Shown here: one piece after another, positions 1-64,000 of the stretch
Numbering within the stretch: position 1 is the stretch's first letter
Layout: each line of letters opens with the position of its first letter
Assembly: GCF_900636475.1 (NCBI RefSeq)
Contig: NZ_LR134283.1
Coordinates: forward strand, 248,001 to 312,000
Length of the DNA: 64,000 nt
From: Streptococcus anginosus
GTDB taxonomy: Bacteria > Bacillota > Bacilli > Lactobacillales > Streptococcaceae
Direction of reading: 5' to 3'
Made by a program: the position numbers and the translations under genes
Notes under the pieces: model-generated
Databases searched by the model: none
What the model saw: the letters and a program-made list of their open reading frames with translations, nothing else
Told to the model about the DNA's origin: nothing

Positions 1-1
1 T

Positions 2-1207
2 CTGCCCTTGACAGTTGTTGGAAGTATCTTTCTGATTGTAGGACAGTTACCATTTGAAGGCCTCAATCAGGCGATTGCAGGCATTTTTGGGAAAAATTGG
101 ACCGAGCCATTTATGCAGGTTTACTCAGGAACTTTTGCGATTATGGGTTTGATTTCCTGTTTCTCCATAGGATATTCTTATGCTAAAAATAGTGGTGTAG
201 AGCCGTTGCCGGCAGGTGTGTTATCTGTATCTTCTTTCTTCATTCTTTTAAAATCTTCTTATATTCCAGAAAAAGGTGAAGAAATTACAGACGCAATTGC
301 CAAGATTTGGTTTGGCGGTCAGGGGATTATTGGAGCCATTATTATTGGTTTGGTTGTCGGTAGTATCTATACTATGTTTATTCAAAAACATATTGTTATT
401 AAGATGCCAGAGCAAGTTCCTCAAGCGATCGCCAAGCAATTTGAGGCTATGATTCCAGCTTTTGTGATATTCTTTCTTTCCATGGTAGTCTATATTCTTG
501 CTAAAATGCTGACAAAGGGTGGTACTTTTATCGAAATGATTTATGGTGTGATTCAAGTACCGCTGCAAGGATTGACTGGTTCCCTTTACGGTGCAATCGG
601 TATTGCCTTTTTCATCTCTTTCCTATGGTGGTTTGGTGTACACGGACAATCTGTTGTCAATGGTGTAGTGACCGCTCTCTTACTTTCAAATCTGGATGCT
701 AATAAAGCCTTGCTTGCTGCTGGAAAGTTATCTGTTGGAAAAGGTGCTCACATTGTCACTCAGCAATTCTTGGATAGTTTCCTTATTTTGTCTGGTTCTG
801 GTATTACTTTTGGTTTGGTGGTAGCCATGCTCTTTGCAGCTAAGTCTAAACAATACAAAGCACTAGGAAAGGTTGCTGCTTTTCCAGCAATCTTTAATGT
901 CAATGAACCAGTTGTGTTTGGGTTTCCAATTGTTATGAATCCCGTCATGTTCTTGCCTTTTATTCTTGTACCTGTTTTAGCAGCTGTAATTGTTTATGGT
1001 TCTATAGCAATTGGCTTTATGCAGCCATTTTCAGGGGTGACCTTGCCATGGAGTACACCAGCTATTATTTCTGGTTTCTTAGTAGCAGGATGGCAGGGTG
1101 CTCTCATCCAAGTTGTCATTTTAGCTATGTCAACTCTCATCTATTTCCCATTCTTTAAATTCCAAGACAATCTTGCTTACAGTAATGAACTGAAAGCGGA
1201 AGGATAA
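2..1207 (+). CDS. PTS sugar transporter subunit IIC (lactose/cellobiose family), 5' end outside window
   Basis: Membrane channel component of a lactose/cellobiose-family phosphotransferase system; it moves a beta-glucoside-type sugar through the membrane for phosphorylation by the IIB partner. The frame is open to the window edge, so the true start lies upstream and the TTG at position 8 is not convincing. About 400 residues are visible of the usual 430-440. Several hydrophobic helices are evident, and the conserved EIIC signature NEPVVFGFP lies around residue 300. It precedes the glycyl radical enzyme, aldolase and glycerol dehydrogenase genes, an arrangement seen in streptococci. The real substrate cannot be told from this part; cellobiose is the usual annotation. 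Confidence 0.9.
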   Translation: MPLTVVGSIFLIVGQLPFEGLNQAIAGIFGKNWTEPFMQVYSGTFAIMGLISCFSIGYSYAKNSGVEPLPAGVLSVSSFFILLKSSYIPEKGEEITDAIAKIWFGGQGIIGAIIIGLVVGSIYTMFIQKHIVIKMPEQVPQAIAKQFEAMIPAFVIFFLSMVVYILAKMLTKGGTFIEMIYGVIQVPLQGLTGSLYGAIGIAFFISFLWWFGVHGQSVVNGVVTALLLSNLDANKALLAAGKLSVGKGAHIVTQQFLDSFLILSGSGITFGLVVAMLFAAKSKQYKALGKVAAFPAIFNVNEPVVFGFPIVMNPVMFLPFILVPVLAAVIVYGSIAIGFMQPFSGVTLPWSTPAIISGFLVAGWQGALIQVVILAMSTLIYFPFFKFQDNLAYSNELKAEG

Positions 1208-1251
1208 ACTACATTGTATCACTGTAAAGAAATTATTTTAACGTTGATTGA

Positions 1252-1327
1252 GCACAAATGTGCAAAAAATCTTTAATTCGATAATTGATTATAGATGATT
1301 GAATTTTTGCATCTTGCATGCTACAAT
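1252..1327 (+). promoter_or_regulatory. Promoter and palindrome upstream of the glycyl radical enzyme gene
   Basis: A -35 TTGAAT (1299-1304), 17-bp spacer and -10 TACAAT (1322-1327) form a good sigma-A promoter in the 164-bp gap after the PTS gene. A perfect palindrome GCAC-AAAT-GTGC at 1252-1263 lies about 36 bp before the -35 and could be an operator. Seen directly; the regulator is unknown. Confidence 0.6.
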
Positions 1328-1374
1328 AGTTACGAAAGAAATAAAAATAATTTCATAAGAAAGGTTGTGCTGTG

Positions 1375-3816
1375 ATGCCTAATGTAAAAGAAATAGAAAA
1401 AACGACTATACAAACAAGTTATTTTGGTAGTTTAACGGACCGAATGAACAAGTATCGGGAAGATGTGCTGGACAAGAAACCTTATATTGATGCTGAACGT
1501 GCTGTTCTTGCAACAAGAGCTTATCAAGAGCATAAAGAAAAGCCAAATGTTCTGAAGCGTGCTTATATGCTTAAGGAAATTTTGGAAAATATGACGCTTT
1601 ATATTGAAGATGAGACCATGATTGTTGGAAATCAGGCTTCATCTAATAAAGATGCACCTATTTTCCCAGAGTATACTTTAGAATTTGTACTCAATGAATT
1701 AGATCTTTTTGAAAAGCGCGACGGTGATGTTTTCTATATTACAGAGGAAACCAAAGAACAAATCCGGAGCATCGCTCCTTTCTGGGAAAACAATAACCTC
1801 CGCGCTAGAGCTGGTGCTTTACTTCCAGAAGAAGTTCAGGTTTATATGGAAACTGGCTTCTTTGGAATGGAAGGAAAGATGAACTCTGGTGATGCTCACT
1901 TGGCAGTCAACTATCAAAAATTGCTTCAATATGGTTTGAAAGGTTTTGAGGAAAAAGCTCGGGCAGCTAAGGAGGCCTTGGATTTGACAGATCCGGCTAG
2001 TATTGATAAATATCATTTCTATGATTCAATTTTCATTGTAGTGGATGCTGTGAAAGCTTATGCGGAGCGTTTTGTCAAATTAGCTCAAAATATGGCAGAG
2101 TCTGCAAGCCCAGAGCGCCGTCAAGAATTATTGGAAATTGCTCGAATTTGTTCCAAAGTGCCTTACGAACCAGCTGAAACGTTTGCTGAAGCTATTCAGT
2201 CCGTCTGGTTTATCCAGTGTATTTTACAGATTGAGTCTAATGGTCACTCCCTCTCTTATGGGCGCTTTGACCAATACATGTATCCTTATGTTAAGTCGGA
2301 CTTGGAAGCTGGTCGCGAGACGGAAGAAAGCATTGTCGAACGCTTAACCAATCTTTGGATTAAGACGATTACGATCAATAAAGTACGCAGTCAGGCTCAT
2401 ACTTTCTCATCTGCTGGTAGTCCTTTGTATCAAAATGTGACAATTGGTGGACAAACACGTGATAAGAAAGATGCTGTAAATCCCCTTTCATATCTGGTTT
2501 TGAGATCTGTTGCACAGACGCATTTGCCACAGCCAAACTTAACAGTTCGCTACCATGCTGGTCTAGATGCTCGTTTTATGAACGAATGCATAGAAGTTAT
2601 GAAACTAGGTTTTGGAATGCCTGCTTTCAATAATGACGAGATTATTATTCCGTCCTTTATTGCCAAAGGCGTTTTGGAAGAAGATGCATACGACTACAGT
2701 GCTATCGGCTGTGTGGAGACAGCTGTGCCAGGTAAATGGGGCTACCGTTGTACGGGAATGAGCTATATGAACTTCCCTAAGGTGCTTCTCATCACTATGA
2801 ACGATGGAATTGATCCCGCATCTGGCAAGCGTTTTGCACCAAGCTTCGGTCATTTTAAAGACATGAAGAGCTTTGCTGAGCTGCAAACGGCTTGGGACAA
2901 GACTTTGCGCCACTTGACTCGTATGAGTGTCATCGTGGAAAATTCTATCGACCTGTCTCTTGAAAGAGAAGTGCCGGATATCCTCTGCTCAGCTTTGACA
3001 GATGATTGTATCGGACGCGGTAAGCATTTGAAAGAGGGGGGAGCTGTCTATGACTATATTTCTGGTCTCCAAGTCGGTATTGCCAATCTATCAGACTCAC
3101 TAGCAGCAATCAAGAAGTTAGTCTTTGAAGAAGGCAAATTGACTCCAGCTGAACTCTGGCATGCACTTGAAACGGACTATGCAGGTGAGCGCGGCAAGGA
3201 AATTCAGGAGATGTTGATTTCTGATGCACCGAAATATGGTAATGATGATGATTACGCTGATAAGCTGGTGACTGATGCTTATGATATTTATGTGGATGAA
3301 ATTGCTAAATATCCAAATACCCGTTATGGACGCGGTCCAATTGGCGGTATCCGCTATTCAGGAACATCTTCTATTTCAGCCAATGTTGGTCAAGGTCGCG
3401 GTACTTTGGCGACACCAGATGGCCGCAATGCAGGAACACCGCTCGCTGAAGGCTGTTCTCCATCTCACAATATGGACAAGAATGGTCCGACTTCTGTATT
3501 GAAATCTGTTTCTAAATTGCCGACAGATGAAATCGTTGGGGGGGTTCTGCTCAATCAAAAAGTGAATCCTCAGACCTTGTCTAAGGAAGAAGATAAAATT
3601 AAATTGATTGCTTTACTTCGTACGTTCTTTAACCGTTTGCACGGTTATCATATTCAATACAATGTTGTTTCTAGAGAAACCTTGATTGATGCGCAAAAAC
3701 ATCCTGAAAAACACCGTGATTTGATTGTGCGTGTTGCAGGATATTCGGCATTCTTCAATGTACTCTCCAAAGCAACACAAGATGATATTATCGGACGTAC
3801 AGAACACACATTATAA
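1375..3816 (+). CDS. Glycyl radical enzyme, PflD/formate acetyltransferase-like
   Basis: A large glycyl radical enzyme of 813 residues. The C-terminal radical loop reads [10 protein letters not shown] and the active-site loop reads [12 protein letters not shown]. Canonical pyruvate formate-lyase has two adjacent active-site cysteines; here there is only one, followed by V-E, which places the protein with the PflD/dehydratase-like branch rather than true PFL. The substrate is therefore open (a diol, glycerol or a related compound). Start: GTG 1372 and ATG 1375 are adjacent; AAAGG at 1360-1364 serves either. It is followed closely by F6P aldolase and glycerol dehydrogenase, pointing to anaerobic glycerol or sugar metabolism. 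No activase gene is in view; it may lie upstream of the window. Confidence 0.85.
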
Positions 3817-3830
3817 AAGAGGTCCAGTTT

Positions 3831-4499
3831 ATGGAATTCATGCTTGATACATTAAATGTAGAAGAAATAAAAAAATGGTCGCAAGTTCTCCCCTTGGCAG
3901 GAGTGACTTCTAACCCGACCATCGCTAAAAAAGAGGGGAAGATTGATTTCTTTAAACGCATCCAAGAAGTTAGAGAAATTATTGGGAAAGCTCCTTCCAT
4001 TCATATTCAGGTTGTTGCCAAAGATTATCAGGGAATTTTAAAAGATGCCGCTGAAATTCGCAAGCATTGTAGTGGAAATGTGTTTGTCAAAGTACCTGTA
4101 ACCCCTGAAGGTTTAGCCGCTATAAAGGTTTTAAAAGCAGAAGGTTACAAGATTACGGCAACTGCTATTTATACCATTTTCCAAGGTTTATTAGCCATTC
4201 AAGCAGGCGCAGATTATTTAGCTCCTTATTATAACCGTATGGAAAATTTGAACATTGATTCAGATGTAGTTATTGGCCAATTGGCAGATGCGATTGCGAA
4301 AGAAGGTTCATCTAGCAAAATTTTAGCGGCTTCCTTTAAAAATGTAGGACAAGTCAACAAGGCTTTTGCTGATGGTACCCATGCTATTACAGCAGGTGCA
4401 GATGTCTTTGAAGCAGCTTTTGCTATGCCGTCTATTTCAAAGGCAGTAGATGATTTTGCAGCAGATTGGTCATTCATTCATGGTCAAAAGTACATCTAA
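3831..4499 (+). CDS. Fructose-6-phosphate aldolase / transaldolase-like protein
   Basis: A 222-residue class I aldolase of the small transaldolase (FSA/TalC) family. The Schiff-base lysine is Lys87 in VFVKVPVT, and the substrate-binding N-terminal block [11 protein letters not shown] is present. Members cleave fructose 6-phosphate to dihydroxyacetone and glyceraldehyde 3-phosphate or have transaldolase activity. It begins 14 bp after the glycyl radical enzyme stop. With the downstream glycerol dehydrogenase it makes chemical sense: dihydroxyacetone from glycerol could be condensed into fructose 6-phosphate. FSA and transaldolase activities cannot be separated from sequence alone. Confidence 0.9.
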
Positions 4500-4529
4500 T
4501 CTCCATTTTTGCGTAGGAAGAGGTATTTT

Positions 4530-5618
4530 ATGAGAACTTTTGCAAGCCCTTCTCGCTATATTCAAGGTGAAGATGCCTTATTTGAAAATGCAAAACAGAT
4601 TTTGAACTTAGGAAACCATCCAGTTTTGCTTTGTGACAACACTGTTTATCAAATTGTAGGAAAGAAGTTCCAATCCTGTCTTACTCGCTATGGACTTCAT
4701 GTATTGCATGTCAGTTTTAATGGTGAAGCTTCGGATAATGAAATCAATCGGGTAGCTGCTTTAGCTGAAAAAGATGGAGCAGATCTAGTGATTGGTCTTG
4801 GTGGTGGAAAAACAATTGACAGTGCTAAGGCAATTGCAGATTTATTGGGAAATCCCGTCGTGATTGCACCGACTATTGCTTCGACAGATGCACCAACATC
4901 AGCTCTTTCAGTAATTTATACCGAGGAAGGAGCATTTGAAAAATATATTTTTTACACCAAGAACCCAGATCTTGTTCTAGTTGATTCAAAGGTCATTGCT
5001 CAAGCTCCAAAGCGCTTGTTGGCTTCTGGAATTGCAGATGGTTTAGCGACTTGGGTTGAAGCGCGTGCGGTTATGCAGTCAAATGGATTAACAATGCTGG
5101 GGCAAAGGCAGAGTCTAGCAGGTATTGCCATTGCTAAAAAATGTGAAGAAACACTTTTTGCGGATGGTTTGCAGGCGCTGGCTGCTTGTGAGGCACAAGT
5201 GGTAACACCGGCTCTTGAACATATTATTGAAGCTAATACGCTTCTAAGTGGTGTTGGTTTTGAAAGTGGTGGATTGGCTGCTGCTCATGCCATTCACAAT
5301 GGATTTACAGCTCTGACTGGTGATATTCATCATCTGACTCATGGAGAAAAAGTAGCTTATGGAACGCTAACACAGCTCTTTCTTGAAAACCGTCCAAAAG
5401 AGGAGTTGGAAAAATATATTCGTTTCTATCAGAAAATTGGTATGCCTACGACCTTGGCAGAAATGCATTTAGAAAATGCCAGCTATGATGATTTGCTCAA
5501 GGTTGGTAAGCAAGCTACTATTGAAGGTGAAACCATTCATCAAATGCCTTTTAAAATCTCTGCTTCAGATGTTGCTGCTGCCATTTTGGCAGTTGATCGT
5601 TATGTAAACTCCTTATAA
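4530..5618 (+). CDS. gldA: Glycerol dehydrogenase
   Basis: NAD-dependent iron-type alcohol dehydrogenase, 362 residues, converting glycerol to dihydroxyacetone. The dinucleotide loop GLGGGKTIDSAKA is intact, and the metal ligands appear in GIADGLATW, AAAHAIHNG and HLTHGEKVA. Start ATG 4530 is preferred over the in-frame TTG 4509 because a GGAAGAGG ribosome site lies at 4516-4523. It is the last gene of the operon with the PTS IIC, glycyl radical enzyme and aldolase; a strong terminator follows. Its product dihydroxyacetone is a substrate of the neighbouring aldolase in the synthetic direction (inference). Confidence 0.95.
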   Translation: MRTFASPSRYIQGEDALFENAKQILNLGNHPVLLCDNTVYQIVGKKFQSCLTRYGLHVLHVSFNGEASDNEINRVAALAEKDGADLVIGLGGGKTIDSAKAIADLLGNPVVIAPTIASTDAPTSALSVIYTEEGAFEKYIFYTKNPDLVLVDSKVIAQAPKRLLASGIADGLATWVEARAVMQSNGLTMLGQRQSLAGIAIAKKCEETLFADGLQALAACEAQVVTPALEHIIEANTLLSGVGFESGGLAAAHAIHNGFTALTGDIHHLTHGEKVAYGTLTQLFLENRPKEELEKYIRFYQKIGMPTTLAEMHLENASYDDLLKVGKQATIEGETIHQMPFKISASDVAAAILAVDRYVNSL

Positions 5619-5629
5619 AAATAAAAAGA

Positions 5630-5660
5630 AACAAGTCCGATTAGATTGGACTTGTTTTTT
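5630..5660 (+). terminator. Rho-independent terminator after gldA
   Basis: Stem AACAAGTCC / GGACTTGTT with a 9-nt loop followed by a T run. It closes the PTS-gldA operon. Confidence 0.9.
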
Positions 5661-5772
5661 CGTGTAGTGATAGCTAAAAGTTTTAATCAGAAATAATAAA
5701 CGCCTGATGCACATTGAAAATGTTATAATGATAATAAATGTGAGAAATAAATGCAAACTAGTGGAGGACGGA

Positions 5773-6339
5773 TTGAGTAAAAAATTAGAAGACATGAGTT
5801 TAGAAGAATTATGGCAGTTGTTTCCCATAATTCTTGTAAAATATAATAAAGAATGGGCGCATTGGTATGATGAGGAAGCAACTGCTATTTTGTCCCTGAT
5901 ACCAGCTAAATATATAGTAAGAATATCTCATATTGGTAGTACTGCGGTTCAAAATATATGGGCAAAGAATATAGTAGATATATTACTTGAGGTTCGATTA
6001 GCAGAAGAACTAGAAATAGTGAAAAATATTCTTGTTGAAAATAATTGGTGATGCATGAGTCAAAGTACACGACGAATCTCATTAAATAAAGGATACACGG
6101 AGCAAGGTTTTGCAGACAAAGTCTTTCATCTTCACATTAGAGTTGTCGGAGATAATGATGAACTATATTTCAGAGATTACTTACGTGAGAATCATAATGT
6201 AGCGAAAGAATATGAACATTTAAAGCTGAACTTATGGAAGAAATTTGAACATGATAGAGACGGCTACACTGATGCAAAGTGTAAGTTTATTAAACGATAT
6301 ACTAAAATTGCAAAAGAAAAATTTATAGGAAGATATTAA
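5773..6339 (+). pseudogene. GrpB-family (UPF0157) nucleotidyltransferase-like gene broken by an in-frame stop
   Basis: Two reading-frame segments in the same phase (5773-6051 and 6055-6339) together make one GrpB/UPF0157-like protein. The first carries the helical start, YNKEW and the HIGSTAV nucleotidyltransferase block; the second carries RISLNKGYTEQGF and VFHLHIR, the usual C-terminal half. They are separated by a single TGA at 6049-6051. The likely start is TTG 5773, preceded by GGAGG at 5763-5767. The key residues in the first half look drifted (for example VDILLEV where an acidic pair is usual), which suggests decay. Read-through or reinitiation at ATG 6055 cannot be excluded, but a nonsense mutation is the simplest reading. 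Confidence 0.75.
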
Positions 6340-6349
6340 AATAGATACG

Positions 6350-6371
6350 AGCGCCGGAACGGTGCTTTTTT
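6350..6371 (+). terminator. Terminator after the GrpB-like pseudogene
   Basis: AGCGCCG / CGGTGCT stem with one wobble pair, GAA loop and a T6 tail. Confidence 0.7.
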
Positions 6372-6388
6372 ACTTGCTTGAAATGTGG

Positions 6389-6467
6389 TAAAATGGATGT
6401 AACTAAAATATGAAACGAGTATAAAATGGCGAAAAAATTAAACGCAAATATTGGATTTGAAAAAGAG
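6389..6467 (+). pseudogene. Possible 5' fragment of a type I restriction methylase gene (hsdM)
   Basis: An extended -10 (TGG-TAAAAT, ending at 6394) precedes an ATG at 6426 whose first 14 codons read MAKKLNANIGFEKE. That resembles the conserved start of streptococcal HsdM proteins (NIGFEE-type motif). After codon 14 the similarity stops and the frame closes at 6510-6512, while an ICE-type membrane protein begins in another frame at 6475. The likely explanation is a deletion or insertion joining an hsdM start to mobile-element DNA. The match is short, so this remains tentative. Confidence 0.4.
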
Positions 6468-6474
6468 GTAGTGT

Positions 6475-6754
6475 ATGCGATTTATATTGAAAATTATCTT
6501 ATTCCCGATTAGTCTTATCTTATCAATTTTAACAACTTTTCTGACATTCTTGCTTGGCATAGGAACGGCGTTGTTGTATATCGTTATGATGTTGCATATT
6601 TGGAGCATTAGCTTCTTTCAATCAAGGAGAAGTCGGAATTGGCATATCAAGATTGCTTATCGGCTTCCTATTTAGTCCTTACGGGCTTCCGATGATAGGA
6701 GAAACAGTGATAGCGTTTATCAAATTAATAAATGATAAGATTAGGGCGATATAG
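6475..6754 (+). pseudogene. Frameshifted small ICE-type membrane protein
   Basis: The N-terminal frame (6475 on) begins MRFILKIILFPISLILSIL, closely resembling the intact small membrane protein at 46388-46669 (MRWTLKIILFPIILLLSIL). Near 6587-6605 the frame shifts: the continuing frame reads GISRLLIGFLFSPYGLPMIG and ends at TAG 6752-6754, matching the LISPYGLPKIA block of the intact copy. The full gene is thus recoverable across one frameshift. In ICEs this small protein sits at the left end of the conjugation module, so this copy is a relic of an ICE-like element 40 kb from the resident one. Confidence 0.75.
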
Positions 6755-6785
6755 ATAAATTTGAATTTGGAGGGGGATAATCAAG

Positions 6786-7100
6786 GTGAATGAAATTAAT
6801 GAATATGTTCGCGATAGTTTTTCTAAATCCGGCGATATTGTCATAAAATCTATGATGGGCGGATACCTTGTATATTTTAATGGTAAGCTGATAGGTGACA
6901 TTTGCAATAATGAACTGTTTTTAAAGAGAACGCCGACATCGGACAGACTGCTTGCAGATTCCGAACTGCGTTATCCGTATGAAGATTCAAAAACCTTGAT
7001 GCATGTATTTGATAGTTTTGATGATAAGGCTCTAATTCTGGAACTTCTGGATGGTATGTATGCTGAACTTCCGGAAAAGAAACCTGCGAAAGCCAGATGA
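6786..7100 (+). CDS. TfoX N-terminal domain protein
   Basis: A 104-residue protein with a TfoX-N-like fold, recognised from the block KSMMGGYLVYFNGKLIGDIC and the C-terminal LLDGMYAELPEKK pattern. Function is unknown; TfoX-N proteins are commonly annotated as competence regulators, but stand-alone short versions like this lack the C-terminal domain. The start is GTG 6786, set by GGAGGGG at 6769-6775. It sits in a decayed accessory island next to a VOC protein, and a related TfoX-N/VOC pair is present in mobile element 1 near 51 kb. Confidence 0.7.
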   Translation: MNEINEYVRDSFSKSGDIVIKSMMGGYLVYFNGKLIGDICNNELFLKRTPTSDRLLADSELRYPYEDSKTLMHVFDSFDDKALILELLDGMYAELPEKKPAKAR

Positions 7101-7156
7101 GAAAGACAAATCTTAATTTATTAGATGAAAGTTAATTAGAAATTATGGAGGTAGTA

Positions 7157-7585
7157 ATGAATAAGATTACTTGTATTTGTTTAGGTGTTAGCGATATGGA
7201 AAAGTCAATAAAGTTTTACAGAGATGGTTTAGGATATAAGACTGACTGTAAAGAAAATAATCCGCCAGTATGTTTTTTCAATACTCCAGGAACAAAATTT
7301 GAACTATTTCCTTTAGAACAATTGGCAAAAGATATTGATGAACATAACCCACCAAAGAGAAATGGATTTTCTGGAATTACATTAGCGTACAATGTTGAAC
7401 AAAAAGAAGATGTTGATAGTGTAATTGAATTAGTACGAAATGCTGGTGGAAGAATTGTAAAAGAACCACAAGACACCTTTTGGGGTGGATATCACGCCTA
7501 TTTTTCTGATTTAGATGGATATTATTGGGAAGTTGCATGGGGACCAAATTTTAAGTTTGACAAAAATGGACTATTGAAATTTTAG
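7157..7585 (+). CDS. VOC family protein (glyoxalase/bleomycin-resistance fold), copy 1
   Basis: A 142-residue single-domain vicinal-oxygen-chelate protein: MNKITCICLGVSDMEKSIKFY opening strand/helix, FELFPLEQLA, and the C-terminal YFSDLDGYYWEVAW typical of the fold. It could be a small-molecule binding or resistance protein; the ligand is unknown. ATG 7157 is the start, because GGAGG (7147-7151) lies just before it and overlaps the upstream ATG 7145. By hand alignment 130 of 142 residues match the copy at 50862-51290 in mobile element 1, so one copy derives from the other or both from a shared mobile source. Confidence 0.85.
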   Translation: MNKITCICLGVSDMEKSIKFYRDGLGYKTDCKENNPPVCFFNTPGTKFELFPLEQLAKDIDEHNPPKRNGFSGITLAYNVEQKEDVDSVIELVRNAGGRIVKEPQDTFWGGYHAYFSDLDGYYWEVAWGPNFKFDKNGLLKF

Positions 7586-7606
7586 TAATTAAAGAAGATA
7601 TAAAAA

Positions 7607-7860
7607 ATGGCTTCAAGCAAAGAATATTTAGACTTTATTTTAGAACAAGTATCTGAATTAGATAATATTAGTTATAGAGCTATGATGGGAGAATTTATTA
7701 TCTATTATAATGGAAAAATTATTGGCGGAATACATGATGATAGATTACTTGTTAAACCTGTGCAGATATGCCAAACGTAGTGTATGACTTGCCGTATGAT
7801 GGAGCAAAAGAAATGATTCTTGATTATAGTAGAATTTTGAACGAAAAAATTCAATTATGA
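7607..7860 (+). pseudogene. Broken TfoX-N-like gene
   Basis: Begins MASSKEYLDFILEQVSEL and continues through YRAMMGEFIIYYNGKIIGG, then a short deletion after KPVQ shifts the frame and stops at 7777-7779. The remaining frame (PNVVYDLPYDGAKEM) corresponds to the stretch NAKYELPYDGAKEM of the homolog at 51311-51630. It lies 19 bp after the VOC gene, the same order as in mobile element 1. Confidence 0.75.
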
Positions 7861-7867
7861 TAGAGTT

Positions 7868-7913
7868 AAAAAATGACCTTGTCCCTCTTGAACGAGGGGG
7901 CAAGGTCATTTTT
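7868..7913. terminator. Bidirectional terminator between accessory island and lysS
   Basis: Long stem AAAATGACCTTG-CCCTC pairing with GAGGG-CAAGGTCATTTT, A-rich on the left and T-rich on the right, so it can stop transcription from both sides. It marks the edge between the decayed island and the lysS block. Confidence 0.85.
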
Positions 7914-7945
7914 GTTATCTCAGTATTCATTTGATAAGAAATTGT

Positions 7946-9490
<1,545 letters not shown>

Positions 9491-9516
9491 CTATAAATAA
9501 AGAAAAAACCATGATT

Positions 9517-10158
9517 TTATACGCTCACGGTTTCAATTGTTTTTAAGTGATCAACATTGTTCCAATCAAGAAGTGTAAAATGCTCAAAATCTTGCGTTTC
9601 AAGAATGGTGACACTTCCATTTGTGAGACCACCCTGCTGGCGAAGTTGAGCAAAGTCATAACCTAGTAACAAACGTAAAGAAGCGGTTAAATTCGCTCCA
9701 TGACCAATAAAAAGAAGATTTTCATAAGATTGTCCTTTTTGTGATTTAATAAAGTCTATTGTACGTCGTGTAGTATTGTAGACTGATTCCGCACCAAAAA
9801 TAGAGTTGTTAAATTTCGCTAGATTGTGACGGAAAGCTTCCATTTGATGAGGATAGATAGCCGTAATCGTAGAAATTTTCTGTCCTTCTAGGGAGCCTAA
9901 TTGCCATTCACGCAACTCGGCATGTGACTCAACGACTTGTGAAAAATAATTTTCGCTATTGATAATCTGTGCAGTTGCCATTGCGCGTGGTAAATCACTT
10001 GAAAAAATTTTGTCAAATTTAATGTGAGCTATGTGTTTTCCAAGCAAGTGCAATTCTTCAATAGAAGTCTCAAGCAGCGGTGAATCACCATTGGCTCCTT
10101 GAAAGCGTCCTTCTAAATTCCATTGAGTTTTCCCGTGTCGAACGAAGTAGAGTTTCAT
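9517..10158 (-). CDS. Histidine phosphatase / phosphoglycerate mutase family protein
   Basis: 213 residues. The catalytic LYFVRHGKTQWN is at the N-terminus, GRFQGANGDSPL follows, and the second histidine lies in FIGHGAN. This is the cofactor-dependent phosphoglycerate mutase-like superfamily, whose small members are often broad phosphatases rather than glycolytic mutases. It lies 12 bp after ybaK, in a three-gene minus-strand run with ybaK and the DUF368 gene. The substrate cannot be deduced. Confidence 0.85.
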   Translation of the reverse strand: MKLYFVRHGKTQWNLEGRFQGANGDSPLLETSIEELHLLGKHIAHIKFDKIFSSDLPRAMATAQIINSENYFSQVVESHAELREWQLGSLEGQKISTITAIYPHQMEAFRHNLAKFNNSIFGAESVYNTTRRTIDFIKSQKGQSYENLLFIGHGANLTASLRLLLGYDFAQLRQQGGLTNGSVTILETQDFEHFTLLDWNNVDHLKTIETVSV

Positions 10159-10170
10159 ACAGTTTCCTTT

Positions 10171-10653
10171 CTATTTTGAATCCTCTTTTAAATCTGCAAA
10201 GGTCGCCTCAACAAAATGGGCTAAATCCTCTGCGTTAATTTCAATACTGTGTCCTAATTCTCCAGCCGATACGATAATAGTCTCGTCTGTTAAAGCTGAA
10301 TTGTCAATGTAAATAGGAAAGTGGTGTTTTTGACGAATGCCGACAGGATTATTTGCTCCGTGAATGTAGCCAGTCGTCTTTTCTAAATCTTTTTGCGGAA
10401 TCATGCTTACTTTTTTGTTACCAGATATTTTGGCCAGCTTTTTTTCAGCTAGATGTTCTGTTATGGGCAAAATCCCAATGATTGTCCCTGTTTTATCGCC
10501 TGTTAGAGCCAATGTTTTGTAAATCTGCGAGCGCTCTATTCCTTCAGGCAATTGTCCTTCTAAAGCATTGATTTGAAGGCCTTTGTGAGGGATTTTTGCT
10601 TTTGTCAAAATTTGTTCTACAAGAGTTTTCTTAATTTTTGTTTTTTTAGCCAT
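10171..10653 (-). CDS. ybaK: Cys-tRNA(Pro)/aminoacyl-tRNA deacylase, YbaK family
   Basis: 160 residues, the usual length of the YbaK/EbsC editing proteins, which hydrolyse mischarged Cys-tRNA(Pro). Typical segments are TLALTGDKTG, GYIHGANNPVGIRQKH and SAGELGHSIEI. Its start codon shares a base with the stop codon of the upstream DUF368 gene at 10653, so translation is probably coupled. The neighbouring lysS is another tRNA-charging gene but is separately arranged. Confidence 0.9.
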   Translation of the reverse strand: MAKKTKIKKTLVEQILTKAKIPHKGLQINALEGQLPEGIERSQIYKTLALTGDKTGTIIGILPITEHLAEKKLAKISGNKKVSMIPQKDLEKTTGYIHGANNPVGIRQKHHFPIYIDNSALTDETIIVSAGELGHSIEINAEDLAHFVEATFADLKEDSK

Positions 10654-11495
10654 TATTTATACTTTTCCTCCAATTGGCTCATCCAAGCGCCCAGCCAAGT
10701 TCCTAATCCAAAGAAGAACGCAGCAGTAACGAAGGTGATGATAGAAGTATTAGCATAATGAATACTTTCGCTATTTCCAGAGTTTGGTACCAAGATGAGA
10801 ACAGTACTAGATAAGACAATCCCAATGATAAAATGGTACACTTGAGAATGATAATTTTCCAAAGCATAATTCATGGATTTTGAAAAAATCACAAGTGCGA
10901 GGAGACCGCCAATTCCGATTGGTAAAAAGGTTCCCAAAATATCTAAAGATTTAAAACCGATTAGCATCGGGGAATACAGTCCCAAAATCAAGAGCAAATT
11001 TGAAGGACTTAAACCTGGAACGAGAATTCCCAGTGCGATAAGGGCACCAGCTAAAATAAAAGTCAAGAAATTTGCAGGTAACGTTCCGACTAAACTATTG
11101 AGGAAATAAAGGCAAATCCCAGAGATGAAAAAAGTGGCTACGAACCAAATAACATCAGTTCGGTCGCGATCAGATTCTCTGGTAGATTCCTTTAGCAAGC
11201 TTGGAATCGTACCGATAATCGCTCCTGCAAATCCCCATAAAACAATGATTTTATAATGCTCTAAGAGATATTCAACTGGCAGGGAAAATAGTGCAATCCC
11301 TAAAACCATTCCAATACCAACAGGTAAAAAATAAAGTACATTTTCACGAAAATTCTCTTTTATATGCGCTAAAAAATAAATCATCCGCTCGTAAATCCCC
11401 AAAATAGTGGCTAAAACTCCACCAGATACCCCAGGGAGAATAAATCCTAGCGCGATGACAATTCCCTTAAAAATTCTGATTAACCAAGAAATCAT
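10653..11495 (-). CDS. DUF368 membrane protein, probable undecaprenyl phosphate translocase
   Basis: 280 residues, almost wholly hydrophobic, with two related half-motifs: PGVSGGVLATILGIYE near the N-terminus and PGLSPSNLLLILGLY near residue 165, consistent with an inverted-repeat transporter. DUF368 proteins have been shown in other bacteria to recycle the lipid carrier undecaprenyl phosphate across the membrane for cell-wall and surface-polymer synthesis. That role is inferred here by family. It is the first gene of a DUF368-ybaK-mutase run; an extended -10 (TGT-TATAAT, 11535-11527, minus) lies upstream. Confidence 0.85.
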   Translation of the reverse strand: MISWLIRIFKGIVIALGFILPGVSGGVLATILGIYERMIYFLAHIKENFRENVLYFLPVGIGMVLGIALFSLPVEYLLEHYKIIVLWGFAGAIIGTIPSLLKESTRESDRDRTDVIWFVATFFISGICLYFLNSLVGTLPANFLTFILAGALIALGILVPGLSPSNLLLILGLYSPMLIGFKSLDILGTFLPIGIGGLLALVIFSKSMNYALENYHSQVYHFIIGIVLSSTVLILVPNSGNSESIHYANTSIITFVTAAFFFGLGTWLGAWMSQLEEKYK

Positions 11496-11526
11496 TCATT
11501 ACTCCCTAAACTTTTCTTTGTTAGTC

Positions 11527-11535
11527 ATTATAACA
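11527..11535 (-). promoter_or_regulatory. Extended -10 promoter for the DUF368-ybaK-mutase genes
   Basis: TGT-TATAAT read on the minus strand, about 32 nt before the DUF368 start. No strong -35 is visible, which is compatible with an extended -10 promoter. Confidence 0.55.
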
Positions 11536-11580
11536 TATTTAGAAACAAGAAAGTAGTGATAACTGGACGAGAAGAAAAGA

Positions 11581-11620
11581 AAAACTCTGCAAAGTTTTCG
11601 ATTCAAACTATTACAGAGTT
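11581..11620 (-). terminator. Terminator after the GH25 gene
   Basis: AACTCTG / CAGAGTT stem with a long loop, followed on the minus strand by a T-rich tract. Rather weak. Confidence 0.5.
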
Positions 11621-11621
11621 A

Positions 11622-12458
11622 TTATTTTCCATTACCAAATAATTTTTTAAATGTTTTTGTCTGATTTTTTAAAGGAGATAGCTGATTAAGATCGACATCA
11701 TGTGCAAAACCACCAATTGAGCCTTGTGATGTGTATTGATGTAAATCGTATTTTAAGTCTGTCTTAGGGGCAGTGTTGTAATAACCGTCATTATAGCCGT
11801 AAGTTGGAATCCAAATAGCTGTGAATTTCTTAGTTGAGATACTGTGTTCTTCAAGGAAATAGGTTCCGACATAAATCCCGATGTTCTTAGCACCCAATGA
11901 TGATAACTTAGCGCGAAAAGCTTCAACACCAGCATTCATGTTCTCCATAGTTTTTTCTTCAACATCTAGCCAGTAGTAGGTCGGTTTGTATTTTGAAGCA
12001 GCTTTATAAAAACTTTCGGCAGCTTTTTGCATTTCTTTCTTGTTGCTACCTGCCACATAAGCATAGACAGCGACAGGAATATTTCGTTTTTGAAATTCTT
12101 CTATGTGGCGTTGATAGGATTTATCAATTCCGTTTAAGTGTGTAGCTGCATTTTCTTTTTTTGCTTGTGCTCCGCTATGCACGCGTATAATGGCGCCAGA
12201 AACATTTTTTGCTAGTACGTCATAGTTAATATCACTTGGCAATTGCCAGCCGGACAAGTCAATGATTGGTTTATAGGCTTTGTCTGCTTCATCGGAATCT
12301 GAAGTATCAGTTGACTGAGAAGCAGCTGATGTTTGTGTAATAGCGTCCTTTTGCTGTTTAGTTTCCTTGTTTTCTGAATAATGCTTCGCTCCTAAAATAA
12401 TCGCAATGAAGCTAACAAAGAAAACAAAGACAACAAGCGGTTTAATCCTCTTTCTCAT
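11622..12458 (-). CDS. Membrane-anchored GH25 muramidase-like protein
   Basis: 278 residues. An uncleaved-looking N-terminal helix (PLVVFVFFVSFIAIILGA, residues 7-24) is followed by a Ser/Thr/Asp-rich linker and a glycosyl hydrolase 25 domain from about residue 64. The catalytic acidic residues are in PIIDLSGWQ and YWLDVEE, with DVDLNQ near the end. GH25 enzymes cleave the muramic acid-glucosamine bond of peptidoglycan. The best promoter puts the transcript start only about 2 nt before the ATG and no ribosome site is visible, so the mRNA may be leaderless. The precise cell-wall role is unknown. Confidence 0.85.
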   Translation of the reverse strand: MRKRIKPLVVFVFFVSFIAIILGAKHYSENKETKQQKDAITQTSAASQSTDTSDSDEADKAYKPIIDLSGWQLPSDINYDVLAKNVSGAIIRVHSGAQAKKENAATHLNGIDKSYQRHIEEFQKRNIPVAVYAYVAGSNKKEMQKAAESFYKAASKYKPTYYWLDVEEKTMENMNAGVEAFRAKLSSLGAKNIGIYVGTYFLEEHSISTKKFTAIWIPTYGYNDGYYNTAPKTDLKYDLHQYTSQGSIGGFAHDVDLNQLSPLKNQTKTFKKLFGNGK

Positions 12459-12466
12459 ATAATTTC

Positions 12467-12495
12467 ATTTTAACGTAAAGTCAGATAAAAAGCAA
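12467..12495 (-). promoter_or_regulatory. Promoter of the GH25 gene, predicted leaderless
   Basis: Minus-strand -35 TTGCTT (12495-12490), 17-bp spacer, -10 TAAAAT (12472-12467). A start 7 nt past the -10 would fall near 12460, and the ATG begins at 12458. Confidence 0.55.
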
Positions 12496-12696
12496 AATAA
12501 ACTAGTAGAAAATAAGTATTTGTCATCAAATTGAAATATTAAAGAAAGCGGTTTATTGGACATAATGGTGAAGAATGCTTATAAATCCTATTCATAGACT
12601 CAGCTTATTGTTCTTTTTTTAGTTAAAGTTTAGCCTAGATACTGCAAGGATTTAAAAAATACCGTTCGTCAAATACTTTTTTTTTACCCTGAAAAG

Positions 12697-12705
12697 TGGT
12701 ATAAT
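12697..12705 (+). promoter_or_regulatory. Extended -10 promoter for ftsW
   Basis: TGG-TATAAT ending 33 nt before the ftsW ATG; the -35 region is only a T-rich tract. The rest of the 280-bp gap holds the divergent GH25 promoter and no gene. Confidence 0.6.
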
Positions 12706-12738
12706 GTTCGGTGAAAATTTAATAATATTAGGTGAACT

Positions 12739-13971
12739 ATGAAAATTGATAAACGCCACCTGCTGAATTATTCCATTTTGATTCCTTATTTGGTTTTATC
12801 TATTTTGGGATTGATAGTTGTTTATTCAACGTCAAGTGCCACTTTAGTACAGGTAGGAGCAAATTCGCTCAGATCTGTTTTAAATCAAGGAATTTTCTGG
12901 GTAATCAGCTTACTTGCCATTGCTTTAATTTACAAAATAAAGTTAGATTTCTTAAAAGACAATCGACTGATTGTCATTGTTATTTTTGTGGAAATCTTGC
13001 TTTTAATTTTATCTCGCTTCCTTGGTGCCCGAATCAATGGTGCACATGGTTGGTTACGATTTGGTCCGATTAGTCTCCAGCCGGCTGAGTATTTAAAAAT
13101 TATTCTGATTTGGTTTTTAGCACAGCGGTTTTCTCATCAGCAAGATGAAATCGCAACGTATGACTATCAGGCTTTAACACGAAATCAACTGATTCCACGC
13201 GCACTGAACGACTGGCGAATCCTAGTCGTTGTGCTAATTGGAATCGTAGCAGCGTTGCCTGACTTGGGGAATGCGACCATTCTTTTGCTGACGACCTTAA
13301 TCATGGTAACGGTTAGTGGGATCGGTTATCGCTGGTTTTCAACTCTTCTTGGGATATTGGTCACTCTTTCCACAGCGGTTTTAGCAGGCATCTGGTTGAT
13401 TGGTGTGGAAAAAGTTGCTAAGGTTCCTGTGTTTGGCTATGTAGCAAAACGATTTAGTGCCTTTTTTAATCCTTTTAAAGATTTATCAGGCGCAGGTCAC
13501 CAGCTAGCTAATTCCTATTACGCCATGAGCAATGGCGGTTGGTTTGGCTTAGGATTAGGAAATTCTATCGAAAAACGTGGTTATTTGCCAGAAGCACAGA
13601 CAGACTTCGTCTTTTCCATTGTTATTGAAGAATTTGGATTTATCGGTGCCAGCTTGATTTTAGCCCTCTTGTTTTTCCTTATTTTGCGGATTATCCTTGT
13701 GGGAATTCGAGCGAAAGATCCATTTAATTCTATGATGGCTCTTGGTGTCGGTGGAATGTTACTGACACAAACGTTTGTCAATATTGGAGGAATTTCCGGT
13801 TTGATTCCTTCGACGGGTGTCACCTTCCCCTTCTTATCACAAGGTGGAAATAGTTTGTTGGTATTATCCGTAGCGATTGCTTTTGTTTTAAACATTGATG
13901 CCAATGAAAAACGAGAAAGTTTGTATAGAGAAATCGAAGAAACCAATCACGGTTTAAGAATTATTCGCTAA
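12739..13971 (+). CDS. ftsW: Peptidoglycan glycosyltransferase FtsW (cell division)
   Basis: 410 residues, a SEDS-family polytopic membrane protein that polymerises lipid II at the division septum with its partner penicillin-binding protein. SEDS signatures are GARINGAHGWLRFG, LQPAEYLKI, GAGHQLANSYYAMSNGGW and the catalytic-region DFVFSIVIEEFG. The block GVTFPFLSQGGNSLL lies near the C-terminus. Assignment to FtsW rather than RodA rests on its position immediately upstream of ppc, the usual streptococcal order. An AGGTGA ribosome site precedes the ATG. Confidence 0.9.
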   Translation: MKIDKRHLLNYSILIPYLVLSILGLIVVYSTSSATLVQVGANSLRSVLNQGIFWVISLLAIALIYKIKLDFLKDNRLIVIVIFVEILLLILSRFLGARINGAHGWLRFGPISLQPAEYLKIILIWFLAQRFSHQQDEIATYDYQALTRNQLIPRALNDWRILVVVLIGIVAALPDLGNATILLLTTLIMVTVSGIGYRWFSTLLGILVTLSTAVLAGIWLIGVEKVAKVPVFGYVAKRFSAFFNPFKDLSGAGHQLANSYYAMSNGGWFGLGLGNSIEKRGYLPEAQTDFVFSIVIEEFGFIGASLILALLFFLILRIILVGIRAKDPFNSMMALGVGGMLLTQTFVNIGGISGLIPSTGVTFPFLSQGGNSLLVLSVAIAFVLNIDANEKRESLYREIEETNHGLRIIR

Positions 13972-14009
13972 CGTTAGATTAAGCAAAAGCTTATTGAAAG
14001 GTGTAGATT

Positions 14010-16709
14010 ATGTCACTTCAAAAATTAGAAAATTACAACAATAAAGAGGTTATCAAAGAAGAAGTTACGATTCTGACGGACTTATTAGAAGAAGTTACAA
14101 AAAATATGCTGAGTCCTGAAACCTTTGAAAAAATCATTGCTTTAAAAGAATTAGCAGCAGCTGGAAATTATGAAGGGTTAAATGAAATTGTTCAAAGTCT
14201 ATCGAACAAGGAGATGTCTTATATTTCTCGTTATTTTTCAATTCTGCCTCTTTTAATCAATATTTCAGAAGATGTGGATTTGGCTTTTGAGATTAACTAT
14301 CAAAATAATGTGGGGCAAGATTATCTTGGGAAATTATCCACAACGATTGATTTGGTTGCTGAAAAGGAAAACGCTGCTGAAATTTTGGAGCATTTGAATG
14401 TGGTTCCTGTTTTAACAGCTCACCCAACTCAAGTGCAACGAACGACTATGTTGGATTTGACCAATCATATTCATGTCTTGTTGCGTAAATACCGAGATGT
14501 GCGAATGGGCTTGCTCAATGAGCAAAAATGGCACAATAATCTTCGTCGATATATCGAAATTATCATGCGGACAGATATGATTCGTGAGAAGAAATTAAAA
14601 GTGACCAATGAAATCACCAATGTGATGGAATACTACAATAGCTCTTTCTTGCAGGCGGTGACTAATTTAACAGAAGAATACAAGCGCTTAGCCAAACAGC
14701 ACGGGATTGACCTGAAAAATCCTACCCCTATTACGATGGGAATGTGGATTGGTGGTGACCGAGATGGAAATCCTTATGTTACAGCTGAAACATTGAAAAA
14801 ATCCGCTTTGACACAATGTGAAGTGATTATGAACTATTACGATACGAAAGTTGCTAATTTGTACCGTGAATTTTCTTTGTCAACAGGTATCGTAAAAGTA
14901 AGTGAAGCGGTGCAGGAAATGGCTTATCTGTCAGAAGATAATTCTATTTACCGCGAAAAAGAATTGTATCGTCGAGCCTTCTACCATATTCAAACAAAAC
15001 TAAAAAATACAAAGACTTACTTTATTGATCAGATAAAAACCGAGCCACATTACCACAAAATTGAAGAATTTAAACATGATTTACTAGCTATCAAGCAGTC
15101 TCTTCTTGAAAATAAAGGCGAAGCAATGATTTCTGGTGAGTTTACTGAGTTGCTTCAAGCAGTAGAAGTATTCGGTTTTTACCTTGCTTCCATTGATATG
15201 CGTCAAGATTCCAGTGTTCATGAAGCCTGCGTTGCGGAGTTATTAGCGAGCGCAGGAATTGTGGAGCATTATAGCGAGCTTTCTGAAGACGAAAAATGTC
15301 ACGTTCTGCTAAATGAACTTCTCTATGATCCGCGGATTCTCTCTGCAACACATGCTAAAAAATCTGCCCTTTTGCAAAAAGAATTAGAGATTTTTCAAAC
15401 GGCGCGTGAGTTGAAAGACAAGCTAGGAGATGCGGTTATTAAGCAAACCATTATTTCTCATGCTACGAGCGTGTCTGACCTTTTAGAGTTGGCTGTTATG
15501 CACAAGGAAGTTGGTCTCATTGACAAAGAATTTGCGCGTGTACAGATTGTGCCGCTCTTTGAAACCATTGAAGACTTGGATAATTCCTATGATACGATGA
15601 AGAAATACTTATCTCTTCCAATTGCTCAGAAATGGATTGCTTCTAATAACAACTATCAAGAAATCATGCTGGGCTATTCAGACAGCAATAAAGACGGTGG
15701 TTACTTATCATCCTGCTGGACTCTCTATAAAGCGCAACAGCAACTGACAGCTATTGGAGATGAATTTGGTGTAAAAATTACCTTTTTCCACGGTCGTGGT
15801 GGAACGGTTGGTCGTGGTGGCGGACCTACTTATGAAGCTATTACCTCTCAGCCTCTCCGCAGTATCAATGACCGAATTCGCCTGACAGAGCAAGGAGAAG
15901 TCATTGGCAATAAATACGGAAATAAAGACGCTGCTTATTACAATTTAGAAATGCTGGTGTCGGCAACGATTAATCGTATGATTACCAAGAAAAAGAGCGA
16001 TACCAGCACATCTAACCGCTACGAGCGCATTATGGATCAGGTAGTGGAACGAAGCTACCAAATTTATCGTGATTTGGTTTTTGGAAATGAGCATTTTTAT
16101 GATTATTTCTTTGAATCAAGTCCGATCAAAGCTATTTCCAGCTTTAATATTGGTTCGCGACCGGCTGCGCGTAAAACAATTACCGAAATCGGTGGCTTGC
16201 GTGCCATTCCGTGGGTCTTTTCATGGTCCCAAAGTCGGGTGATGTTCCCTGGTTGGTATGGTGTTGGATCCAGCTTTAAAGAATTTATTGATGAAAATCC
16301 AGAAGAAAATCTAGCTTTCTTGAGAAAGATGTATAAAAATTGGCCTTTCTTCCAATCGCTTTTGTCCAATGTAGACATGGTGTTATCAAAGTCGAATATG
16401 AATATCGCCTTTGAATATGCTCAATTGTGTGAAGATAAAGAAGTACAAGAAATTTATTATACAATTTTGGATGAGTGGCAATTAACCAAGAATGTTATTC
16501 TTGCTATTGAAGATTATGATGACCTGTTAGAGGAAAATCCCTACTTGCGAGACAGTTTAGACTACCGCATGCGTTACTTTAACATTTTGAATTATATTCA
16601 GCTAGAACTCATCAAGCGTCAACGCCGTGGGGAGTTATCTCCTGACGAAGAAAGGTTGATTCACGTCACAATCAATGGAATTGCGACAGGACTGAGAAAC
16701 TCAGGCTGA
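14010..16709 (+). CDS. ppc: Phosphoenolpyruvate carboxylase
   Basis: 899 residues, full length. Carboxylates phosphoenolpyruvate to oxaloacetate, feeding aspartate-family synthesis. Catalytic segments: [12 protein letters not shown] with the essential histidine, [42 protein letters not shown], and the C-terminal GLRNSG. A GAAAGG ribosome site precedes the ATG. It sits 38 bp after ftsW and ends at a terminator (16718-16747). Confidence 0.97.
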
Positions 16710-16717
16710 TAAAGAAT

Positions 16718-16747
16718 AAAAAATCGGATTATTTCCGATTTTTTTAT
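16718..16747 (+). terminator. Terminator after ppc
   Basis: AAAATCGGA / TCCGATTTT stem, short loop and T tail. Confidence 0.85.
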
Positions 16748-16753
16748 ATCTTT

Positions 16754-16781
16754 GTAACCCAAAACGCTTCCAATTCGTTAT
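16754..16781 (+). promoter_or_regulatory. ECF-type promoter, probably autoregulatory
   Basis: GTAACC (16754-16759), 16-bp spacer, CGTTAT (16776-16781). The AAC-type -35 and CGT-type -10 with this spacing resemble extracytoplasmic-function sigma promoters, which commonly drive their own sigma genes. A sigma-A -10 (TATACT, 16779-16784) overlaps, so dual use is possible. Confidence 0.5.
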
Positions 16782-16834
16782 ACTAGTGAAGGAAGGGGGA
16801 TGAGGATATCAAACTAGATGATTATGAAAAAGTC

Positions 16835-17305
16835 TTGATTACCTTTGCAAAAGAAATCGTCTATTATCTGCAAGGCTCAGGCGTTCCAAAAGAGCAAGCA
16901 GAAGATGTTGTTCAGGATGTTTTTATCAAAATGCTAGAGTCTGATTTTGTCATCCCTGCTCAAAAAATGCGAGCTTGGATGTATCGTGTGTCTATTCGCC
17001 GCTATATTGACAAATACCGGCGTGATAAGCATTATATGGAAATCCTGCGACGAGATTTTTTTACAAAAGAAAATCAATTGATTGTTGAAGGATCAGACTA
17101 CGACTTTCTCATGGAGGAGGTGGAAAAGTTGCCAATGCGGGATAAAATCATGTTGGATCTTTATTATTTTCAAGGGTTCTCAACAGGCGAAATAGCAGAA
17201 GTGCTTCATTATTCTAACAGCAAAGTCAAAGTTCAGCTCATGCGCAGTCGAAAGAAACTTCGACAGGTTTTGGAAAAGAAAGGATATTATCATGGAAACT
17301 TTTGA
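16835..17305 (+). CDS. ECF-subfamily RNA polymerase sigma factor
   Basis: 156 residues from the TTG at 16835. Region 2 (QAEDVVQDVFIKML, RAWMYRVSIRRYIDKYRR) and region 4 (LPMRDKIMLDLYYFQGFSTG, then VKVQLMRSRKKLRQ) are clear. The start is unsettled: the frame is open back to 16790, a strong GGAAGGGGG lies at 16791-16799, and the in-frame codon at the ideal distance is ATC (16808), not ATG; the ATG at 16800 is out of frame. The true N-terminus is likely near IKLDDYEKVL. The gene overlaps the anti-sigma gene by 14 bp, indicating translational coupling. Confidence 0.85.
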   Translation: MITFAKEIVYYLQGSGVPKEQAEDVVQDVFIKMLESDFVIPAQKMRAWMYRVSIRRYIDKYRRDKHYMEILRRDFFTKENQLIVEGSDYDFLMEEVEKLPMRDKIMLDLYYFQGFSTGEIAEVLHYSNSKVKVQLMRSRKKLRQVLEKKGYYHGNF

Positions 17306-18356
17306 AATCGTTGCAAAGAAAAACAAAAAGAGAAATAGAAAGCGAATCATTCTCTGGTCAACAACAGTAGTGGTAGTATTTTTTGGAATATATATTGCTG
17401 CTCGTATGATTACAGGAAAACTCATCAGCGACCAAGCTTGGAAGGTGGTCAATGAGGTACAGCTAGTTGAAAGCGTCGCTTTTCCTAATATTGAAACGTA
17501 TACCTGGTCTGCTAATGGTGGGGATATGTTCCACGGTGGTATTAAAGGTAGACAAGCCAAAGATATTTATGGGATTCCGCTAGACTATGGTGAATACAAG
17601 ACAGATTTTGGAATTTTTAATATCAATCGAGGAACTCTTTTTCATGCAAATTCTGGCAGATATACAGAATCTGGGGCAACTATTCAAATAGAAAATAACC
17701 AAAAAGTGCCACAATTCTACAATAAAAATGTGAAAGAGGAGAAAGGAGAATCTGTCCATGAACCAACTAAAGAGCTTCCTTACGTAAAAAATATGCAAAA
17801 TCAATTAGTAGAAGTGGCTCTGACCTTTGATAAACCATATAGTTTAAAAGAAATTCGAGCAATGATACCTAAGAACCTCAAGACCAATTGGTATTGGATT
17901 GGTACAAATTCAACAAGCGATCCAAGCTGGTGGCAACCAAGCAATCTATATGGTACGAGTCCAGATTATCTAACGCAAAAAGAATATGTTCACAAAAAGG
18001 AAGCAGAAGAAGCTATTAAAAACCTCAAAGAAGGAGAGAGACTGAGTAACAGACTTGCCCAAATAAAAGATGTAGATGGATTTTTGGCTAATCTGAAGAA
18101 ATATATTAAAAGTGGATTTGGAAAAAGTAGCTACAATAATGTAACTCCGTCAGATGACATTAAAACCTACTTGAAAAAATTGGGTAAGCTAGACTTGTCT
18201 AAGAAAGAAGACTTAGAAAAATTAGAATTCTCAGGCGTTATCCTAACAGGAAAAGCTGAAAATTTTGCACAGTTGGAAGGTAAGGAGTGGATTTATGCAT
18301 CAAGCATTGGAGCTTCTATACCAAATCAACCATACTACAAGTTGGACAAAGAATAA
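17292..18356 (+). CDS. Membrane anti-sigma factor (sigma-regulatory family)
   Basis: 354 residues: a short basic cytoplasmic N-terminus, one membrane helix (IILWSTTVVVVFFGIYIAA, about 19-37) and a large extracytoplasmic part with the features of the Sigma_reg_N/Sigma_reg_C anti-sigma family (NWYWIGTNS, SSIGASIPNQPYY at the end). It overlaps the sigma gene stop, the classic arrangement in which the membrane protein holds the sigma factor until an envelope signal arrives. The signal is not known. No terminator follows and the tuf promoter begins about 25 bp downstream. Confidence 0.75.
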   Translation: METFEIVAKKNKKRNRKRIILWSTTVVVVFFGIYIAARMITGKLISDQAWKVVNEVQLVESVAFPNIETYTWSANGGDMFHGGIKGRQAKDIYGIPLDYGEYKTDFGIFNINRGTLFHANSGRYTESGATIQIENNQKVPQFYNKNVKEEKGESVHEPTKELPYVKNMQNQLVEVALTFDKPYSLKEIRAMIPKNLKTNWYWIGTNSTSDPSWWQPSNLYGTSPDYLTQKEYVHKKEAEEAIKNLKEGERLSNRLAQIKDVDGFLANLKKYIKSGFGKSSYNNVTPSDDIKTYLKKLGKLDLSKKEDLEKLEFSGVILTGKAENFAQLEGKEWIYASSIGASIPNQPYYKLDKE

Positions 18357-18380
18357 ATTGATAAAAAAGGCGTAAAATGC

Positions 18381-18408
18381 TTGCAATTTGAAGAAAATTT
18401 GATAAAAT
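18381..18408 (+). promoter_or_regulatory. tuf promoter
   Basis: -35 TTGCAA (18381-18386), 16-bp spacer, -10 TAAAAT (18403-18408), leaving a leader of about 65 nt before tuf. Confidence 0.65.
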
Positions 18409-18479
18409 AGTAAGGAAAGTTAGACTGTATTGCCTACTGTCTATCTATAAAATATATTTTATTGGAGGCTTTTACTCAA

Positions 18480-19676
18480 ATGGCAAAAGAAAAATACGAT
18501 CGTAGTAAACCACACGTTAACATCGGTACAATCGGACACGTTGACCATGGTAAAACTACCCTAACTGCAGCTATCACGACTGTACTTGCACGTCGTCTTC
18601 CAAGTTCAGTTAACCAACCAAAAGATTATTCATCTATTGATGCTGCTCCAGAAGAACGCGAACGCGGAATCACTATCAACACTGCACACGTTGAGTATGA
18701 AACTGCTAAACGTCACTATGCTCACATCGATGCTCCAGGACACGCGGACTACGTTAAAAACATGATCACTGGTGCTGCTCAAATGGACGGAGCTATCCTT
18801 GTAGTAGCTTCAACTGACGGACCAATGCCTCAAACTCGTGAACACATCCTTCTTTCACGCCAAGTAGGTGTTAAATACCTTATCGTCTTCATGAATAAAG
18901 TTGACTTGGTTGACGATGAAGAATTGCTTGAATTGGTTGAAATGGAAATCCGTGACCTTCTTTCAGAATACGATTTCCCAGGTGATGAAATCCCAGTTAT
19001 CCAAGGTTCAGCTCTTAAAGCTCTTGAAGGTGATGAAAAATATGAAGACATCATCATGGAATTGATGGATACTGTTGATGAATACATTCCAGAACCAGAA
19101 CGTGACACTGACAAACCATTGCTTCTTCCAGTTGAAGATGTATTCTCAATTACTGGACGTGGTACTGTTGCTTCAGGACGTATCGACCGTGGTACTGTTA
19201 AAGTCAACGACGAAGTTGAAATCGTTGGTATCCGTGATGAAATCCAAAAAGCAGTTGTTACTGGTGTTGAAATGTTCCGTAAACAATTGGACGAAGGTCT
19301 TGCTGGAGATAACGTAGGGGTTCTTCTTCGTGGTATCCAACGTGACGAAATCGAACGTGGACAAGTTCTTGCTAAACCAGGTTCAATTCATCCACACACT
19401 AAATTCAAAGGTGAAGTTTACATCCTTACTAAAGAAGAAGGTGGACGTCATACTCCATTCTTCAACAACTACCGTCCTCAATTCTACTTCCGTACTACAG
19501 ACGTTACAGGTTCAATCGAACTTCCTGCAGGTACTGAAATGGTAATGCCTGGTGATAACGTAACAATCGACGTTGAATTGATCCACCCAATTGCCGTAGA
19601 ACAAGGAACTACATTCTCTATCCGTGAAGGTGGACGTACTGTAGGTTCAGGTATGGTTACAGAAATCGAAGCTTAA
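18480..19676 (+). CDS. tuf: Elongation factor Tu
   Basis: 398 residues. Delivers aminoacyl-tRNA to the ribosome as a GTPase. G1 [11 protein letters not shown]3 DAPGHADY, G4 NKVD, and domain 2-3 segments [14 protein letters not shown] and [11 protein letters not shown] are intact. ATG 18480 follows GGAGG (18464-18468); the longer open frame from 18462 simply reads through the ribosome site. Codon use is strongly biased, as expected for one of the most abundant proteins, and unlike the neighbouring sigma/anti-sigma genes. Confidence 0.98.
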
Positions 19677-19718
19677 TTCAATTAAGTTCCCAGATGAACA
19701 ATTAAAGTCAGACAAATG

Positions 19719-19747
19719 AGCTCCGCTGTTGCGGGGCTTTCTTTTTT
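19719..19747 (+). terminator. Terminator after tuf
   Basis: AGCTCCGC / GCGGGGCT stem with TGTT loop and T-rich tail. Confidence 0.9.
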
Positions 19748-19788
19748 ATGATTTCATTCGACTCAGTCTTTATTTCTCTATTAAATTA

Positions 19789-19797
19789 TGGTAAAAT
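19789..19797 (+). promoter_or_regulatory. Extended -10 promoter of tpiA
   Basis: TGG-TAAAAT ending 36 nt before the tpiA ATG; the -35 is only TTTATT. Confidence 0.55.
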
Positions 19798-19808
19798 AAT
19801 AGATGTAA

Positions 19809-20591
<783 letters not shown>

Positions 20592-20609
20592 TTCTTAAAA
20601 GAAATAATT

Positions 20610-20640
20610 AGCTTGCCATATTTTATGGCAGGCTTATTTT
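20610..20640 (+). terminator. Terminator after tpiA
   Basis: AGCTTGCCATA / TATGGCAGGCT stem with a short loop and a T-rich tail, immediately before the next gene. Confidence 0.75.
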
Positions 20641-20656
20641 AAAATGGAGAAATAAA

Positions 20657-23600
20657 ATGAAAAAGAAAAGTTTATTTTATTTAGCAAGCACAGCTATTTT
20701 AATTGCAGCTAGTTCACATCAAATTTTTGCTGATGAACCTGTAAAAACTTCTACGCTAGAGCCGACAGTAGAACTCAATAAACAAGAAACTCATTCTTTA
20801 GCTGAACTCCAAACAAAAGAAGTAACTCAAACTGCTCCAATAAATCAAACAACTTCATCTTCTTCATCTAAAAATGAAGCAACTGCTTCATCAACCGCTT
20901 CAACTGAAGCTAAAGTTTCAGTTGAACAAAATGTTGTAAAAGAAAATTCGACAACTACAACTGAGACTAAAAAAGACAACAAGTCAACTTTTTTTGCTGC
21001 GCAGAATAATCAAACAACAGCTAGAAGCAATCCTGATGCGCAAGTAAAAAAATCAACCTTTGTAGATGTTAGCAGTCATAATGGGCATATCAGCAAAGAA
21101 GATTATCAACATTTAGCAGAAAAAGGGGTAAATGGCATTGTTGTTAAATTAACAGAAGGAACGAGTTATAAAAATCCTTATGCGGCTTCTCAAACACAGA
21201 ATGCACAAGCGGCAGGTATGCAAGTGTCGGCTTATGCTTTTTCTCATTATACTAATGAAGCAGAAGCAAGAGCAGAAGCGCGCTATTTTGCAGAGGAAGC
21301 AAGGCGATTGAGCTTTCCTTCCTCAACTGTTATGGTAAATGATATTGAAGATTCTGATATGCGTCCGAATATCAATGCAACTACTCAAGCTTGGGCAGAT
21401 GAAATGCGGCGTATGGGTTTTTCAAATTTGATGTACTATACAAGTGCAAGTTGGCTTGATCGAAATAATCTCAGAACGAAAGGACCAATCCAAACAGAGC
21501 AATTTGGCTTGGAGAATTTCTGGGTAGCGCAATATCCAACTTCAAAATTAAGTGCAGATGATGCGAAAACACTGAAATATAATAGTGAAGCAGGTGCTTG
21601 GCAGTTTACTTCGCAAGCTGAACTACTACTTGGTCGTCATGTTTTTGACCAAAGTGTGGATTATACTGGACGATTTACGAATAAGGCGACTCCAATCAAT
21701 CGTGCTGAAAATCAGCCAATAAAGGGAAAAATCACGGTTCAAAACAAGAATCCTAACACAGGAACCTTTGATGTGATTGTGTCAGATGTTTCTGCTCCTT
21801 ATGGCGTTCGTGAAGTGAAGTTACCGACCTGGTCTAATGTCAATGGTCAAGATGACATTATCTGGTACACAGCGACAAAGCAAACTAATGGAACCTATAA
21901 AGTAACAGTAAGGGCAGTAGATCACAAATTTTCTACAGGACTCTATCACATTCACCTTTATTACATTCAAAATAATGGGAAATTGGTTGGCGTAGGTGGA
22001 ACAACTACCGAGCTTTCATTTGGACGACCTCAAGGAAAAGTGACTATTGCTAATAATAATCCTGAAACAGGAACATTTGATGTCCTTATTTCCAATGTTT
22101 CTAGTCCTTATGGCATTCGTGAAGTGAAAGTTCCAACTTGGTCCAGCATCGGTGGTCAAGATGATATTATCTGGTATACTGCTAAGAAGCAAGCCAATGG
22201 AACTTACAAAGTAACAGTTAAAGCGACTGATCATAAAAAATCAACTGGGGAGTATAATATTCATGTATATTATATCCAAGAAAATAACCAATTGGTAGGA
22301 GTAACAGGCACAACGACAACAGTTTCGATTGCGCATCCTAAAGGTACTTTGACTATCACAAATAACAATCCAGACGCAGGAACTTTTGATGTGATTGTCT
22401 CAGGCGTTTCCAGTCCAGATGGTGTTCGTGAAGTGAAATTACCGACCTGGTCTAATGTAGATGGTCAAGATGATATTATCTGGTATACCGCTAAAAAACA
22501 AGCTGATGGAACGTATAAGACAACTGTCAAGGTAAGTGATCACAAATATTCAACAGGTCTATATAATGTTCATCTGTATTATATCCAAGACAATGGCAAA
22601 ATCGTTGGAGTAGCAGGAACGCAAGTAAATGTATCTTTAGCAAGAGCAAAAGGGAATCTGACCATTCAAAATAATAATCCAGAAACAGGAACCTTTGATG
22701 TGATTGTTTCAGGTGTTTCTAGCCCTTACGGTGTTCGTGAAGTGAAATTACCGACCTGGTCTAATGTGGATGGTCAGGACGATATTATCTGGTATACCGC
22801 TACTAGACAGGCCAATGGGACTTACAAAGCAACTGTCAAAGCGAGTGACCATAAAAGAAGTACAGGTTTATACCACATTCATCTGTATTATATCCAAAAC
22901 AATGGTAAACTCGTTGGAGTAGGTGGTACAACGACAGAAGTTTCAATTGCACGTCCAAAAGGTACATTAACAATTCAAAATAAAGATGCGAATAAAGGAA
23001 CTTTTGAAGTGATTGTCTCCAATGTTTCTAATCCAGATGGTGTTCGTGAAGTGAAATTACCGACTTGGTCTAATGTCAATGGTCAGGACGATATTATCTG
23101 GTACACTGCTACTAGACAGACCAATGGAACTTATAAGGCGTTCATTAAAGCAAGTGATCATAAGAATTCAACTGGTTTGTACTATATTCATTTGTACTAT
23201 GTTCAAAACAATGGAACATTAATTGGAGTAGGCGGTACATCAACCAATGTGACAATTTCTGCGGAAAACCTTAAACCAACTGGAAAAATTACTATCCAAA
23301 ATAATAATCCTAAAACAGGAACATTTGACGTGGTAGTGTCTAATGTTTCCAGTCCTTATGGTGTTCGTGAAGTGAAATTGCCAACTTGGTCTAGTGTAAA
23401 TGGTCAAGATGACATCATTTGGTATACTGCTGCAAAACGAGCTGATGGTACCTATAAGATAACTGTGAAAGCGAGTGACCATAAGAACTCAACCGGCGAA
23501 TACAATATTCATTTGTATTACATTCAAAACAATGGTAAACTCGTTGGAGTGGCGGGCACCACAGTACAAGTTTCTAAAACGTCTTATTCGACACCATATT

Positions 23601-24103
23601 TTTCTCAACGTGATGGTCGTTGGGCAGGACGAACTTATGGAGGCTACACATTTGCTGCAACAGGTTGCGTGCCAACAACGGTCGCTATGGCAATTTCTGG
23701 TATTACAGGACAGACTGTTTTACCAACAACTGTGGCAGATTATCTCTATCATTCTACGAACGAATTTAATAAGAGAAGCTACGGCACAACGAGCCATGGT
23801 ATTGTATTAGCAGCTCGACATTGGGGCTTGAAAACAGATGTTTTAGGTTCAACCGCAGCTGTGCGAGAAGCGCTTGCTATGGGACACCATGTGCTTGGTG
23901 CAGTAGGAACCAGTGTATTTGCAAATTATCCTGTTACACATGAGCTAGTCATGAGAGGCTATAACAACGGAATGACTTACGTAATGGATCCATATAATGC
24001 TAATAATAATGGCTATTATTCAATAGATTATTTATTTAGAGTACGGAGTTTGGATCCAACTGACAATACAGAAGGTTCTCCATTCATGACAATCAGAGCA
24101 TAA
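20657..24103 (+). CDS. Secreted GH25 muramidase with six GBS Bsp-like repeats and a C39-like peptidase domain
   Basis: 1148 residues. Signal peptide MKKKSLFYLASTAILIAASS with cleavage likely after IFA (about residue 25); a Ser/Thr-rich linker to about 130; a GH25 domain at about 134-345 with catalytic acids in FVDVSSHNG and VNDIEDSD; six tandem repeats of about 103 residues (357-975) of the GBS Bsp-like type; then a C39-like cysteine peptidase domain with the nucleophile in TGCVPTTVAM and the histidine in THELVMRGY. It probably cuts both glycan and peptide of peptidoglycan. No LPXTG or choline-binding repeats are seen, so wall binding presumably relies on the repeats. It has its own AATGGAG-type ribosome site close to the tpiA terminator. 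Confidence 0.9.
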   Translation: MKKKSLFYLASTAILIAASSHQIFADEPVKTSTLEPTVELNKQETHSLAELQTKEVTQTAPINQTTSSSSSKNEATASSTASTEAKVSVEQNVVKENSTTTTETKKDNKSTFFAAQNNQTTARSNPDAQVKKSTFVDVSSHNGHISKEDYQHLAEKGVNGIVVKLTEGTSYKNPYAASQTQNAQAAGMQVSAYAFSHYTNEAEARAEARYFAEEARRLSFPSSTVMVNDIEDSDMRPNINATTQAWADEMRRMGFSNLMYYTSASWLDRNNLRTKGPIQTEQFGLENFWVAQYPTSKLSADDAKTLKYNSEAGAWQFTSQAELLLGRHVFDQSVDYTGRFTNKATPINRAENQPIKGKITVQNKNPNTGTFDVIVSDVSAPYGVREVKLPTWSNVNGQDDIIWYTATKQTNGTYKVTVRAVDHKFSTGLYHIHLYYIQNNGKLVGVGGTTTELSFGRPQGKVTIANNNPETGTFDVLISNVSSPYGIREVKVPTWSSIGGQDDIIWYTAKKQANGTYKVTVKATDHKKSTGEYNIHVYYIQENNQLVGVTGTTTTVSIAHPKGTLTITNNNPDAGTFDVIVSGVSSPDGVREVKLPTWSNVDGQDDIIWYTAKKQADGTYKTTVKVSDHKYSTGLYNVHLYYIQDNGKIVGVAGTQVNVSLARAKGNLTIQNNNPETGTFDVIVSGVSSPYGVREVKLPTWSNVDGQDDIIWYTATRQANGTYKATVKASDHKRSTGLYHIHLYYIQNNGKLVGVGGTTTEVSIARPKGTLTIQNKDANKGTFEVIVSNVSNPDGVREVKLPTWSNVNGQDDIIWYTATRQTNGTYKAFIKASDHKNSTGLYYIHLYYVQNNGTLIGVGGTSTNVTISAENLKPTGKITIQNNNPKTGTFDVVVSNVSSPYGVREVKLPTWSSVNGQDDIIWYTAAKRADGTYKITVKASDHKNSTGEYNIHLYYIQNNGKLVGVAGTTVQVSKTSYSTPYFSQRDGRWAGRTYGGYTFAATGCVPTTVAMAISGITGQTVLPTTVADYLYHSTNEFNKRSYGTTSHGIVLAARHWGLKTDVLGSTAAVREALAMGHHVLGAVGTSVFANYPVTHELVMRGYNNGMTYVMDPYNANNNGYYSIDYLFRVRSLDPTDNTEGSPFMTIRA
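21725..23580 (+). repeat. Six tandem repeats of 309 bp inside the muramidase gene
   Basis: Units begin at 21725, 22034, 22343, 22652, 22961 and 23282, each starting G-[KTN]-[IVL]-T-[IV] and sharing REVKLPTWS, GQDDIIWYTA and HLYYIQNNGKLVGV-type blocks. The period is exactly 309 bp except for a 4-residue insertion after unit 5. High similarity between units allows copy-number change by recombination. Confidence 0.9.
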
Positions 24104-24223
24104 TATTGTGTCTGCTCTATGAGAATGAAGTTTCTGCCATTTTATCGGTTTAGTAATGAAAGGTTGAAACTACGAACTAAACATTTAAAATTTTTAGTTC
24201 TGTCTTATTCTCTTTTTGATGAA

Positions 24224-24286
24224 AAGTAAGAAGCTCTATGATTTCTAAGGTTATTCCTATAGAAATCATAGAGCTTACTTGTTTTT
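24224..24286. terminator. Bidirectional terminator between the muramidase gene and mnmE
   Basis: Very long stem with AGCTCTATGATTTCTA pairing with TAGAAATCATAGAGCT, extended by AAGTAAG / CTTACTT, around a 10-nt loop, with a T run on the plus side. It serves convergent genes. The rest of the 201-bp gap shows no gene. Confidence 0.85.
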
Positions 24287-24304
24287 GTTCGAATTTGTTT
24301 ACTA

Positions 24305-25678
24305 TTATTTTCCCAAACAAAATTGGCTGAAAAGTTGGCTAATGAGTTCATCAGGAGCGGCGTCACCTGTTATTTCACCAAGGATTTCCCATGTCCGAGT
24401 CAAATCTACTTGCACTAAGTCAACAGGCATTCCTAAATCCAGTCCCTCATTGACAGCTTGGAGACTTTCGACAGCTTTTTCAATCAGAGAAATATGGCGA
24501 GCGTTAGAGAGATAAGTAGCGTCTTGTTCTACAATGCCTGCATTTTCAAAGAAAAGTTGGTTGATTCGTTCTTCGATTTTATCAATATTTTGATTTTGAA
24601 GAACAGAAATCTTGATAAAGTTATCGGGAAGCTGGTCAACTTCAATCTTTTCTTCTAAGTCAGTTTTATTGAGTAGCAAGATACGGTTGGTGTCTTGACT
24701 GATTTCTAGAAGTTTGCGGTCTTGTTCTGTCAATGGCTCGCTAGCATTTAACACAAGAAGCACAAGGTTAGCGTCTTGGAGCGCTTTTTTGGAACGTTCT
24801 ACTCCGATTTGTTCTACAATATCATCTGTATCACGAATACCCGCAGTATCAATCAACTTGAGTGGCACTCCGTTGATGTTGACATATTCTTCAATGACAT
24901 CGCGAGTGGTTCCGGCAATATCTGTCACAATAGCCTTGTCCTCACGGAGCAGGTTGTTAAGGAGACTAGATTTGCCAACGTTTGGGCGACCAATAATGGC
25001 AGTCGAAATTCCTTCGCGTAGAATCTTACCGCGGCGAGCTGTTTTTAAAAGTTGAGTCAGCAGTTTTTCAAATTCAGCTGTTTTTTCACGCAACAGTTTG
25101 GTAGTCATTTCCTCAACGTCATCATATTCTGGATAGTCAATATTGACCTCAACTTGAGCTAGTGTGTTAAGAATTTCCTGACGTGTGTTGTTAATGAGAT
25201 CAGATAGAGAGCCGTCCAGTTGTTTGACGGCGATATTCATGGCTTTGTCCGTTTTTGCTCGAATAATGTCCATAATAGCCTCTGCTTGCGTCAAATCCAC
25301 ACGTCCATTGAGAAAAGCGCGTTTGGTAAATTCACCAGGTTCTGCCATTCTAGCTCCTTCTCGAATGGCTAATTGAAAAATTTCGTTGGTCACAGCAATC
25401 CCTCCGTGGGTGTTAATCTCAATCACGTCTTCACGTGTGAAGGTTTTAGGAGAACGCATAGCTCCAATCATAACTTCATCTAAAATTTCGTTTTTTTCTG
25501 GGTCAATAATATGCCCATAATTTAGTGTGTGACTGGCAACCGTACTTAAATCTTTTCCTTTGAAGATTTTTTGAGCAATGGCAAAGCTATTCGTCCCGCT
25601 CAGTCTAACAATGCCGATAGCTCCTTCACCAAGAGGAGTGGAAATGGCAGCAATCGTATCAAATTCTTTGGTTATCAT
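24305..25678 (-). CDS. mnmE: tRNA uridine-5-carboxymethylaminomethyl modification GTPase MnmE
   Basis: 457 residues, normal length. With MnmG it modifies the wobble uridine of certain tRNAs. N-terminal folate-binding domain ([20 protein letters not shown]), central G domain with P-loop [18 protein letters not shown] and NKTD, and the C-terminal catalytic cysteine in FCLGK (CLGK instead of the more common CIGK). Start ATG 25678 is preceded on this strand by AAGGA; the longer open frame upstream has no ribosome site. Also known as trmE/thdF. Confidence 0.97.
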
Positions 25679-26033
25679 CAATTTAATCCTTATAATGTGT
25701 TTATGCAATCTATATTCATTGTAACGCAAAACAAGGTTCGTCGCAAGATTTTTACATGCTGTTTTTGTTCAAATAAATTCATCATCTCTTTTTAATACAA
25801 TAAAATAAATTTTAAGAAAGCTTCAAATATCATTCGTTTATTCATTTGATATATCAAATTATAGCAAAGAAAATCTGGAATTTTTGGTGTTTTATAATCA
25901 AGAAAAATAGAATATTCGGATTTTAGAATGTTTATAAAAAAGGGATTATTTAAAAAGAAAGTGGTTTCATTTTTGGGGTGCTAAAGTTGGCAAATCATGG
26001 TATACTAGAATCAGATTGAATAAAGGAGTAAAA
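25679..26033. promoter_or_regulatory. AT-rich 355-bp gap between mnmE and rpiA with extended -10 promoter
   Basis: No credible gene. Near the right end TGG-TATACT (25998-26006) forms an extended -10 for rpiA, with GTGCTA as the only -35 candidate at normal spacing. The mnmE ribosome site lies at the left edge. No terminator or structured leader is evident. Confidence 0.5.
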
Positions 26034-26723
26034 ATGGAAAACCTCAAAAAAATGGCAGGAATCAAAGCTGCAGAATATGTGAAAGACGGTATGGTAGTTG
26101 GTTTAGGAACGGGTTCGACTGCCTATTATTTTGTGGAAGAAGTTGGACGGCGTATCAAGGAAGAAGGACTGAAAATAACAGCAGTTACAACTTCAAGCAC
26201 AACGAGTGAACAAGCTCGGCGTTTAGGTATTCCTTTGAAATCAATTGATGAAGTAGATGAAGTAGACGTGACCGTTGACGGAGCTGATGAGGTGGATACT
26301 GACTTCAATGGCATCAAAGGTGGCGGCGGTGCTCTGCTTATGGAAAAGGTTGTCGCCACTCCGACAAAGACCTACATTTGGGTAGTTGATGAAAGTAAAA
26401 TGGTTGGTAAACTAGGTGCTTTCAAATTACCCGTAGAAGTCGTACAATACGGAGCAGAACAGCTTTTCCGTCGTTTTGAACATGCAGGCTATAAACCATC
26501 ATTTCGTGAAAAAAATGGGAAGCGCTATATCACCGATATGCAGAATTTCATTATCGATCTTGATTTAGGTGTGATTGAAAATCCAGTCGAATTTGGGCAA
26601 AAGCTAGATCATGTAGTTGGCGTTGTGGAACATGGACTCTTTAATCAAATGGTGGATATGGTTATTGTTGCTGGAAGAAATGGCGTGCAAATTTTAAAAT
26701 CAACCAAATCAAAAGGAGAATAG
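26034..26723 (+). CDS. rpiA: Ribose-5-phosphate isomerase A
   Basis: 229 residues. Interconverts ribose 5-phosphate and ribulose 5-phosphate. [20 protein letters not shown] and GIKGGGGAL are the hallmark segments. ATG 26034 follows AAAGGAGT (26022-26029); the upstream in-frame ATG at 26016 has no ribosome site. First gene of a nucleoside/pentose cluster: rpiA, deoB remnant, punA, deoD. Confidence 0.96.
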
Positions 26724-26729
26724 AATTTT

Positions 26730-26813
26730 ATGTCACATGTTATTATATTTATGTCATTGTCATGGATTCAGTCCGAATTAGTATTGCACTAAATGCTGAT
26801 GTTCAAAAAGAAT
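26730..26813 (+). pseudogene. deoB: Decayed remnant of the phosphopentomutase gene start
   Basis: Behind AAAGGAGA (26712-26719) an ATG opens at 26730, and after one frameshift the frame reads YVIVMDSVRISIALNADVQK then stops. This tracks the conserved DeoB N-terminus (VVMDSVGIGAAPDA), which carries a metal-binding aspartate. In related streptococci deoB lies between rpiA and punA, exactly this position. Only about 28 codons remain; the body of the gene is gone. Confidence 0.6.
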
Positions 26814-26908
26814 AAGAAAGATTAGAATATGCTCTTAAGAGTGGAGCGTAATTGTGTCATTCAACATTTTTCGAGTGAAAATTAAAAAAGATATAAAAGG
26901 ATAAAGAT

Positions 26909-27718
26909 ATGAATTTAATGGATAAAATTAACGAAACAGCACAGTTTTTAAAAGATAAAGGAATGACCGCACCAGAATTTGGTTTGATTCTCGGTTCTGG
27001 TTTGGGAGAATTAGCTGGTGAGATTGAAAATGCTGTCAGCATTGACTATGCGGATATTCCCAATTGGGGTCGCTCAACAGTAGTAGGGCATGCCGGTAAA
27101 TTGGTCTATGGTGATTTAGCAGGTCGGAAAGTATTAGCTTTGCAAGGACGATTCCATTTTTATGAAGGAAATCCGATGGAAGTGGTGACATTCCCTGTTC
27201 GTGTGATGAGAGCACTAGGCTGTGAAGGTGTTATTGTCACAAATGCTGCCGGAGGGGTTGAATATGGTCCTGGCACTTTAATGGCTATTTCAGATCATAT
27301 CAATTTAACTGGACAAAATCCTCTAATTGGAGCGAATTTGGATGAATTTGGTCCACGCTTCCCAGATATGTCTGATGCTTATACAAAAGCTTACCGTGAA
27401 AAAGCCCACGCCGTAGCCGAAAAATTAGGCATTGAATTGAAAGAAGGAGTTTATCTGGGTGTTACCGGTCCAACCTATGAAACACCAGCTGAAATCCGCG
27501 CTTTCCAAACCTTAGGAGCTAGCGCTGTCGGTATGTCAACTGTTCCAGAAGTAATTGTGGCAGCCCACTCAGGCTTGAAAGTATTGGGGATTTCTGCTAT
27601 TACAAACTTTGCAGCTGGTTTTCAAAGCGAGCTAAACCATGAAGAAGTCGTAGAAGTGACAGAACGTATCAAGGAAAACTTTAAAGGACTTGTAAAAGCA
27701 ATCCTTGCAGAACTATAA
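26909..27718 (+). CDS. punA: Purine-nucleoside phosphorylase I (inosine-guanosine type)
   Basis: 269 residues, trimeric-type PNP family. Releases purine base and ribose 1-phosphate from nucleosides. LILGSGLGELAGE, VGHAGKLVYG, QGRFHFYEG, VTNAAGGV and MSTVPEVIVA are family signatures, and the late asparagine region reads SAITNFAAG. AAAAGG ribosome site at 26895-26900. Since ribose 1-phosphate would normally be converted by DeoB, the loss of deoB next door leaves its sugar product without an evident local mutase. Confidence 0.95.
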   Translation: MNLMDKINETAQFLKDKGMTAPEFGLILGSGLGELAGEIENAVSIDYADIPNWGRSTVVGHAGKLVYGDLAGRKVLALQGRFHFYEGNPMEVVTFPVRVMRALGCEGVIVTNAAGGVEYGPGTLMAISDHINLTGQNPLIGANLDEFGPRFPDMSDAYTKAYREKAHAVAEKLGIELKEGVYLGVTGPTYETPAEIRAFQTLGASAVGMSTVPEVIVAAHSGLKVLGISAITNFAAGFQSELNHEEVVEVTERIKENFKGLVKAILAEL

Positions 27719-27900
27719 AAACATAAATGTAAAAAGAGTCGAAGATTGAGCTTACAATCACATCTCTTTCTGAACTCAACTAGAAACGAAAGGAATAAAA
27801 CCCGCACGCAATCCTTTCTGAGATGAATAAGCTCCTAAGAAAAGTTATTTAGCGCTTGTACTTTTCAGTTTGGGTTTTTGACGGGCTTGGTATCTTACTT

Positions 27901-28614
27901 ATGTCAATCCATATTGCAGCAAAACAAGGCGAAATTGCCGATAAAATTTTACTACCTGGAGATCCACTCCGTGCCAAATTTATTGCCGAAAACTTTTTAG
28001 AAGATGCTGTATGTTTTAATGAAGTTCGCAACATGTTTGGTTATACAGGGACTTATAAGGGGCATCGTGTTAGTGTTATGGGAACTGGAATGGGAATTCC
28101 GTCGATTTCTATCTATGCTCATGAATTGATTGTGAACTATGGTGTGAAACGTTTAATTCGTGTAGGAACGGCTGGTTCCTTGAATAAAGACGTTCACGTA
28201 CGTGAATTGGTATTAGCGCAAGCAGCAGCGACAAATTCAAATATCATTCGTAATGATTGGCCTCAATATGACTTTCCGCAAATTGCAAGTTTTCGTCTTT
28301 TAGATAAGGCTTATCACCTTGCCAAGGATTTTGGTATGACAACGCACGTTGGAAGTGTCTTATCATCAGATGTTTTCTACTCCAACTATGGTGAAAAAAA
28401 TATCGAACTTGGTAAAATGGGAGTTCTGGCTGTGGAAATGGAAGCGGCAGCTCTTTACTATCTAGCTGCTCAATATAATGTCGAAGCACTTGGCATTATG
28501 ACCATTTCAGATAGTTTAGTTCATCCAGATGAAGACACAACAGCGGAAGAACGACAAACGACTTTTACAGATATGATGAAAGTCGGTTTAGAAACGCTTA
28601 TTTCAGAATCATGA
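27901..28614 (+). CDS. deoD: Purine-nucleoside phosphorylase, DeoD type
   Basis: 237 residues, the usual length of hexameric DeoD PNPs. [48 protein letters not shown] and the catalytic aspartate in [11 protein letters not shown] are present. ATG 27901 is supported by homology; the ribosome site is poor (a run of GGGCTTGG only). The 182-bp gap from punA contains no recognisable gene. Its stop overlaps the start of the next gene (ATGA at 28611-28614), so the two are translationally coupled. Confidence 0.95.
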
Positions 28615-29366
28615 TTGAAAATTTAGACGTCAAAGAAGAGATAATTTACGCTATTTCTCGCTATGATTATGCTCATGCCTATAAATTGGCTCAAAGACTG
28701 AACGATGCAGAATCAAAGCTAGTTGAACTTTTGTATATCATGGCAGAGCGGAGAGAGTTGAATATTCGCCCTGCTATGGAATATCAGTTGGAAATTAGAA
28801 ATGATTTTCAACTTTTTTGTCATGATTCTGAGGAAGATGAGCAATTAGCGAATTATCTATATGACTTAGAAGCAAAGCTTAAAAACGAACAGGTGATCGA
28901 TTTTATTCGTGCTGTTAGTCCGGCGATTTATCGGATTTTTATGCGTTTGATTAAGCAAGAAATTCCTGATATTGAATCCTATATTCATAATTCTAGAGAA
29001 GCGAGTTACGATCGTTGGAATTTTGAAAAGATGAAAAATACTGATCATCCTATTTTGAATACTTTCCATGCTGAAAGTACAGTTCATTCTTCTAGTCTGG
29101 CTACCTTGATTTTACTGTTGGATTTACCAGAGCAAGTTAAAATCATGGTCAAAGAACTGCGAAAGTTGGAGAAATCCGTTCGGAACCCATTAGCGCATTT
29201 GATTAAACATTTTGACGAAGAAGAATTGCATTCCACTACAGGTTTTTCTTCTCAATTTTTTATGGAAATATTGATTTTGTTGGCAAAAGCAACAGGCATT
29301 ACTTATGACGAGGAGCAATTTTTCTTTGATCAGGTCAATCAAGTCATCACAACATTGATAGATTGA
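28611..29366 (+). CDS. Uncharacterised protein with a HEPN-like R-X4-H motif
   Basis: 251 residues, mostly alpha-helical, no signal peptide or membrane helix. I do not recognise a named family with certainty. Near the C-terminus it has [12 protein letters not shown], in which Arg191-Asn-X3-His196 fits the R-[N/H/D]-X4-6-H catalytic motif of HEPN ribonucleases, including the C-terminal domain of Csm6 proteins; the flanking helices ([10 protein letters not shown] before, [18 protein letters not shown] after) fit that fold. No CARF domain and no CRISPR locus are seen. Translational coupling to deoD could suggest a role near nucleotide salvage. RNase activity is inference only. Confidence 0.6.
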
Positions 29367-29383
29367 ATGTTTTGCTTCATTAT

Positions 29384-29422
29384 AAAATCCCATACAGTTC
29401 ATTTTACTTGTATGGGATTTTT
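29384..29422. terminator. Bidirectional terminator between convergent genes
   Basis: AAAATCCCATACA / TGTATGGGATTTT stem, 12-nt loop, T run on the plus side and A run on the left that acts on the minus side. Confidence 0.9.
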
Positions 29423-29424
29423 GG

Positions 29425-31602
29425 TTATTTAGAAGAAGAGCTGGATTCTTCTGTTGATGAGGAAGAACCGCTACTTGTTGATTCAAATTGTTCAGGGTGA
29501 AGAGCACGATAGCTTGGGGAATTAAACAGATTAACAGTTGAATTACCACCTCGTTTGCTATAAAGGCTTGTAGATTCATCACCTTTTTTCTTTTCAATAG
29601 ATAATAATGATTTAAGTGAGTTGGTATAAGAATAGTCCTTAGGATTCACTTTCCCTAAATCATTTCCAGTATAGAAGCGAAGCAAGTCTCCGGTTTGAAT
29701 CAGGTCACTCATTTTCAACTGCTCATTGGTTGTGTTGCGGATTTTTTCCAATTCTGCCTTAGTTGTTTCATCTGGATTGGTAATTTCTTCTCCTGTTTCT
29801 GTGTAGTAAGTACGTCCACTGTAGCTAGTATACTTAGGAGTTACAAAATAGTTTGATGAACGAAAGGCAACGGTTTGCTGATGTTTTGGAGAGAGTAAAT
29901 CTTGTCCGACTTGTAGGTATTGTTTAGAATCAATACCGAGCAAATGTTCTAAAGTAGGCAAGAGGTCAACTTGTCCGCCATAGGTATTAACGACTTTTCC
30001 TTTTGTCATGCCAGGAATAACAACCATATAAGGAACTCTTTGCAGCATAGCATTGTCATAGCTAGACCAAGTTTCAGAATTTTTGCCTAGTAATGGCGCC
30101 AGCGAAGGGTTCCGTGAATTAGAGATACCGTAGTGGTCACCATAAAGAACGATGATTGAATTCTCATAAAGACCAGACGCTTTTAAGTAGTCAAAGAATG
30201 ATTTAACGGCAGAATCTAGATAATTGGCCGTTGCAAAATAACCATTGATTGTTTCATCCTTGGTCGAAGCAAGTGGGAAACCAATCTCGTCTCCAATCAA
30301 GCTAGTTGTATAAGGATAGTGATTAGAAACGGTGATGTATTTTGCATAAAATGGTTGTTGTAAATGTTCAAGATATTTAATAGAATCTTTGAACATAATC
30401 TTATCGTTCAGACCGTATTGGAATGAATTTGTTTTGTCTTGCTTAGAGAAGTAAGAAGAATCGAAGAAATAGTTATATCCCCATTGTTTGTAAGTGGTGT
30501 TTCGATTCCAGAAGCTACCAGCATTTCCGTGGAAAACGGCACTAGAATTATATCCATTTTTTGAGAGAATATACGGAGCAGCTTGTTGCGTGTTTGTTCC
30601 GCCATAGTTTACCATAAAGGAACCCTGATTGAGACCAAACAAACCAGTTTCTAGCATAGTTTCTGCATCAGATGTTTTTCCGGCTTTTACTTGATTAAAG
30701 ATATTAGAAAAAGCAAAAGTTGAGTTGGAATGATATAGTGAGTTGAGGAAAGGTGTTACTTCGTATTCTTTGCCATCAGACTTTAATTTATAGTCAATCA
30801 GGAATTGTTGGAAACTTTCTAAATGAAGATAGATGACATTTCTACCTTTAGCAATTCCGTAATACTCTTTATTTGGCTCGGCATAGTGTGACTTGACGTA
30901 TTCTTCAACTGGTTTCAAATCTTCAGCACTTGCTTTAGAGCGTTCTTTGTTGGCACTATAAGTCTGATTAGCACTATAGCCAAGAAAGGCTGGCAACCCT
31001 AGGGCGCGGACAACATAATAATTAGAGAAGCCGCGTGTCAATAACTCTGGGCGGTCAACTTCTGCTAAAAAGAGGTTGGCTGAAAATAGCATACTGGATA
31101 GAGCAGTAATTGCAAAACTAGCTCGCTTGTTGAATGGCCGATCATCTAAACGAATCCATTTTTTATAAAAAAGAAAACCTAAGATTGGAAAATCAATGAT
31201 GTAAATCAAATCTCCAGGTCGGAATAGTTCAAGCGCAGCCTCTCCCAGACCAGCAGAAACACTACTTGAAGCGAGCATGGTATTGACAGTAACAAAATCA
31301 CTAAACTCGCGATAATAGATAGAGTTTGAAATGAGCCAGACAAATAATAAAATATAAAGCGCAACTGCTAGAATATAGAAAACCTTGGTTCTCTTAATAT
31401 AAAGTGCTAGCCCAATCAGTAATAATCCTAATGGAAGAGGATTGATTATAGAGAGAAAGACTTGATAAGCGCCTTGAATATCCAGATTAAAATCAACAGA
31501 ATAGGCCCACATGGTTTTCAGCCAATAAAGAGTCAGTAAGGTCAAGACAAAACCTAGTCTTGTACTCATGAAGTTGAGTATCTTCCTAGTCATAGTTTTC
31601 AC
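29425..31602 (-). CDS. LTA synthase family protein (membrane sulfatase-type phosphoglycerol transferase)
   Basis: About 725 residues: five N-terminal membrane helices (to about residue 200) then an extracellular sulfatase-like domain. The nucleophile threonine lies in KAGKTSDAETML; other metal-binding parts are YLHLESFQQF and VLYGDHYGIS. The C-terminus is a long Ser/Glu-rich tail. The family polymerises glycerol phosphate for lipoteichoic acid. GTG 31602 is the likely start, with AAGGAAG at suitable distance on this strand; an ATG nine bases further in (31593) is the alternative. A TATACT -10 lies at 31652-31647. Whether this is the main LtaS or an accessory paralogue cannot be told. Confidence 0.88.
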   Translation of the reverse strand: MKTMTRKILNFMSTRLGFVLTLLTLYWLKTMWAYSVDFNLDIQGAYQVFLSIINPLPLGLLLIGLALYIKRTKVFYILAVALYILLFVWLISNSIYYREFSDFVTVNTMLASSSVSAGLGEAALELFRPGDLIYIIDFPILGFLFYKKWIRLDDRPFNKRASFAITALSSMLFSANLFLAEVDRPELLTRGFSNYYVVRALGLPAFLGYSANQTYSANKERSKASAEDLKPVEEYVKSHYAEPNKEYYGIAKGRNVIYLHLESFQQFLIDYKLKSDGKEYEVTPFLNSLYHSNSTFAFSNIFNQVKAGKTSDAETMLETGLFGLNQGSFMVNYGGTNTQQAAPYILSKNGYNSSAVFHGNAGSFWNRNTTYKQWGYNYFFDSSYFSKQDKTNSFQYGLNDKIMFKDSIKYLEHLQQPFYAKYITVSNHYPYTTSLIGDEIGFPLASTKDETINGYFATANYLDSAVKSFFDYLKASGLYENSIIVLYGDHYGISNSRNPSLAPLLGKNSETWSSYDNAMLQRVPYMVVIPGMTKGKVVNTYGGQVDLLPTLEHLLGIDSKQYLQVGQDLLSPKHQQTVAFRSSNYFVTPKYTSYSGRTYYTETGEEITNPDETTKAELEKIRNTTNEQLKMSDLIQTGDLLRFYTGNDLGKVNPKDYSYTNSLKSLLSIEKKKGDESTSLYSKRGGNSTVNLFNSPSYRALHPEQFESTSSGSSSSTEESSSSSK

Positions 31603-31805
31603 AAATATATACTTCCTTGTCTTATTTCCTAAAATTTTCACTACTAAGTATAACATATTTTTGATTTAAGTTGGTAATTTAAAATGTTGGATTTTCTTTT
31701 GCTAGATAAAAAACAGAGGAAGGATTTTTATCCATTGAGAATAAATAGAATTTTTACATATGAACACATTTTTTGCAATCATTTTGTAATAAGTAGTACA
31801 TTTTT

Positions 31806-31834
31806 TTGAGAAAATTCATAACATTTGATATAAT
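31806..31834 (+). promoter_or_regulatory. Strong promoter of rlmI, predicted leaderless
   Basis: -35 TTGAGA (31806-31811), 17-bp spacer, -10 TATAAT (31829-31834). The expected start point (7 nt beyond the -10) is 31841-31842, which is the ATG itself; no ribosome site lies upstream. Confidence 0.7.
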
Positions 31835-31841
31835 AGAGCTT

Positions 31842-33005
31842 ATGAAGCAGCTTACGATTCCTTCTTATACTGAAGAAAACATAAAAAAAGGACGATTTGT
31901 TTTAGAAAAACAAGATTTTCCCTCACTTTCTTTTCATCATCAAGTTGTAGAATTGGTAAATGCAAAAGGAAATTTTGTAGGTATCGCATACTTATCAGAG
32001 CAAAACAAGGGTATCGGCTGGTTTATCTCACAGAAGAAAGTAACTTTAGATGTCTCGTTTTTCTGTCAGTTATTCCAACATGCGAAAGCAAAGCGACAAG
32101 TTTATCAACAATCAAAAGAGACAACAGCTTACCGCCTTTTTAATCAAGAAGGAGATGGATTTGGTGGGTTGACAATAGATTTGTATCAAGAATATGCTGT
32201 CTTTTCTTGGTATAATTTCTTTGTTTACGAAATTAAAGATACCATTGTTCAAGCGTTTCAGCAGGTTTTTCCAGAAGTTACAGGAGCGTATGAGAAAATT
32301 CGTTTCAAGGGTTTGAATGTTGAATCTGCTCATTTGTATGGGCAAGAAGCACCAGCATTTTTCACGATTTTAGAAAATGGTGTTCGCTATCAAGTGTTTT
32401 TAAACGATGGATTGATGACGGGAATTTTCCTCGATCAGCATGAGGTGCGTGGTAGCTTGGTAGACGGTCTAGCAGCTGGCAAGTCGCTGTTAAATATGTT
32501 TTCCTACACGGCAGCTTTTTCGGTTGCGGCAGCCATGGGAGGAGCCAGCCAGACGACCTCTGTTGATTTGGCAAAACGCAGTCGTGAATTGTCGGAAGCA
32601 CATTTTAGAGAGAATAATCTTGACTTAAGCAACCATACATTCTTTGTAATGGATGTGTTTGACTACTTTAGATATGCTAAGCGGCATGGTCTGATCTATG
32701 ATGTGATTGTGTTAGATCCGCCGAGTTTTGCAAGAAATAAAAAACAAACTTTTTCAGTGGCGAAGGATTATCATAAGTTGATTGCTCAGTCTTTGGAAAT
32801 TTTAAATCCCCAAGGGATTATCATTGCTAGTACAAATGCTGCGAATATTTCACGTACTAAGTTTAAAAAAGAAATTGAAAAAGGTTTTGCAGGAATAAAG
32901 CACCGTTATTTGAAAGAATACGGTTTACCAGCAGATTTTGCTTATAATAAAAAAGATGAAAGAAGTAATTACCTCAAGGTATTTACCATTAAGGTGGACA
33001 AATGA
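31842..33005 (+). CDS. rlmI: 23S rRNA cytosine methyltransferase, RlmI family
   Basis: 387 residues. SAM-dependent rRNA methyltransferase with an N-terminal PUA-like part and a Rossmann catalytic domain: motif [16 protein letters not shown], the acidic loop TSVDLAKRS, and the base-flipping [15 protein letters not shown] 31842 begins 8 nt after a perfect -10, suggesting a leaderless mRNA. The stop codon overlaps the aroD start (ATGA, 33002-33005), so this gene heads the aromatic operon aroD-aroE-aroB-aroC and beyond. The longer frame from TTG 31806 runs through the promoter and is rejected. Confidence 0.88.
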
Positions 33006-33679
33006 AATTAGTCGTATCAGTAATGCCAAAAAATTTAGAGGAAGCGCAGAACATTGATAGCTCGCGTTATGATGATGCGGACATTATTGAATGGCGTGCT
33101 GATTTTTTAGCAAAAGATGATATTCTGACCGTTGCACCTGCTATTTTTGAAAAATTTGCTGGGCGTGAATTGATTTTCACTTTGAGAACAATTGGCGAAG
33201 GTGGAAATATTGAATTAACGGATGATGAATATATTTCTACCATTAAGGAAGTCTCAACGATTTATCAGCCAGACTATATTGATTTTGAATATTTTTCTCA
33301 CAAAGATAGATTTGAGGAAATGTTAGATTTTCCAAATCTTGTTTTGAGCTATCACAATTTTGAAGAAACGCCTGAAAATATGATGGAAATTTTATCTGAA
33401 TTGACAAGCCTGACTCCAAAAGTAGTGAAAGTTTCTGTTATGGCGCGCAGCGAGCAAGATGTGTTGGACTTGATGAACTATACGCGTGGTTTTAAAACCT
33501 TAAATCCAGATCAGGATTTTGTGACCATTTCTATGGGACAAATTGGAAAAATTTCACGAATAACAGCGGATTTGACAGGTTCCAGCTGGTCGTTTGCTAG
33601 TTTAGATGAGCCTAGTGCGCCAGGTCAAATTTCTCTTGCTAGTATGAAACAAATTCAGGAGATTTTGAATGAAAATTGA
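33002..33679 (+). CDS. aroD: 3-dehydroquinate dehydratase, type I
   Basis: 225 residues. Third step of the shikimate pathway. Type I enzyme: histidine in [12 protein letters not shown] and Schiff-base lysine in KVVKVSVMA, plus [11 protein letters not shown] and the C-terminal SAPGQISL. Overlaps rlmI by 4 bp and aroE by 11 bp. Order in the cluster is aroD, aroE, aroB, aroC. Confidence 0.96.
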
Positions 33680-34523
33680 CGGCTATACTCGTTTAGCGGC
33701 AGTTGTCGCCAATCCAATCAAGCACAGTATTTCTCCTTTTATCCATAATGCAGCATTTGAGCAAACGGGTGTTAATGGTGTTTATGTGGCTTGGGAAATC
33801 TCACAGGATGACTTGAAAGCAACTGTTGAAAATATTCGCCGCTATAATATGTTTGGAATCAATTTGTCCATGCCTTATAAACAGGCTGTGATTCCTTTTT
33901 TAGATGAAGTGACACCTGCTGCGCAGATGATTGGAGCGTTGAATACTGTCGTGAATCAAAATGGAAAATTGATTGGTTATAACACAGATGGCAAGGGATT
34001 TTTTATGAGCTTGCCTTCTTTTGTCATCACGGGTAAAAAATTGGTCATGCTTGGAGCTGGCGGAGCTGCAACAGCGATTATTGTACAGGCTGTTTTGGAT
34101 GGTGCTGAGGAGATTTTTGTGTTTACGCGCCATTCCTCTTTTGAACGCGTTTCACAGAAAATGAAGGAAATTCAGCAGAAGACTGCAGCGAAGATTTGGG
34201 TATTGCCTTTAGAAAATCAAGAATTACTACAAGAAAAAATTAATGTTTCCGCTTTATTGGTCAATGGGACCAGTTTAGGCATGGACGGTAAGGCTTTACC
34301 AATACCAAGCAGTATTCGTTTACCACATTCATTTCTTGTGGCAGATGTGATTTACCAGCCGTTTGAGACCCCATTTTTAAAATGGGCAAAAGGACAAGAC
34401 GTTGAAGTAGTGAATGGCTTGGGAATGTTGTTGTATCAGGCGGCAGAAGCATTCAAATTATGGACAGGAAAAGAAATGCCGACTAAAAAAATTTGGCAGA
34501 CATTGGAAAAGAAGTACAAATAA
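33669..34523 (+). CDS. aroE: Shikimate dehydrogenase
   Basis: 284 residues. NADPH-dependent reduction of 3-dehydroshikimate. Substrate site [13 protein letters not shown], catalytic lysine in NLSMPYKQ, aspartate in YNTDGKGF, and the dinucleotide loop [10 protein letters not shown]. Starts inside the aroD coding end. Confidence 0.96.
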
Positions 34524-34533
34524 GGAGTTGCCT

Positions 34534-35601
34534 ATGAAATTAAATGTGAATATCCCCAATCATCCTTACGATATTGTCATTGAAAAGGGGACTTTGGCCA
34601 AAGCTGGAGAATGGCTGGCAAGTTTGTGGTCAGCTCAAAAGATCGTTGTCATCACAGATAATCATGTGGCAAGTCTGTATGCTGAAACGGTTAAACACAG
34701 CTTAGAAGTTGCTGGTTTTGAAGTGTTTGTATTTGATTTTCTGGAAGGTGAAGCTAGTAAAAATTTAACAACAGTCAATAAAGTTTATGAATTTCTCGCT
34801 AAAGTAGGGATGACTCGCAGTGATGGTATTGTTGCCTTGGGTGGCGGTGTGGTCGGTGATTTGGCTGGCTTTGCAGCTTCAACTTATATGCGAGGTATTC
34901 ATTTTGTACAGATACCGACGAGTTTGACGGCTCAGGTAGATTCTTCGATTGGTGGGAAAACAGGAGTCAATACGCCGTGGGCTAAGAACATGGTGGGGAC
35001 TTTTACTCAGCCGGACGGAGTTCTGATTGACCCAGATGTTTTAACAACTTTAGGACAACGTGAATTGATTGAAGGCATGGGAGAGGTCATCAAGTATGGT
35101 CTGATTGAGGACGTGGAACTATGGCAGGAACTGTCTGACATGGACGGTAGCCCAGAGTCCATTTTGGAGCACGCAGAAAGTATCATCTATCATTCTTGCA
35201 ATGTCAAACGAAAGCTAGTAGTGGAAGACGAACTTGACAATGGTGTGCGCCTTTATCTAAATTTTGGACATACGATTGGTCATGCAGTGGAGGCGACTGC
35301 TGGTTATGGCAAAGTCATGCACGGAGAAGCTGTGGCTATTGGAATGGTTCAGGTAGCGCGTGTAGCAGAAAAAAAGGGGCTGATGCCTAAAGGAATTACC
35401 ACAGATATTGAGCAGATGTGTCGCAAATTTGGGCTTCCAGTTGATTATCAACCTTGGCGACAAGAAGAGCTCTATCAAGCCTTGCTTCATGATAAGAAAG
35501 CTCGTGGTAAGACAATCAAATTAGTCATTGTTCCAGAATTAGGCAGGGCAGCCATTCATCAGATTCCTTTAGAAGAAATGAAAGATTATTTAGAAAAGTA
35601 A
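34534..35601 (+). CDS. aroB: 3-dehydroquinate synthase
   Basis: 355 residues. Cyclises DAHP to 3-dehydroquinate using NAD and zinc. [35 protein letters not shown] and the zinc histidines in [11 protein letters not shown] and [12 protein letters not shown] 34534 follows AAGGAG (34522-34527), 10 bp after aroE; the longer frame running into aroE is a shadow. Confidence 0.97.
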
Positions 35602-35634
35602 GAGCTAAATAGAAACAACAGATGAGGTAACGGA

Positions 35635-36801
35635 ATGAGATATTTAACTGCTGGGGAGTCACATGGACCGTGTTTAACAGCTATCATTGAGGGGATACCA
35701 GCTGGGCTTTCTTTGACAGCTGACTATATCAATGCAGAATTGAAACGCCGTCAGGGCGGATACGGTCGTGGAGCTCGTATGAAAATAGAGAGTGACAAAG
35801 TGGAAATTACTTCTGGTGTTCGGCATGGGCGAACCATGGGGGGGCCGATTACACTCAATGTGACCAATCTAGATCATCAAAAATGGTTGGACATCATGAA
35901 TGTAGCAGATGTGGAGGACAAGAAAAAAGGGCTGCGCAAGATTACCAAACCTCGTCCAGGTCATGCAGATTTGGTCGGCGGTATGAAATATCGTTTTGAC
36001 GACTTGCGCAATTCATTGGAGCGCTCTTCTGCGCGTGAAACGACCATGCGGGTTGCGGTGGGAGCTGTTGCTAAGCGTCTTTTAGAAGAAATCGGAGTTG
36101 AGGTAGCTAGTCATATCGTAACTTTCGGTGGCATTGACATTGAGGTTCCGGAAAATCTGACCGTTTCTGAAATCAAGAAACGTGCTCGTCAGTCAGAAGT
36201 TTCGATTGTCAATCCAGAACGTGAAGAGGAAATCAAAGCCTATATTGATCAGATAAAGAAAGATGGCGACACGATTGGCGGAATTGTTGAAACCATTGTC
36301 GGTGGTGTGCCAGTTGGACTAGGTTCCTATGTTCAATGGGATAGAAAACTAGATGCTAAAATTGCTCAAGGAGTGGTTTCTATCAATGCATTTAAAGGTG
36401 TGGAATTTGGAGTTGGTTTTGAAGCAGGGCGGCTTAAGGGCAGTCAGGTGATGGATGAAATAATCTGGTCTAAAGAGGATGGCTTTACTCGTCGTACTAA
36501 CAATCTAGGTGGTTTCGAGGGCGGTATGACCAACGGAGAACCTATCGTAGTGCGCGGAGTGATGAAGCCAATCCCAACTCTCTACAAGCCACTTATGAGC
36601 GTTGATATTGAGACACACGAGCCTTATAAAGCAACGGTGGAGCGAAGCGATCCGACAGCTCTTCCAGCTGCTGGTGTTGTTATGGAAGCTGTTGTTGCAA
36701 CAGTGCTTGCAACTGAGGTTTTGGAGAAATTCTCTTCAGACAATCTGAAAGAATTAAAAGAAGCCGTTCAACAACACCGCGATTATGTGAAAGGATTTTA
36801 A
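35635..36801 (+). CDS. aroC: Chorismate synthase
   Basis: 388 residues. Last common step, making chorismate with reduced FMN. The N-terminal [49 protein letters not shown] and [14 protein letters not shown] blocks are all standard. Its stop shares a base with the ATG of the next gene at 36801. Confidence 0.98.
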
Positions 36802-37637
36802 TGCTCACCTATATTTTTACAATGACTTTGGTCGGAATTTTTGCAGGAATTTTGGGAGCTTTGTTAGGACTTGGAGGTGGAATTGTTATCACGCCTGTAC
36901 TCACTCTCTTATTTGGAGTAGACATCAAATATGCAGTCGGAGCTTCTATTATTGCGGTTTTAGCAACTAGTTCAGGTTCTGCGATTGCCTATCTCAAAGA
37001 TGATATGCTCAATCCGCGAATTGCCATGTTTTTAGAAATTTTTACGACTTTAGGAGCCTTTGTAGGCGCGATGTTATCAGTAATAACAAATTCACAGATT
37101 CTTTTCTTACTTTATGGCGCTCTCATGCTCTTTCAAGCATTTAATATGTACCAGAAGATTCGTGCTAAAAAGGAAATTCAGACTGTGGGCCACAATGATG
37201 CTATCGCAGAGAAATTAAATCTCGGTGGTGAATATTTTGACAAAGGTCTCAATCAAACAATCAAGTATCAAGTGACCAATGTCCCTGGTGGCTCTATTGT
37301 CATGTTCTTTGCTGGTGTTATGTCGGCGCTTTTAGGAATTGGTGCGGGTGCTTTCAAGGTCTTGGCTATGGATACTGTTATGAAAATGCCTTTAAAAGCT
37401 AGTTCAGCGACTTCTAACTTTATGATGGGAGTGACAGGAACGGCTTCAGCTATCTTTTACCTTTTTATAGGGCAAATCAACCCGATATTGGTTACGCCAA
37501 TCGCCTTAGGTGTTTTAGCAGGTTCTTTCATCGGAAGCCGCATCATGCCTTATGTACCTGTAAAAGTATTGCGCTGGATTTTTCTAGTCGCTTTATTAGC
37601 TCTGGGTGTGCAGATGTTTATACGAGGTATGCAATGA
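36801..37637 (+). CDS. TauE/SafE family sulfite/anion exporter-like membrane protein
   Basis: 278 residues with about eight hydrophobic helices in two halves, each with a glycine-rich repeat: GALLGLGGGIVITPVL and SALLGIGAGAFKVLAMD. TauE/SafE proteins move sulfite, sulfonates or organic acids; the cargo here is unknown. It is wedged in the aromatic operon, overlapping aroC by one base and the DUF1634 gene by four, so it is co-translated with both. Confidence 0.85.
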   Translation: MLTYIFTMTLVGIFAGILGALLGLGGGIVITPVLTLLFGVDIKYAVGASIIAVLATSSGSAIAYLKDDMLNPRIAMFLEIFTTLGAFVGAMLSVITNSQILFLLYGALMLFQAFNMYQKIRAKKEIQTVGHNDAIAEKLNLGGEYFDKGLNQTIKYQVTNVPGGSIVMFFAGVMSALLGIGAGAFKVLAMDTVMKMPLKASSATSNFMMGVTGTASAIFYLFIGQINPILVTPIALGVLAGSFIGSRIMPYVPVKVLRWIFLVALLALGVQMFIRGMQ

Positions 37638-38014
37638 CAGATAAAATGCAAAAAGAAAAAGAAGAGCTGGATTTGGTCATGGGGAAAATTCTTCGCATAG
37701 GGATTTTTCTCTCCATTCTTTTTATGTTTATTGGCTTGGTTCTTTACCTTTTTAGTGGTCAGCAGGTCATTTCTTTAAAGAATTTGGAACAGTTTAATCC
37801 AGTTGCCTATGTGAAGAGCCATTCCATTTTTGATGCAGTGACGTTTATGTTACTAGGGGCTTTTATGCTTATTTTGACACCGATTTTTCGAGTGATTTCA
37901 ACTTTTATCATTTTTGTCAAAACAAAAGATAAAATGTATACGATTTTCACAGCGATTGTTATGGTTATTATTTTAGTATCAATTATTTTGGGATTCATTG
38001 TTGAGCCAAAGTAA
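37634..38014 (+). CDS. DUF1634 membrane protein
   Basis: 126 residues with three membrane helices (IGIFLSILFMFIGLVLYLF, FDAVTFMLLGAFMLILTPIF, TIFTAIVMVIILVSIILGF). DUF1634 proteins habitually accompany TauE/SafE transporters, and here the start overlaps that gene (ATGA), suggesting a two-part transporter. Function is not established. Confidence 0.75.
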   Translation: MTDKMQKEKEELDLVMGKILRIGIFLSILFMFIGLVLYLFSGQQVISLKNLEQFNPVAYVKSHSIFDAVTFMLLGAFMLILTPIFRVISTFIIFVKTKDKMYTIFTAIVMVIILVSIILGFIVEPK

Positions 38015-38024
38015 GGAGTTAAGC

Positions 38025-39131
38025 ATGGTAAAGAAAGTTATTTATATTGCGGGTCTTGGTTTGATTGGTTCATCAATCGCGCTTGGAATTCGACGTGATC
38101 ATCCAGACTATATCATATTAGGCTATAATCGTGGAGAAGAGTCAAGAAAGATCGCCCTTGAAAAAGGCATAGTGGATAAAGTGACCAACCAGTTTGCTGA
38201 ATTTGCTTCTCTGGCAGATGTGATTATTCTTGCTATCCCTATCAAGCAAACGATTGAGTTTATCCGACAATTAGCCACTCTAGATTTAAAAAAAGCTGTT
38301 ATTATCTCAGATGTAGGCTCTACCAAAGCTGAAATTGTAACTGCTGCTGAAGAAGCTCTAAGGGAGAAAGATATTCGATTTGTAGGTGCGCATCCTATGG
38401 CTGGTAGTCATAAGTCAGGTGCTAGTGCAGCAGATGTGAATTTGTTTGAAAATGCCTATTATATTTTTACTCCGTCTCATTTGACGAAAGACGGCACGAT
38501 AGCAGAAATGAAGAATCTCTTATCTGGTCTGCATGCTCGTTTTATTGAGATTGATGCTAAAGAGCATGATCGTGTCACCAGTCAAATTAGCCATTTTCCG
38601 CATATTCTCGCTTCTAGTCTTATGGATCAAGCTGCTGCCTATACTCATCAACACGAGATGACGCAGCATTTCGCTGCTGGAGGATTTCGTGATATGACAC
38701 GGATTGCAGAAAGTGAGCCGGGCATGTGGACTTCGATTTTGTTGACAAATCCAGATGCTATTTTAGAGAGGATAGAGGATTTTAAGAAGCGCTTGGATAC
38801 TATTTCAGGTGCCATTCAGAATAAAAATGAAGATGTGATTTGGAATTTCTTTCAGCATGGTCGCCAAGTGCGAAAAGCTATGGAAATTCATAAACGAGCA
38901 GGTGTGGATAGCTTTTATGACATTTTTATCAATGTTCCCGATGAAGAAGATGCTATTTTAGGAGTGTTGGAACTTCTAAGGGGAACATCCATTGTCAACA
39001 TTCACATCAATGAAGAAAATCGCGAAGATATTAACGGAATTTTGCAAATCACCTTTAAAAATCGCGAAGATTTGGAAAAATCTGCTAAAATAATAAGAGA
39101 AAAGACACACTATCAAGTCTTTTTAGATTAA
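38025..39131 (+). CDS. tyrA: Prephenate dehydrogenase with C-terminal ACT domain
   Basis: 368 residues. Tyrosine branch: converts prephenate to 4-hydroxyphenylpyruvate with NAD. Dinucleotide loop [15 protein letters not shown], active-site histidine region [17 protein letters not shown]-like GRQVRKAME. An ACT regulatory domain occupies about residues 295-368, as in Gram-positive enzymes inhibited by tyrosine. ATG 38025 follows AAGGAG (38013-38018). Confidence 0.95.
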
Positions 39132-39142
39132 GGAGGAAGACT

Positions 39143-39481
39143 ATGTCAAATATTTATGATTTAGCGAATGAATTAAGCCGTACTCTGCGTGACCTTCCTG
39201 AGTACAAAGCCGTTGTCGAAAGTAAAAAAGCAGTGGATGCTGATAGTGAAGCAAAGAGTCTTTTAAAAGACTATCTAGCTTTCCAGCAAGAACTGCAAGG
39301 CATGGCGCAATCAGGTCAAATGCCAACGCAAGAAGTGCAAGACAAGATGAAGTCGTTTGGGGATAAGATTCAAGGCAATCCTGCCCTGACTGAATTTTTC
39401 AATAAACAACAACAATTGTCTATTTACTTGGCTGATATTGAACGTATCATTTTTGATCCGGTTCAAGAATTGTTGAAATAA
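39143..39481 (+). CDS. YlbF/YmcA family protein (UPF0342)
   Basis: 112 residues, helical, with the family opening [20 protein letters not shown]. In Bacillus YlbF and YmcA act with YaaT as a complex controlling RNase Y and mRNA processing; streptococcal members are often simply called UPF0342 or competence regulator. It is 11 bp after tyrA with AAGGAGG before it, and ends the transcription unit at a terminator. Confidence 0.85.
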
Positions 39482-39492
39482 GGTTATGATTC

Positions 39493-39522
39493 AAGCTGAT
39501 TCAAGATTTTGGTCAGCTTTTT
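39493..39522 (+). terminator. Terminator after the YlbF-family gene
   Basis: AAGCTGA / TCAGCTT stem, 13-nt loop, T tail. Confidence 0.75.
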
Positions 39523-39597
39523 ATGTGCATGAAATCCATAGGAGAAGAAAGGATTCAACAAATTAGCGAGAATTTTCTGAATATTTCTACTAAATAC

Positions 39598-39625
39598 TTG
39601 TTTTTTACTAATTTCTGAGTATAAT
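39598..39625 (+). promoter_or_regulatory. Promoter of the 2-hydroxyacid dehydrogenase gene
   Basis: -35 TTGTTT (39598-39603), 16-bp spacer, -10 TATAAT (39620-39625). Confidence 0.65.
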
Positions 39626-39695
39626 GAAATGTATCAACTAGACAGATTTTCAGTTTAATGATGAAGCTGAACGGTGTATTTTGTGGAGGTGCTTT

Positions 39696-40610
39696 ATGTC
39701 ACGTAAAATTGCGATTATTGGTATGGGAAATGTTGGTGCCGCAGTCGCGCATGGTCTGATTGCGCAAGGTGCTTTTGATGATTATGTGTTGATTGATAAA
39801 AATGAAGCGAAAGTCAAAGCAGATGCACTTGACTTTCAGGACGCTGCAGCAAATTTGAATCATCACGCAAATATTATTGTTAATGATTATCAGGCATTGG
39901 CAGATGCGGATGTGGTGGTGTCAGCACTGGGCAATATCAAATTACAAGATAACCCCAACGCCGATCGATTTGCGGAATTACCCTTTACATCCAAGGAAGT
40001 TCCTTTTGTCGCTGAACAATTGAAAAAAGTTGGATTTACAGGGATTATCATTGTTATTAGTAATCCAGTAGATGTCATTACTAGTCTTTATCAACACTAT
40101 ACTGGTCTGCCTAAAGAGCGTGTTATTGGAACGGGAACGCTATTGGACACAGCTCGCATGAAACGTGCAGTCGGTGTTCGCTTTGGTGTTGACCCTCGAA
40201 GCGTTTATGGCTACAATCTTGGAGAACATGGAAATTCTCAATTTACAGCTTGGAGCCAAGTACGGATAAAAGGGCAACCGATTTCTACATTTGCTTCAGT
40301 CGAGAAGTTGGATGAGATTGCTCTAGAAGCCCTTAAAGGAGGGCATACCGTCTTTTATGGCAAAAAGTACACATCTTATGGCATTGCGAGCGCAGCTATC
40401 CGTTTAGCAGTAGCTCTTGTATCAGATTCACATGAAGAATTGCCGGTGTCAAATTATTATCAGCCATTAGACACCTACCTGAGTTATCCAGCGATTGTAG
40501 GACGTGAGGGAATTGTTGAGCAAGTCAAACTTAGTTTAACGGAAAAAGAGGAAGAAAAATTAGCGTATTCTGCACAATTCATCAAGCAAAAATTTGCAGA
40601 AAGTTTATAA
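39696..40610 (+). CDS. L-2-hydroxyisocaproate dehydrogenase (lactate/malate dehydrogenase superfamily)
   Basis: 304 residues. NAD loop [11 protein letters not shown], substrate-binding loop [36 protein letters not shown] and the catalytic histidine in [10 protein letters not shown] match L-HicDH closely rather than glycolytic LDH. These enzymes reduce branched or aromatic 2-oxo acids, including phenylpyruvate. It stands alone between the two halves of the aromatic amino acid cluster with its own promoter and terminator. ATG 39696 follows GGAGGT; the in-frame upstream start at 39681 lacks support. Physiological substrate is inference. Confidence 0.85.
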
Positions 40611-40612
40611 TT

Positions 40613-40672
40613 TTAAGAGGGTGAGGAAAAGTTGAATTCAACGAAATGAAGCTTTTTCCCCGCTCTCTTTTG
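40613..40672 (+). terminator. Terminator after the hydroxyacid dehydrogenase gene
   Basis: Imperfect long stem pairing GAGG..GAGGAAAAG with CTTTTTCC..CTCTC, followed by T-rich sequence. Confidence 0.6.
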
Positions 40673-40698
40673 TTTCCCTTCTCTTTTTATGGTACAAT
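40670..40698 (+). promoter_or_regulatory. Promoter of the aroA-aroK-pheA operon
   Basis: -35 TTGTTT (40670-40675), 17-bp spacer, extended -10 TGG-TACAAT ending 40698. Confidence 0.65.
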
Positions 40699-40704
40699 AT
40701 GTAA

Positions 40705-42477
<1,773 letters not shown>

Positions 42478-42481
<4 letters not shown>

Positions 42482-43311
42482 AAATTGGATTTTTAGGTCC
42501 GAAAGGGTCTTTTTCTCATCATGTGGCACAAGAAGCTTTTCCAGCAGATACGTTAGTGGCTTTTGAAAATATCACGGAAGTTGTAAAAGCCTACGAGACA
42601 GGAGAAGTGGATTATTCTGTAGTGCCAGTTGAAAATTCAATTGAAGGAAGCGTTCATGAAACATTGGACTACCTTTTTCATCAGGCAGCCATTCATGCTG
42701 TGGCAGAAATCGTCCAGCCAATCAAGCAACAATTATTGGCAACGGCAGCTGATAAGCCAATAGAAAAAATCTTTTCTCATCCGCAGGCAATTGCGCAGGG
42801 GAAAAAATATGTTCGCCAGCATTATCTACAAGCTAAAATCGAAATAACAGCTAGCACAGCTTATGCGGCTCGTTTTGTGGCTCAGCATCCAGAAGAAAAT
42901 TATGCAGCTATTGCGCCAAGGAGTGCAGCTAGTGAATACGGTCTGCAGATTATTGCAGAGAATATTCAAGAAATGGCTGAGAATTTCACCCGTTTTTGGT
43001 TGCTGGGACAGTCGATTCCGACTTTGCCATTATATCCTAAGGAAAAGAAACTCACGCTTGCTTTGACTTTGCCAGACAATTTACCCGGTGCTTTATATAA
43101 AGCTCTTGCAACTTTTGCTTGGCGGGGAATTGATTTGACAAAAATTGAAAGCCGCCCGTTGAAGACCGCTTTGGGAGAATATTTTTTCATTGTGGACATC
43201 AATAATGAAAAAGAGGATTTAGTGTCATTTGCGATGAGAGAGCTAGAAGCAATTGGCATTACTTATAAAATTTTAGGAAATTACACCGTTTATACTATTT
43301 CAGAACAGTAG
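42478..43311 (+). CDS. pheA: Prephenate dehydratase with ACT domain
   Basis: 277 residues. Phenylalanine branch, forming phenylpyruvate. FLGPKGSFSHHVAQEAF, VPVENSIEGSVHETLDYL, ENFTRFWLLG with the catalytic TRF motif, and a C-terminal ACT domain with ESRPLKTALGEYFFIVD. No chorismate mutase domain is present, as usual in Gram-positives. Start overlaps the aroK stop. Confidence 0.96.
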
Positions 43312-43323
43312 ATTGGAGCAATC

Positions 43324-44661
43324 ATGGATAAAAAATCAGATAATCTCAGCCACCATGAGCAGTTGAGACTGGACTATCTTTACAAAAATATCCATTATTT
43401 AAATGAACGCGAGAAAAAAGAATATCAATATCTTCTTAGCAAGCAAGAAGGAGACCAAAGGGTAGAGTCAGCTCGTGAAGCAAGAGCTACCTTTTCTGAC
43501 CAACAAGTGCCTGAGAATTTTGGTTACACCGAGCAGGGACTCCCTCAATATCCAGAGAGAAGTCGCCGTAATAAACGATTTAAATCAGAGCGTATACCAA
43601 CTAATGCGGCTGAAAGTGTTGTAGAAAATACACCCAAGCCTAAAAAGGAAAAGCGGCATAGAAAAATACGTGTGAAGCGGATTCTAGCTTGGCTTGCTTT
43701 AATTTTGGTTCTCATTGTAGGGGGCATGTTGTTCATGTTTATAAAAGGCTTGAACACTTCAAAAAACAACCCAAATGCCAAAGCTGCCCAAACAGAAGTC
43801 TTTAATGGGAAAGATACCAAAGACGGTGTGAATATACTTATTTTGGGTACAGATGGACGAATTGGTCAATCTTCTTCTGAAACGCGGACCGATTCAATCA
43901 TGGTCTTAAATGTTGGTGGAAAAAATAAAAAAATGAAACTCGTCAGTTTCATGAGAGATACGCTCGTTCACATTGATGGAGTGAGTCAAGGATCAGGTTA
44001 TGATCAAAAGCTAAATGTAGCATATGCCATTGGGGAGCAGAATAACAATCAAGGCGCTGAATTAGTACGTCAAGTGCTGAAAGACAATTTTGATATTGAC
44101 ATTAAATATTATGCTTTGGTTGATTTTTCGACCTTTGCGACAGCTATTGATACCCTTTTTCCAAATGGTGTTGAAATGAATGCGAATTTCGCTACCATCA
44201 ATGGCGAAAAAGTGAGTGAAGTACAGGTGCCGGATGACCTCAATATGAAAGACGGAGTTGTTCCAGAGCAGACGATTAAGGTTGGCAAACAACGAATGGA
44301 CGGTCGCACGCTTTTGAATTACGCGCGTTTCCGTAAAGATGACGAGGGAGATTTCGGCCGAACACGTCGCCAGCAAGAGGTGATGAGCGCGATTATTCAG
44401 CAAGTCAAAGACCCAACGAAGCTCTTTACAGGCTCTGAAGCGCTTGGCAAAGTATTTGCTTTAACCTCGACCAACATTCCATATAGCTTTTTACTAACGC
44501 ACGGCTTGTCTTCTCTCACCAACGCTCGTAATGGTGTTGAAAAGGTGACCATTCCTGAGAATGGAGATTGGATAGATGCCTATGATATGTATGGCGGTCA
44601 AGGCTTACTAGTTGATTTTGAAGCCTATAAAGAAAAATTGGCACAACTTGGACTCAGATAA
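43324..44661 (+). CDS. LytR-CpsA-Psr (LCP) family cell-wall polymer ligase
   Basis: 445 residues: a long basic cytoplasmic N-terminus (about 1-118), one membrane helix (LAWLALILVLIVGGMLFMFI) and an extracellular LCP domain with NILILGTDGRIG, ETRTDSIMVLNVG, KLVSFMRDTLVHI, KLNVAYAIG and FRKDDEGDFGRTRRQQEV. LCP enzymes attach anionic or capsular polymers to peptidoglycan. It is the last gene of the aroA operon in many streptococci, 12 bp after pheA here, and ends at a terminator. Confidence 0.92.
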   Translation: MDKKSDNLSHHEQLRLDYLYKNIHYLNEREKKEYQYLLSKQEGDQRVESAREARATFSDQQVPENFGYTEQGLPQYPERSRRNKRFKSERIPTNAAESVVENTPKPKKEKRHRKIRVKRILAWLALILVLIVGGMLFMFIKGLNTSKNNPNAKAAQTEVFNGKDTKDGVNILILGTDGRIGQSSSETRTDSIMVLNVGGKNKKMKLVSFMRDTLVHIDGVSQGSGYDQKLNVAYAIGEQNNNQGAELVRQVLKDNFDIDIKYYALVDFSTFATAIDTLFPNGVEMNANFATINGEKVSEVQVPDDLNMKDGVVPEQTIKVGKQRMDGRTLLNYARFRKDDEGDFGRTRRQQEVMSAIIQQVKDPTKLFTGSEALGKVFALTSTNIPYSFLLTHGLSSLTNARNGVEKVTIPENGDWIDAYDMYGGQGLLVDFEAYKEKLAQLGLR

Positions 44662-44671
44662 ATGATAGAAT

Positions 44672-44703
44672 AGAAAGTGATGATTCTGTCGCTTTCTTTT
44701 TTT
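44672..44703 (+). terminator. Terminator after the LCP gene
   Basis: AGAAAGTGA / TCGCTTTCT stem with one wobble, 8-nt loop, T run. Confidence 0.75.
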
Positions 44704-44724
44704 GGGAAATGGCAGAGCTGATAG

Positions 44725-46368
<1,644 letters not shown>

Positions 46369-46387
46369 GAGAAGGGAGGGGTATTAT

Positions 46388-46669
46388 ATGAGGTGGACAT
46401 TAAAAATAATTTTGTTTCCAATAATATTACTTCTATCAATACTAATTTCTTTTCTAAAATTCATAATCAGTGTCAGTGGAATGATTTTAGGAATATTATC
46501 ATTCTTAGTGGTATTAGGTTCGATTGCAGCACTTGTACAAAAAGACACAACTACTTTTATTCAAGCACTGATAATAGCATTTTTGATAAGTCCCTATGGA
46601 TTACCTAAAATTGCATTATGGGTTATAGCATATATTGAATTTGCAAGGGATAAATTGAAAGAAATATAA
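46388..46669 (+). CDS. Small ICE-associated membrane protein
   Basis: 93 residues with two or three membrane helices (LKIILFPIILLLSILISFLK, then GMILGILSFLVVLGSIAAL) and a short C-terminal SPYGLPKIALWVIAYIEF. Small hydrophobic proteins of this kind open the conjugation module in many Gram-positive ICEs; function is unknown. A frameshifted homolog lies at 6475-6754. GGGAGGGG precedes the ATG. Confidence 0.75.
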   Translation: MRWTLKIILFPIILLLSILISFLKFIISVSGMILGILSFLVVLGSIAALVQKDTTTFIQALIIAFLISPYGLPKIALWVIAYIEFARDKLKEI

Positions 46670-46745
46670 AGAAACTAATGAGGCGATAGAGAAAATACTA
46701 TCGTCTTTTTGCATGTCAAAAATTGAAAAGAAAGGAGGGGATGAT

Positions 46746-47783
46746 GTGAGTATGTATTTATTTGACGAGCAGCCTATTATTGCAAATAAAGCATTGGCAA
46801 GAGCATTAGGGTTAAATGAAGCCTTAGTATTGCAACAAATAAATTATTGGATTGAGATAAATAAGAAGTCTGGTAAAAACTATCATGACGAGAAATATTG
46901 GACATACAATTCTATAAGGGCATGGCAAGAAAAAGACTTCGACTATATGAGTGTTGATACAGTAAAACGAACTTTTGCCAAACTTGAAAAGGCAGGCTAC
47001 CTTTTGGTTGGAAACTATAATAAGGATCCAAGAGATAAAACAAAATGGTATACGATAAATGATGAAAAATTAGAAGAATTATATCTTGAACTGAATAAGA
47101 AAAAGTTGGAACATGAAAGAAGTATTTTAGAGACAGAAAGCCGAAATACTATGCATAATGCATTAGGGCAAAATGCACCAATGGAAGAGTGCAAAATACA
47201 CCAATGCAATGACGCATATTGCACCGATGCATTTGATGAAAATATACCAGTGCATTATGGCAGCTTGCATGAACCATTACCAGAGATTACTACAAAGAAT
47301 TCATCAAATAATACTTCAGATATTTCTTCAGGGAATTCCTCCCACCTATCCATCCATGAAGATAAAGGCTTATATACGATGGGCGGATTGGAGGGAGGTA
47401 ATAAAAAAATAAAATCATATCAATCCTGTTTAGAAGAACTTAGAGAAAGTACAGGATATAATGAACATATGGAATTGGGAAATAAGATTATTGCCCGAAC
47501 ATATGATGAAATTATTAGAGTTTTAGCTGATGTAATGATATTAAATGCAGATGATACGGTTACTATCAATCAAACAAAGTTACCTGCATATGTAGTTCAA
47601 GAGAGGTTTAGGAGTTTAGATTCATCACATATGGAGTATCTTGTAAATGCGTTATCAGGGAATGAAGCCAAAATAAGAAATGTTAGAGCATTTATTTTAA
47701 CAGCAGCATATAATGCACCAAGTAATATGGATGCCTATTATACTGCACTTGTTAGTTATGATATGAGGGAAGGAGGAATTTGA
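46746..47783 (+). CDS. ICE replication initiator-like protein (replisome organiser N-terminus, DUF6017 C-terminus)
   Basis: About 345 residues. N-terminal winged-helix-like region (YLFDEQPIIANKALARALGL, then LVLQQINYWIE) is the replication-initiator/phage replisome-organiser type; the middle is Asn/Ser-rich; the C-terminal (ELGNKIIARTYDEIIRVLAD to NVRAFILTAAYNAP) matches the DUF6017 pattern. Start is GTG 46746 or ATG 46752 after GGAGGGG. It probably starts replication of the excised ICE. Overlaps pcfB by one base. Confidence 0.8.
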   Translation: MSMYLFDEQPIIANKALARALGLNEALVLQQINYWIEINKKSGKNYHDEKYWTYNSIRAWQEKDFDYMSVDTVKRTFAKLEKAGYLLVGNYNKDPRDKTKWYTINDEKLEELYLELNKKKLEHERSILETESRNTMHNALGQNAPMEECKIHQCNDAYCTDAFDENIPVHYGSLHEPLPEITTKNSSNNTSDISSGNSSHLSIHEDKGLYTMGGLEGGNKKIKSYQSCLEELRESTGYNEHMELGNKIIARTYDEIIRVLADVMILNADDTVTINQTKLPAYVVQERFRSLDSSHMEYLVNALSGNEAKIRNVRAFILTAAYNAPSNMDAYYTALVSYDMREGGI

Positions 47784-48268
47784 TGATAAATGAGGAAATT
47801 GCAAATAGAGTAGTAAATATCGAAATAAATGTTTTAAAAGTAACATATCAGGAGATATTAAATAATATCAATAAATTACATCAACGATCAAAACAATATG
47901 GAGGCTTAGGAAAATTAGTTAAGGCTGAAGGTAGTGAAGTAAAGCTCAAAGATATGGTAAAGAAAGGTCAGCTTGAAGAAATTCCTGTTGAAGAAGCAGA
48001 GCTTAAAGAACTGAAAAAAGAACTGAACCGATACGGCGTTAAGTTTTCAGTCATGAAAGATAAGGAAAGTGGGAAATACTCAGTATTCTTTCAAGCTAAA
48101 GATATGAAGGTTATGGATAAAGCATTTAAGCACGCCCTTTCAGAATCAGAAAAGAAAACGGAAAGAAAGGAGTCCATTCATAAGAATATTGAAAAATTCA
48201 AAGAGATGGCAAAGAACTCTGTTTCTAAGGATAAAGTCAAGAATAAACAAAAGGAGCAGAGCCTATGA
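47783..48268 (+). CDS. PcfB family (DUF3801) conjugation protein
   Basis: 161 residues, helical, charged. EEIANRVVNIEINVLKVTYQ at the start and GVKFSVMKDKESGKYSVFFQ in the middle are typical of PcfB/DUF3801 proteins, which lie just before the coupling protein gene in Gram-positive conjugation operons. ATG 47783 follows AGGAGG. Its stop overlaps the virD4 start (ATGA). Confidence 0.8.
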   Translation: MINEEIANRVVNIEINVLKVTYQEILNNINKLHQRSKQYGGLGKLVKAEGSEVKLKDMVKKGQLEEIPVEEAELKELKKELNRYGVKFSVMKDKESGKYSVFFQAKDMKVMDKAFKHALSESEKKTERKESIHKNIEKFKEMAKNSVSKDKVKNKQKEQSL

Positions 48269-48594
48269 TAGACAAGATATTAAAGGACATCAAAGGCTTA
48301 TTTAAGGTGCAGGATAAGGCGAAGTTTGTAAAACAAAATATTCCCTATCTTGCATTTTTCTATGCAGGTAATATCTTTTCACATCATGTAAGAAGCTATG
48401 TTGGAGGAGATGTGATAGATAAAATATTTCAAGGTATATTAGAGCTTAATACCATGAGCTTTTTCCCAAGTATTCATCTGGCGGATATTTTAATGGGCAT
48501 AGGAGTGGCTGCTTTAATCAAATTCATTGTCTATACTAAAGGCAAAAATGCTAAAAAGTTTAGACAGGGAAAAGAGTATGGATCAGCAAGATGG
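48265..48594 (+). pseudogene. virD4: virD4 coupling protein gene, piece 1 of 3 (N-terminal membrane part)
   Basis: 110 codons of the type IV coupling protein: two membrane helices (IPYLAFFYAGNIF and HLADILMGIGVAALIKFIVY) and KEYGSARW. After TGG 48592-48594 the frame enters mobile element 1 and stops within three codons at 48601-48603. The sequence resumes in frame at 55513. Broken as it stands, restorable if the elements leave. Confidence 0.9.
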
Positions 48595-48654
48595 GTTGCA
48601 TAATATTAACTGAACAGGAGTGGTATATAGACACGAGAAAAGGAGGATAATGCT

Positions 48655-50493
48655 ATGATAGAATATCACAATAAAATCACAGCACTATACTCCCGCCTTT
48701 CAGTTGGCGATGAAGATAGAGACGGTGGCGAGAGTAATAGTATTGTAAATCAAAAAGCCTTTTTAGAAAGGTATGCAAGAGAAAAAAAGCTGATAAACAT
48801 TCGCCACTATATCGACGATGACGAAAGCGGTAGGTTCTTTGACCGTTCAGCCTATACACAGATGATAAGCGATGTAGAGCAAGGCAAAATCGGAATTGTC
48901 ATCATGAAAGATATGACAAGATGGGGAAGAGATTATCTCCAAGTAGGAAATGCGATGGAGATATTTAGAAGAAACAATGTACGCTTTATCGCTATCAATA
49001 ACGGAATAGACAGCATTGACCAAAACACATTGGAATTTGCTCCCTTTATCAACATCATGTCAGAGTGGTATGCAAGAGACATCAGCAAGAAAGTAAAGAC
49101 AGGAATTAAGACCAAAGGAGCAGATGGAAAGCCTGTCGCAACAGAAGCCCCATACGGCTATATAAAAGACCCTGAGAACAAAGATTATTGGATAGCCGAT
49201 AAAGAAGCTGCCGAAGTTGTAAAACTCATTTTTAGGTTATTTATGGAGGGGAAAAATAGAAATCAGATAGCCGTTTATCTGAAAGAAAAAGAAATACTAA
49301 CCCCAACCTTTTATATGAAACAGCAAGACAGAGGAACAGCCAAAAGCAAACCCCTCAACGAAGAAAACAGATATAACTGGAACAAAGCAACCATAACACG
49401 CATACTGAAAAGACAAGAGTATTGTGGCGATGTAGTCAATTTTAAGACCGAAAAGCATTACAGGGATAAGAGAAACCATTATGTAGATAAAAGCAAATGG
49501 CAAATAACAGAAAATGTCCATGAGCCGATAATAGATAGAACTACCTTTGAAAATGTAGAGCGTATGTTAAAAAATGCACCTGTAAAAAGACCAAACGGAG
49601 ACGGAGAAATTCACGCACTATCAGGCTTGATGTACTGTAAAGATTGCGGAACAAAAATGCACATTCGCACCATACACAAAAACAAAAAAGTACAGCATGT
49701 AACCTATTGCAGTGAATATGCCAAAGGAAAAGCAAAGCACCCAAAATGTAACTCGCCACATCGTATTGATGTAGATGAAGTTATGGAAAATATTGCAGAA
49801 GTCTTACGAAAGATAGCACAATATTCCTTAGAAAATAAAGCAGAGTTTGAAAAACTTGTAAAAGAGAGTTTGTATAAAGAGCAGACGGAGGAAGTCAAGA
49901 AAAATCAAAAGCGTATGCCCCAAATCACAGACCGAATGGAACAGATAGAAAGAGTGATGAATAAGCTCTATGAAGATAATGCACTTGGAAATATGGATAC
50001 AGAACGCTATGAGCAGTTATCAAGAAAGTATGCAGAAGAATACTATACCTTAAAAGCAGAAAAAGAAGAAATCAAAGAACGCTTATCCGAATGTGAAAAT
50101 GCAAACCAAAGGGCAAAGAAATTTATCAGACTGGCAGAAAGCTATTCAAACTTTGAAGAACTTACCCCAACTATTATCAATGAGTTTATCAGTAAAATTG
50201 TTGTGCATGAAAGAGATGTAAAAAGAGCAAAATATGTTGTTCAGCGAATAGAGGTTTATTTTAACTATATCGGAAAATTTAAAAATGAACTTACAAAACA
50301 GATAGAGCCGACAGAACAGGAAATGCTACAGATGAGGGAAGAAATAGAAGAAGCAAAGAAAGAAAAAGCCAGAGCATATCGTAGGGCATATTACAAAGAA
50401 TACAGAGCCAAAAACCTTGAAAAGTGTCGAGAGTACGAGAAATTAAAAGCAAGAGAATACCGAGCAAAAAAGAAACTACAAAGAGCAACCTAA
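48655..50493 (+). CDS. Large serine recombinase of element 1 (TnpX-like)
   Basis: 612 residues. Resolvase domain (about 8-160) with the catalytic serine in ALYSRLSVGDED (Ser16) and the arginine motif KDMTRWGRDY, recombinase domain, a zinc ribbon (MYCKDCGTKM and later cysteines), coiled coil, and a very basic C-terminal tail (KARAYRRAYYKEYRAK). It should excise and insert the element at short GG-containing cores. AAAGGAGG sits before ATG 48655. Confidence 0.92.
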   Translation: MIEYHNKITALYSRLSVGDEDRDGGESNSIVNQKAFLERYAREKKLINIRHYIDDDESGRFFDRSAYTQMISDVEQGKIGIVIMKDMTRWGRDYLQVGNAMEIFRRNNVRFIAINNGIDSIDQNTLEFAPFINIMSEWYARDISKKVKTGIKTKGADGKPVATEAPYGYIKDPENKDYWIADKEAAEVVKLIFRLFMEGKNRNQIAVYLKEKEILTPTFYMKQQDRGTAKSKPLNEENRYNWNKATITRILKRQEYCGDVVNFKTEKHYRDKRNHYVDKSKWQITENVHEPIIDRTTFENVERMLKNAPVKRPNGDGEIHALSGLMYCKDCGTKMHIRTIHKNKKVQHVTYCSEYAKGKAKHPKCNSPHRIDVDEVMENIAEVLRKIAQYSLENKAEFEKLVKESLYKEQTEEVKKNQKRMPQITDRMEQIERVMNKLYEDNALGNMDTERYEQLSRKYAEEYYTLKAEKEEIKERLSECENANQRAKKFIRLAESYSNFEELTPTIINEFISKIVVHERDVKRAKYVVQRIEVYFNYIGKFKNELTKQIEPTEQEMLQMREEIEEAKKEKARAYRRAYYKEYRAKNLEKCREYEKLKAREYRAKKKLQRAT

Positions 50494-50516
50494 AACTAAA
50501 TATCAACCAATAACAA

Positions 50517-50549
50517 AAGATGTTTCCTAATCACAGGAAATCTTTTTTT
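50517..50549 (+). terminator. Terminator after recombinase 1
   Basis: AGATGTTTCCT / AGGAAATCT imperfect stem with T7 tail. Confidence 0.65.
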
Positions 50550-50573
50550 GTGCAAGTCGAAAGGAGGAACTAA

Positions 50574-50765
50574 ATGGCAGAAAATGAGAAAACAGATATT
50601 AAAGAAATACAGGCAGAACAACAAGCACTCCACCCAAAGCCTGACGGTATTCTAACAAAAAAGATAAATGGAAAGACCTTTGTAACAGAGATATATTTTG
50701 ATAAAAAGAGTAAAGAGACATTTCAAGATAAGCTGTTCAAAGTAATATATTCAAAGGGCAAATAG
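50574..50765 (+). CDS. TnpW-like transposon-encoded small protein
   Basis: 63 residues, charged; the core KINGKTFVTEIYFDKKSKETFQDKL (read as two halves) matches the transposon-encoded TnpW family linked to Tn4451-type elements. Role unknown, possibly helping the recombinase. Ribosome site AAAGGAGG. The equivalent gene of element 2 lies at the far right end (63055) rather than next to the recombinase. Confidence 0.7.
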   Translation: MAENEKTDIKEIQAEQQALHPKPDGILTKKINGKTFVTEIYFDKKSKETFQDKLFKVIYSKGK

Positions 50766-50861
50766 TAGTGAGTAGGGAAATCTGGCAGTAGAAAAAATGC
50801 CTAAAAAATGCTATAATATCAATAACTATTAAGAGAGAAATAACGAATTAAGGAGGTAACA

Positions 50862-51290
50862 ATGAACAAAATTACTTGTATTTGTTTAGGTGTTAAAGAT
50901 ATGGAAAAGTCAATCAAGTTTTATAGAGATGGTTTAGGATATAAGACTGATTGCAAAGAAAATAATCCGGCGGTATGTTTTTTTGATACTCCGGGAACAA
51001 AGTTCGAACTATTTCCTTTGGAACAATTAGCAAAAGACATTGATGAAAATAATCCGCCAAAAGGAAATGGATTTTTCGGAATTACATTAGCTTACAATGT
51101 TGAACATAAAGAAGATGTTAATAGTGTAATTGACTTAGTACGCAATATTGGTGGAACCATTGTAAAAGAACCGCAAGATACTTTTTGGGGTGGATATCAC
51201 GCATATTTTTCGGATTTAGATGGATATTATTGGGAAGTTGCATGGGGTCCAAATTTCAAGTTTGATGAAAATGGACTATTGAAATTTTAG
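50862..51290 (+). CDS. VOC family protein, copy 2
   Basis: 142 residues, same fold and length as the protein at 7157-7585, differing at 12 positions by hand count. Both start MNKITCICLGV and end FKF-x-NGLLKF. Glyoxalase/bleomycin-resistance fold, ligand unknown. AGGAGG precedes the ATG; a TATAAT -10 lies at 50812-50817. It is cargo of element 1. Confidence 0.85.
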   Translation: MNKITCICLGVKDMEKSIKFYRDGLGYKTDCKENNPAVCFFDTPGTKFELFPLEQLAKDIDENNPPKGNGFFGITLAYNVEHKEDVNSVIDLVRNIGGTIVKEPQDTFWGGYHAYFSDLDGYYWEVAWGPNFKFDENGLLKF

Positions 51291-51310
51291 TAATTAAGGG
51301 AGATAGAAAA

Positions 51311-51630
51311 ATGGCTTCAAGTAAAAATATTTAGATTTCATTTTAGAACAACTATCCGAGTTGGAAGAAATAACATATAGATTAATGATGGGCGAATATA
51401 TTGTTTATTATCGCGGAAAAATTGTTGGTGGAATTTATGATGATAGGTTTTTAGTGAAGCCTGTTAAATCTGCAATAGCATATATGCCAAATGCAAAGTA
51501 TGAGTTACCGTATGATGGAGCAAAGGAAATGCTATTGGTAGATGATGTTGACAACAAAGAATATTTAACAGGGTTATTCAATTCTATGTATAAAGAATTA
51601 CCGGCACTAAAAAGAAAAAATGAACGGTAA
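51311..51630 (+). pseudogene. TfoX-N-like gene with a one-base frameshift near its start
   Basis: ATG GCT TCA AGT AAA begins as in the relative at 7607, but an A-run (AAAAATAT against AAAGAATAT) has lost one base and the frame stops at 51332-51334. In the shifted frame the protein continues as YLDFILEQLSELEEITYRLM to the end at 51630. The part from TTG 51361 gives 89 residues if used. Could also be a sequencing error in the homopolymer. Follows the VOC gene as in the 7-kb island. Confidence 0.7.
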
Positions 51631-51685
51631 ATCAAAGCGGTATAATATTTTTCTGTATAGGCAACAAGTTTAAGGAGGAAAGATT

Positions 51686-52057
51686 ATGGATTATAAAGAA
51701 ATAAAGCTTAATGTTTCAAATAATAAAATTAAAGAATATAAGCAATTTGAGGGCTTAAAATTATATTCTGATATTTTTAAATCTGAAGATGAAAAGGTAT
51801 TGATTAACAAAAGAATATATGTTACAAAAAAACAGAATTATGTTTATTACGAAAGAACAGATGTAAATTGGAATTATTGGTCAAGCGAAAGAAATTATAA
51901 TTCAACATTTAATCCGGAGAATGATAGTAAACACAACATTATATTTGAAGTTTCATCAGAATTAAGCGATTTTATTAAATATTTGGGAGAAGAAATAATT
52001 CGGAAGATTGAATTGAAACAGCACAATGGAGAAATTGTTGAGATATTAGATATTTGA
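51686..52057 (+). CDS. EXLDI-family-like protein
   Basis: 123 residues, soluble, ending IVEILDI, which fits the C-terminal E-x-L-D-I motif after which the family is named. Other features are VYYERTDVNWNYWSSER and a central acidic stretch. Function unknown. AAGGAGG precedes the ATG. Cargo of element 1. Confidence 0.6.
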   Translation: MDYKEIKLNVSNNKIKEYKQFEGLKLYSDIFKSEDEKVLINKRIYVTKKQNYVYYERTDVNWNYWSSERNYNSTFNPENDSKHNIIFEVSSELSDFIKYLGEEIIRKIELKQHNGEIVEILDI

Positions 52058-52159
52058 TTGTGTTATGAAGAATGAAGCATTGACTGAAAATATAATATCT
52101 ACTCAAGCACGTAAAATTTCTATTTTTAGTAATATCAATTAAATAAAAAATAGTATAAA

Positions 52160-52192
52160 AACAGTAAATCAAAAAAGGTTTACTGTTTTTTT
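52160..52192 (+). terminator. Terminator hairpin, copy 1 of a repeated module marker
   Basis: AACAGTAAA / TTTACTGTT stem with loop TCAAAAAAGG and T run. The same hairpin recurs at 55409-55439 and 62995-63026. Confidence 0.85.
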
Positions 52193-52226
52193 ATTTGCTA
52201 AAAATAGAAAGAGAGGAAACGAGAAA

Positions 52227-52547
52227 ATGAAAAACATTGAAGAAAAAATCTTAATGGCAGATGAAGAAATCAAGCAGTTACAAAATAAAAGAAAAAAACT
52301 CATCAGTCAACAGAAACAGGAAGAAAGAAAAAAGAGAGATAAAAGGATATATGAAAAAGGAGCAGTCTTTGAAAGTATATTTATAGAAAGTAAAAATCTA
52401 ACCAAAGATGAATTTTATCAGTTGATTACATCTTTAATTCGTAAGGAAGAAGCAAATCTCAAAATACAAAAAATTATAGAAAGCAGAGAAGAAACAGAAG
52501 TAGAGAATGCAGAAAAAGAAGATGAAGAAACGGAGATAGAGGAATAG
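52227..52547 (+). CDS. DUF3847 small protein, mobilisation accessory (element 1)
   Basis: 106 residues, charged coiled coil at the start (ILMADEEIKQLQNKRKKLIS) and an acidic tail. DUF3847 proteins stand immediately before oriT and the MobA/MobL relaxase in Gram-positive mobilizable elements and may help build the relaxosome. Closely similar to the protein at 60034-60354. Confidence 0.75.
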   Translation: MKNIEEKILMADEEIKQLQNKRKKLISQQKQEERKKRDKRIYEKGAVFESIFIESKNLTKDEFYQLITSLIRKEEANLKIQKIIESREETEVENAEKEDEETEIEE

Positions 52548-52548
52548 T

Positions 52549-52728
52549 CCCTTGCTTACAAGGGCGCACTTATACACCCTAAAGGGTGCGTGCGTTCTCC
52601 GAAGGCTCTTGCAGAGGGCATATCAGCTAACGCTGATACAGGGGAACTACATTCCCCTACGGAAATAAATTTCCTACCCCTTGTGTACTTCCCAAAAGAA
52701 ATCGGATAAAAAGCTATCCGATTTTTTT
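52549..52728. other. Origin of transfer (oriT) and hairpin array of element 1
   Basis: On the minus strand TAAGTGCGCCCT (52572-52561) matches the MOBQ/IncQ nic core; the cut would fall between G and C of GCG-CCC. Just 5' of it on that strand is the inverted repeat CACCCT/AGGGTG (52575-52588) and just 3' CCCTTG/CAAGGG (52549-52564). Further hairpins follow at 52621-52638, 52641-52657 and 52661-52674, and a terminator AATCGGATA/TATCCGATT plus T run at 52700-52728. Confidence 0.75.
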
Positions 52729-52788
52729 AGGAAGTCTTATCTATCGCCACCATAACCATATCGAAAAACGGAAAGGAGGTTTTCTCTT

Positions 52789-54249
52789 ATGGCGATATAT
52801 CATCTTTGCATAAAGATTATTTCAAGAGGCAAAGGCAAAAGTGCAGTAGCAGCTTCCGCCTATCGTAGTGGCGAAAAGATAAAAAATGAGTATGATGGCG
52901 AGGTTCACGACTTTACAAGAAAAGGCGGAATAGCCCATACTGAAATTCTTTTACCGCAAAATGCACCACAGGAATTTTCAGATAGAGGGACATTGTGGAA
53001 CAGTGTTGAGAAAATAGAAAAAAGTAAAAACTCACAGCTTGCAAGAGAAATTGAAGTTGCCCTACCTAAAGAATTAGACCGAGAAAAACAAATAAATCTT
53101 GTAAGAGAATATGTAAAAGAAAATTTTGTAAAAGTCGGTATGTGTGCCGATATTGCCCTACACGATAAAAATGATGGAAACCCACATTGTCATATCCTAC
53201 TAACCATGCGACCACTAAATGAAGATACAACATGGGGAGCAAAATCAAAAAAGGAATATATCCTTGATGAAAACGGAGAAAAGGTAAAACTTAAAAATGG
53301 CAATTACAAAACAAGAAAGATAAATACAACAGATTGGAATGAGCAAGACAAAGCAGAAGAATGGCGAAAAGCATGGGCAGACATTACAAACAAATATCTT
53401 GAAGAAAACAGCATACAGGACAAAGTAGATCATCGTTCTTATCAAAGACAAGGCATAGAGCAAATACCGACTATTCATTTAGGAGTATCAGCAACCCAAA
53501 TGGAGAAGAAAGGCATAGTCACAGATAGAGGAAATATAAATAGAGAAATAAAACAACAAAATGCGATTTTAAGAGAAATTTCAAGAAGAATAAAAGCCTT
53601 GTTAAATTGGATAAGAGGAATAGGAAAAGAAGAAAAAGTAGAAAACGAAAATATAAAGTCCACCCTCCCACTCAAAGAAAATTTGCAATCAATCTTTGAA
53701 AATCTTATCCGTAAAAATACAGATAAGATTAATACAGACTTAGAGAAATATATTGAGAGTTATCAATTACTCAAAGAAAAAAACATTACAAGTATCAATC
53801 AATTAAAAGAGAGCATCACCGATTTACGAGATAAGAACTACAAGACCACAAGAGCCTTAAAAGATACCGAGAAAAAGATTGATGATAGAATACAACTCAT
53901 AGACCAATCAGAAAAATATTTGAAGAATAAAGACACCTACAAAGTCTATGCAAAATTAAAGAAAAGTAAACAGGAAGATTTTTATAACGAGCATACGGCT
54001 GAGCTTATTTTATTTGAAAGTACTAAGAAATATTTGAAAGACCATTTAGGAGAAAGTAAAACCTTAGCCATCAGTAAATGGAAAACAGAAGTTAGCACTT
54101 TGAAGAAAGAGAAAAAGAGCCTTTACAATCAAATATTAGAGATAAGAGAAGAAGTAGAACAAGCAGAAAAAGTTAAGACCTGTATAGAGCAGTTACAGGA
54201 ACAAAAAAGGCAACTATCACAGGTAAAGAGGAATGAGTTAGACCTATAA
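52789..54249 (+). CDS. MobA/MobL relaxase of element 1
   Basis: 486 residues. N-terminal relaxase domain: Tyr25 in AASAYRSGEK as the nicking tyrosine, metal histidines His125, His133 and His135 in HDKNDGNPHCH. The C-terminal half is a long coiled coil. It would nick oriT just upstream and lead the strand into a helper mating channel. AAAGGAGG precedes ATG 52789. Near-duplicate of the relaxase at 60596. Confidence 0.92.
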   Translation: MAIYHLCIKIISRGKGKSAVAASAYRSGEKIKNEYDGEVHDFTRKGGIAHTEILLPQNAPQEFSDRGTLWNSVEKIEKSKNSQLAREIEVALPKELDREKQINLVREYVKENFVKVGMCADIALHDKNDGNPHCHILLTMRPLNEDTTWGAKSKKEYILDENGEKVKLKNGNYKTRKINTTDWNEQDKAEEWRKAWADITNKYLEENSIQDKVDHRSYQRQGIEQIPTIHLGVSATQMEKKGIVTDRGNINREIKQQNAILREISRRIKALLNWIRGIGKEEKVENENIKSTLPLKENLQSIFENLIRKNTDKINTDLEKYIESYQLLKEKNITSINQLKESITDLRDKNYKTTRALKDTEKKIDDRIQLIDQSEKYLKNKDTYKVYAKLKKSKQEDFYNEHTAELILFESTKKYLKDHLGESKTLAISKWKTEVSTLKKEKKSLYNQILEIREEVEQAEKVKTCIEQLQEQKRQLSQVKRNELDL

Positions 54250-54310
54250 AATCAATCGGAAAAATGGTATAATTATAAATAGTTATTTGATTTTGGAGGA
54301 GCTTAAATTT

Positions 54311-54730
54311 ATGAATGAAAGAGAGAAAATCATTCGTTTATGGTTTGACATGTGGCTTACACAACAAGACTTAGGGATAGATGAAATTTTTTCTGATGAT
54401 GTAATTTATATTGAGAGTTGGTGTCCTAAGTATGAAAACCGTCAAACAGTAAAGCACTGGTTTAACGAGTGGAATACAAGAGGAATAGTGCTTGCGTGGG
54501 ATATAAAGCAATTTTTTCATAAGGATAATCAAACTATTGTAGAATGGCACTTCAAAAATAAAATGAATGAGGGGAAAGTTGAAGAATTTGACGGTATTTC
54601 TTTGATTGTTTGGACAGTCGATAATAAGATAAAAGCATTAAAAGAGTTTGGCTGTAATTGCAATAACTACAATCCTTATAAAGAGAGTGAAACACCCTTA
54701 TTTAGAGATGAAAAAGCAAATTGGTTTTGA
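54311..54730 (+). CDS. SnoaL-like (NTF2-fold) protein
   Basis: 139 residues with NTF2/SnoaL-type pattern: WFDMWLTQQDLGIDEIFSDD, a middle VKHWFNEW and a C-terminal IVWTVDNKIKALKEFG. Could be a small isomerase or binding protein; no function assigned. ATG 54311 after TTGGAGGAGC; extended -10 TGG-TATAAT ends at 54273. Cargo of element 1. Confidence 0.65.
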   Translation: MNEREKIIRLWFDMWLTQQDLGIDEIFSDDVIYIESWCPKYENRQTVKHWFNEWNTRGIVLAWDIKQFFHKDNQTIVEWHFKNKMNEGKVEEFDGISLIVWTVDNKIKALKEFGCNCNNYNPYKESETPLFRDEKANWF

Positions 54731-54742
54731 GGAGATAAAATA

Positions 54743-55360
54743 TTGATAGAAAGTAGACCTGAGTTTGATAAAATTACATCGTTTGATGAATTTAGTAAAT
54801 ACTATTGGTATCGTGAAGAACTTTCACAGATATGCAAGTCATTAGGATTAGAATATAGAGGTATAAAACAAGAACTCAATTATATTATTGAGCAGTACTT
54901 TAAGGGCAATTTGATTAAAAAATCATCAATAAAAAATGAAAAGAAACAAGTAGAAACTATTACCTTAGATACGCCATTACTTGAATGTGGGTTCTCCTTT
55001 AACACACAATTTAGAGAATATTTTTCAATTTTAACAGATGTTTCACCATTTAAATTTACTGCTGATATGGCTACTGCTTGGAGAAAAATAAAAAGAGAAA
55101 ATGATTTGAGTTTTACAATTCAAGATATGCTGAAAGTTTATTATGGAAAATCGGATTATGCCAAGTATGATAATTCGGTTTGTCAATGGAATCAATTTTT
55201 AAAGGATTTCTGTGCAGATGAAAATAGTTGCAACTATTCAAATAAATTAAAAGTAGCTTCCATTCTTTGGAAAGAAGTAAGAAATTCAAGAAATGAAAAA
55301 ATTTATTCAAAGAATCTTTTGACTGAATATGCTCATAAAATAAAAGAGTATTGCAAGTAG
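54743..55360 (+). CDS. SAP-domain-containing protein
   Basis: 205 residues from TTG 54743, which follows GAGGAG by a proper gap. The N-terminal FDEFSKYYWYREELSQICKS then LGLEYRGIKQELNYIIEQYF is a SAP-like helix-extended loop-helix, a putative nucleic-acid-binding fold. The rest (TADMATAWRKIKRENDLSFT) is not recognised. Next to the SnoaL-like gene and probably co-transcribed. Confidence 0.6.
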   Translation: MIESRPEFDKITSFDEFSKYYWYREELSQICKSLGLEYRGIKQELNYIIEQYFKGNLIKKSSIKNEKKQVETITLDTPLLECGFSFNTQFREYFSILTDVSPFKFTADMATAWRKIKRENDLSFTIQDMLKVYYGKSDYAKYDNSVCQWNQFLKDFCADENSCNYSNKLKVASILWKEVRNSRNEKIYSKNLLTEYAHKIKEYCK

Positions 55361-55408
55361 GATATTTTCAGCTTGATAAACTAACAATTTAATAAAAACT
55401 AACACATG

Positions 55409-55439
55409 AACAGTAAATCAAAAAAGGTTTACTGTTTTT
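55409..55439 (+). terminator. Terminator hairpin, copy 2
   Basis: AACAGTAAA / TTTACTGTT stem near the right end of element 1, preceded by CTAACAATTTAATAAAAACT, a sequence also preceding copy 3. Confidence 0.85.
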
Positions 55440-55512
55440 CTCTGCCCAAAAGAAAAAAGCCTTATAGAAAAAGCATCCATATATATAAAAAGGTATTTGA
55501 CAAAACGCTTCC

Positions 55513-55743
55513 TGGGGAACTAAAAAAGATATAGAGCCGTATGTGGATGAAAAATTCCAAAACAATATCTTGCTTACTCAAACTGAGCGATTAACCATGA
55601 ATGGCAGACCAGCTAATCCCAAGTATGCAAGAAATAAAAATGTACTTGTTATAGGTGGTTCAGGATCCGGAAAGACGAGATTTTATGTCAAACCGAACCT
55701 AATGCAAATGCACTCATCATATTGTGTTACAGATCCTAAAGGA
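55513..55743 (+). pseudogene. virD4: virD4 coupling protein gene, piece 2 of 3 (Walker A part)
   Basis: Resumes the coupling protein as WGTKKDIEPYVDEKFQNN and carries the nucleotide-binding loop VIGGSGSGKTRFYVKPN then VTDPKG. After AAAGGA (55738-55743) the frame enters element 2 and stops at TAG 55753. It continues in frame at 63264-63269. In the assembled protein Walker A falls about 37 residues into this piece. Confidence 0.9.
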
Positions 55744-55795
55744 TTAACCTCTTAGGGACAGAGAAAATAAAAAACTTGGAAAGGAGGTAATTCTC

Positions 55796-57451
55796 ATGTC
55801 AAATACAAAAAGAACAGGACAAACAGCCCTTTATGAGCGTTTAAGTCGAGATGATGAAATGCAGGGAGAAAGCAATTCCATCACTAATCAAAAGCAACTA
55901 CTTGAAAGTTATGCGAAAAGAAACGGCTTTGTAAATATCTATCACTATACCGATGATGGAGTAAGCGGAACAACCTTTGATAGAGAGGGATTTCAGAAAA
56001 TGATAAAAGCAGTAGAAGAAAACAAAGTATCTACTGTGATAGTAAAAGATATGAGTAGGTTTGGCAGAGATTACCTTAAAGTAGGCTTTTACACCGAAAT
56101 ACTTTTCAAAGAAAAGGGAGTAAGGTTTATCGCCATCAATAACGGAATAGATAGCGAAAAACAAGCAGAAAGCGACTTTACCCCATTTCTAAATATTATG
56201 AATGAATGGTATGCAAGAGATACCTCAAGAAAAATACAATCCATCTTTAGAGCAAGAATGGAAGAGGGTAAAAGAGTATCACCAAGCGTTCCATACGGCT
56301 ATTATAGAAATCCTAAGAACAAACAGGAGCTACTTGTTGATAAAGAGAGTGCAAAGGTCGTAAAACGCATTTATAGGCTTGTAATAGAGGGATATGGAGT
56401 AACACAGATAGCAGATATACTAACCAAAGATAAAGTCCTTATCCCATCAGCCTATGCCCAAATACATTACCCCGAAAATAATCATAGCTCCAAGAAAAGA
56501 GGAATAGACGATCCATATTTTTGGACACCGACCACAGTAGGTTATATTTTAGAAAAAAGAGAATATATGGGACACACTGTACTTGGTAAAACAATATGCC
56601 TTGATTATAAGACTAAGAAGCGAAGAAAGGCAAAAGAAGATGAACTCATTATCTTCAAAAATACCCACGAAGCCATCATTGACGAAGAAACATGGAACAA
56701 CGCTCAACGATTAAGAAAAACAGTAAGAAGAAGTCCAAAGTATGGTACAACCTCACACCCATTTACAGGGCTTTTAATCTGTTCCGATTGTGGAGGAAAG
56801 CTAAGCTATCGAGAGCCGGCAGAACATAAAGAAAAGAAATACGATTGTGATTATTGTTTTGTATGCCAACATTACAGACACAGAAAAGGCACTTGCAGTA
56901 TGCACTATATCAAAGTAAAAACAGTCAATGAGATTCTCCTAAAATCAATCAAAGAGATAACCAACTTTGCAAAAGAAGAAAAGCAAGAATTTCTAAAAGT
57001 GATGAACAAGTTATCCGATGAAAAAAGAGAAGAAAAGTATCAAGAAGATACAACGAAATTAGAAAAGTTGTCATCAAGAAACGCAGAACTAACCACCCTC
57101 ATTACAAAGCTATATGAAGACCACGCACTTGGGAAAATTCCTGTAAAACACTTTGATAGATTATTTAATACCTATGATACAGAGCAACAAGACTTAGAAA
57201 AACAAATACAGTATTTTGAACAAGAAATTGAAAGCTATCATCAAAGAAAAGTTGACACCGATAAATTCCTAAAAATGATAGAAAAATATACCAATATTGA
57301 AAAACTTACAGTACCTATGATAAATGAATACATTGAAAAAGTTGTAGTCCATGAATCTACAGGAGGAAGAAAAGGCAAATACAGAAAACAACAAGTCGAT
57401 GTGTATTTTAACTTTATAGGCAACTGTCAAGTACCACAGAGTGAAGAATAA
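55796..57451 (+). CDS. Large serine recombinase of element 2
   Basis: 551 residues. Catalytic Ser17 in ALYERLSRDDEM, arginine block KDMSRFGRDYLKVG, recombinase domain, zinc ribbon (LICSDCGGKL, YCFVCQHYRHR) and coiled coil. Clearly a relative of the recombinase of element 1 but diverged, fitting the different core (AAAGGA against TGGG). AAAGGAGG before ATG 55796. Confidence 0.92.
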   Translation: MSNTKRTGQTALYERLSRDDEMQGESNSITNQKQLLESYAKRNGFVNIYHYTDDGVSGTTFDREGFQKMIKAVEENKVSTVIVKDMSRFGRDYLKVGFYTEILFKEKGVRFIAINNGIDSEKQAESDFTPFLNIMNEWYARDTSRKIQSIFRARMEEGKRVSPSVPYGYYRNPKNKQELLVDKESAKVVKRIYRLVIEGYGVTQIADILTKDKVLIPSAYAQIHYPENNHSSKKRGIDDPYFWTPTTVGYILEKREYMGHTVLGKTICLDYKTKKRRKAKEDELIIFKNTHEAIIDEETWNNAQRLRKTVRRSPKYGTTSHPFTGLLICSDCGGKLSYREPAEHKEKKYDCDYCFVCQHYRHRKGTCSMHYIKVKTVNEILLKSIKEITNFAKEEKQEFLKVMNKLSDEKREEKYQEDTTKLEKLSSRNAELTTLITKLYEDHALGKIPVKHFDRLFNTYDTEQQDLEKQIQYFEQEIESYHQRKVDTDKFLKMIEKYTNIEKLTVPMINEYIEKVVVHESTGGRKGKYRKQQVDVYFNFIGNCQVPQSEE

Positions 57452-57492
57452 TGTATATAATTTTTATGGAAGTAATCATTTGAGATATACTT

Positions 57493-57526
57493 AAAACTTG
57501 CGATTTTGCAAGTTTTTTGTTATAAT
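57493..57526 (+). promoter_or_regulatory. Promoter with overlapping inverted repeat before the restriction-modification genes
   Basis: -35 TTGCGA (57498-57503), 17-bp spacer, -10 TATAAT (57521-57526). A perfect 9-bp inverted repeat AAAACTTGC / GCAAGTTTT (57493-57516) covers the -35 and is followed by Ts, so it may act as recombinase terminator, as an operator of the HTH protein, or both. Confidence 0.65.
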
Positions 57527-57548
57527 AAATTATATTTGGAGGTATAAA

Positions 57549-57761
57549 ATGAATGTATCTTATCAACCGCTTTGGAAGATTTTAGAAGATAAAAAAATGA
57601 AGAAAAAAGACTTGATTGAGATAGCAAACATTTCAGAGAATTGTGTTGCTAATATGGGTAACAATAAATATGTTTCAATGGCGAATATTAGCCGTATATG
57701 CGAAGCTTTAGAATGTACCCCCAATGATGTATTTCAGTTCTGTGCAAGTGATAAAAGATAA
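57549..57761 (+). CDS. Small HTH (Cro/CI-like) regulator
   Basis: 70 residues: WKILEDKKMKKKDLIEIANI, then SMANISRICEALECTPNDVF, a single Xre-type helix-turn-helix. Placed directly before the methyltransferase gene with a 13-bp gap, it may act as a controller protein for the restriction-modification genes, though it also resembles generic plasmid regulators. GGAGG before the ATG. Confidence 0.8.
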   Translation: MNVSYQPLWKILEDKKMKKKDLIEIANISENCVANMGNNKYVSMANISRICEALECTPNDVFQFCASDKR

Positions 57762-57774
57762 GGAGGATAGGACT

Positions 57775-58629
57775 ATGACTAAAAATTCAAGAAAAAAGAA
57801 TATTGTTCTTTCTCCTGTAGTAAAGTGGGTTGGTGGCAAAAGACAATTATTGAGTGATATAGTTCCGCTTATTCCAAAGACATTTTCTACTTATGTTGAG
57901 CCTTTTGTAGGTGGAGGAGCGGTCATATTTGATATTCAGCCTAAAAAGGCAATTATAAATGATTTTAATAGTGAGCTTATAAATATTTATAAAGTAATTA
58001 AAGAGAAACCTAATGAATTAATTTTAGCTTTAGAAAATCATGAGCGACTTAATTCAGAGGAATATTTTTATGAAGTTAGGGCATTAGACAGAAATGAAAA
58101 ATATGGGGAAATAAATGACATTGAGAAAGCTGCAAGAATTATTTATTTGAACAAAACGTGTTACAATGGTTTATTTAGAGTAAATCAAGCAGGTCAATTT
58201 AATTCTCCTTATGGTAAATACAAAAATCCTAATATAGTTAATATGCCCGTTGTATTAGCTATGTCGAAGTATTTTAATGAAAACAATATAAAGATAATGA
58301 ATGGAGATTATAAAAACTCCTTAAAAAATTTAAGGAAAGGTGCATTTGTATATTTTGATCCACCATACATGCCGATTTCATCCTCATCTTCTTTTACAGG
58401 TTATACAGAAAATGGATTTGATACGAAACAACAAATTGAACTTAAAGAAGAGTGCGATAAATTAAACTCTAAAGGAGTAAAATTTTTATTATCAAATTCA
58501 GATCACCCTTTCATTAGAGAATTGTATAAAGATTATGAAATTATTACTGTAAAAGCAAAGCGTTCAATAAATAGTAATGGTAATAAACGTGGAGAAATAA
58601 ATGAAGTATTAGTAAGGAATTATGATTAA
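57775..58629 (+). CDS. DNA adenine-N6 methyltransferase (D12 class)
   Basis: 284 residues. SAM-binding KWVGGKRQLL and VEPFVGGGAV at the N-terminus, catalytic DPPY at 195-198 (YFDPPYMPISS), and KTCYNGLFRVN, order typical of Dam/DpnII-like alpha-class enzymes. Protects host DNA against the linked endonuclease. Recognition sequence unknown; GATC is common in the class but not shown. ATG 57775 after AAGGAGG. Overlaps the endonuclease gene by 8 bp. Confidence 0.88.
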   Translation: MTKNSRKKNIVLSPVVKWVGGKRQLLSDIVPLIPKTFSTYVEPFVGGGAVIFDIQPKKAIINDFNSELINIYKVIKEKPNELILALENHERLNSEEYFYEVRALDRNEKYGEINDIEKAARIIYLNKTCYNGLFRVNQAGQFNSPYGKYKNPNIVNMPVVLAMSKYFNENNIKIMNGDYKNSLKNLRKGAFVYFDPPYMPISSSSSFTGYTENGFDTKQQIELKEECDKLNSKGVKFLLSNSDHPFIRELYKDYEIITVKAKRSINSNGNKRGEINEVLVRNYD

Positions 58630-59926
58630 AATGAATGTGAATGAAGCTTGGAGTAAACTTTTTGAAAAATATGATATTCTCAATAAAATTCAGAGCGAGG
58701 GTGCGTTTTTCATTACTGCCAATCAAATAAAAGAATTTAAGGAACCACGATTAATGGCGAAGTGGGACAGTTCTGAAAATTTGCCCAGTATTTTCAAAAA
58801 GCACAATATTAATATTTTGCCAATTAGTAGAAACGGATATGTTTTAAGTGATTTTAAGTTGTATGAACCAATTCCTGAATTAGGGGAACATATAACAGAA
58901 ATGCAAAAAGTTGAAATTCCAGAATATGAAACTATTGATATTGGTAATATATCATCGGAGGCGAATGCGATTAATGTTTTAATGCTTTCAAAAATATTAG
59001 ATGATTTTTTAGATGAAGATGATAATGTTGCCACATTTAATGGAAGAATGGGAACAGGAATTTTCAGTTTTCGTGTAGATAGACATAGAGGGAGTCCTTT
59101 TAAAGTTGACGTAAAAAATGCACAATGTGAAATTGATGGAGGAATGGAAAATAATAATTCCGTTGTTATTTTAGAAGCAAAAAATGTTGTTCATCCGGAT
59201 TTTCACATCAGACAGCTTTATTATCCGTATAGATTGTGGGCAAGTAAAGTTGTCAAGCCTATTAGACTCGTTTTTTCTATTTATTCAAATCAGATATATA
59301 GACTATTTGAATATGTGTTTGAAGATAAAGACAACTATTCATCAATAAGATTAGTTAAATCTAAAAATTATTCTTTACAAGATACAGACATTGCTTTAAA
59401 TGAACTTTATGATGTGTATTCGGATGTAAAAGTTATTTATGATGATAATCAAAATAATACTAATATTCCTTTTATACAGGCTAATTCTTTTGAAAGAATT
59501 ATATCACTAATGGAGATTTTATTTGAAGAAAATAAAACCACAGAAGAAATTGCTGAAACTATGGAATTTGATTTAAGACAGTCAGATTATTATTACAATG
59601 CTGGTAAGTATCTTGGATTGTTTGAAAAGAAAGATGTTGAAGACGAAGAAAAGATAGTAAAAAAAGTTTCATTATCCAAATTAGGAAAAGATACAGTAAA
59701 ACTTAGATATAAAGAACGCCAATTAAAATTGGTCAGTTTGATTTTAGAACATGAAATATTTAATAGGCTATTTATAAAAGTTTATAATAGTGGAGAGTTA
59801 CCTACAAAAGAAGAAATTCAAAATATTATGAGAGAAAATAATGTGTGTAATGAGGGGCAGATAGTTAGACGTTCCAGTTCAGTTTATTCATGGCTTAAAT
59901 GGATATTTAATTTACAAAACATATAA
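58622..59926 (+). CDS. Probable type II restriction endonuclease (PD-(D/E)XK-like)
   Basis: 434 residues, no strong named match to me. A candidate nuclease motif is Asp172 in CEIDGG, followed by Glu185-Ala-Lys187 in VVILEAKNVV, the PD-(D/E)XK spacing. Position, overlapping the adenine methyltransferase and co-directional, supports a cognate endonuclease. The C-terminal part (TTEEIAETMEFDLRQSDYYY, YNAGKYLGLF) resembles a winged-helix domain seen in some restriction enzymes. Low GC, AT-rich codon use similar to the methyltransferase. Confidence 0.7.
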   Translation: MIKMNVNEAWSKLFEKYDILNKIQSEGAFFITANQIKEFKEPRLMAKWDSSENLPSIFKKHNINILPISRNGYVLSDFKLYEPIPELGEHITEMQKVEIPEYETIDIGNISSEANAINVLMLSKILDDFLDEDDNVATFNGRMGTGIFSFRVDRHRGSPFKVDVKNAQCEIDGGMENNNSVVILEAKNVVHPDFHIRQLYYPYRLWASKVVKPIRLVFSIYSNQIYRLFEYVFEDKDNYSSIRLVKSKNYSLQDTDIALNELYDVYSDVKVIYDDNQNNTNIPFIQANSFERIISLMEILFEENKTTEEIAETMEFDLRQSDYYYNAGKYLGLFEKKDVEDEEKIVKKVSLSKLGKDTVKLRYKERQLKLVSLILEHEIFNRLFIKVYNSGELPTKEEIQNIMRENNVCNEGQIVRRSSSVYSWLKWIFNLQNI

Positions 59927-59972
59927 AACCTAAAAGCATATTTTTATGTAGTACAGACAGAAGTTTATTGTT

Positions 59973-60000
59973 GAGATAGCAGAAATGTTATCTCTTTTTT
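59973..60000 (+). terminator. Terminator after the restriction gene
   Basis: GAGATA / TATCTC stem with a 10-nt loop and T6. Confidence 0.7.
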
Positions 60001-60033
60001 GTTGCTCATAATTAAAAAGAAAGGACAAAGAAA

Positions 60034-60354
60034 ATGAAAAATATAGATGAAAAAATTTTAATGGCAGAAGAAGAAATCAAGCAGTTACAAAACAAAAGAA
60101 AAAAGCTCATTAGTCAGCAGAAACAGGAAGAGAGAAAAAAGAGAGATAGACGGCTTTATGAAAAAGGAGCAGTATTTGAAAGTATCTTTACCGAAAGCAA
60201 GAACTTAACCAAAGATGAATTTTATCAGCTCATTACATTTCCAAATATCAAAGAAGCAGTCAATCAAAAAATCAGAAAAATCATAGAGAAAAGAGAACAA
60301 ACGGAAGAAGAAAACATAGAAAATCAAGAGGAAGAAATGAACACAGAGGAATAG
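60034..60354 (+). CDS. DUF3847 small protein, mobilisation accessory (element 2)
   Basis: 106 residues, nearly the same as 52227-52547 except the acidic tail and a variable block around NIKEAVNQKI. Coiled coil at the start (EEIKQLQNKRKKLISQQKQ). Precedes oriT 2 and the relaxase. Confidence 0.75.
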   Translation: MKNIDEKILMAEEEIKQLQNKRKKLISQQKQEERKKRDRRLYEKGAVFESIFTESKNLTKDEFYQLITFPNIKEAVNQKIRKIIEKREQTEEENIENQEEEMNTEE

Positions 60355-60355
60355 T

Positions 60356-60535
60356 CCCTTGTTTACAAGGGCGCACTTATACACCCTAAAGGGTGTGTGC
60401 GTTCTCCGAAGGCTCTTGCAGAGAGCATATCAGCTAAAGCTGATACAGGGGAGCTACACTCCCCTACGGAAATAAATTTCCTACCCCTTGTGTACTTCCC
60501 AAAAGAAATCGGATAAAAAGTTATCCGATTTTTTT
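60356..60535. other. Origin of transfer (oriT) and hairpin array of element 2
   Basis: Minus-strand TAAGTGCGCCCT at 60379-60368, flanked by the same hairpins as in element 1 (CCCTTG/CAAGGG at 60356-60371, CACCCT/AGGGTG, TATCAGC/GCTGATA, AGGGGA/TCCCCT), ending in the terminator AATCGGATA/TATCCGATT at 60507-60535. Confidence 0.75.
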
Positions 60536-60595
60536 AGAAAGTCTTATCTATCGCCACTATAACCATATCGAAAAATGGAAAGGAGGTTTTTGACT

Positions 60596-62056
60596 ATGGC
60601 GATATATCATCTTTGCATAAAGATTATCTCAAGAGGTAAAGGCAAAAGTGTAGTAGCAGCTTCCGCCTATCGAAGTGGCGAAAAGATAAAAAACGAGTAT
60701 GACGGCATAGTCCATGACTTTACAAGAAAAGGAGGAATAGCCCATACAGAAATCCTATTGCCACAAAATGCACCACAGGCATTTTTAGACAGGGGAACAT
60801 TATGGAATAGCGTAGAGAAAATAGAAAAGAGTAAAAACTCACAGCTTGCAAGAGAAATCGAAATTGCTTTACCTAAAGAACTAAATCGAGAAAAACAGAT
60901 TGAACTTGTTAGGGAGTATGTAAAAGATAATTTTGTAAATGTTGGTATGTGTGCCGACATTGCCTTACACGATAAAAATGATGGAAACCCACACGCACAT
61001 ATCCTACTAACAATGCGACCGTTAAATGAAGATACAACATGGGGAGCAAAATCAAAAAAGGAATATATCCTTGATGAAAACGGAGAAAAAGTAAAACTTA
61101 AAAACGGCAATTACAAAACAAGAAAGATAAATACAACGGACTGGAACGAGCAAGAAAAGGCTGAGCAGTGGAGGAAAGCATGGGCAGGTATTACAAACAA
61201 ATATCTTGAAGGAAACAGCATACAGGAAAAAGTAGACCATCGTTCCTATCAAAGACAGGGCATAGAGCAAATACCGACCATTCATTTAGGAGTATCAGCA
61301 ACTCAAATGGAGAAGAAAGGTATTGTTACAGACAGAGGAAATATCAATCGGGAAATCAGATATCAGAACAAAATATTAAGAGAAATCTCAAGAAGAATAA
61401 AAGCCTTATTAAATTGGATAAGGGGAATTGGAAAAGAAGAAAAAGCAGAAACGGAAAACATAAAATCTACCTTCCCACCAAAAGAAAACCTATTATCTGT
61501 TTTTGAAAATCTTATCCGTAACAATGCAGATAACTATAATGCAGACTTAGAAAAATATATTGAGAGTTATCAGCTACTTAAAGAGAAAAACATCACTTCA
61601 TTATCGGAGTTAAAAGGAAATATACTTGCTTTAAGGGATAAGAACTACAAGACTACAAGAGCCTTAAAAGATGTTGAAAAGAAAGTGGATGATAACACCA
61701 AACTTATCGAACAAGCAGAGAAGTATTTGAAGCATAAAGACATCTACAAAGCCTATACAAAATTGAAGAAAAGCAAACAGGAAGATTTTTACAACGAACA
61801 TGTCGCAGAGCTTATTTTGTTTGAGAGTGCTAAGAAATATCTGAAAGAGCATTTAGGAGAAAACAAGACCTTAACAATCAGTAAATGGAAATCAGAACTT
61901 ATCACTTTGAAGAAAGAGAAAAAGAGCCTATACAATCAAATATTAGAAATACGAGAAGAAGTTGAACAAGCTGAAAAAGTTAAGAACTGTATAGAGCAGT
62001 TACAGGTACAAGAAAAACAACTATCACAGGTAAAGCGGAATGAGTTAGACCTATAA
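60596..62056 (+). CDS. MobA/MobL relaxase of element 2
   Basis: 486 residues, aligned end to end with the relaxase of element 1. Tyr25 in AASAYRSGEK, histidines in HDKNDGNPHAH (the cysteine between them replaced by alanine), same coiled-coil C-terminus ending LSQVKRNELDL. ATG 60596 follows AAAGGAGG; the open frame from 60575 starts before that site. Confidence 0.92.
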   Translation: MAIYHLCIKIISRGKGKSVVAASAYRSGEKIKNEYDGIVHDFTRKGGIAHTEILLPQNAPQAFLDRGTLWNSVEKIEKSKNSQLAREIEIALPKELNREKQIELVREYVKDNFVNVGMCADIALHDKNDGNPHAHILLTMRPLNEDTTWGAKSKKEYILDENGEKVKLKNGNYKTRKINTTDWNEQEKAEQWRKAWAGITNKYLEGNSIQEKVDHRSYQRQGIEQIPTIHLGVSATQMEKKGIVTDRGNINREIRYQNKILREISRRIKALLNWIRGIGKEEKAETENIKSTFPPKENLLSVFENLIRNNADNYNADLEKYIESYQLLKEKNITSLSELKGNILALRDKNYKTTRALKDVEKKVDDNTKLIEQAEKYLKHKDIYKAYTKLKKSKQEDFYNEHVAELILFESAKKYLKEHLGENKTLTISKWKSELITLKKEKKSLYNQILEIREEVEQAEKVKNCIEQLQVQEKQLSQVKRNELDL

Positions 62057-62127
62057 AACTAAGTGAAAAAAGTATATAATATTAACTAGTGAAGACAAAA
62101 AATAAAATTTGAAGGAGGCGTTTACAT

Positions 62128-62946
62128 TTGGGGAAAATAGAAATGCAAGAGAAAATAAAACCTGTTTTGAACGGCACTGCAGAAACTATGCTTCAAAGTT
62201 TTTATGCACGTGCAGAGTATTCACAGAGAAAGAAGCATAAATTCTATGATGCAAAAGCAGTAGAACTTGTAAATAAGATTGATTATGACTTTTCAACTGC
62301 AGCAAAAGATCGTACCATGAGTAGTGGTGTAATCGCACGCACACTCGTCTTTGACGAACTGGTCAAAGAATTTATTGGGCGAAACCCGACTGCTACAATA
62401 GTGAACATTGCCTGTGGACTGGACACAAGATTTTATCGTGTGGATAATGGTACTATCACTTGGTATAATCTGGATCTGCCTGATGTTATAAATCTCAGAG
62501 ATCAGATTTTTTTAGAAAGCGGGAGAGTTTCATCTATCAGTGCGTCTGCTTTAGATCCAAATTGGTTCAAGGAAGTAAAAAACAGAGAGAATGTACTTTT
62601 TATTATAGAAGGACTGTCCATGTATCTCACTGCTGAAGAAAATGCCAAGATACTTTCTATCATTCATAAAAACTTTGACACCGCTACGGTCATAATGGAA
62701 TGTATTGCAAAGATGTGGGTAAAACGAGAAGGGGTTGAAAAATCCATTCAGCAAACCGGAGCCAGATTCGTTTTCGGTGCAGACAGCTTTGATGATATAA
62801 AGAATATTGCTCAGGGGTTTCATAAGATTAAAGATGACAACATATTACGTGGTATGCGTGTTCTTATGCCTACATTAAAGCTAATCGACTGGCTTCCGAT
62901 TGCGAGGAAGATCACGCAGAAGATTCTTGTTTTTAGTAAAGATTAA
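62128..62946 (+). CDS. Class I SAM-dependent methyltransferase, LCMT-like
   Basis: 272 residues. SAM-binding VNIACGLDTRFYRV, FIIEGLSMYLTAEE, and NLDLPDVINLR are typical of the PPM1/leucine carboxyl methyltransferase-like family. Substrate unknown; in mobile elements such genes may act on small molecules or antibiotics, which is speculation. Start TTG 62128 is well placed after GGAGG (62114-62118); ATG 62143 is an alternative. TATAAT at 62085-62090. Base use is less AT-rich than its neighbours, suggesting separate acquisition. Confidence 0.8.
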   Translation: MGKIEMQEKIKPVLNGTAETMLQSFYARAEYSQRKKHKFYDAKAVELVNKIDYDFSTAAKDRTMSSGVIARTLVFDELVKEFIGRNPTATIVNIACGLDTRFYRVDNGTITWYNLDLPDVINLRDQIFLESGRVSSISASALDPNWFKEVKNRENVLFIIEGLSMYLTAEENAKILSIIHKNFDTATVIMECIAKMWVKREGVEKSIQQTGARFVFGADSFDDIKNIAQGFHKIKDDNILRGMRVLMPTLKLIDWLPIARKITQKILVFSKD

Positions 62947-62994
62947 AGCAAACCACAGTTCGCATAACTAACAATTTAATAAAAACTAACACAG

Positions 62995-63026
62995 AACAGT
63001 AAATCATAAAAGGTTTACTGTTTTTT
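62995..63026 (+). terminator. Terminator hairpin, copy 3
   Basis: AACAGTAAA / TTTACTGTT stem with T run, preceded by the same CTAACAATTTAATAAAAACT as copy 2. Confidence 0.85.
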
Positions 63027-63054
63027 CTTTGTCTAAAATCGGAAAGGAGGACTT

Positions 63055-63219
63055 ATGAAAGAAGAAAAAAGAGAAATACAAGCATCACCCAATAAACAGT
63101 TAATAATGGATATTGGAAAGACAAAATATACTGTAAACCTACATTTCAAACAAGGTACAGGAGAAACATACAAGGATAAAATACTGAAGTTAATCAAGAG
63201 AGAAACAGAAAAGATATAA
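63055..63219 (+). CDS. TnpW-like transposon-encoded small protein (element 2)
   Basis: 54 residues, beginning MKEEKREIQASPNK with IGKTKYTVNLHFKQGTGETY in the middle; same pattern (IN/IGK-T-x5-FxxxSGETxxDKI) as the TnpW-like protein of element 1. GGAAAGGAGG before the ATG. Last gene before the right end of element 2. Too short for most gene finders. Confidence 0.65.
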   Translation: MKEEKREIQASPNKQLIMDIGKTKYTVNLHFKQGTGETYKDKILKLIKRETEKI

Positions 63220-63263
63220 ATTTGTCAAAGAAATTTTGTTTATGTCCTTGACAAATCTTCACA

Positions 63264-64000
63264 AAAGGAACGATAGTCCTTGAGTGTGGTAAGATGCTTG
63301 AGGATAACGGATATGAGATAAAAATCTTAAATACCATCAACTTCAAAAAAAGTATGAAATACAATCCATTTGCCTATATTCGTTCTGAGAAAGATATTCT
63401 GAAATTGGTACAGACAATCATTACAAATACGAAAGGAGAGGGAGAAAAAGCAGGTGAGGACTTTTGGGTCAAAGCCGAAAAACTCTACTATACAGCTCTT
63501 ATTGGTTACATTTGGTATGAAGCTCCAAGAGAAGAAAAGAATTTTGCAACACTCCTTGATATGATAGATGCTTCAGAAGTCAGAGAAGATGATGAAACCT
63601 ATATGAATCCGATAGACAGACTCTTTGAGGCACTGGAAAAGAAAGAGCCTACACACTTTGCAGTGAAGCAATATAAAAAGTACAAATTGGCTGCGGGAAA
63701 AACAGCAAAGTCTATTTTAATTTCTTGCGGTGCAAGGCTTGCTTCCTTTGACATTCAGGAACTACGGGACTTGATGAAAGAAGATGAACTGGAGCTTGAT
63801 ACACTTGGAGATAGAAAGACAGCACTCTTTGTTATTATCTCCGATACAGATGATACCTTTAACTTTGTTGTATCTATTATGTACTCACAATTATTTAACC
63901 TACTTTGTGATAAAGCAGATGATGTGTATGGCGGACGATTACCTGTCCATGTGAGATGTTTGCTTGATGAGTTTGCGAACATCGGCTTAATTCCAAAATT
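63264..64000 (+). pseudogene. virD4: virD4 coupling protein gene, piece 3 of 3 (Walker B part), continues beyond window
   Basis: Open frame KGTIVLECGKMLEDNGYEIK to the right edge with no stop: KSMKYNPFAYIRSEKDIL, AGEDFWVKAEKLYYTALIGY, and the Walker B region RCLLDEFANIGLIPK at 63955-64000. This is the conserved ATPase body of VirD4/TraG-type coupling proteins. It has no start of its own, so it cannot be made unless element 2 leaves or another start is used. Confidence 0.9.

What the first reader, a model, noticed from the sequence alone, without database searches (positions are those of the whole stretch)
48265..64000. One conjugation coupling-protein gene split into three by two different mobilizable elements
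virD4 is present as pieces at 48265-48594, 55513-55743 and 63264-64000. Each piece ends exactly where the next begins in the protein (GSARW | GTKKDIEP and TDPKG | TIVLECG). Both gaps are filled by complete elements with their own serine recombinase, oriT and relaxase. Two independent relaxase-bearing elements lodged in the same gene of the ICE suggests virD4 is a preferred docking site, and each insertion disables the host ICE's own transfer while the parasites keep their mobility machinery.
Basis: partly seen in the sequence, partly recalled or inferred. Interest (0 to 1): 0.9.

Follow-up and report, generated by a model that had tools for sequence, protein, structure and literature searches.

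The report
Coupling-protein gene hosting two mobile parasites
Two small hitch-hiking DNA elements sit at exact spots inside the gene that a larger transferable element needs to move its DNA between bacteria; this kind of arrangement was already known, but relatives show a third such spot in the same gene, and in some genomes all three are filled.

Summary
A virD4 gene of an ICE beside rlmD, in a genome inferred to be Streptococcus, is cut into three pieces by two elements, each with a large serine recombinase, a MobA/MobL relaxase and an exact nic-like motif. Compared piece by piece, the parts tile exactly in 74 of 80 relatives. No second copy of this gene family was found in the genome.

The kind is known: two mobilizable elements in one traG/virD4 are on record in C. 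difficile R20291 and S. constellatus C1050, with the excision-reactivation idea.

Not seen in the passages I read: a third docking site (codon 329) with its own recombinase; three genes holding all three elements; 50 of 126 virD4 rows occupied in one family of 130 genomes; one recombinase clade per site; no relaxed constraint in the occupied copies tested. Sites 2 and 3 are filled together more often than expected, uncorrected for kinship.

Loss of transfer, and excision restoring the gene, are inferred, not shown. Verdict: new member of a known kind, within a wider pattern worth testing.

The parts
44737..46368 (+). rlmD/rumA-type rRNA methyltransferase gene at the left side of the ICE
   Evidence: PF05958, PF01938
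46713..48268 (+). ICE genes just before virD4 (DUF6017 gene, DUF3801 gene)
   Evidence: PF19481, PF12687
48265..48594 (+). virD4 piece A, residues 1-110
   Evidence: translation and tiling
48592..48595 (.). left copy of the 4-nt core TGGG at site 1; right copy 55513-55516
   Evidence: sequence, empty sites in relatives
48596..55512 (+). element 1 (mobilizable element at site 1)
   Evidence: junctions
48655..50493 (+). recombinase 1, large serine recombinase, 612 aa
   Evidence: PF00239, PF07508, PF13408, PF14287
50574..50765 (+). TnpW-like gene
   Evidence: PF14202
50862..51290 (+). VOC (glyoxalase) superfamily gene; weak Ble-like_N match (25.7 bits, cut-off 24.5), below every NCBIfam cut-off
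52561..52572 (-). nic-like motif TAAGTGCGCCCT of element 1
   Evidence: exact match; motif identity recalled
52789..54249 (+). MobQ relaxase of element 1
   Evidence: PF03389, NF041496 283.9 bits, cut-off 200
54287..55360 (+). SnoaL-like gene and SAP-domain gene
   Evidence: PF12680, PF18953
55497..55502 (+). TTGACA near the right end of element 1
   Evidence: sequence, joint scoring
55513..55743 (+). virD4 piece B, residues 110-186
   Evidence: PF02534; tiling
55744..63263 (+). element 2 (mobilizable element at site 2); core AAAGGA at 55738-55743 and 63264-63269
   Evidence: junctions
55796..57451 (+). recombinase 2, large serine recombinase, 551 aa
57724..59926 (+). type II restriction-modification pair: Dam-family methyltransferase and DUF6996/6997/7226 protein
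60368..60379 (-). nic-like motif TAAGTGCGCCCT of element 2
   Evidence: exact match
60575..62056 (+). MobA/MobL relaxase of element 2
   Evidence: PF03389
62128..62946 (+). LCM-type methyltransferase gene
   Evidence: PF04072
63248..63253 (+). TTGACA near the right end of element 2
   Evidence: sequence
63264..64000 (+). virD4 piece C, from residue 185; goes on past the window
   Evidence: NF045973 CD1115 family, 314.8 bits, cut-off 250; tiling
63696..63698 (+). empty third docking position (after codon 329 of the intact reference gene)
   Evidence: sequence and occupied relatives

Best explanation
Two integrative mobilizable elements (IMEs) of the serine-recombinase/MobQ kind are docked by their own recombinases at two fixed attachment sites inside the virD4 gene of an ICE. 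SHOWN: exact tiling of the gene pieces; recurrence at the same codons in other genera; one recombinase clade per site; a third site used by a third clade. INFERRED: while docked, the IMEs break the coupling protein, so the ICE cannot transfer itself; among the scanned genes the IMEs have a relaxase but no coupling protein or mating pore, so they depend on a conjugative element; excision by each recombinase should leave an unscarred virD4 and so free the IME circle and re-arm the ICE together; the IME then travels and re-docks in an ICE of the recipient. For element 1 the circle joint would create a near-consensus promoter in front of its recombinase gene.
For: Tiling in 74 of 80 relatives. Both sites also filled in S. 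massiliensis and, by junctions, in Peptoniphilus faecalis. In one family of 130 genomes: recombinase 1 at site 1 in 14 of 15 loci, 2 at site 2 in 17 of 21, 3 at site 3 in 41 of 47. Three genes with all three elements. One clade per site on a 42-row tree. In 10 of 11 loci, recombinases 96-98% identical to the window's sit in genes whose first 110 residues are only 49-60% identical to the reference, so the insertions are separate events. Occupied copies show no relaxed constraint (pN/pS 0.022 against 0.036). Element 1 joint TTGACA-N17-CATAAT in 3 of 3 examined.
Against: No excision was observed here, and none can be with these tools; an SNF2-docked IME did not excise in a published test (PMC7168690, passages). 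Some elements lie elsewhere: four of 21 recombinase-2 loci in that family are not at site 2, and G092 outside it is not either; six of 47 recombinase-3 loci were not paired with virD4 and not examined. Element 2 has no convincing joint promoter. Low pN/pS also fits recent insertion. Some occupied genes are damaged: stops in G800:C5 and G795:C44, an apparent frame break in G695:C35. Multiple occupancy needs several excisions before the gene is whole.
Confidence: 0.8

Rival explanations
1. Dead-end docking: the insertion is site-specific but in practice kills the ICE; the IMEs later move with other conjugative elements of the cell. Further insertions into a dead gene cost nothing, which would also explain multiple occupancy.
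For: Sites 2 and 3 are filled together more than expected (p = 7e-4). 17 of 39 occupied genomes also keep an intact gene of the same family that could serve in trans. A published SNF2-docked IME did not excise. A few occupied copies are damaged.
Against: The tested stretch of the occupied genes shows no relaxed constraint, unless the insertions are recent. In the window genome no intact gene of this family exists.
Confidence: 0.4
2. Low-specificity insertion that happened to hit virD4 twice.
For: Some relatives of recombinase 2 lie outside virD4.
Against: Recombinase 3 starts exactly 531 bp from the start of piece C in 38 of 41 paired loci; the other two families also keep their codons.
Confidence: 0.02
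3. Assembly artefact caused by the repeated mobilization modules.
For: The modules are 81-94% alike, and one relative (G689:C14) has an odd hybrid order.
Against: The genome is one contig, and the same order recurs in S. massiliensis and, with a third element, in three other genomes.
Confidence: 0.02

Closest known systems
IME_Sco1050_traG_site1 and IME_Sco1050_traG_site2 of Streptococcus constellatus C1050 (table of PMC5704250; study PMC5357655)
   Same: Two serine-recombinase IMEs at two internal sites of one strain's traG (VirD4) gene of a Tn5252-superfamily ICE; the serine-integrase IMEs of that study mostly carry MobQ relaxases and no coupling protein; excision-reactivation hypothesis stated there
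   Different: I could not map their S1 and S2 on the sites used here (supplements not readable); no third site or triple occupancy in the passages read; streptococci only
Tn6104 and Tn6105 in ORF 1743 of Tn6103, Clostridioides difficile R20291 (PMC3158075, passages)
   Same: Two mobilizable transposons with TnpX-like serine recombinases in one gene of a conjugative transposon; circularisation of Tn6104 shown; that the target of Tn6104 is traG is from PMC5704250
   Different: Larger elements (about 15.6-15.8 kb) with other cargo; positions in the gene not compared here
IMEs in Tn1549_traG, SNF2 and PPI genes of Streptococcus suis ICEs (PMC7168690, passages)
   Same: Serine-recombinase IMEs docked in conserved genes of ICEs, the coupling-protein gene included
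   Different: Excision of the SNF2 and PPI IMEs was not detected; no use of several sites in one traG described in the passages read
Tn4451/Tn4453 of Clostridium (passages in PMC5704250 and PMC3158075)
   Same: Mobilizable element with a large serine recombinase and a relaxase
   Different: Low target specificity (numerous GA sites) and a MobV relaxase; here fixed sites and MobQ

Membership tests
Serine-recombinase IME with MobQ relaxase (IME class 5 of PMC5357655) | Large serine recombinase | tested here: met
   PF00239, PF07508, PF13408 in both recombinases
Serine-recombinase IME with MobQ relaxase (IME class 5 of PMC5357655) | MobQ (PF03389) relaxase | tested here: met
   PF03389 in both; NF041496 above cut-off for element 1, the only one scanned with it
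Serine-recombinase IME with MobQ relaxase (IME class 5 of PMC5357655) | No coupling protein or mating-pore gene of its own | tested here: met
   None among the scanned ORFs of either element; some short ORFs were not scanned
Serine-recombinase IME with MobQ relaxase (IME class 5 of PMC5357655) | Replisome organizer, DnaC-related or ParB-like maintenance gene | tested here: inconclusive
   No such Pfam match among the scanned ORFs; short ORFs not scanned
Serine-recombinase IME with MobQ relaxase (IME class 5 of PMC5357655) | oriT with nic site | tested here: met
   Exact nic-like motif before each relaxase gene; the motif is recalled, nicking untested
Serine-recombinase IME with MobQ relaxase (IME class 5 of PMC5357655) | Excision and mobilization | not testable with these tools
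   No reads or experiments at hand
traG/virD4-docked IME (PMC5357655) | Insertion inside a VirD4 gene with short direct repeats | tested here: met
   Cores TGGG and AAAGGA; empty sites in relatives
traG/virD4-docked IME (PMC5357655) | Integrase of family Ser_1 | not tested
   No reference sequences of Ser_1 were at hand
ICE with CD1115-family VirD4 (placed near Tn1549 by inference) | VirD4 of the CD1115 family | tested here: met
   NF045973 314.8 bits, cut-off 250, on piece C alone
ICE with CD1115-family VirD4 (placed near Tn1549 by inference) | MobP relaxase, VirB4-like ATPase, PrgI, TrbL/VirB6 | tested here: met
ICE with CD1115-family VirD4 (placed near Tn1549 by inference) | Delimited ends and known integrase specificity | not tested
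   Ends not delimited; a serine recombinase lies at L008:15730-17415

The most novel reading that the evidence does not exclude
virD4 of these ICEs is a three-slot docking hub: three recombinase clades each use one site in the same gene, up to three IMEs occupy it at once, and the interrupted gene stays under purifying selection because the IMEs act as reversible locks. The ICE can transfer only when every occupant has excised, and each occupant travels when the ICE does.
Probability: 0.3. Interest if true: 0.75.

Novelty: new member of a known kind. Interest (0 to 1): 0.5.

Why it matters
Mobilizable elements need a conjugative helper, yet these sit in a gene that the helper needs. If the insertion is reversible, the parasites decide when the helper can spread, a conjugation analogue of prophages that switch a host gene by excision. 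If it is not, they are a heavy brake on ICE transfer, since 50 of 126 virD4 rows in one family were occupied. Three recombinases with three sites in one gene would also be a clean experimental system.

Tried and rejected
Sites chosen because they are the most conserved DNA of virD4: rejected for sites 1 and 2 (55th and 60th percentile of 42-nt diversity windows), weak for site 3 (13th), on 23 dereplicated of 73 intact genes. Residues at the sites are mostly invariant, but so are many others.

A common GG or GA core for all elements: not supported for recombinase 2, whose insertion in G794 leaves only CCAAA shared.

A circle-joint promoter in every element: holds for element 1 (3 of 3 examined) and element 3 (1 of 1), not for element 2 (three mismatches, as in about 12% of random stretches at three or fewer) and doubtful for its 61% relative (two mismatches, spacing 19). 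TTGACA may simply be recombinase-binding sequence.

Association of sites 1 and 2: not significant (p = 0.19). Sites 1 and 3: p = 0.028 on 126 rows, 0.06 after dropping 8 rows. No test is corrected for kinship. The first count took one recombinase 2 (G689:C14) as site 2 of the wrong copy; corrected. The frame-based count takes G795:C44 as interrupted at site 2, although its short frame is due to a contig end.

The same-genus virD4 count (284 genomes) did not complete. The only genus-wide figure is the site-1 right-end pattern: 3 of 284, the own genome included. The families of G092 (13 genomes) added only G092 itself.
Full report
WHAT IS THERE. The window lies at 248001-312000 of a one-contig genome of 1,953,654 bases. 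Two genomes of its genus, G452 and G481, have contigs of the same length as the named records of Streptococcus anginosus J4206 and S. massiliensis DSM 18628, so the host is inferred to be a Streptococcus. To the right of rlmD (44737-46368) stands an ICE: DUF6017 and DUF3801 genes, virD4, TrbL/VirB6, PrgI, a VirB4-like ATPase, a CHAP-like peptidase, a topoisomerase, an AbiE pair, a large helicase/methylase-like protein, a SIR2-HerA pair, a MobP relaxase on the other strand and a serine recombinase. An ORF that I read, by eye, as a chromosomal sugar-phosphate mutase begins at genome position 347942. The ICE ends were not delimited.

THE SPLIT GENE. virD4 is present as A (48265-48594), B (55513-55743) and C (63264 to genome position 312493, beyond the window). 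As three separate queries against 80 relatives from named genomes, A, B and C lie next to each other with overlaps of exactly 3 and 6 nt in 74 of 80 loci. The overlaps belong to the cores shared by the element ends: TGGG for element 1, AAAGGA for element 2. Of the other six loci, L013, L016, L052, L060 and L077 carry insertions at these points and L078 begins too close to the gene. The 80 loci were the best of 577 by piece C, so genes broken inside C are under-represented there. No other copy of this virD4 family was found in the genome.

THE TWO ELEMENTS. Element 1 (48596-55512) has a 612-aa serine recombinase, a TnpW-like gene, a VOC gene, a weak TfoX_N match, DUF3847, a nic-like motif, a MobQ relaxase, SnoaL and SAP genes. 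Element 2 (55744-63263) has a 551-aa recombinase, an HTH gene, a type II restriction-modification pair, a DUF3847-like repeat of element 1, the same nic-like motif, a MobA/MobL relaxase and an LCM methyltransferase. The recombinases are about 38% identical (cross-comparisons), while the mobilization regions are repeats of 81-94% DNA identity at a constant offset of 7807 bases: one kind of mobilization module on two integration modules.

RECURRENCE. S. massiliensis carries both elements (recombinases 96.7% identical to the window's). Peptoniphilus faecalis has element 2 and the right end of element 1. Peptostreptococcus anaerobius has sites 2 and 3 filled in one gene. S. anginosus J4206 has site 1 filled in one ICE and an intact gene in another. 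Hespellia stercorisuis and Acetatifactor muris carry 72-73% relatives of recombinase 1 at site 1, and Acetatifactor 61% relatives of recombinase 2 at site 2, a few nt shifted. L094, a 46-47% relative of recombinase 2, stands behind piece B of a distant VirD4. In the own genus 3 of 284 genomes, own included, hold the site-1 right end.

A THIRD SITE AND A CENSUS. A recombinase 44-45% identical to recombinase 1 stands after codon 329 of virD4 in Peptostreptococcus anaerobius and Anaerococcus degeneri. The same site is empty in the window. In the 130 held genomes of the family of Peptoniphilus senegalensis (G693), recombinase 1 was found in 14 genomes (15 loci), recombinase 2 in 18 (21 loci), recombinase 3 in 37 (47 loci), and virD4 piece C in 76 (126 rows). 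Pairing by contig, strand and distance gave: none 76 rows, site 3 only 24, sites 2+3 9, site 1 only 5, sites 1+3 5, site 2 only 4, all three 3; so 50 of 126 rows are occupied. One of the nine (G689:C14) is a rearranged locus whose recombinase 2 belongs to another gene piece; one search corrects it. Eight further rows have a short or broken frame and no recombinase assigned. Mapping on the intact L018 gene confirmed all three elements in one gene in G713:C2, G804:C2 and G821:C13, the pieces ending at residues 110, 186 and 329. Recombinase 3 starts 531 bp from the start of piece C in 38 of 41 paired loci (530, 533 and 534 in the others).

SPECIFICITY. Recombinase 1 stands at site 1 in 14 of 15 loci: 13 with virD4 on both sides and G795:C29 with its right side only; the exception is a broken copy in G800:C5. 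Recombinase 2 stands at site 2 in 17 of 21: G765 and G689:C14 are seen on one side only; the exceptions are G794 (in a gene I read by eye as a radical-SAM enzyme), G802:C8, a broken second copy in G747 and a degenerate 63% relative in G731. Recombinase 3 is paired with virD4 in 41 of 47; the other six were not examined. Outside that family, G092 carries a 96% relative of recombinase 2 away from virD4.

SEPARATE INSERTIONS, ONE CLADE PER SITE. In 13 loci with piece A mapped, 11 have a recombinase 1 that is 96-98% identical to the window's; in 10 of these 11 the first 110 residues of virD4 are only 49-60% identical to the L018 reference, so the elements moved between long-diverged ICEs. On a maximum-likelihood tree of 42 rows (two loci dropped for want of an open frame) the site-1, site-2 and site-3 groups each need one change, 0 of 500 shuffles as low. 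Near-copies favour such a result, 17 rows without an assigned site, three of them recombinase-2 copies outside virD4, were not counted, and support for the site-2 branch is weak (73/100).

IS THE BROKEN GENE DECAYING? In the stretch between sites 2 and 3, 34 occupied copies against their nearest intact copy give pN/pS 0.022 (bootstrap 0.014-0.031); 101 intact copies give 0.036 (0.024-0.048). Limits: only copies without an indel in that stretch entered; G715 (frameshifted, no element) was dropped from the occupied set; four loci (L169, L171, L175, L176) that repeat occupied ones were left out of the intact set; one A. degeneri locus is in the occupied set twice (L016, G689C16); some genomes are in the intact set twice, though identical pairs were skipped. 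Against intactness: stops in G800:C5 and G795:C44, an apparent frame break in G695:C35. So most occupied copies are either young insertions or still used; this test cannot separate the two. 17 of 39 occupied genomes also keep an intact copy of the family.

CO-OCCUPANCY. Sites 2 and 3 are filled together more than expected (11 together, 4 site 2 only, 30 site 3 only, 81 neither; Fisher p = 7e-4); sites 1 and 3 weakly (p = 0.028); sites 1 and 2 not (p = 0.19). A frame-based reading of sites 1 and 2 gives 0.002, 0.01 and 0.70. Kinship is not corrected for. Free insertion into an already broken gene, or joint arrival, would both give this.

MECHANISM. Insertion at a fixed site by the element's own serine recombinase is as good as shown by position. 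That the docked state blocks ICE transfer, that excision restores virD4 and that the freed IME then uses that coupling protein are inferred. The circle joint of element 1 would give TTGACA-N17-CATAAT before its recombinase gene, also in two 72-73% relatives, and element 3 TTGACA-N18-TAGAAT; none of 20,000 random stretches scored as well; element 2 is unremarkable.

WHAT IS KNOWN. PMC3158075 (2011; passages) describes Tn6104 and Tn6105 in ORF 1743 of Tn6103, with circularisation of Tn6104 shown. PMC4701971 (2016; passages) lists traG as an ICE target. PMC5357655 (2017; passages and section 25) reports serine-integrase IMEs in traG, maff2 and snf2, different positions inside traG, and proposes excision on induction of conjugation. 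PMC5704250 (2017 review; passages) lists two traG sites in S. constellatus C1050 and traG as the target of Tn6104. PMC7168690 (2019; passages) reports IMEs in Tn1549_traG in S. suis and no detected excision of an SNF2 IME. PMC7563491 (2020; passages) was read for context. I found no report of a third virD4 site, or of three IMEs in one virD4, in searches; these cover open-licence full texts only, and supplements could not be read.

VERDICT. What seems new is the scale: a third slot, triple occupancy and high prevalence in one family.

Noticed in passing
L143/L144 (G689:C14) and L260 (G747:C1): Element with a recombinase-2 left half that is followed by virD4 from residue 107, as after element 1: looks like recombination between elements through the shared mobilization module.
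   Followed up: partly
window 57724-59926; L258 (G794:C1): The restriction-modification pair of element 2 recurs at 100% and 99.3% protein identity in G794, a genome of the Peptoniphilus family, where the element sits outside virD4: recent transfer between distant hosts.
   Followed up: partly
L007:14148-15798 and L008:7495-10347: The ICE carries an AbiEi/AbiEii pair and a SIR2-HerA pair, both matching PADLOC defence models.
   Followed up: no
G000:C1:7988-9232 and 86964-88208 (L001, L002): Two TraG genes with identical scores, 692 aa each, 79 kb apart, about 34% identical to piece C: another conjugative element, perhaps present twice.
   Followed up: no
L114 and L134: Recombinases about 40% identical to 1 and 2 lie just before a full-length TrbL/VirB6-like gene and form their own clade; their target was not established.
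   Followed up: no
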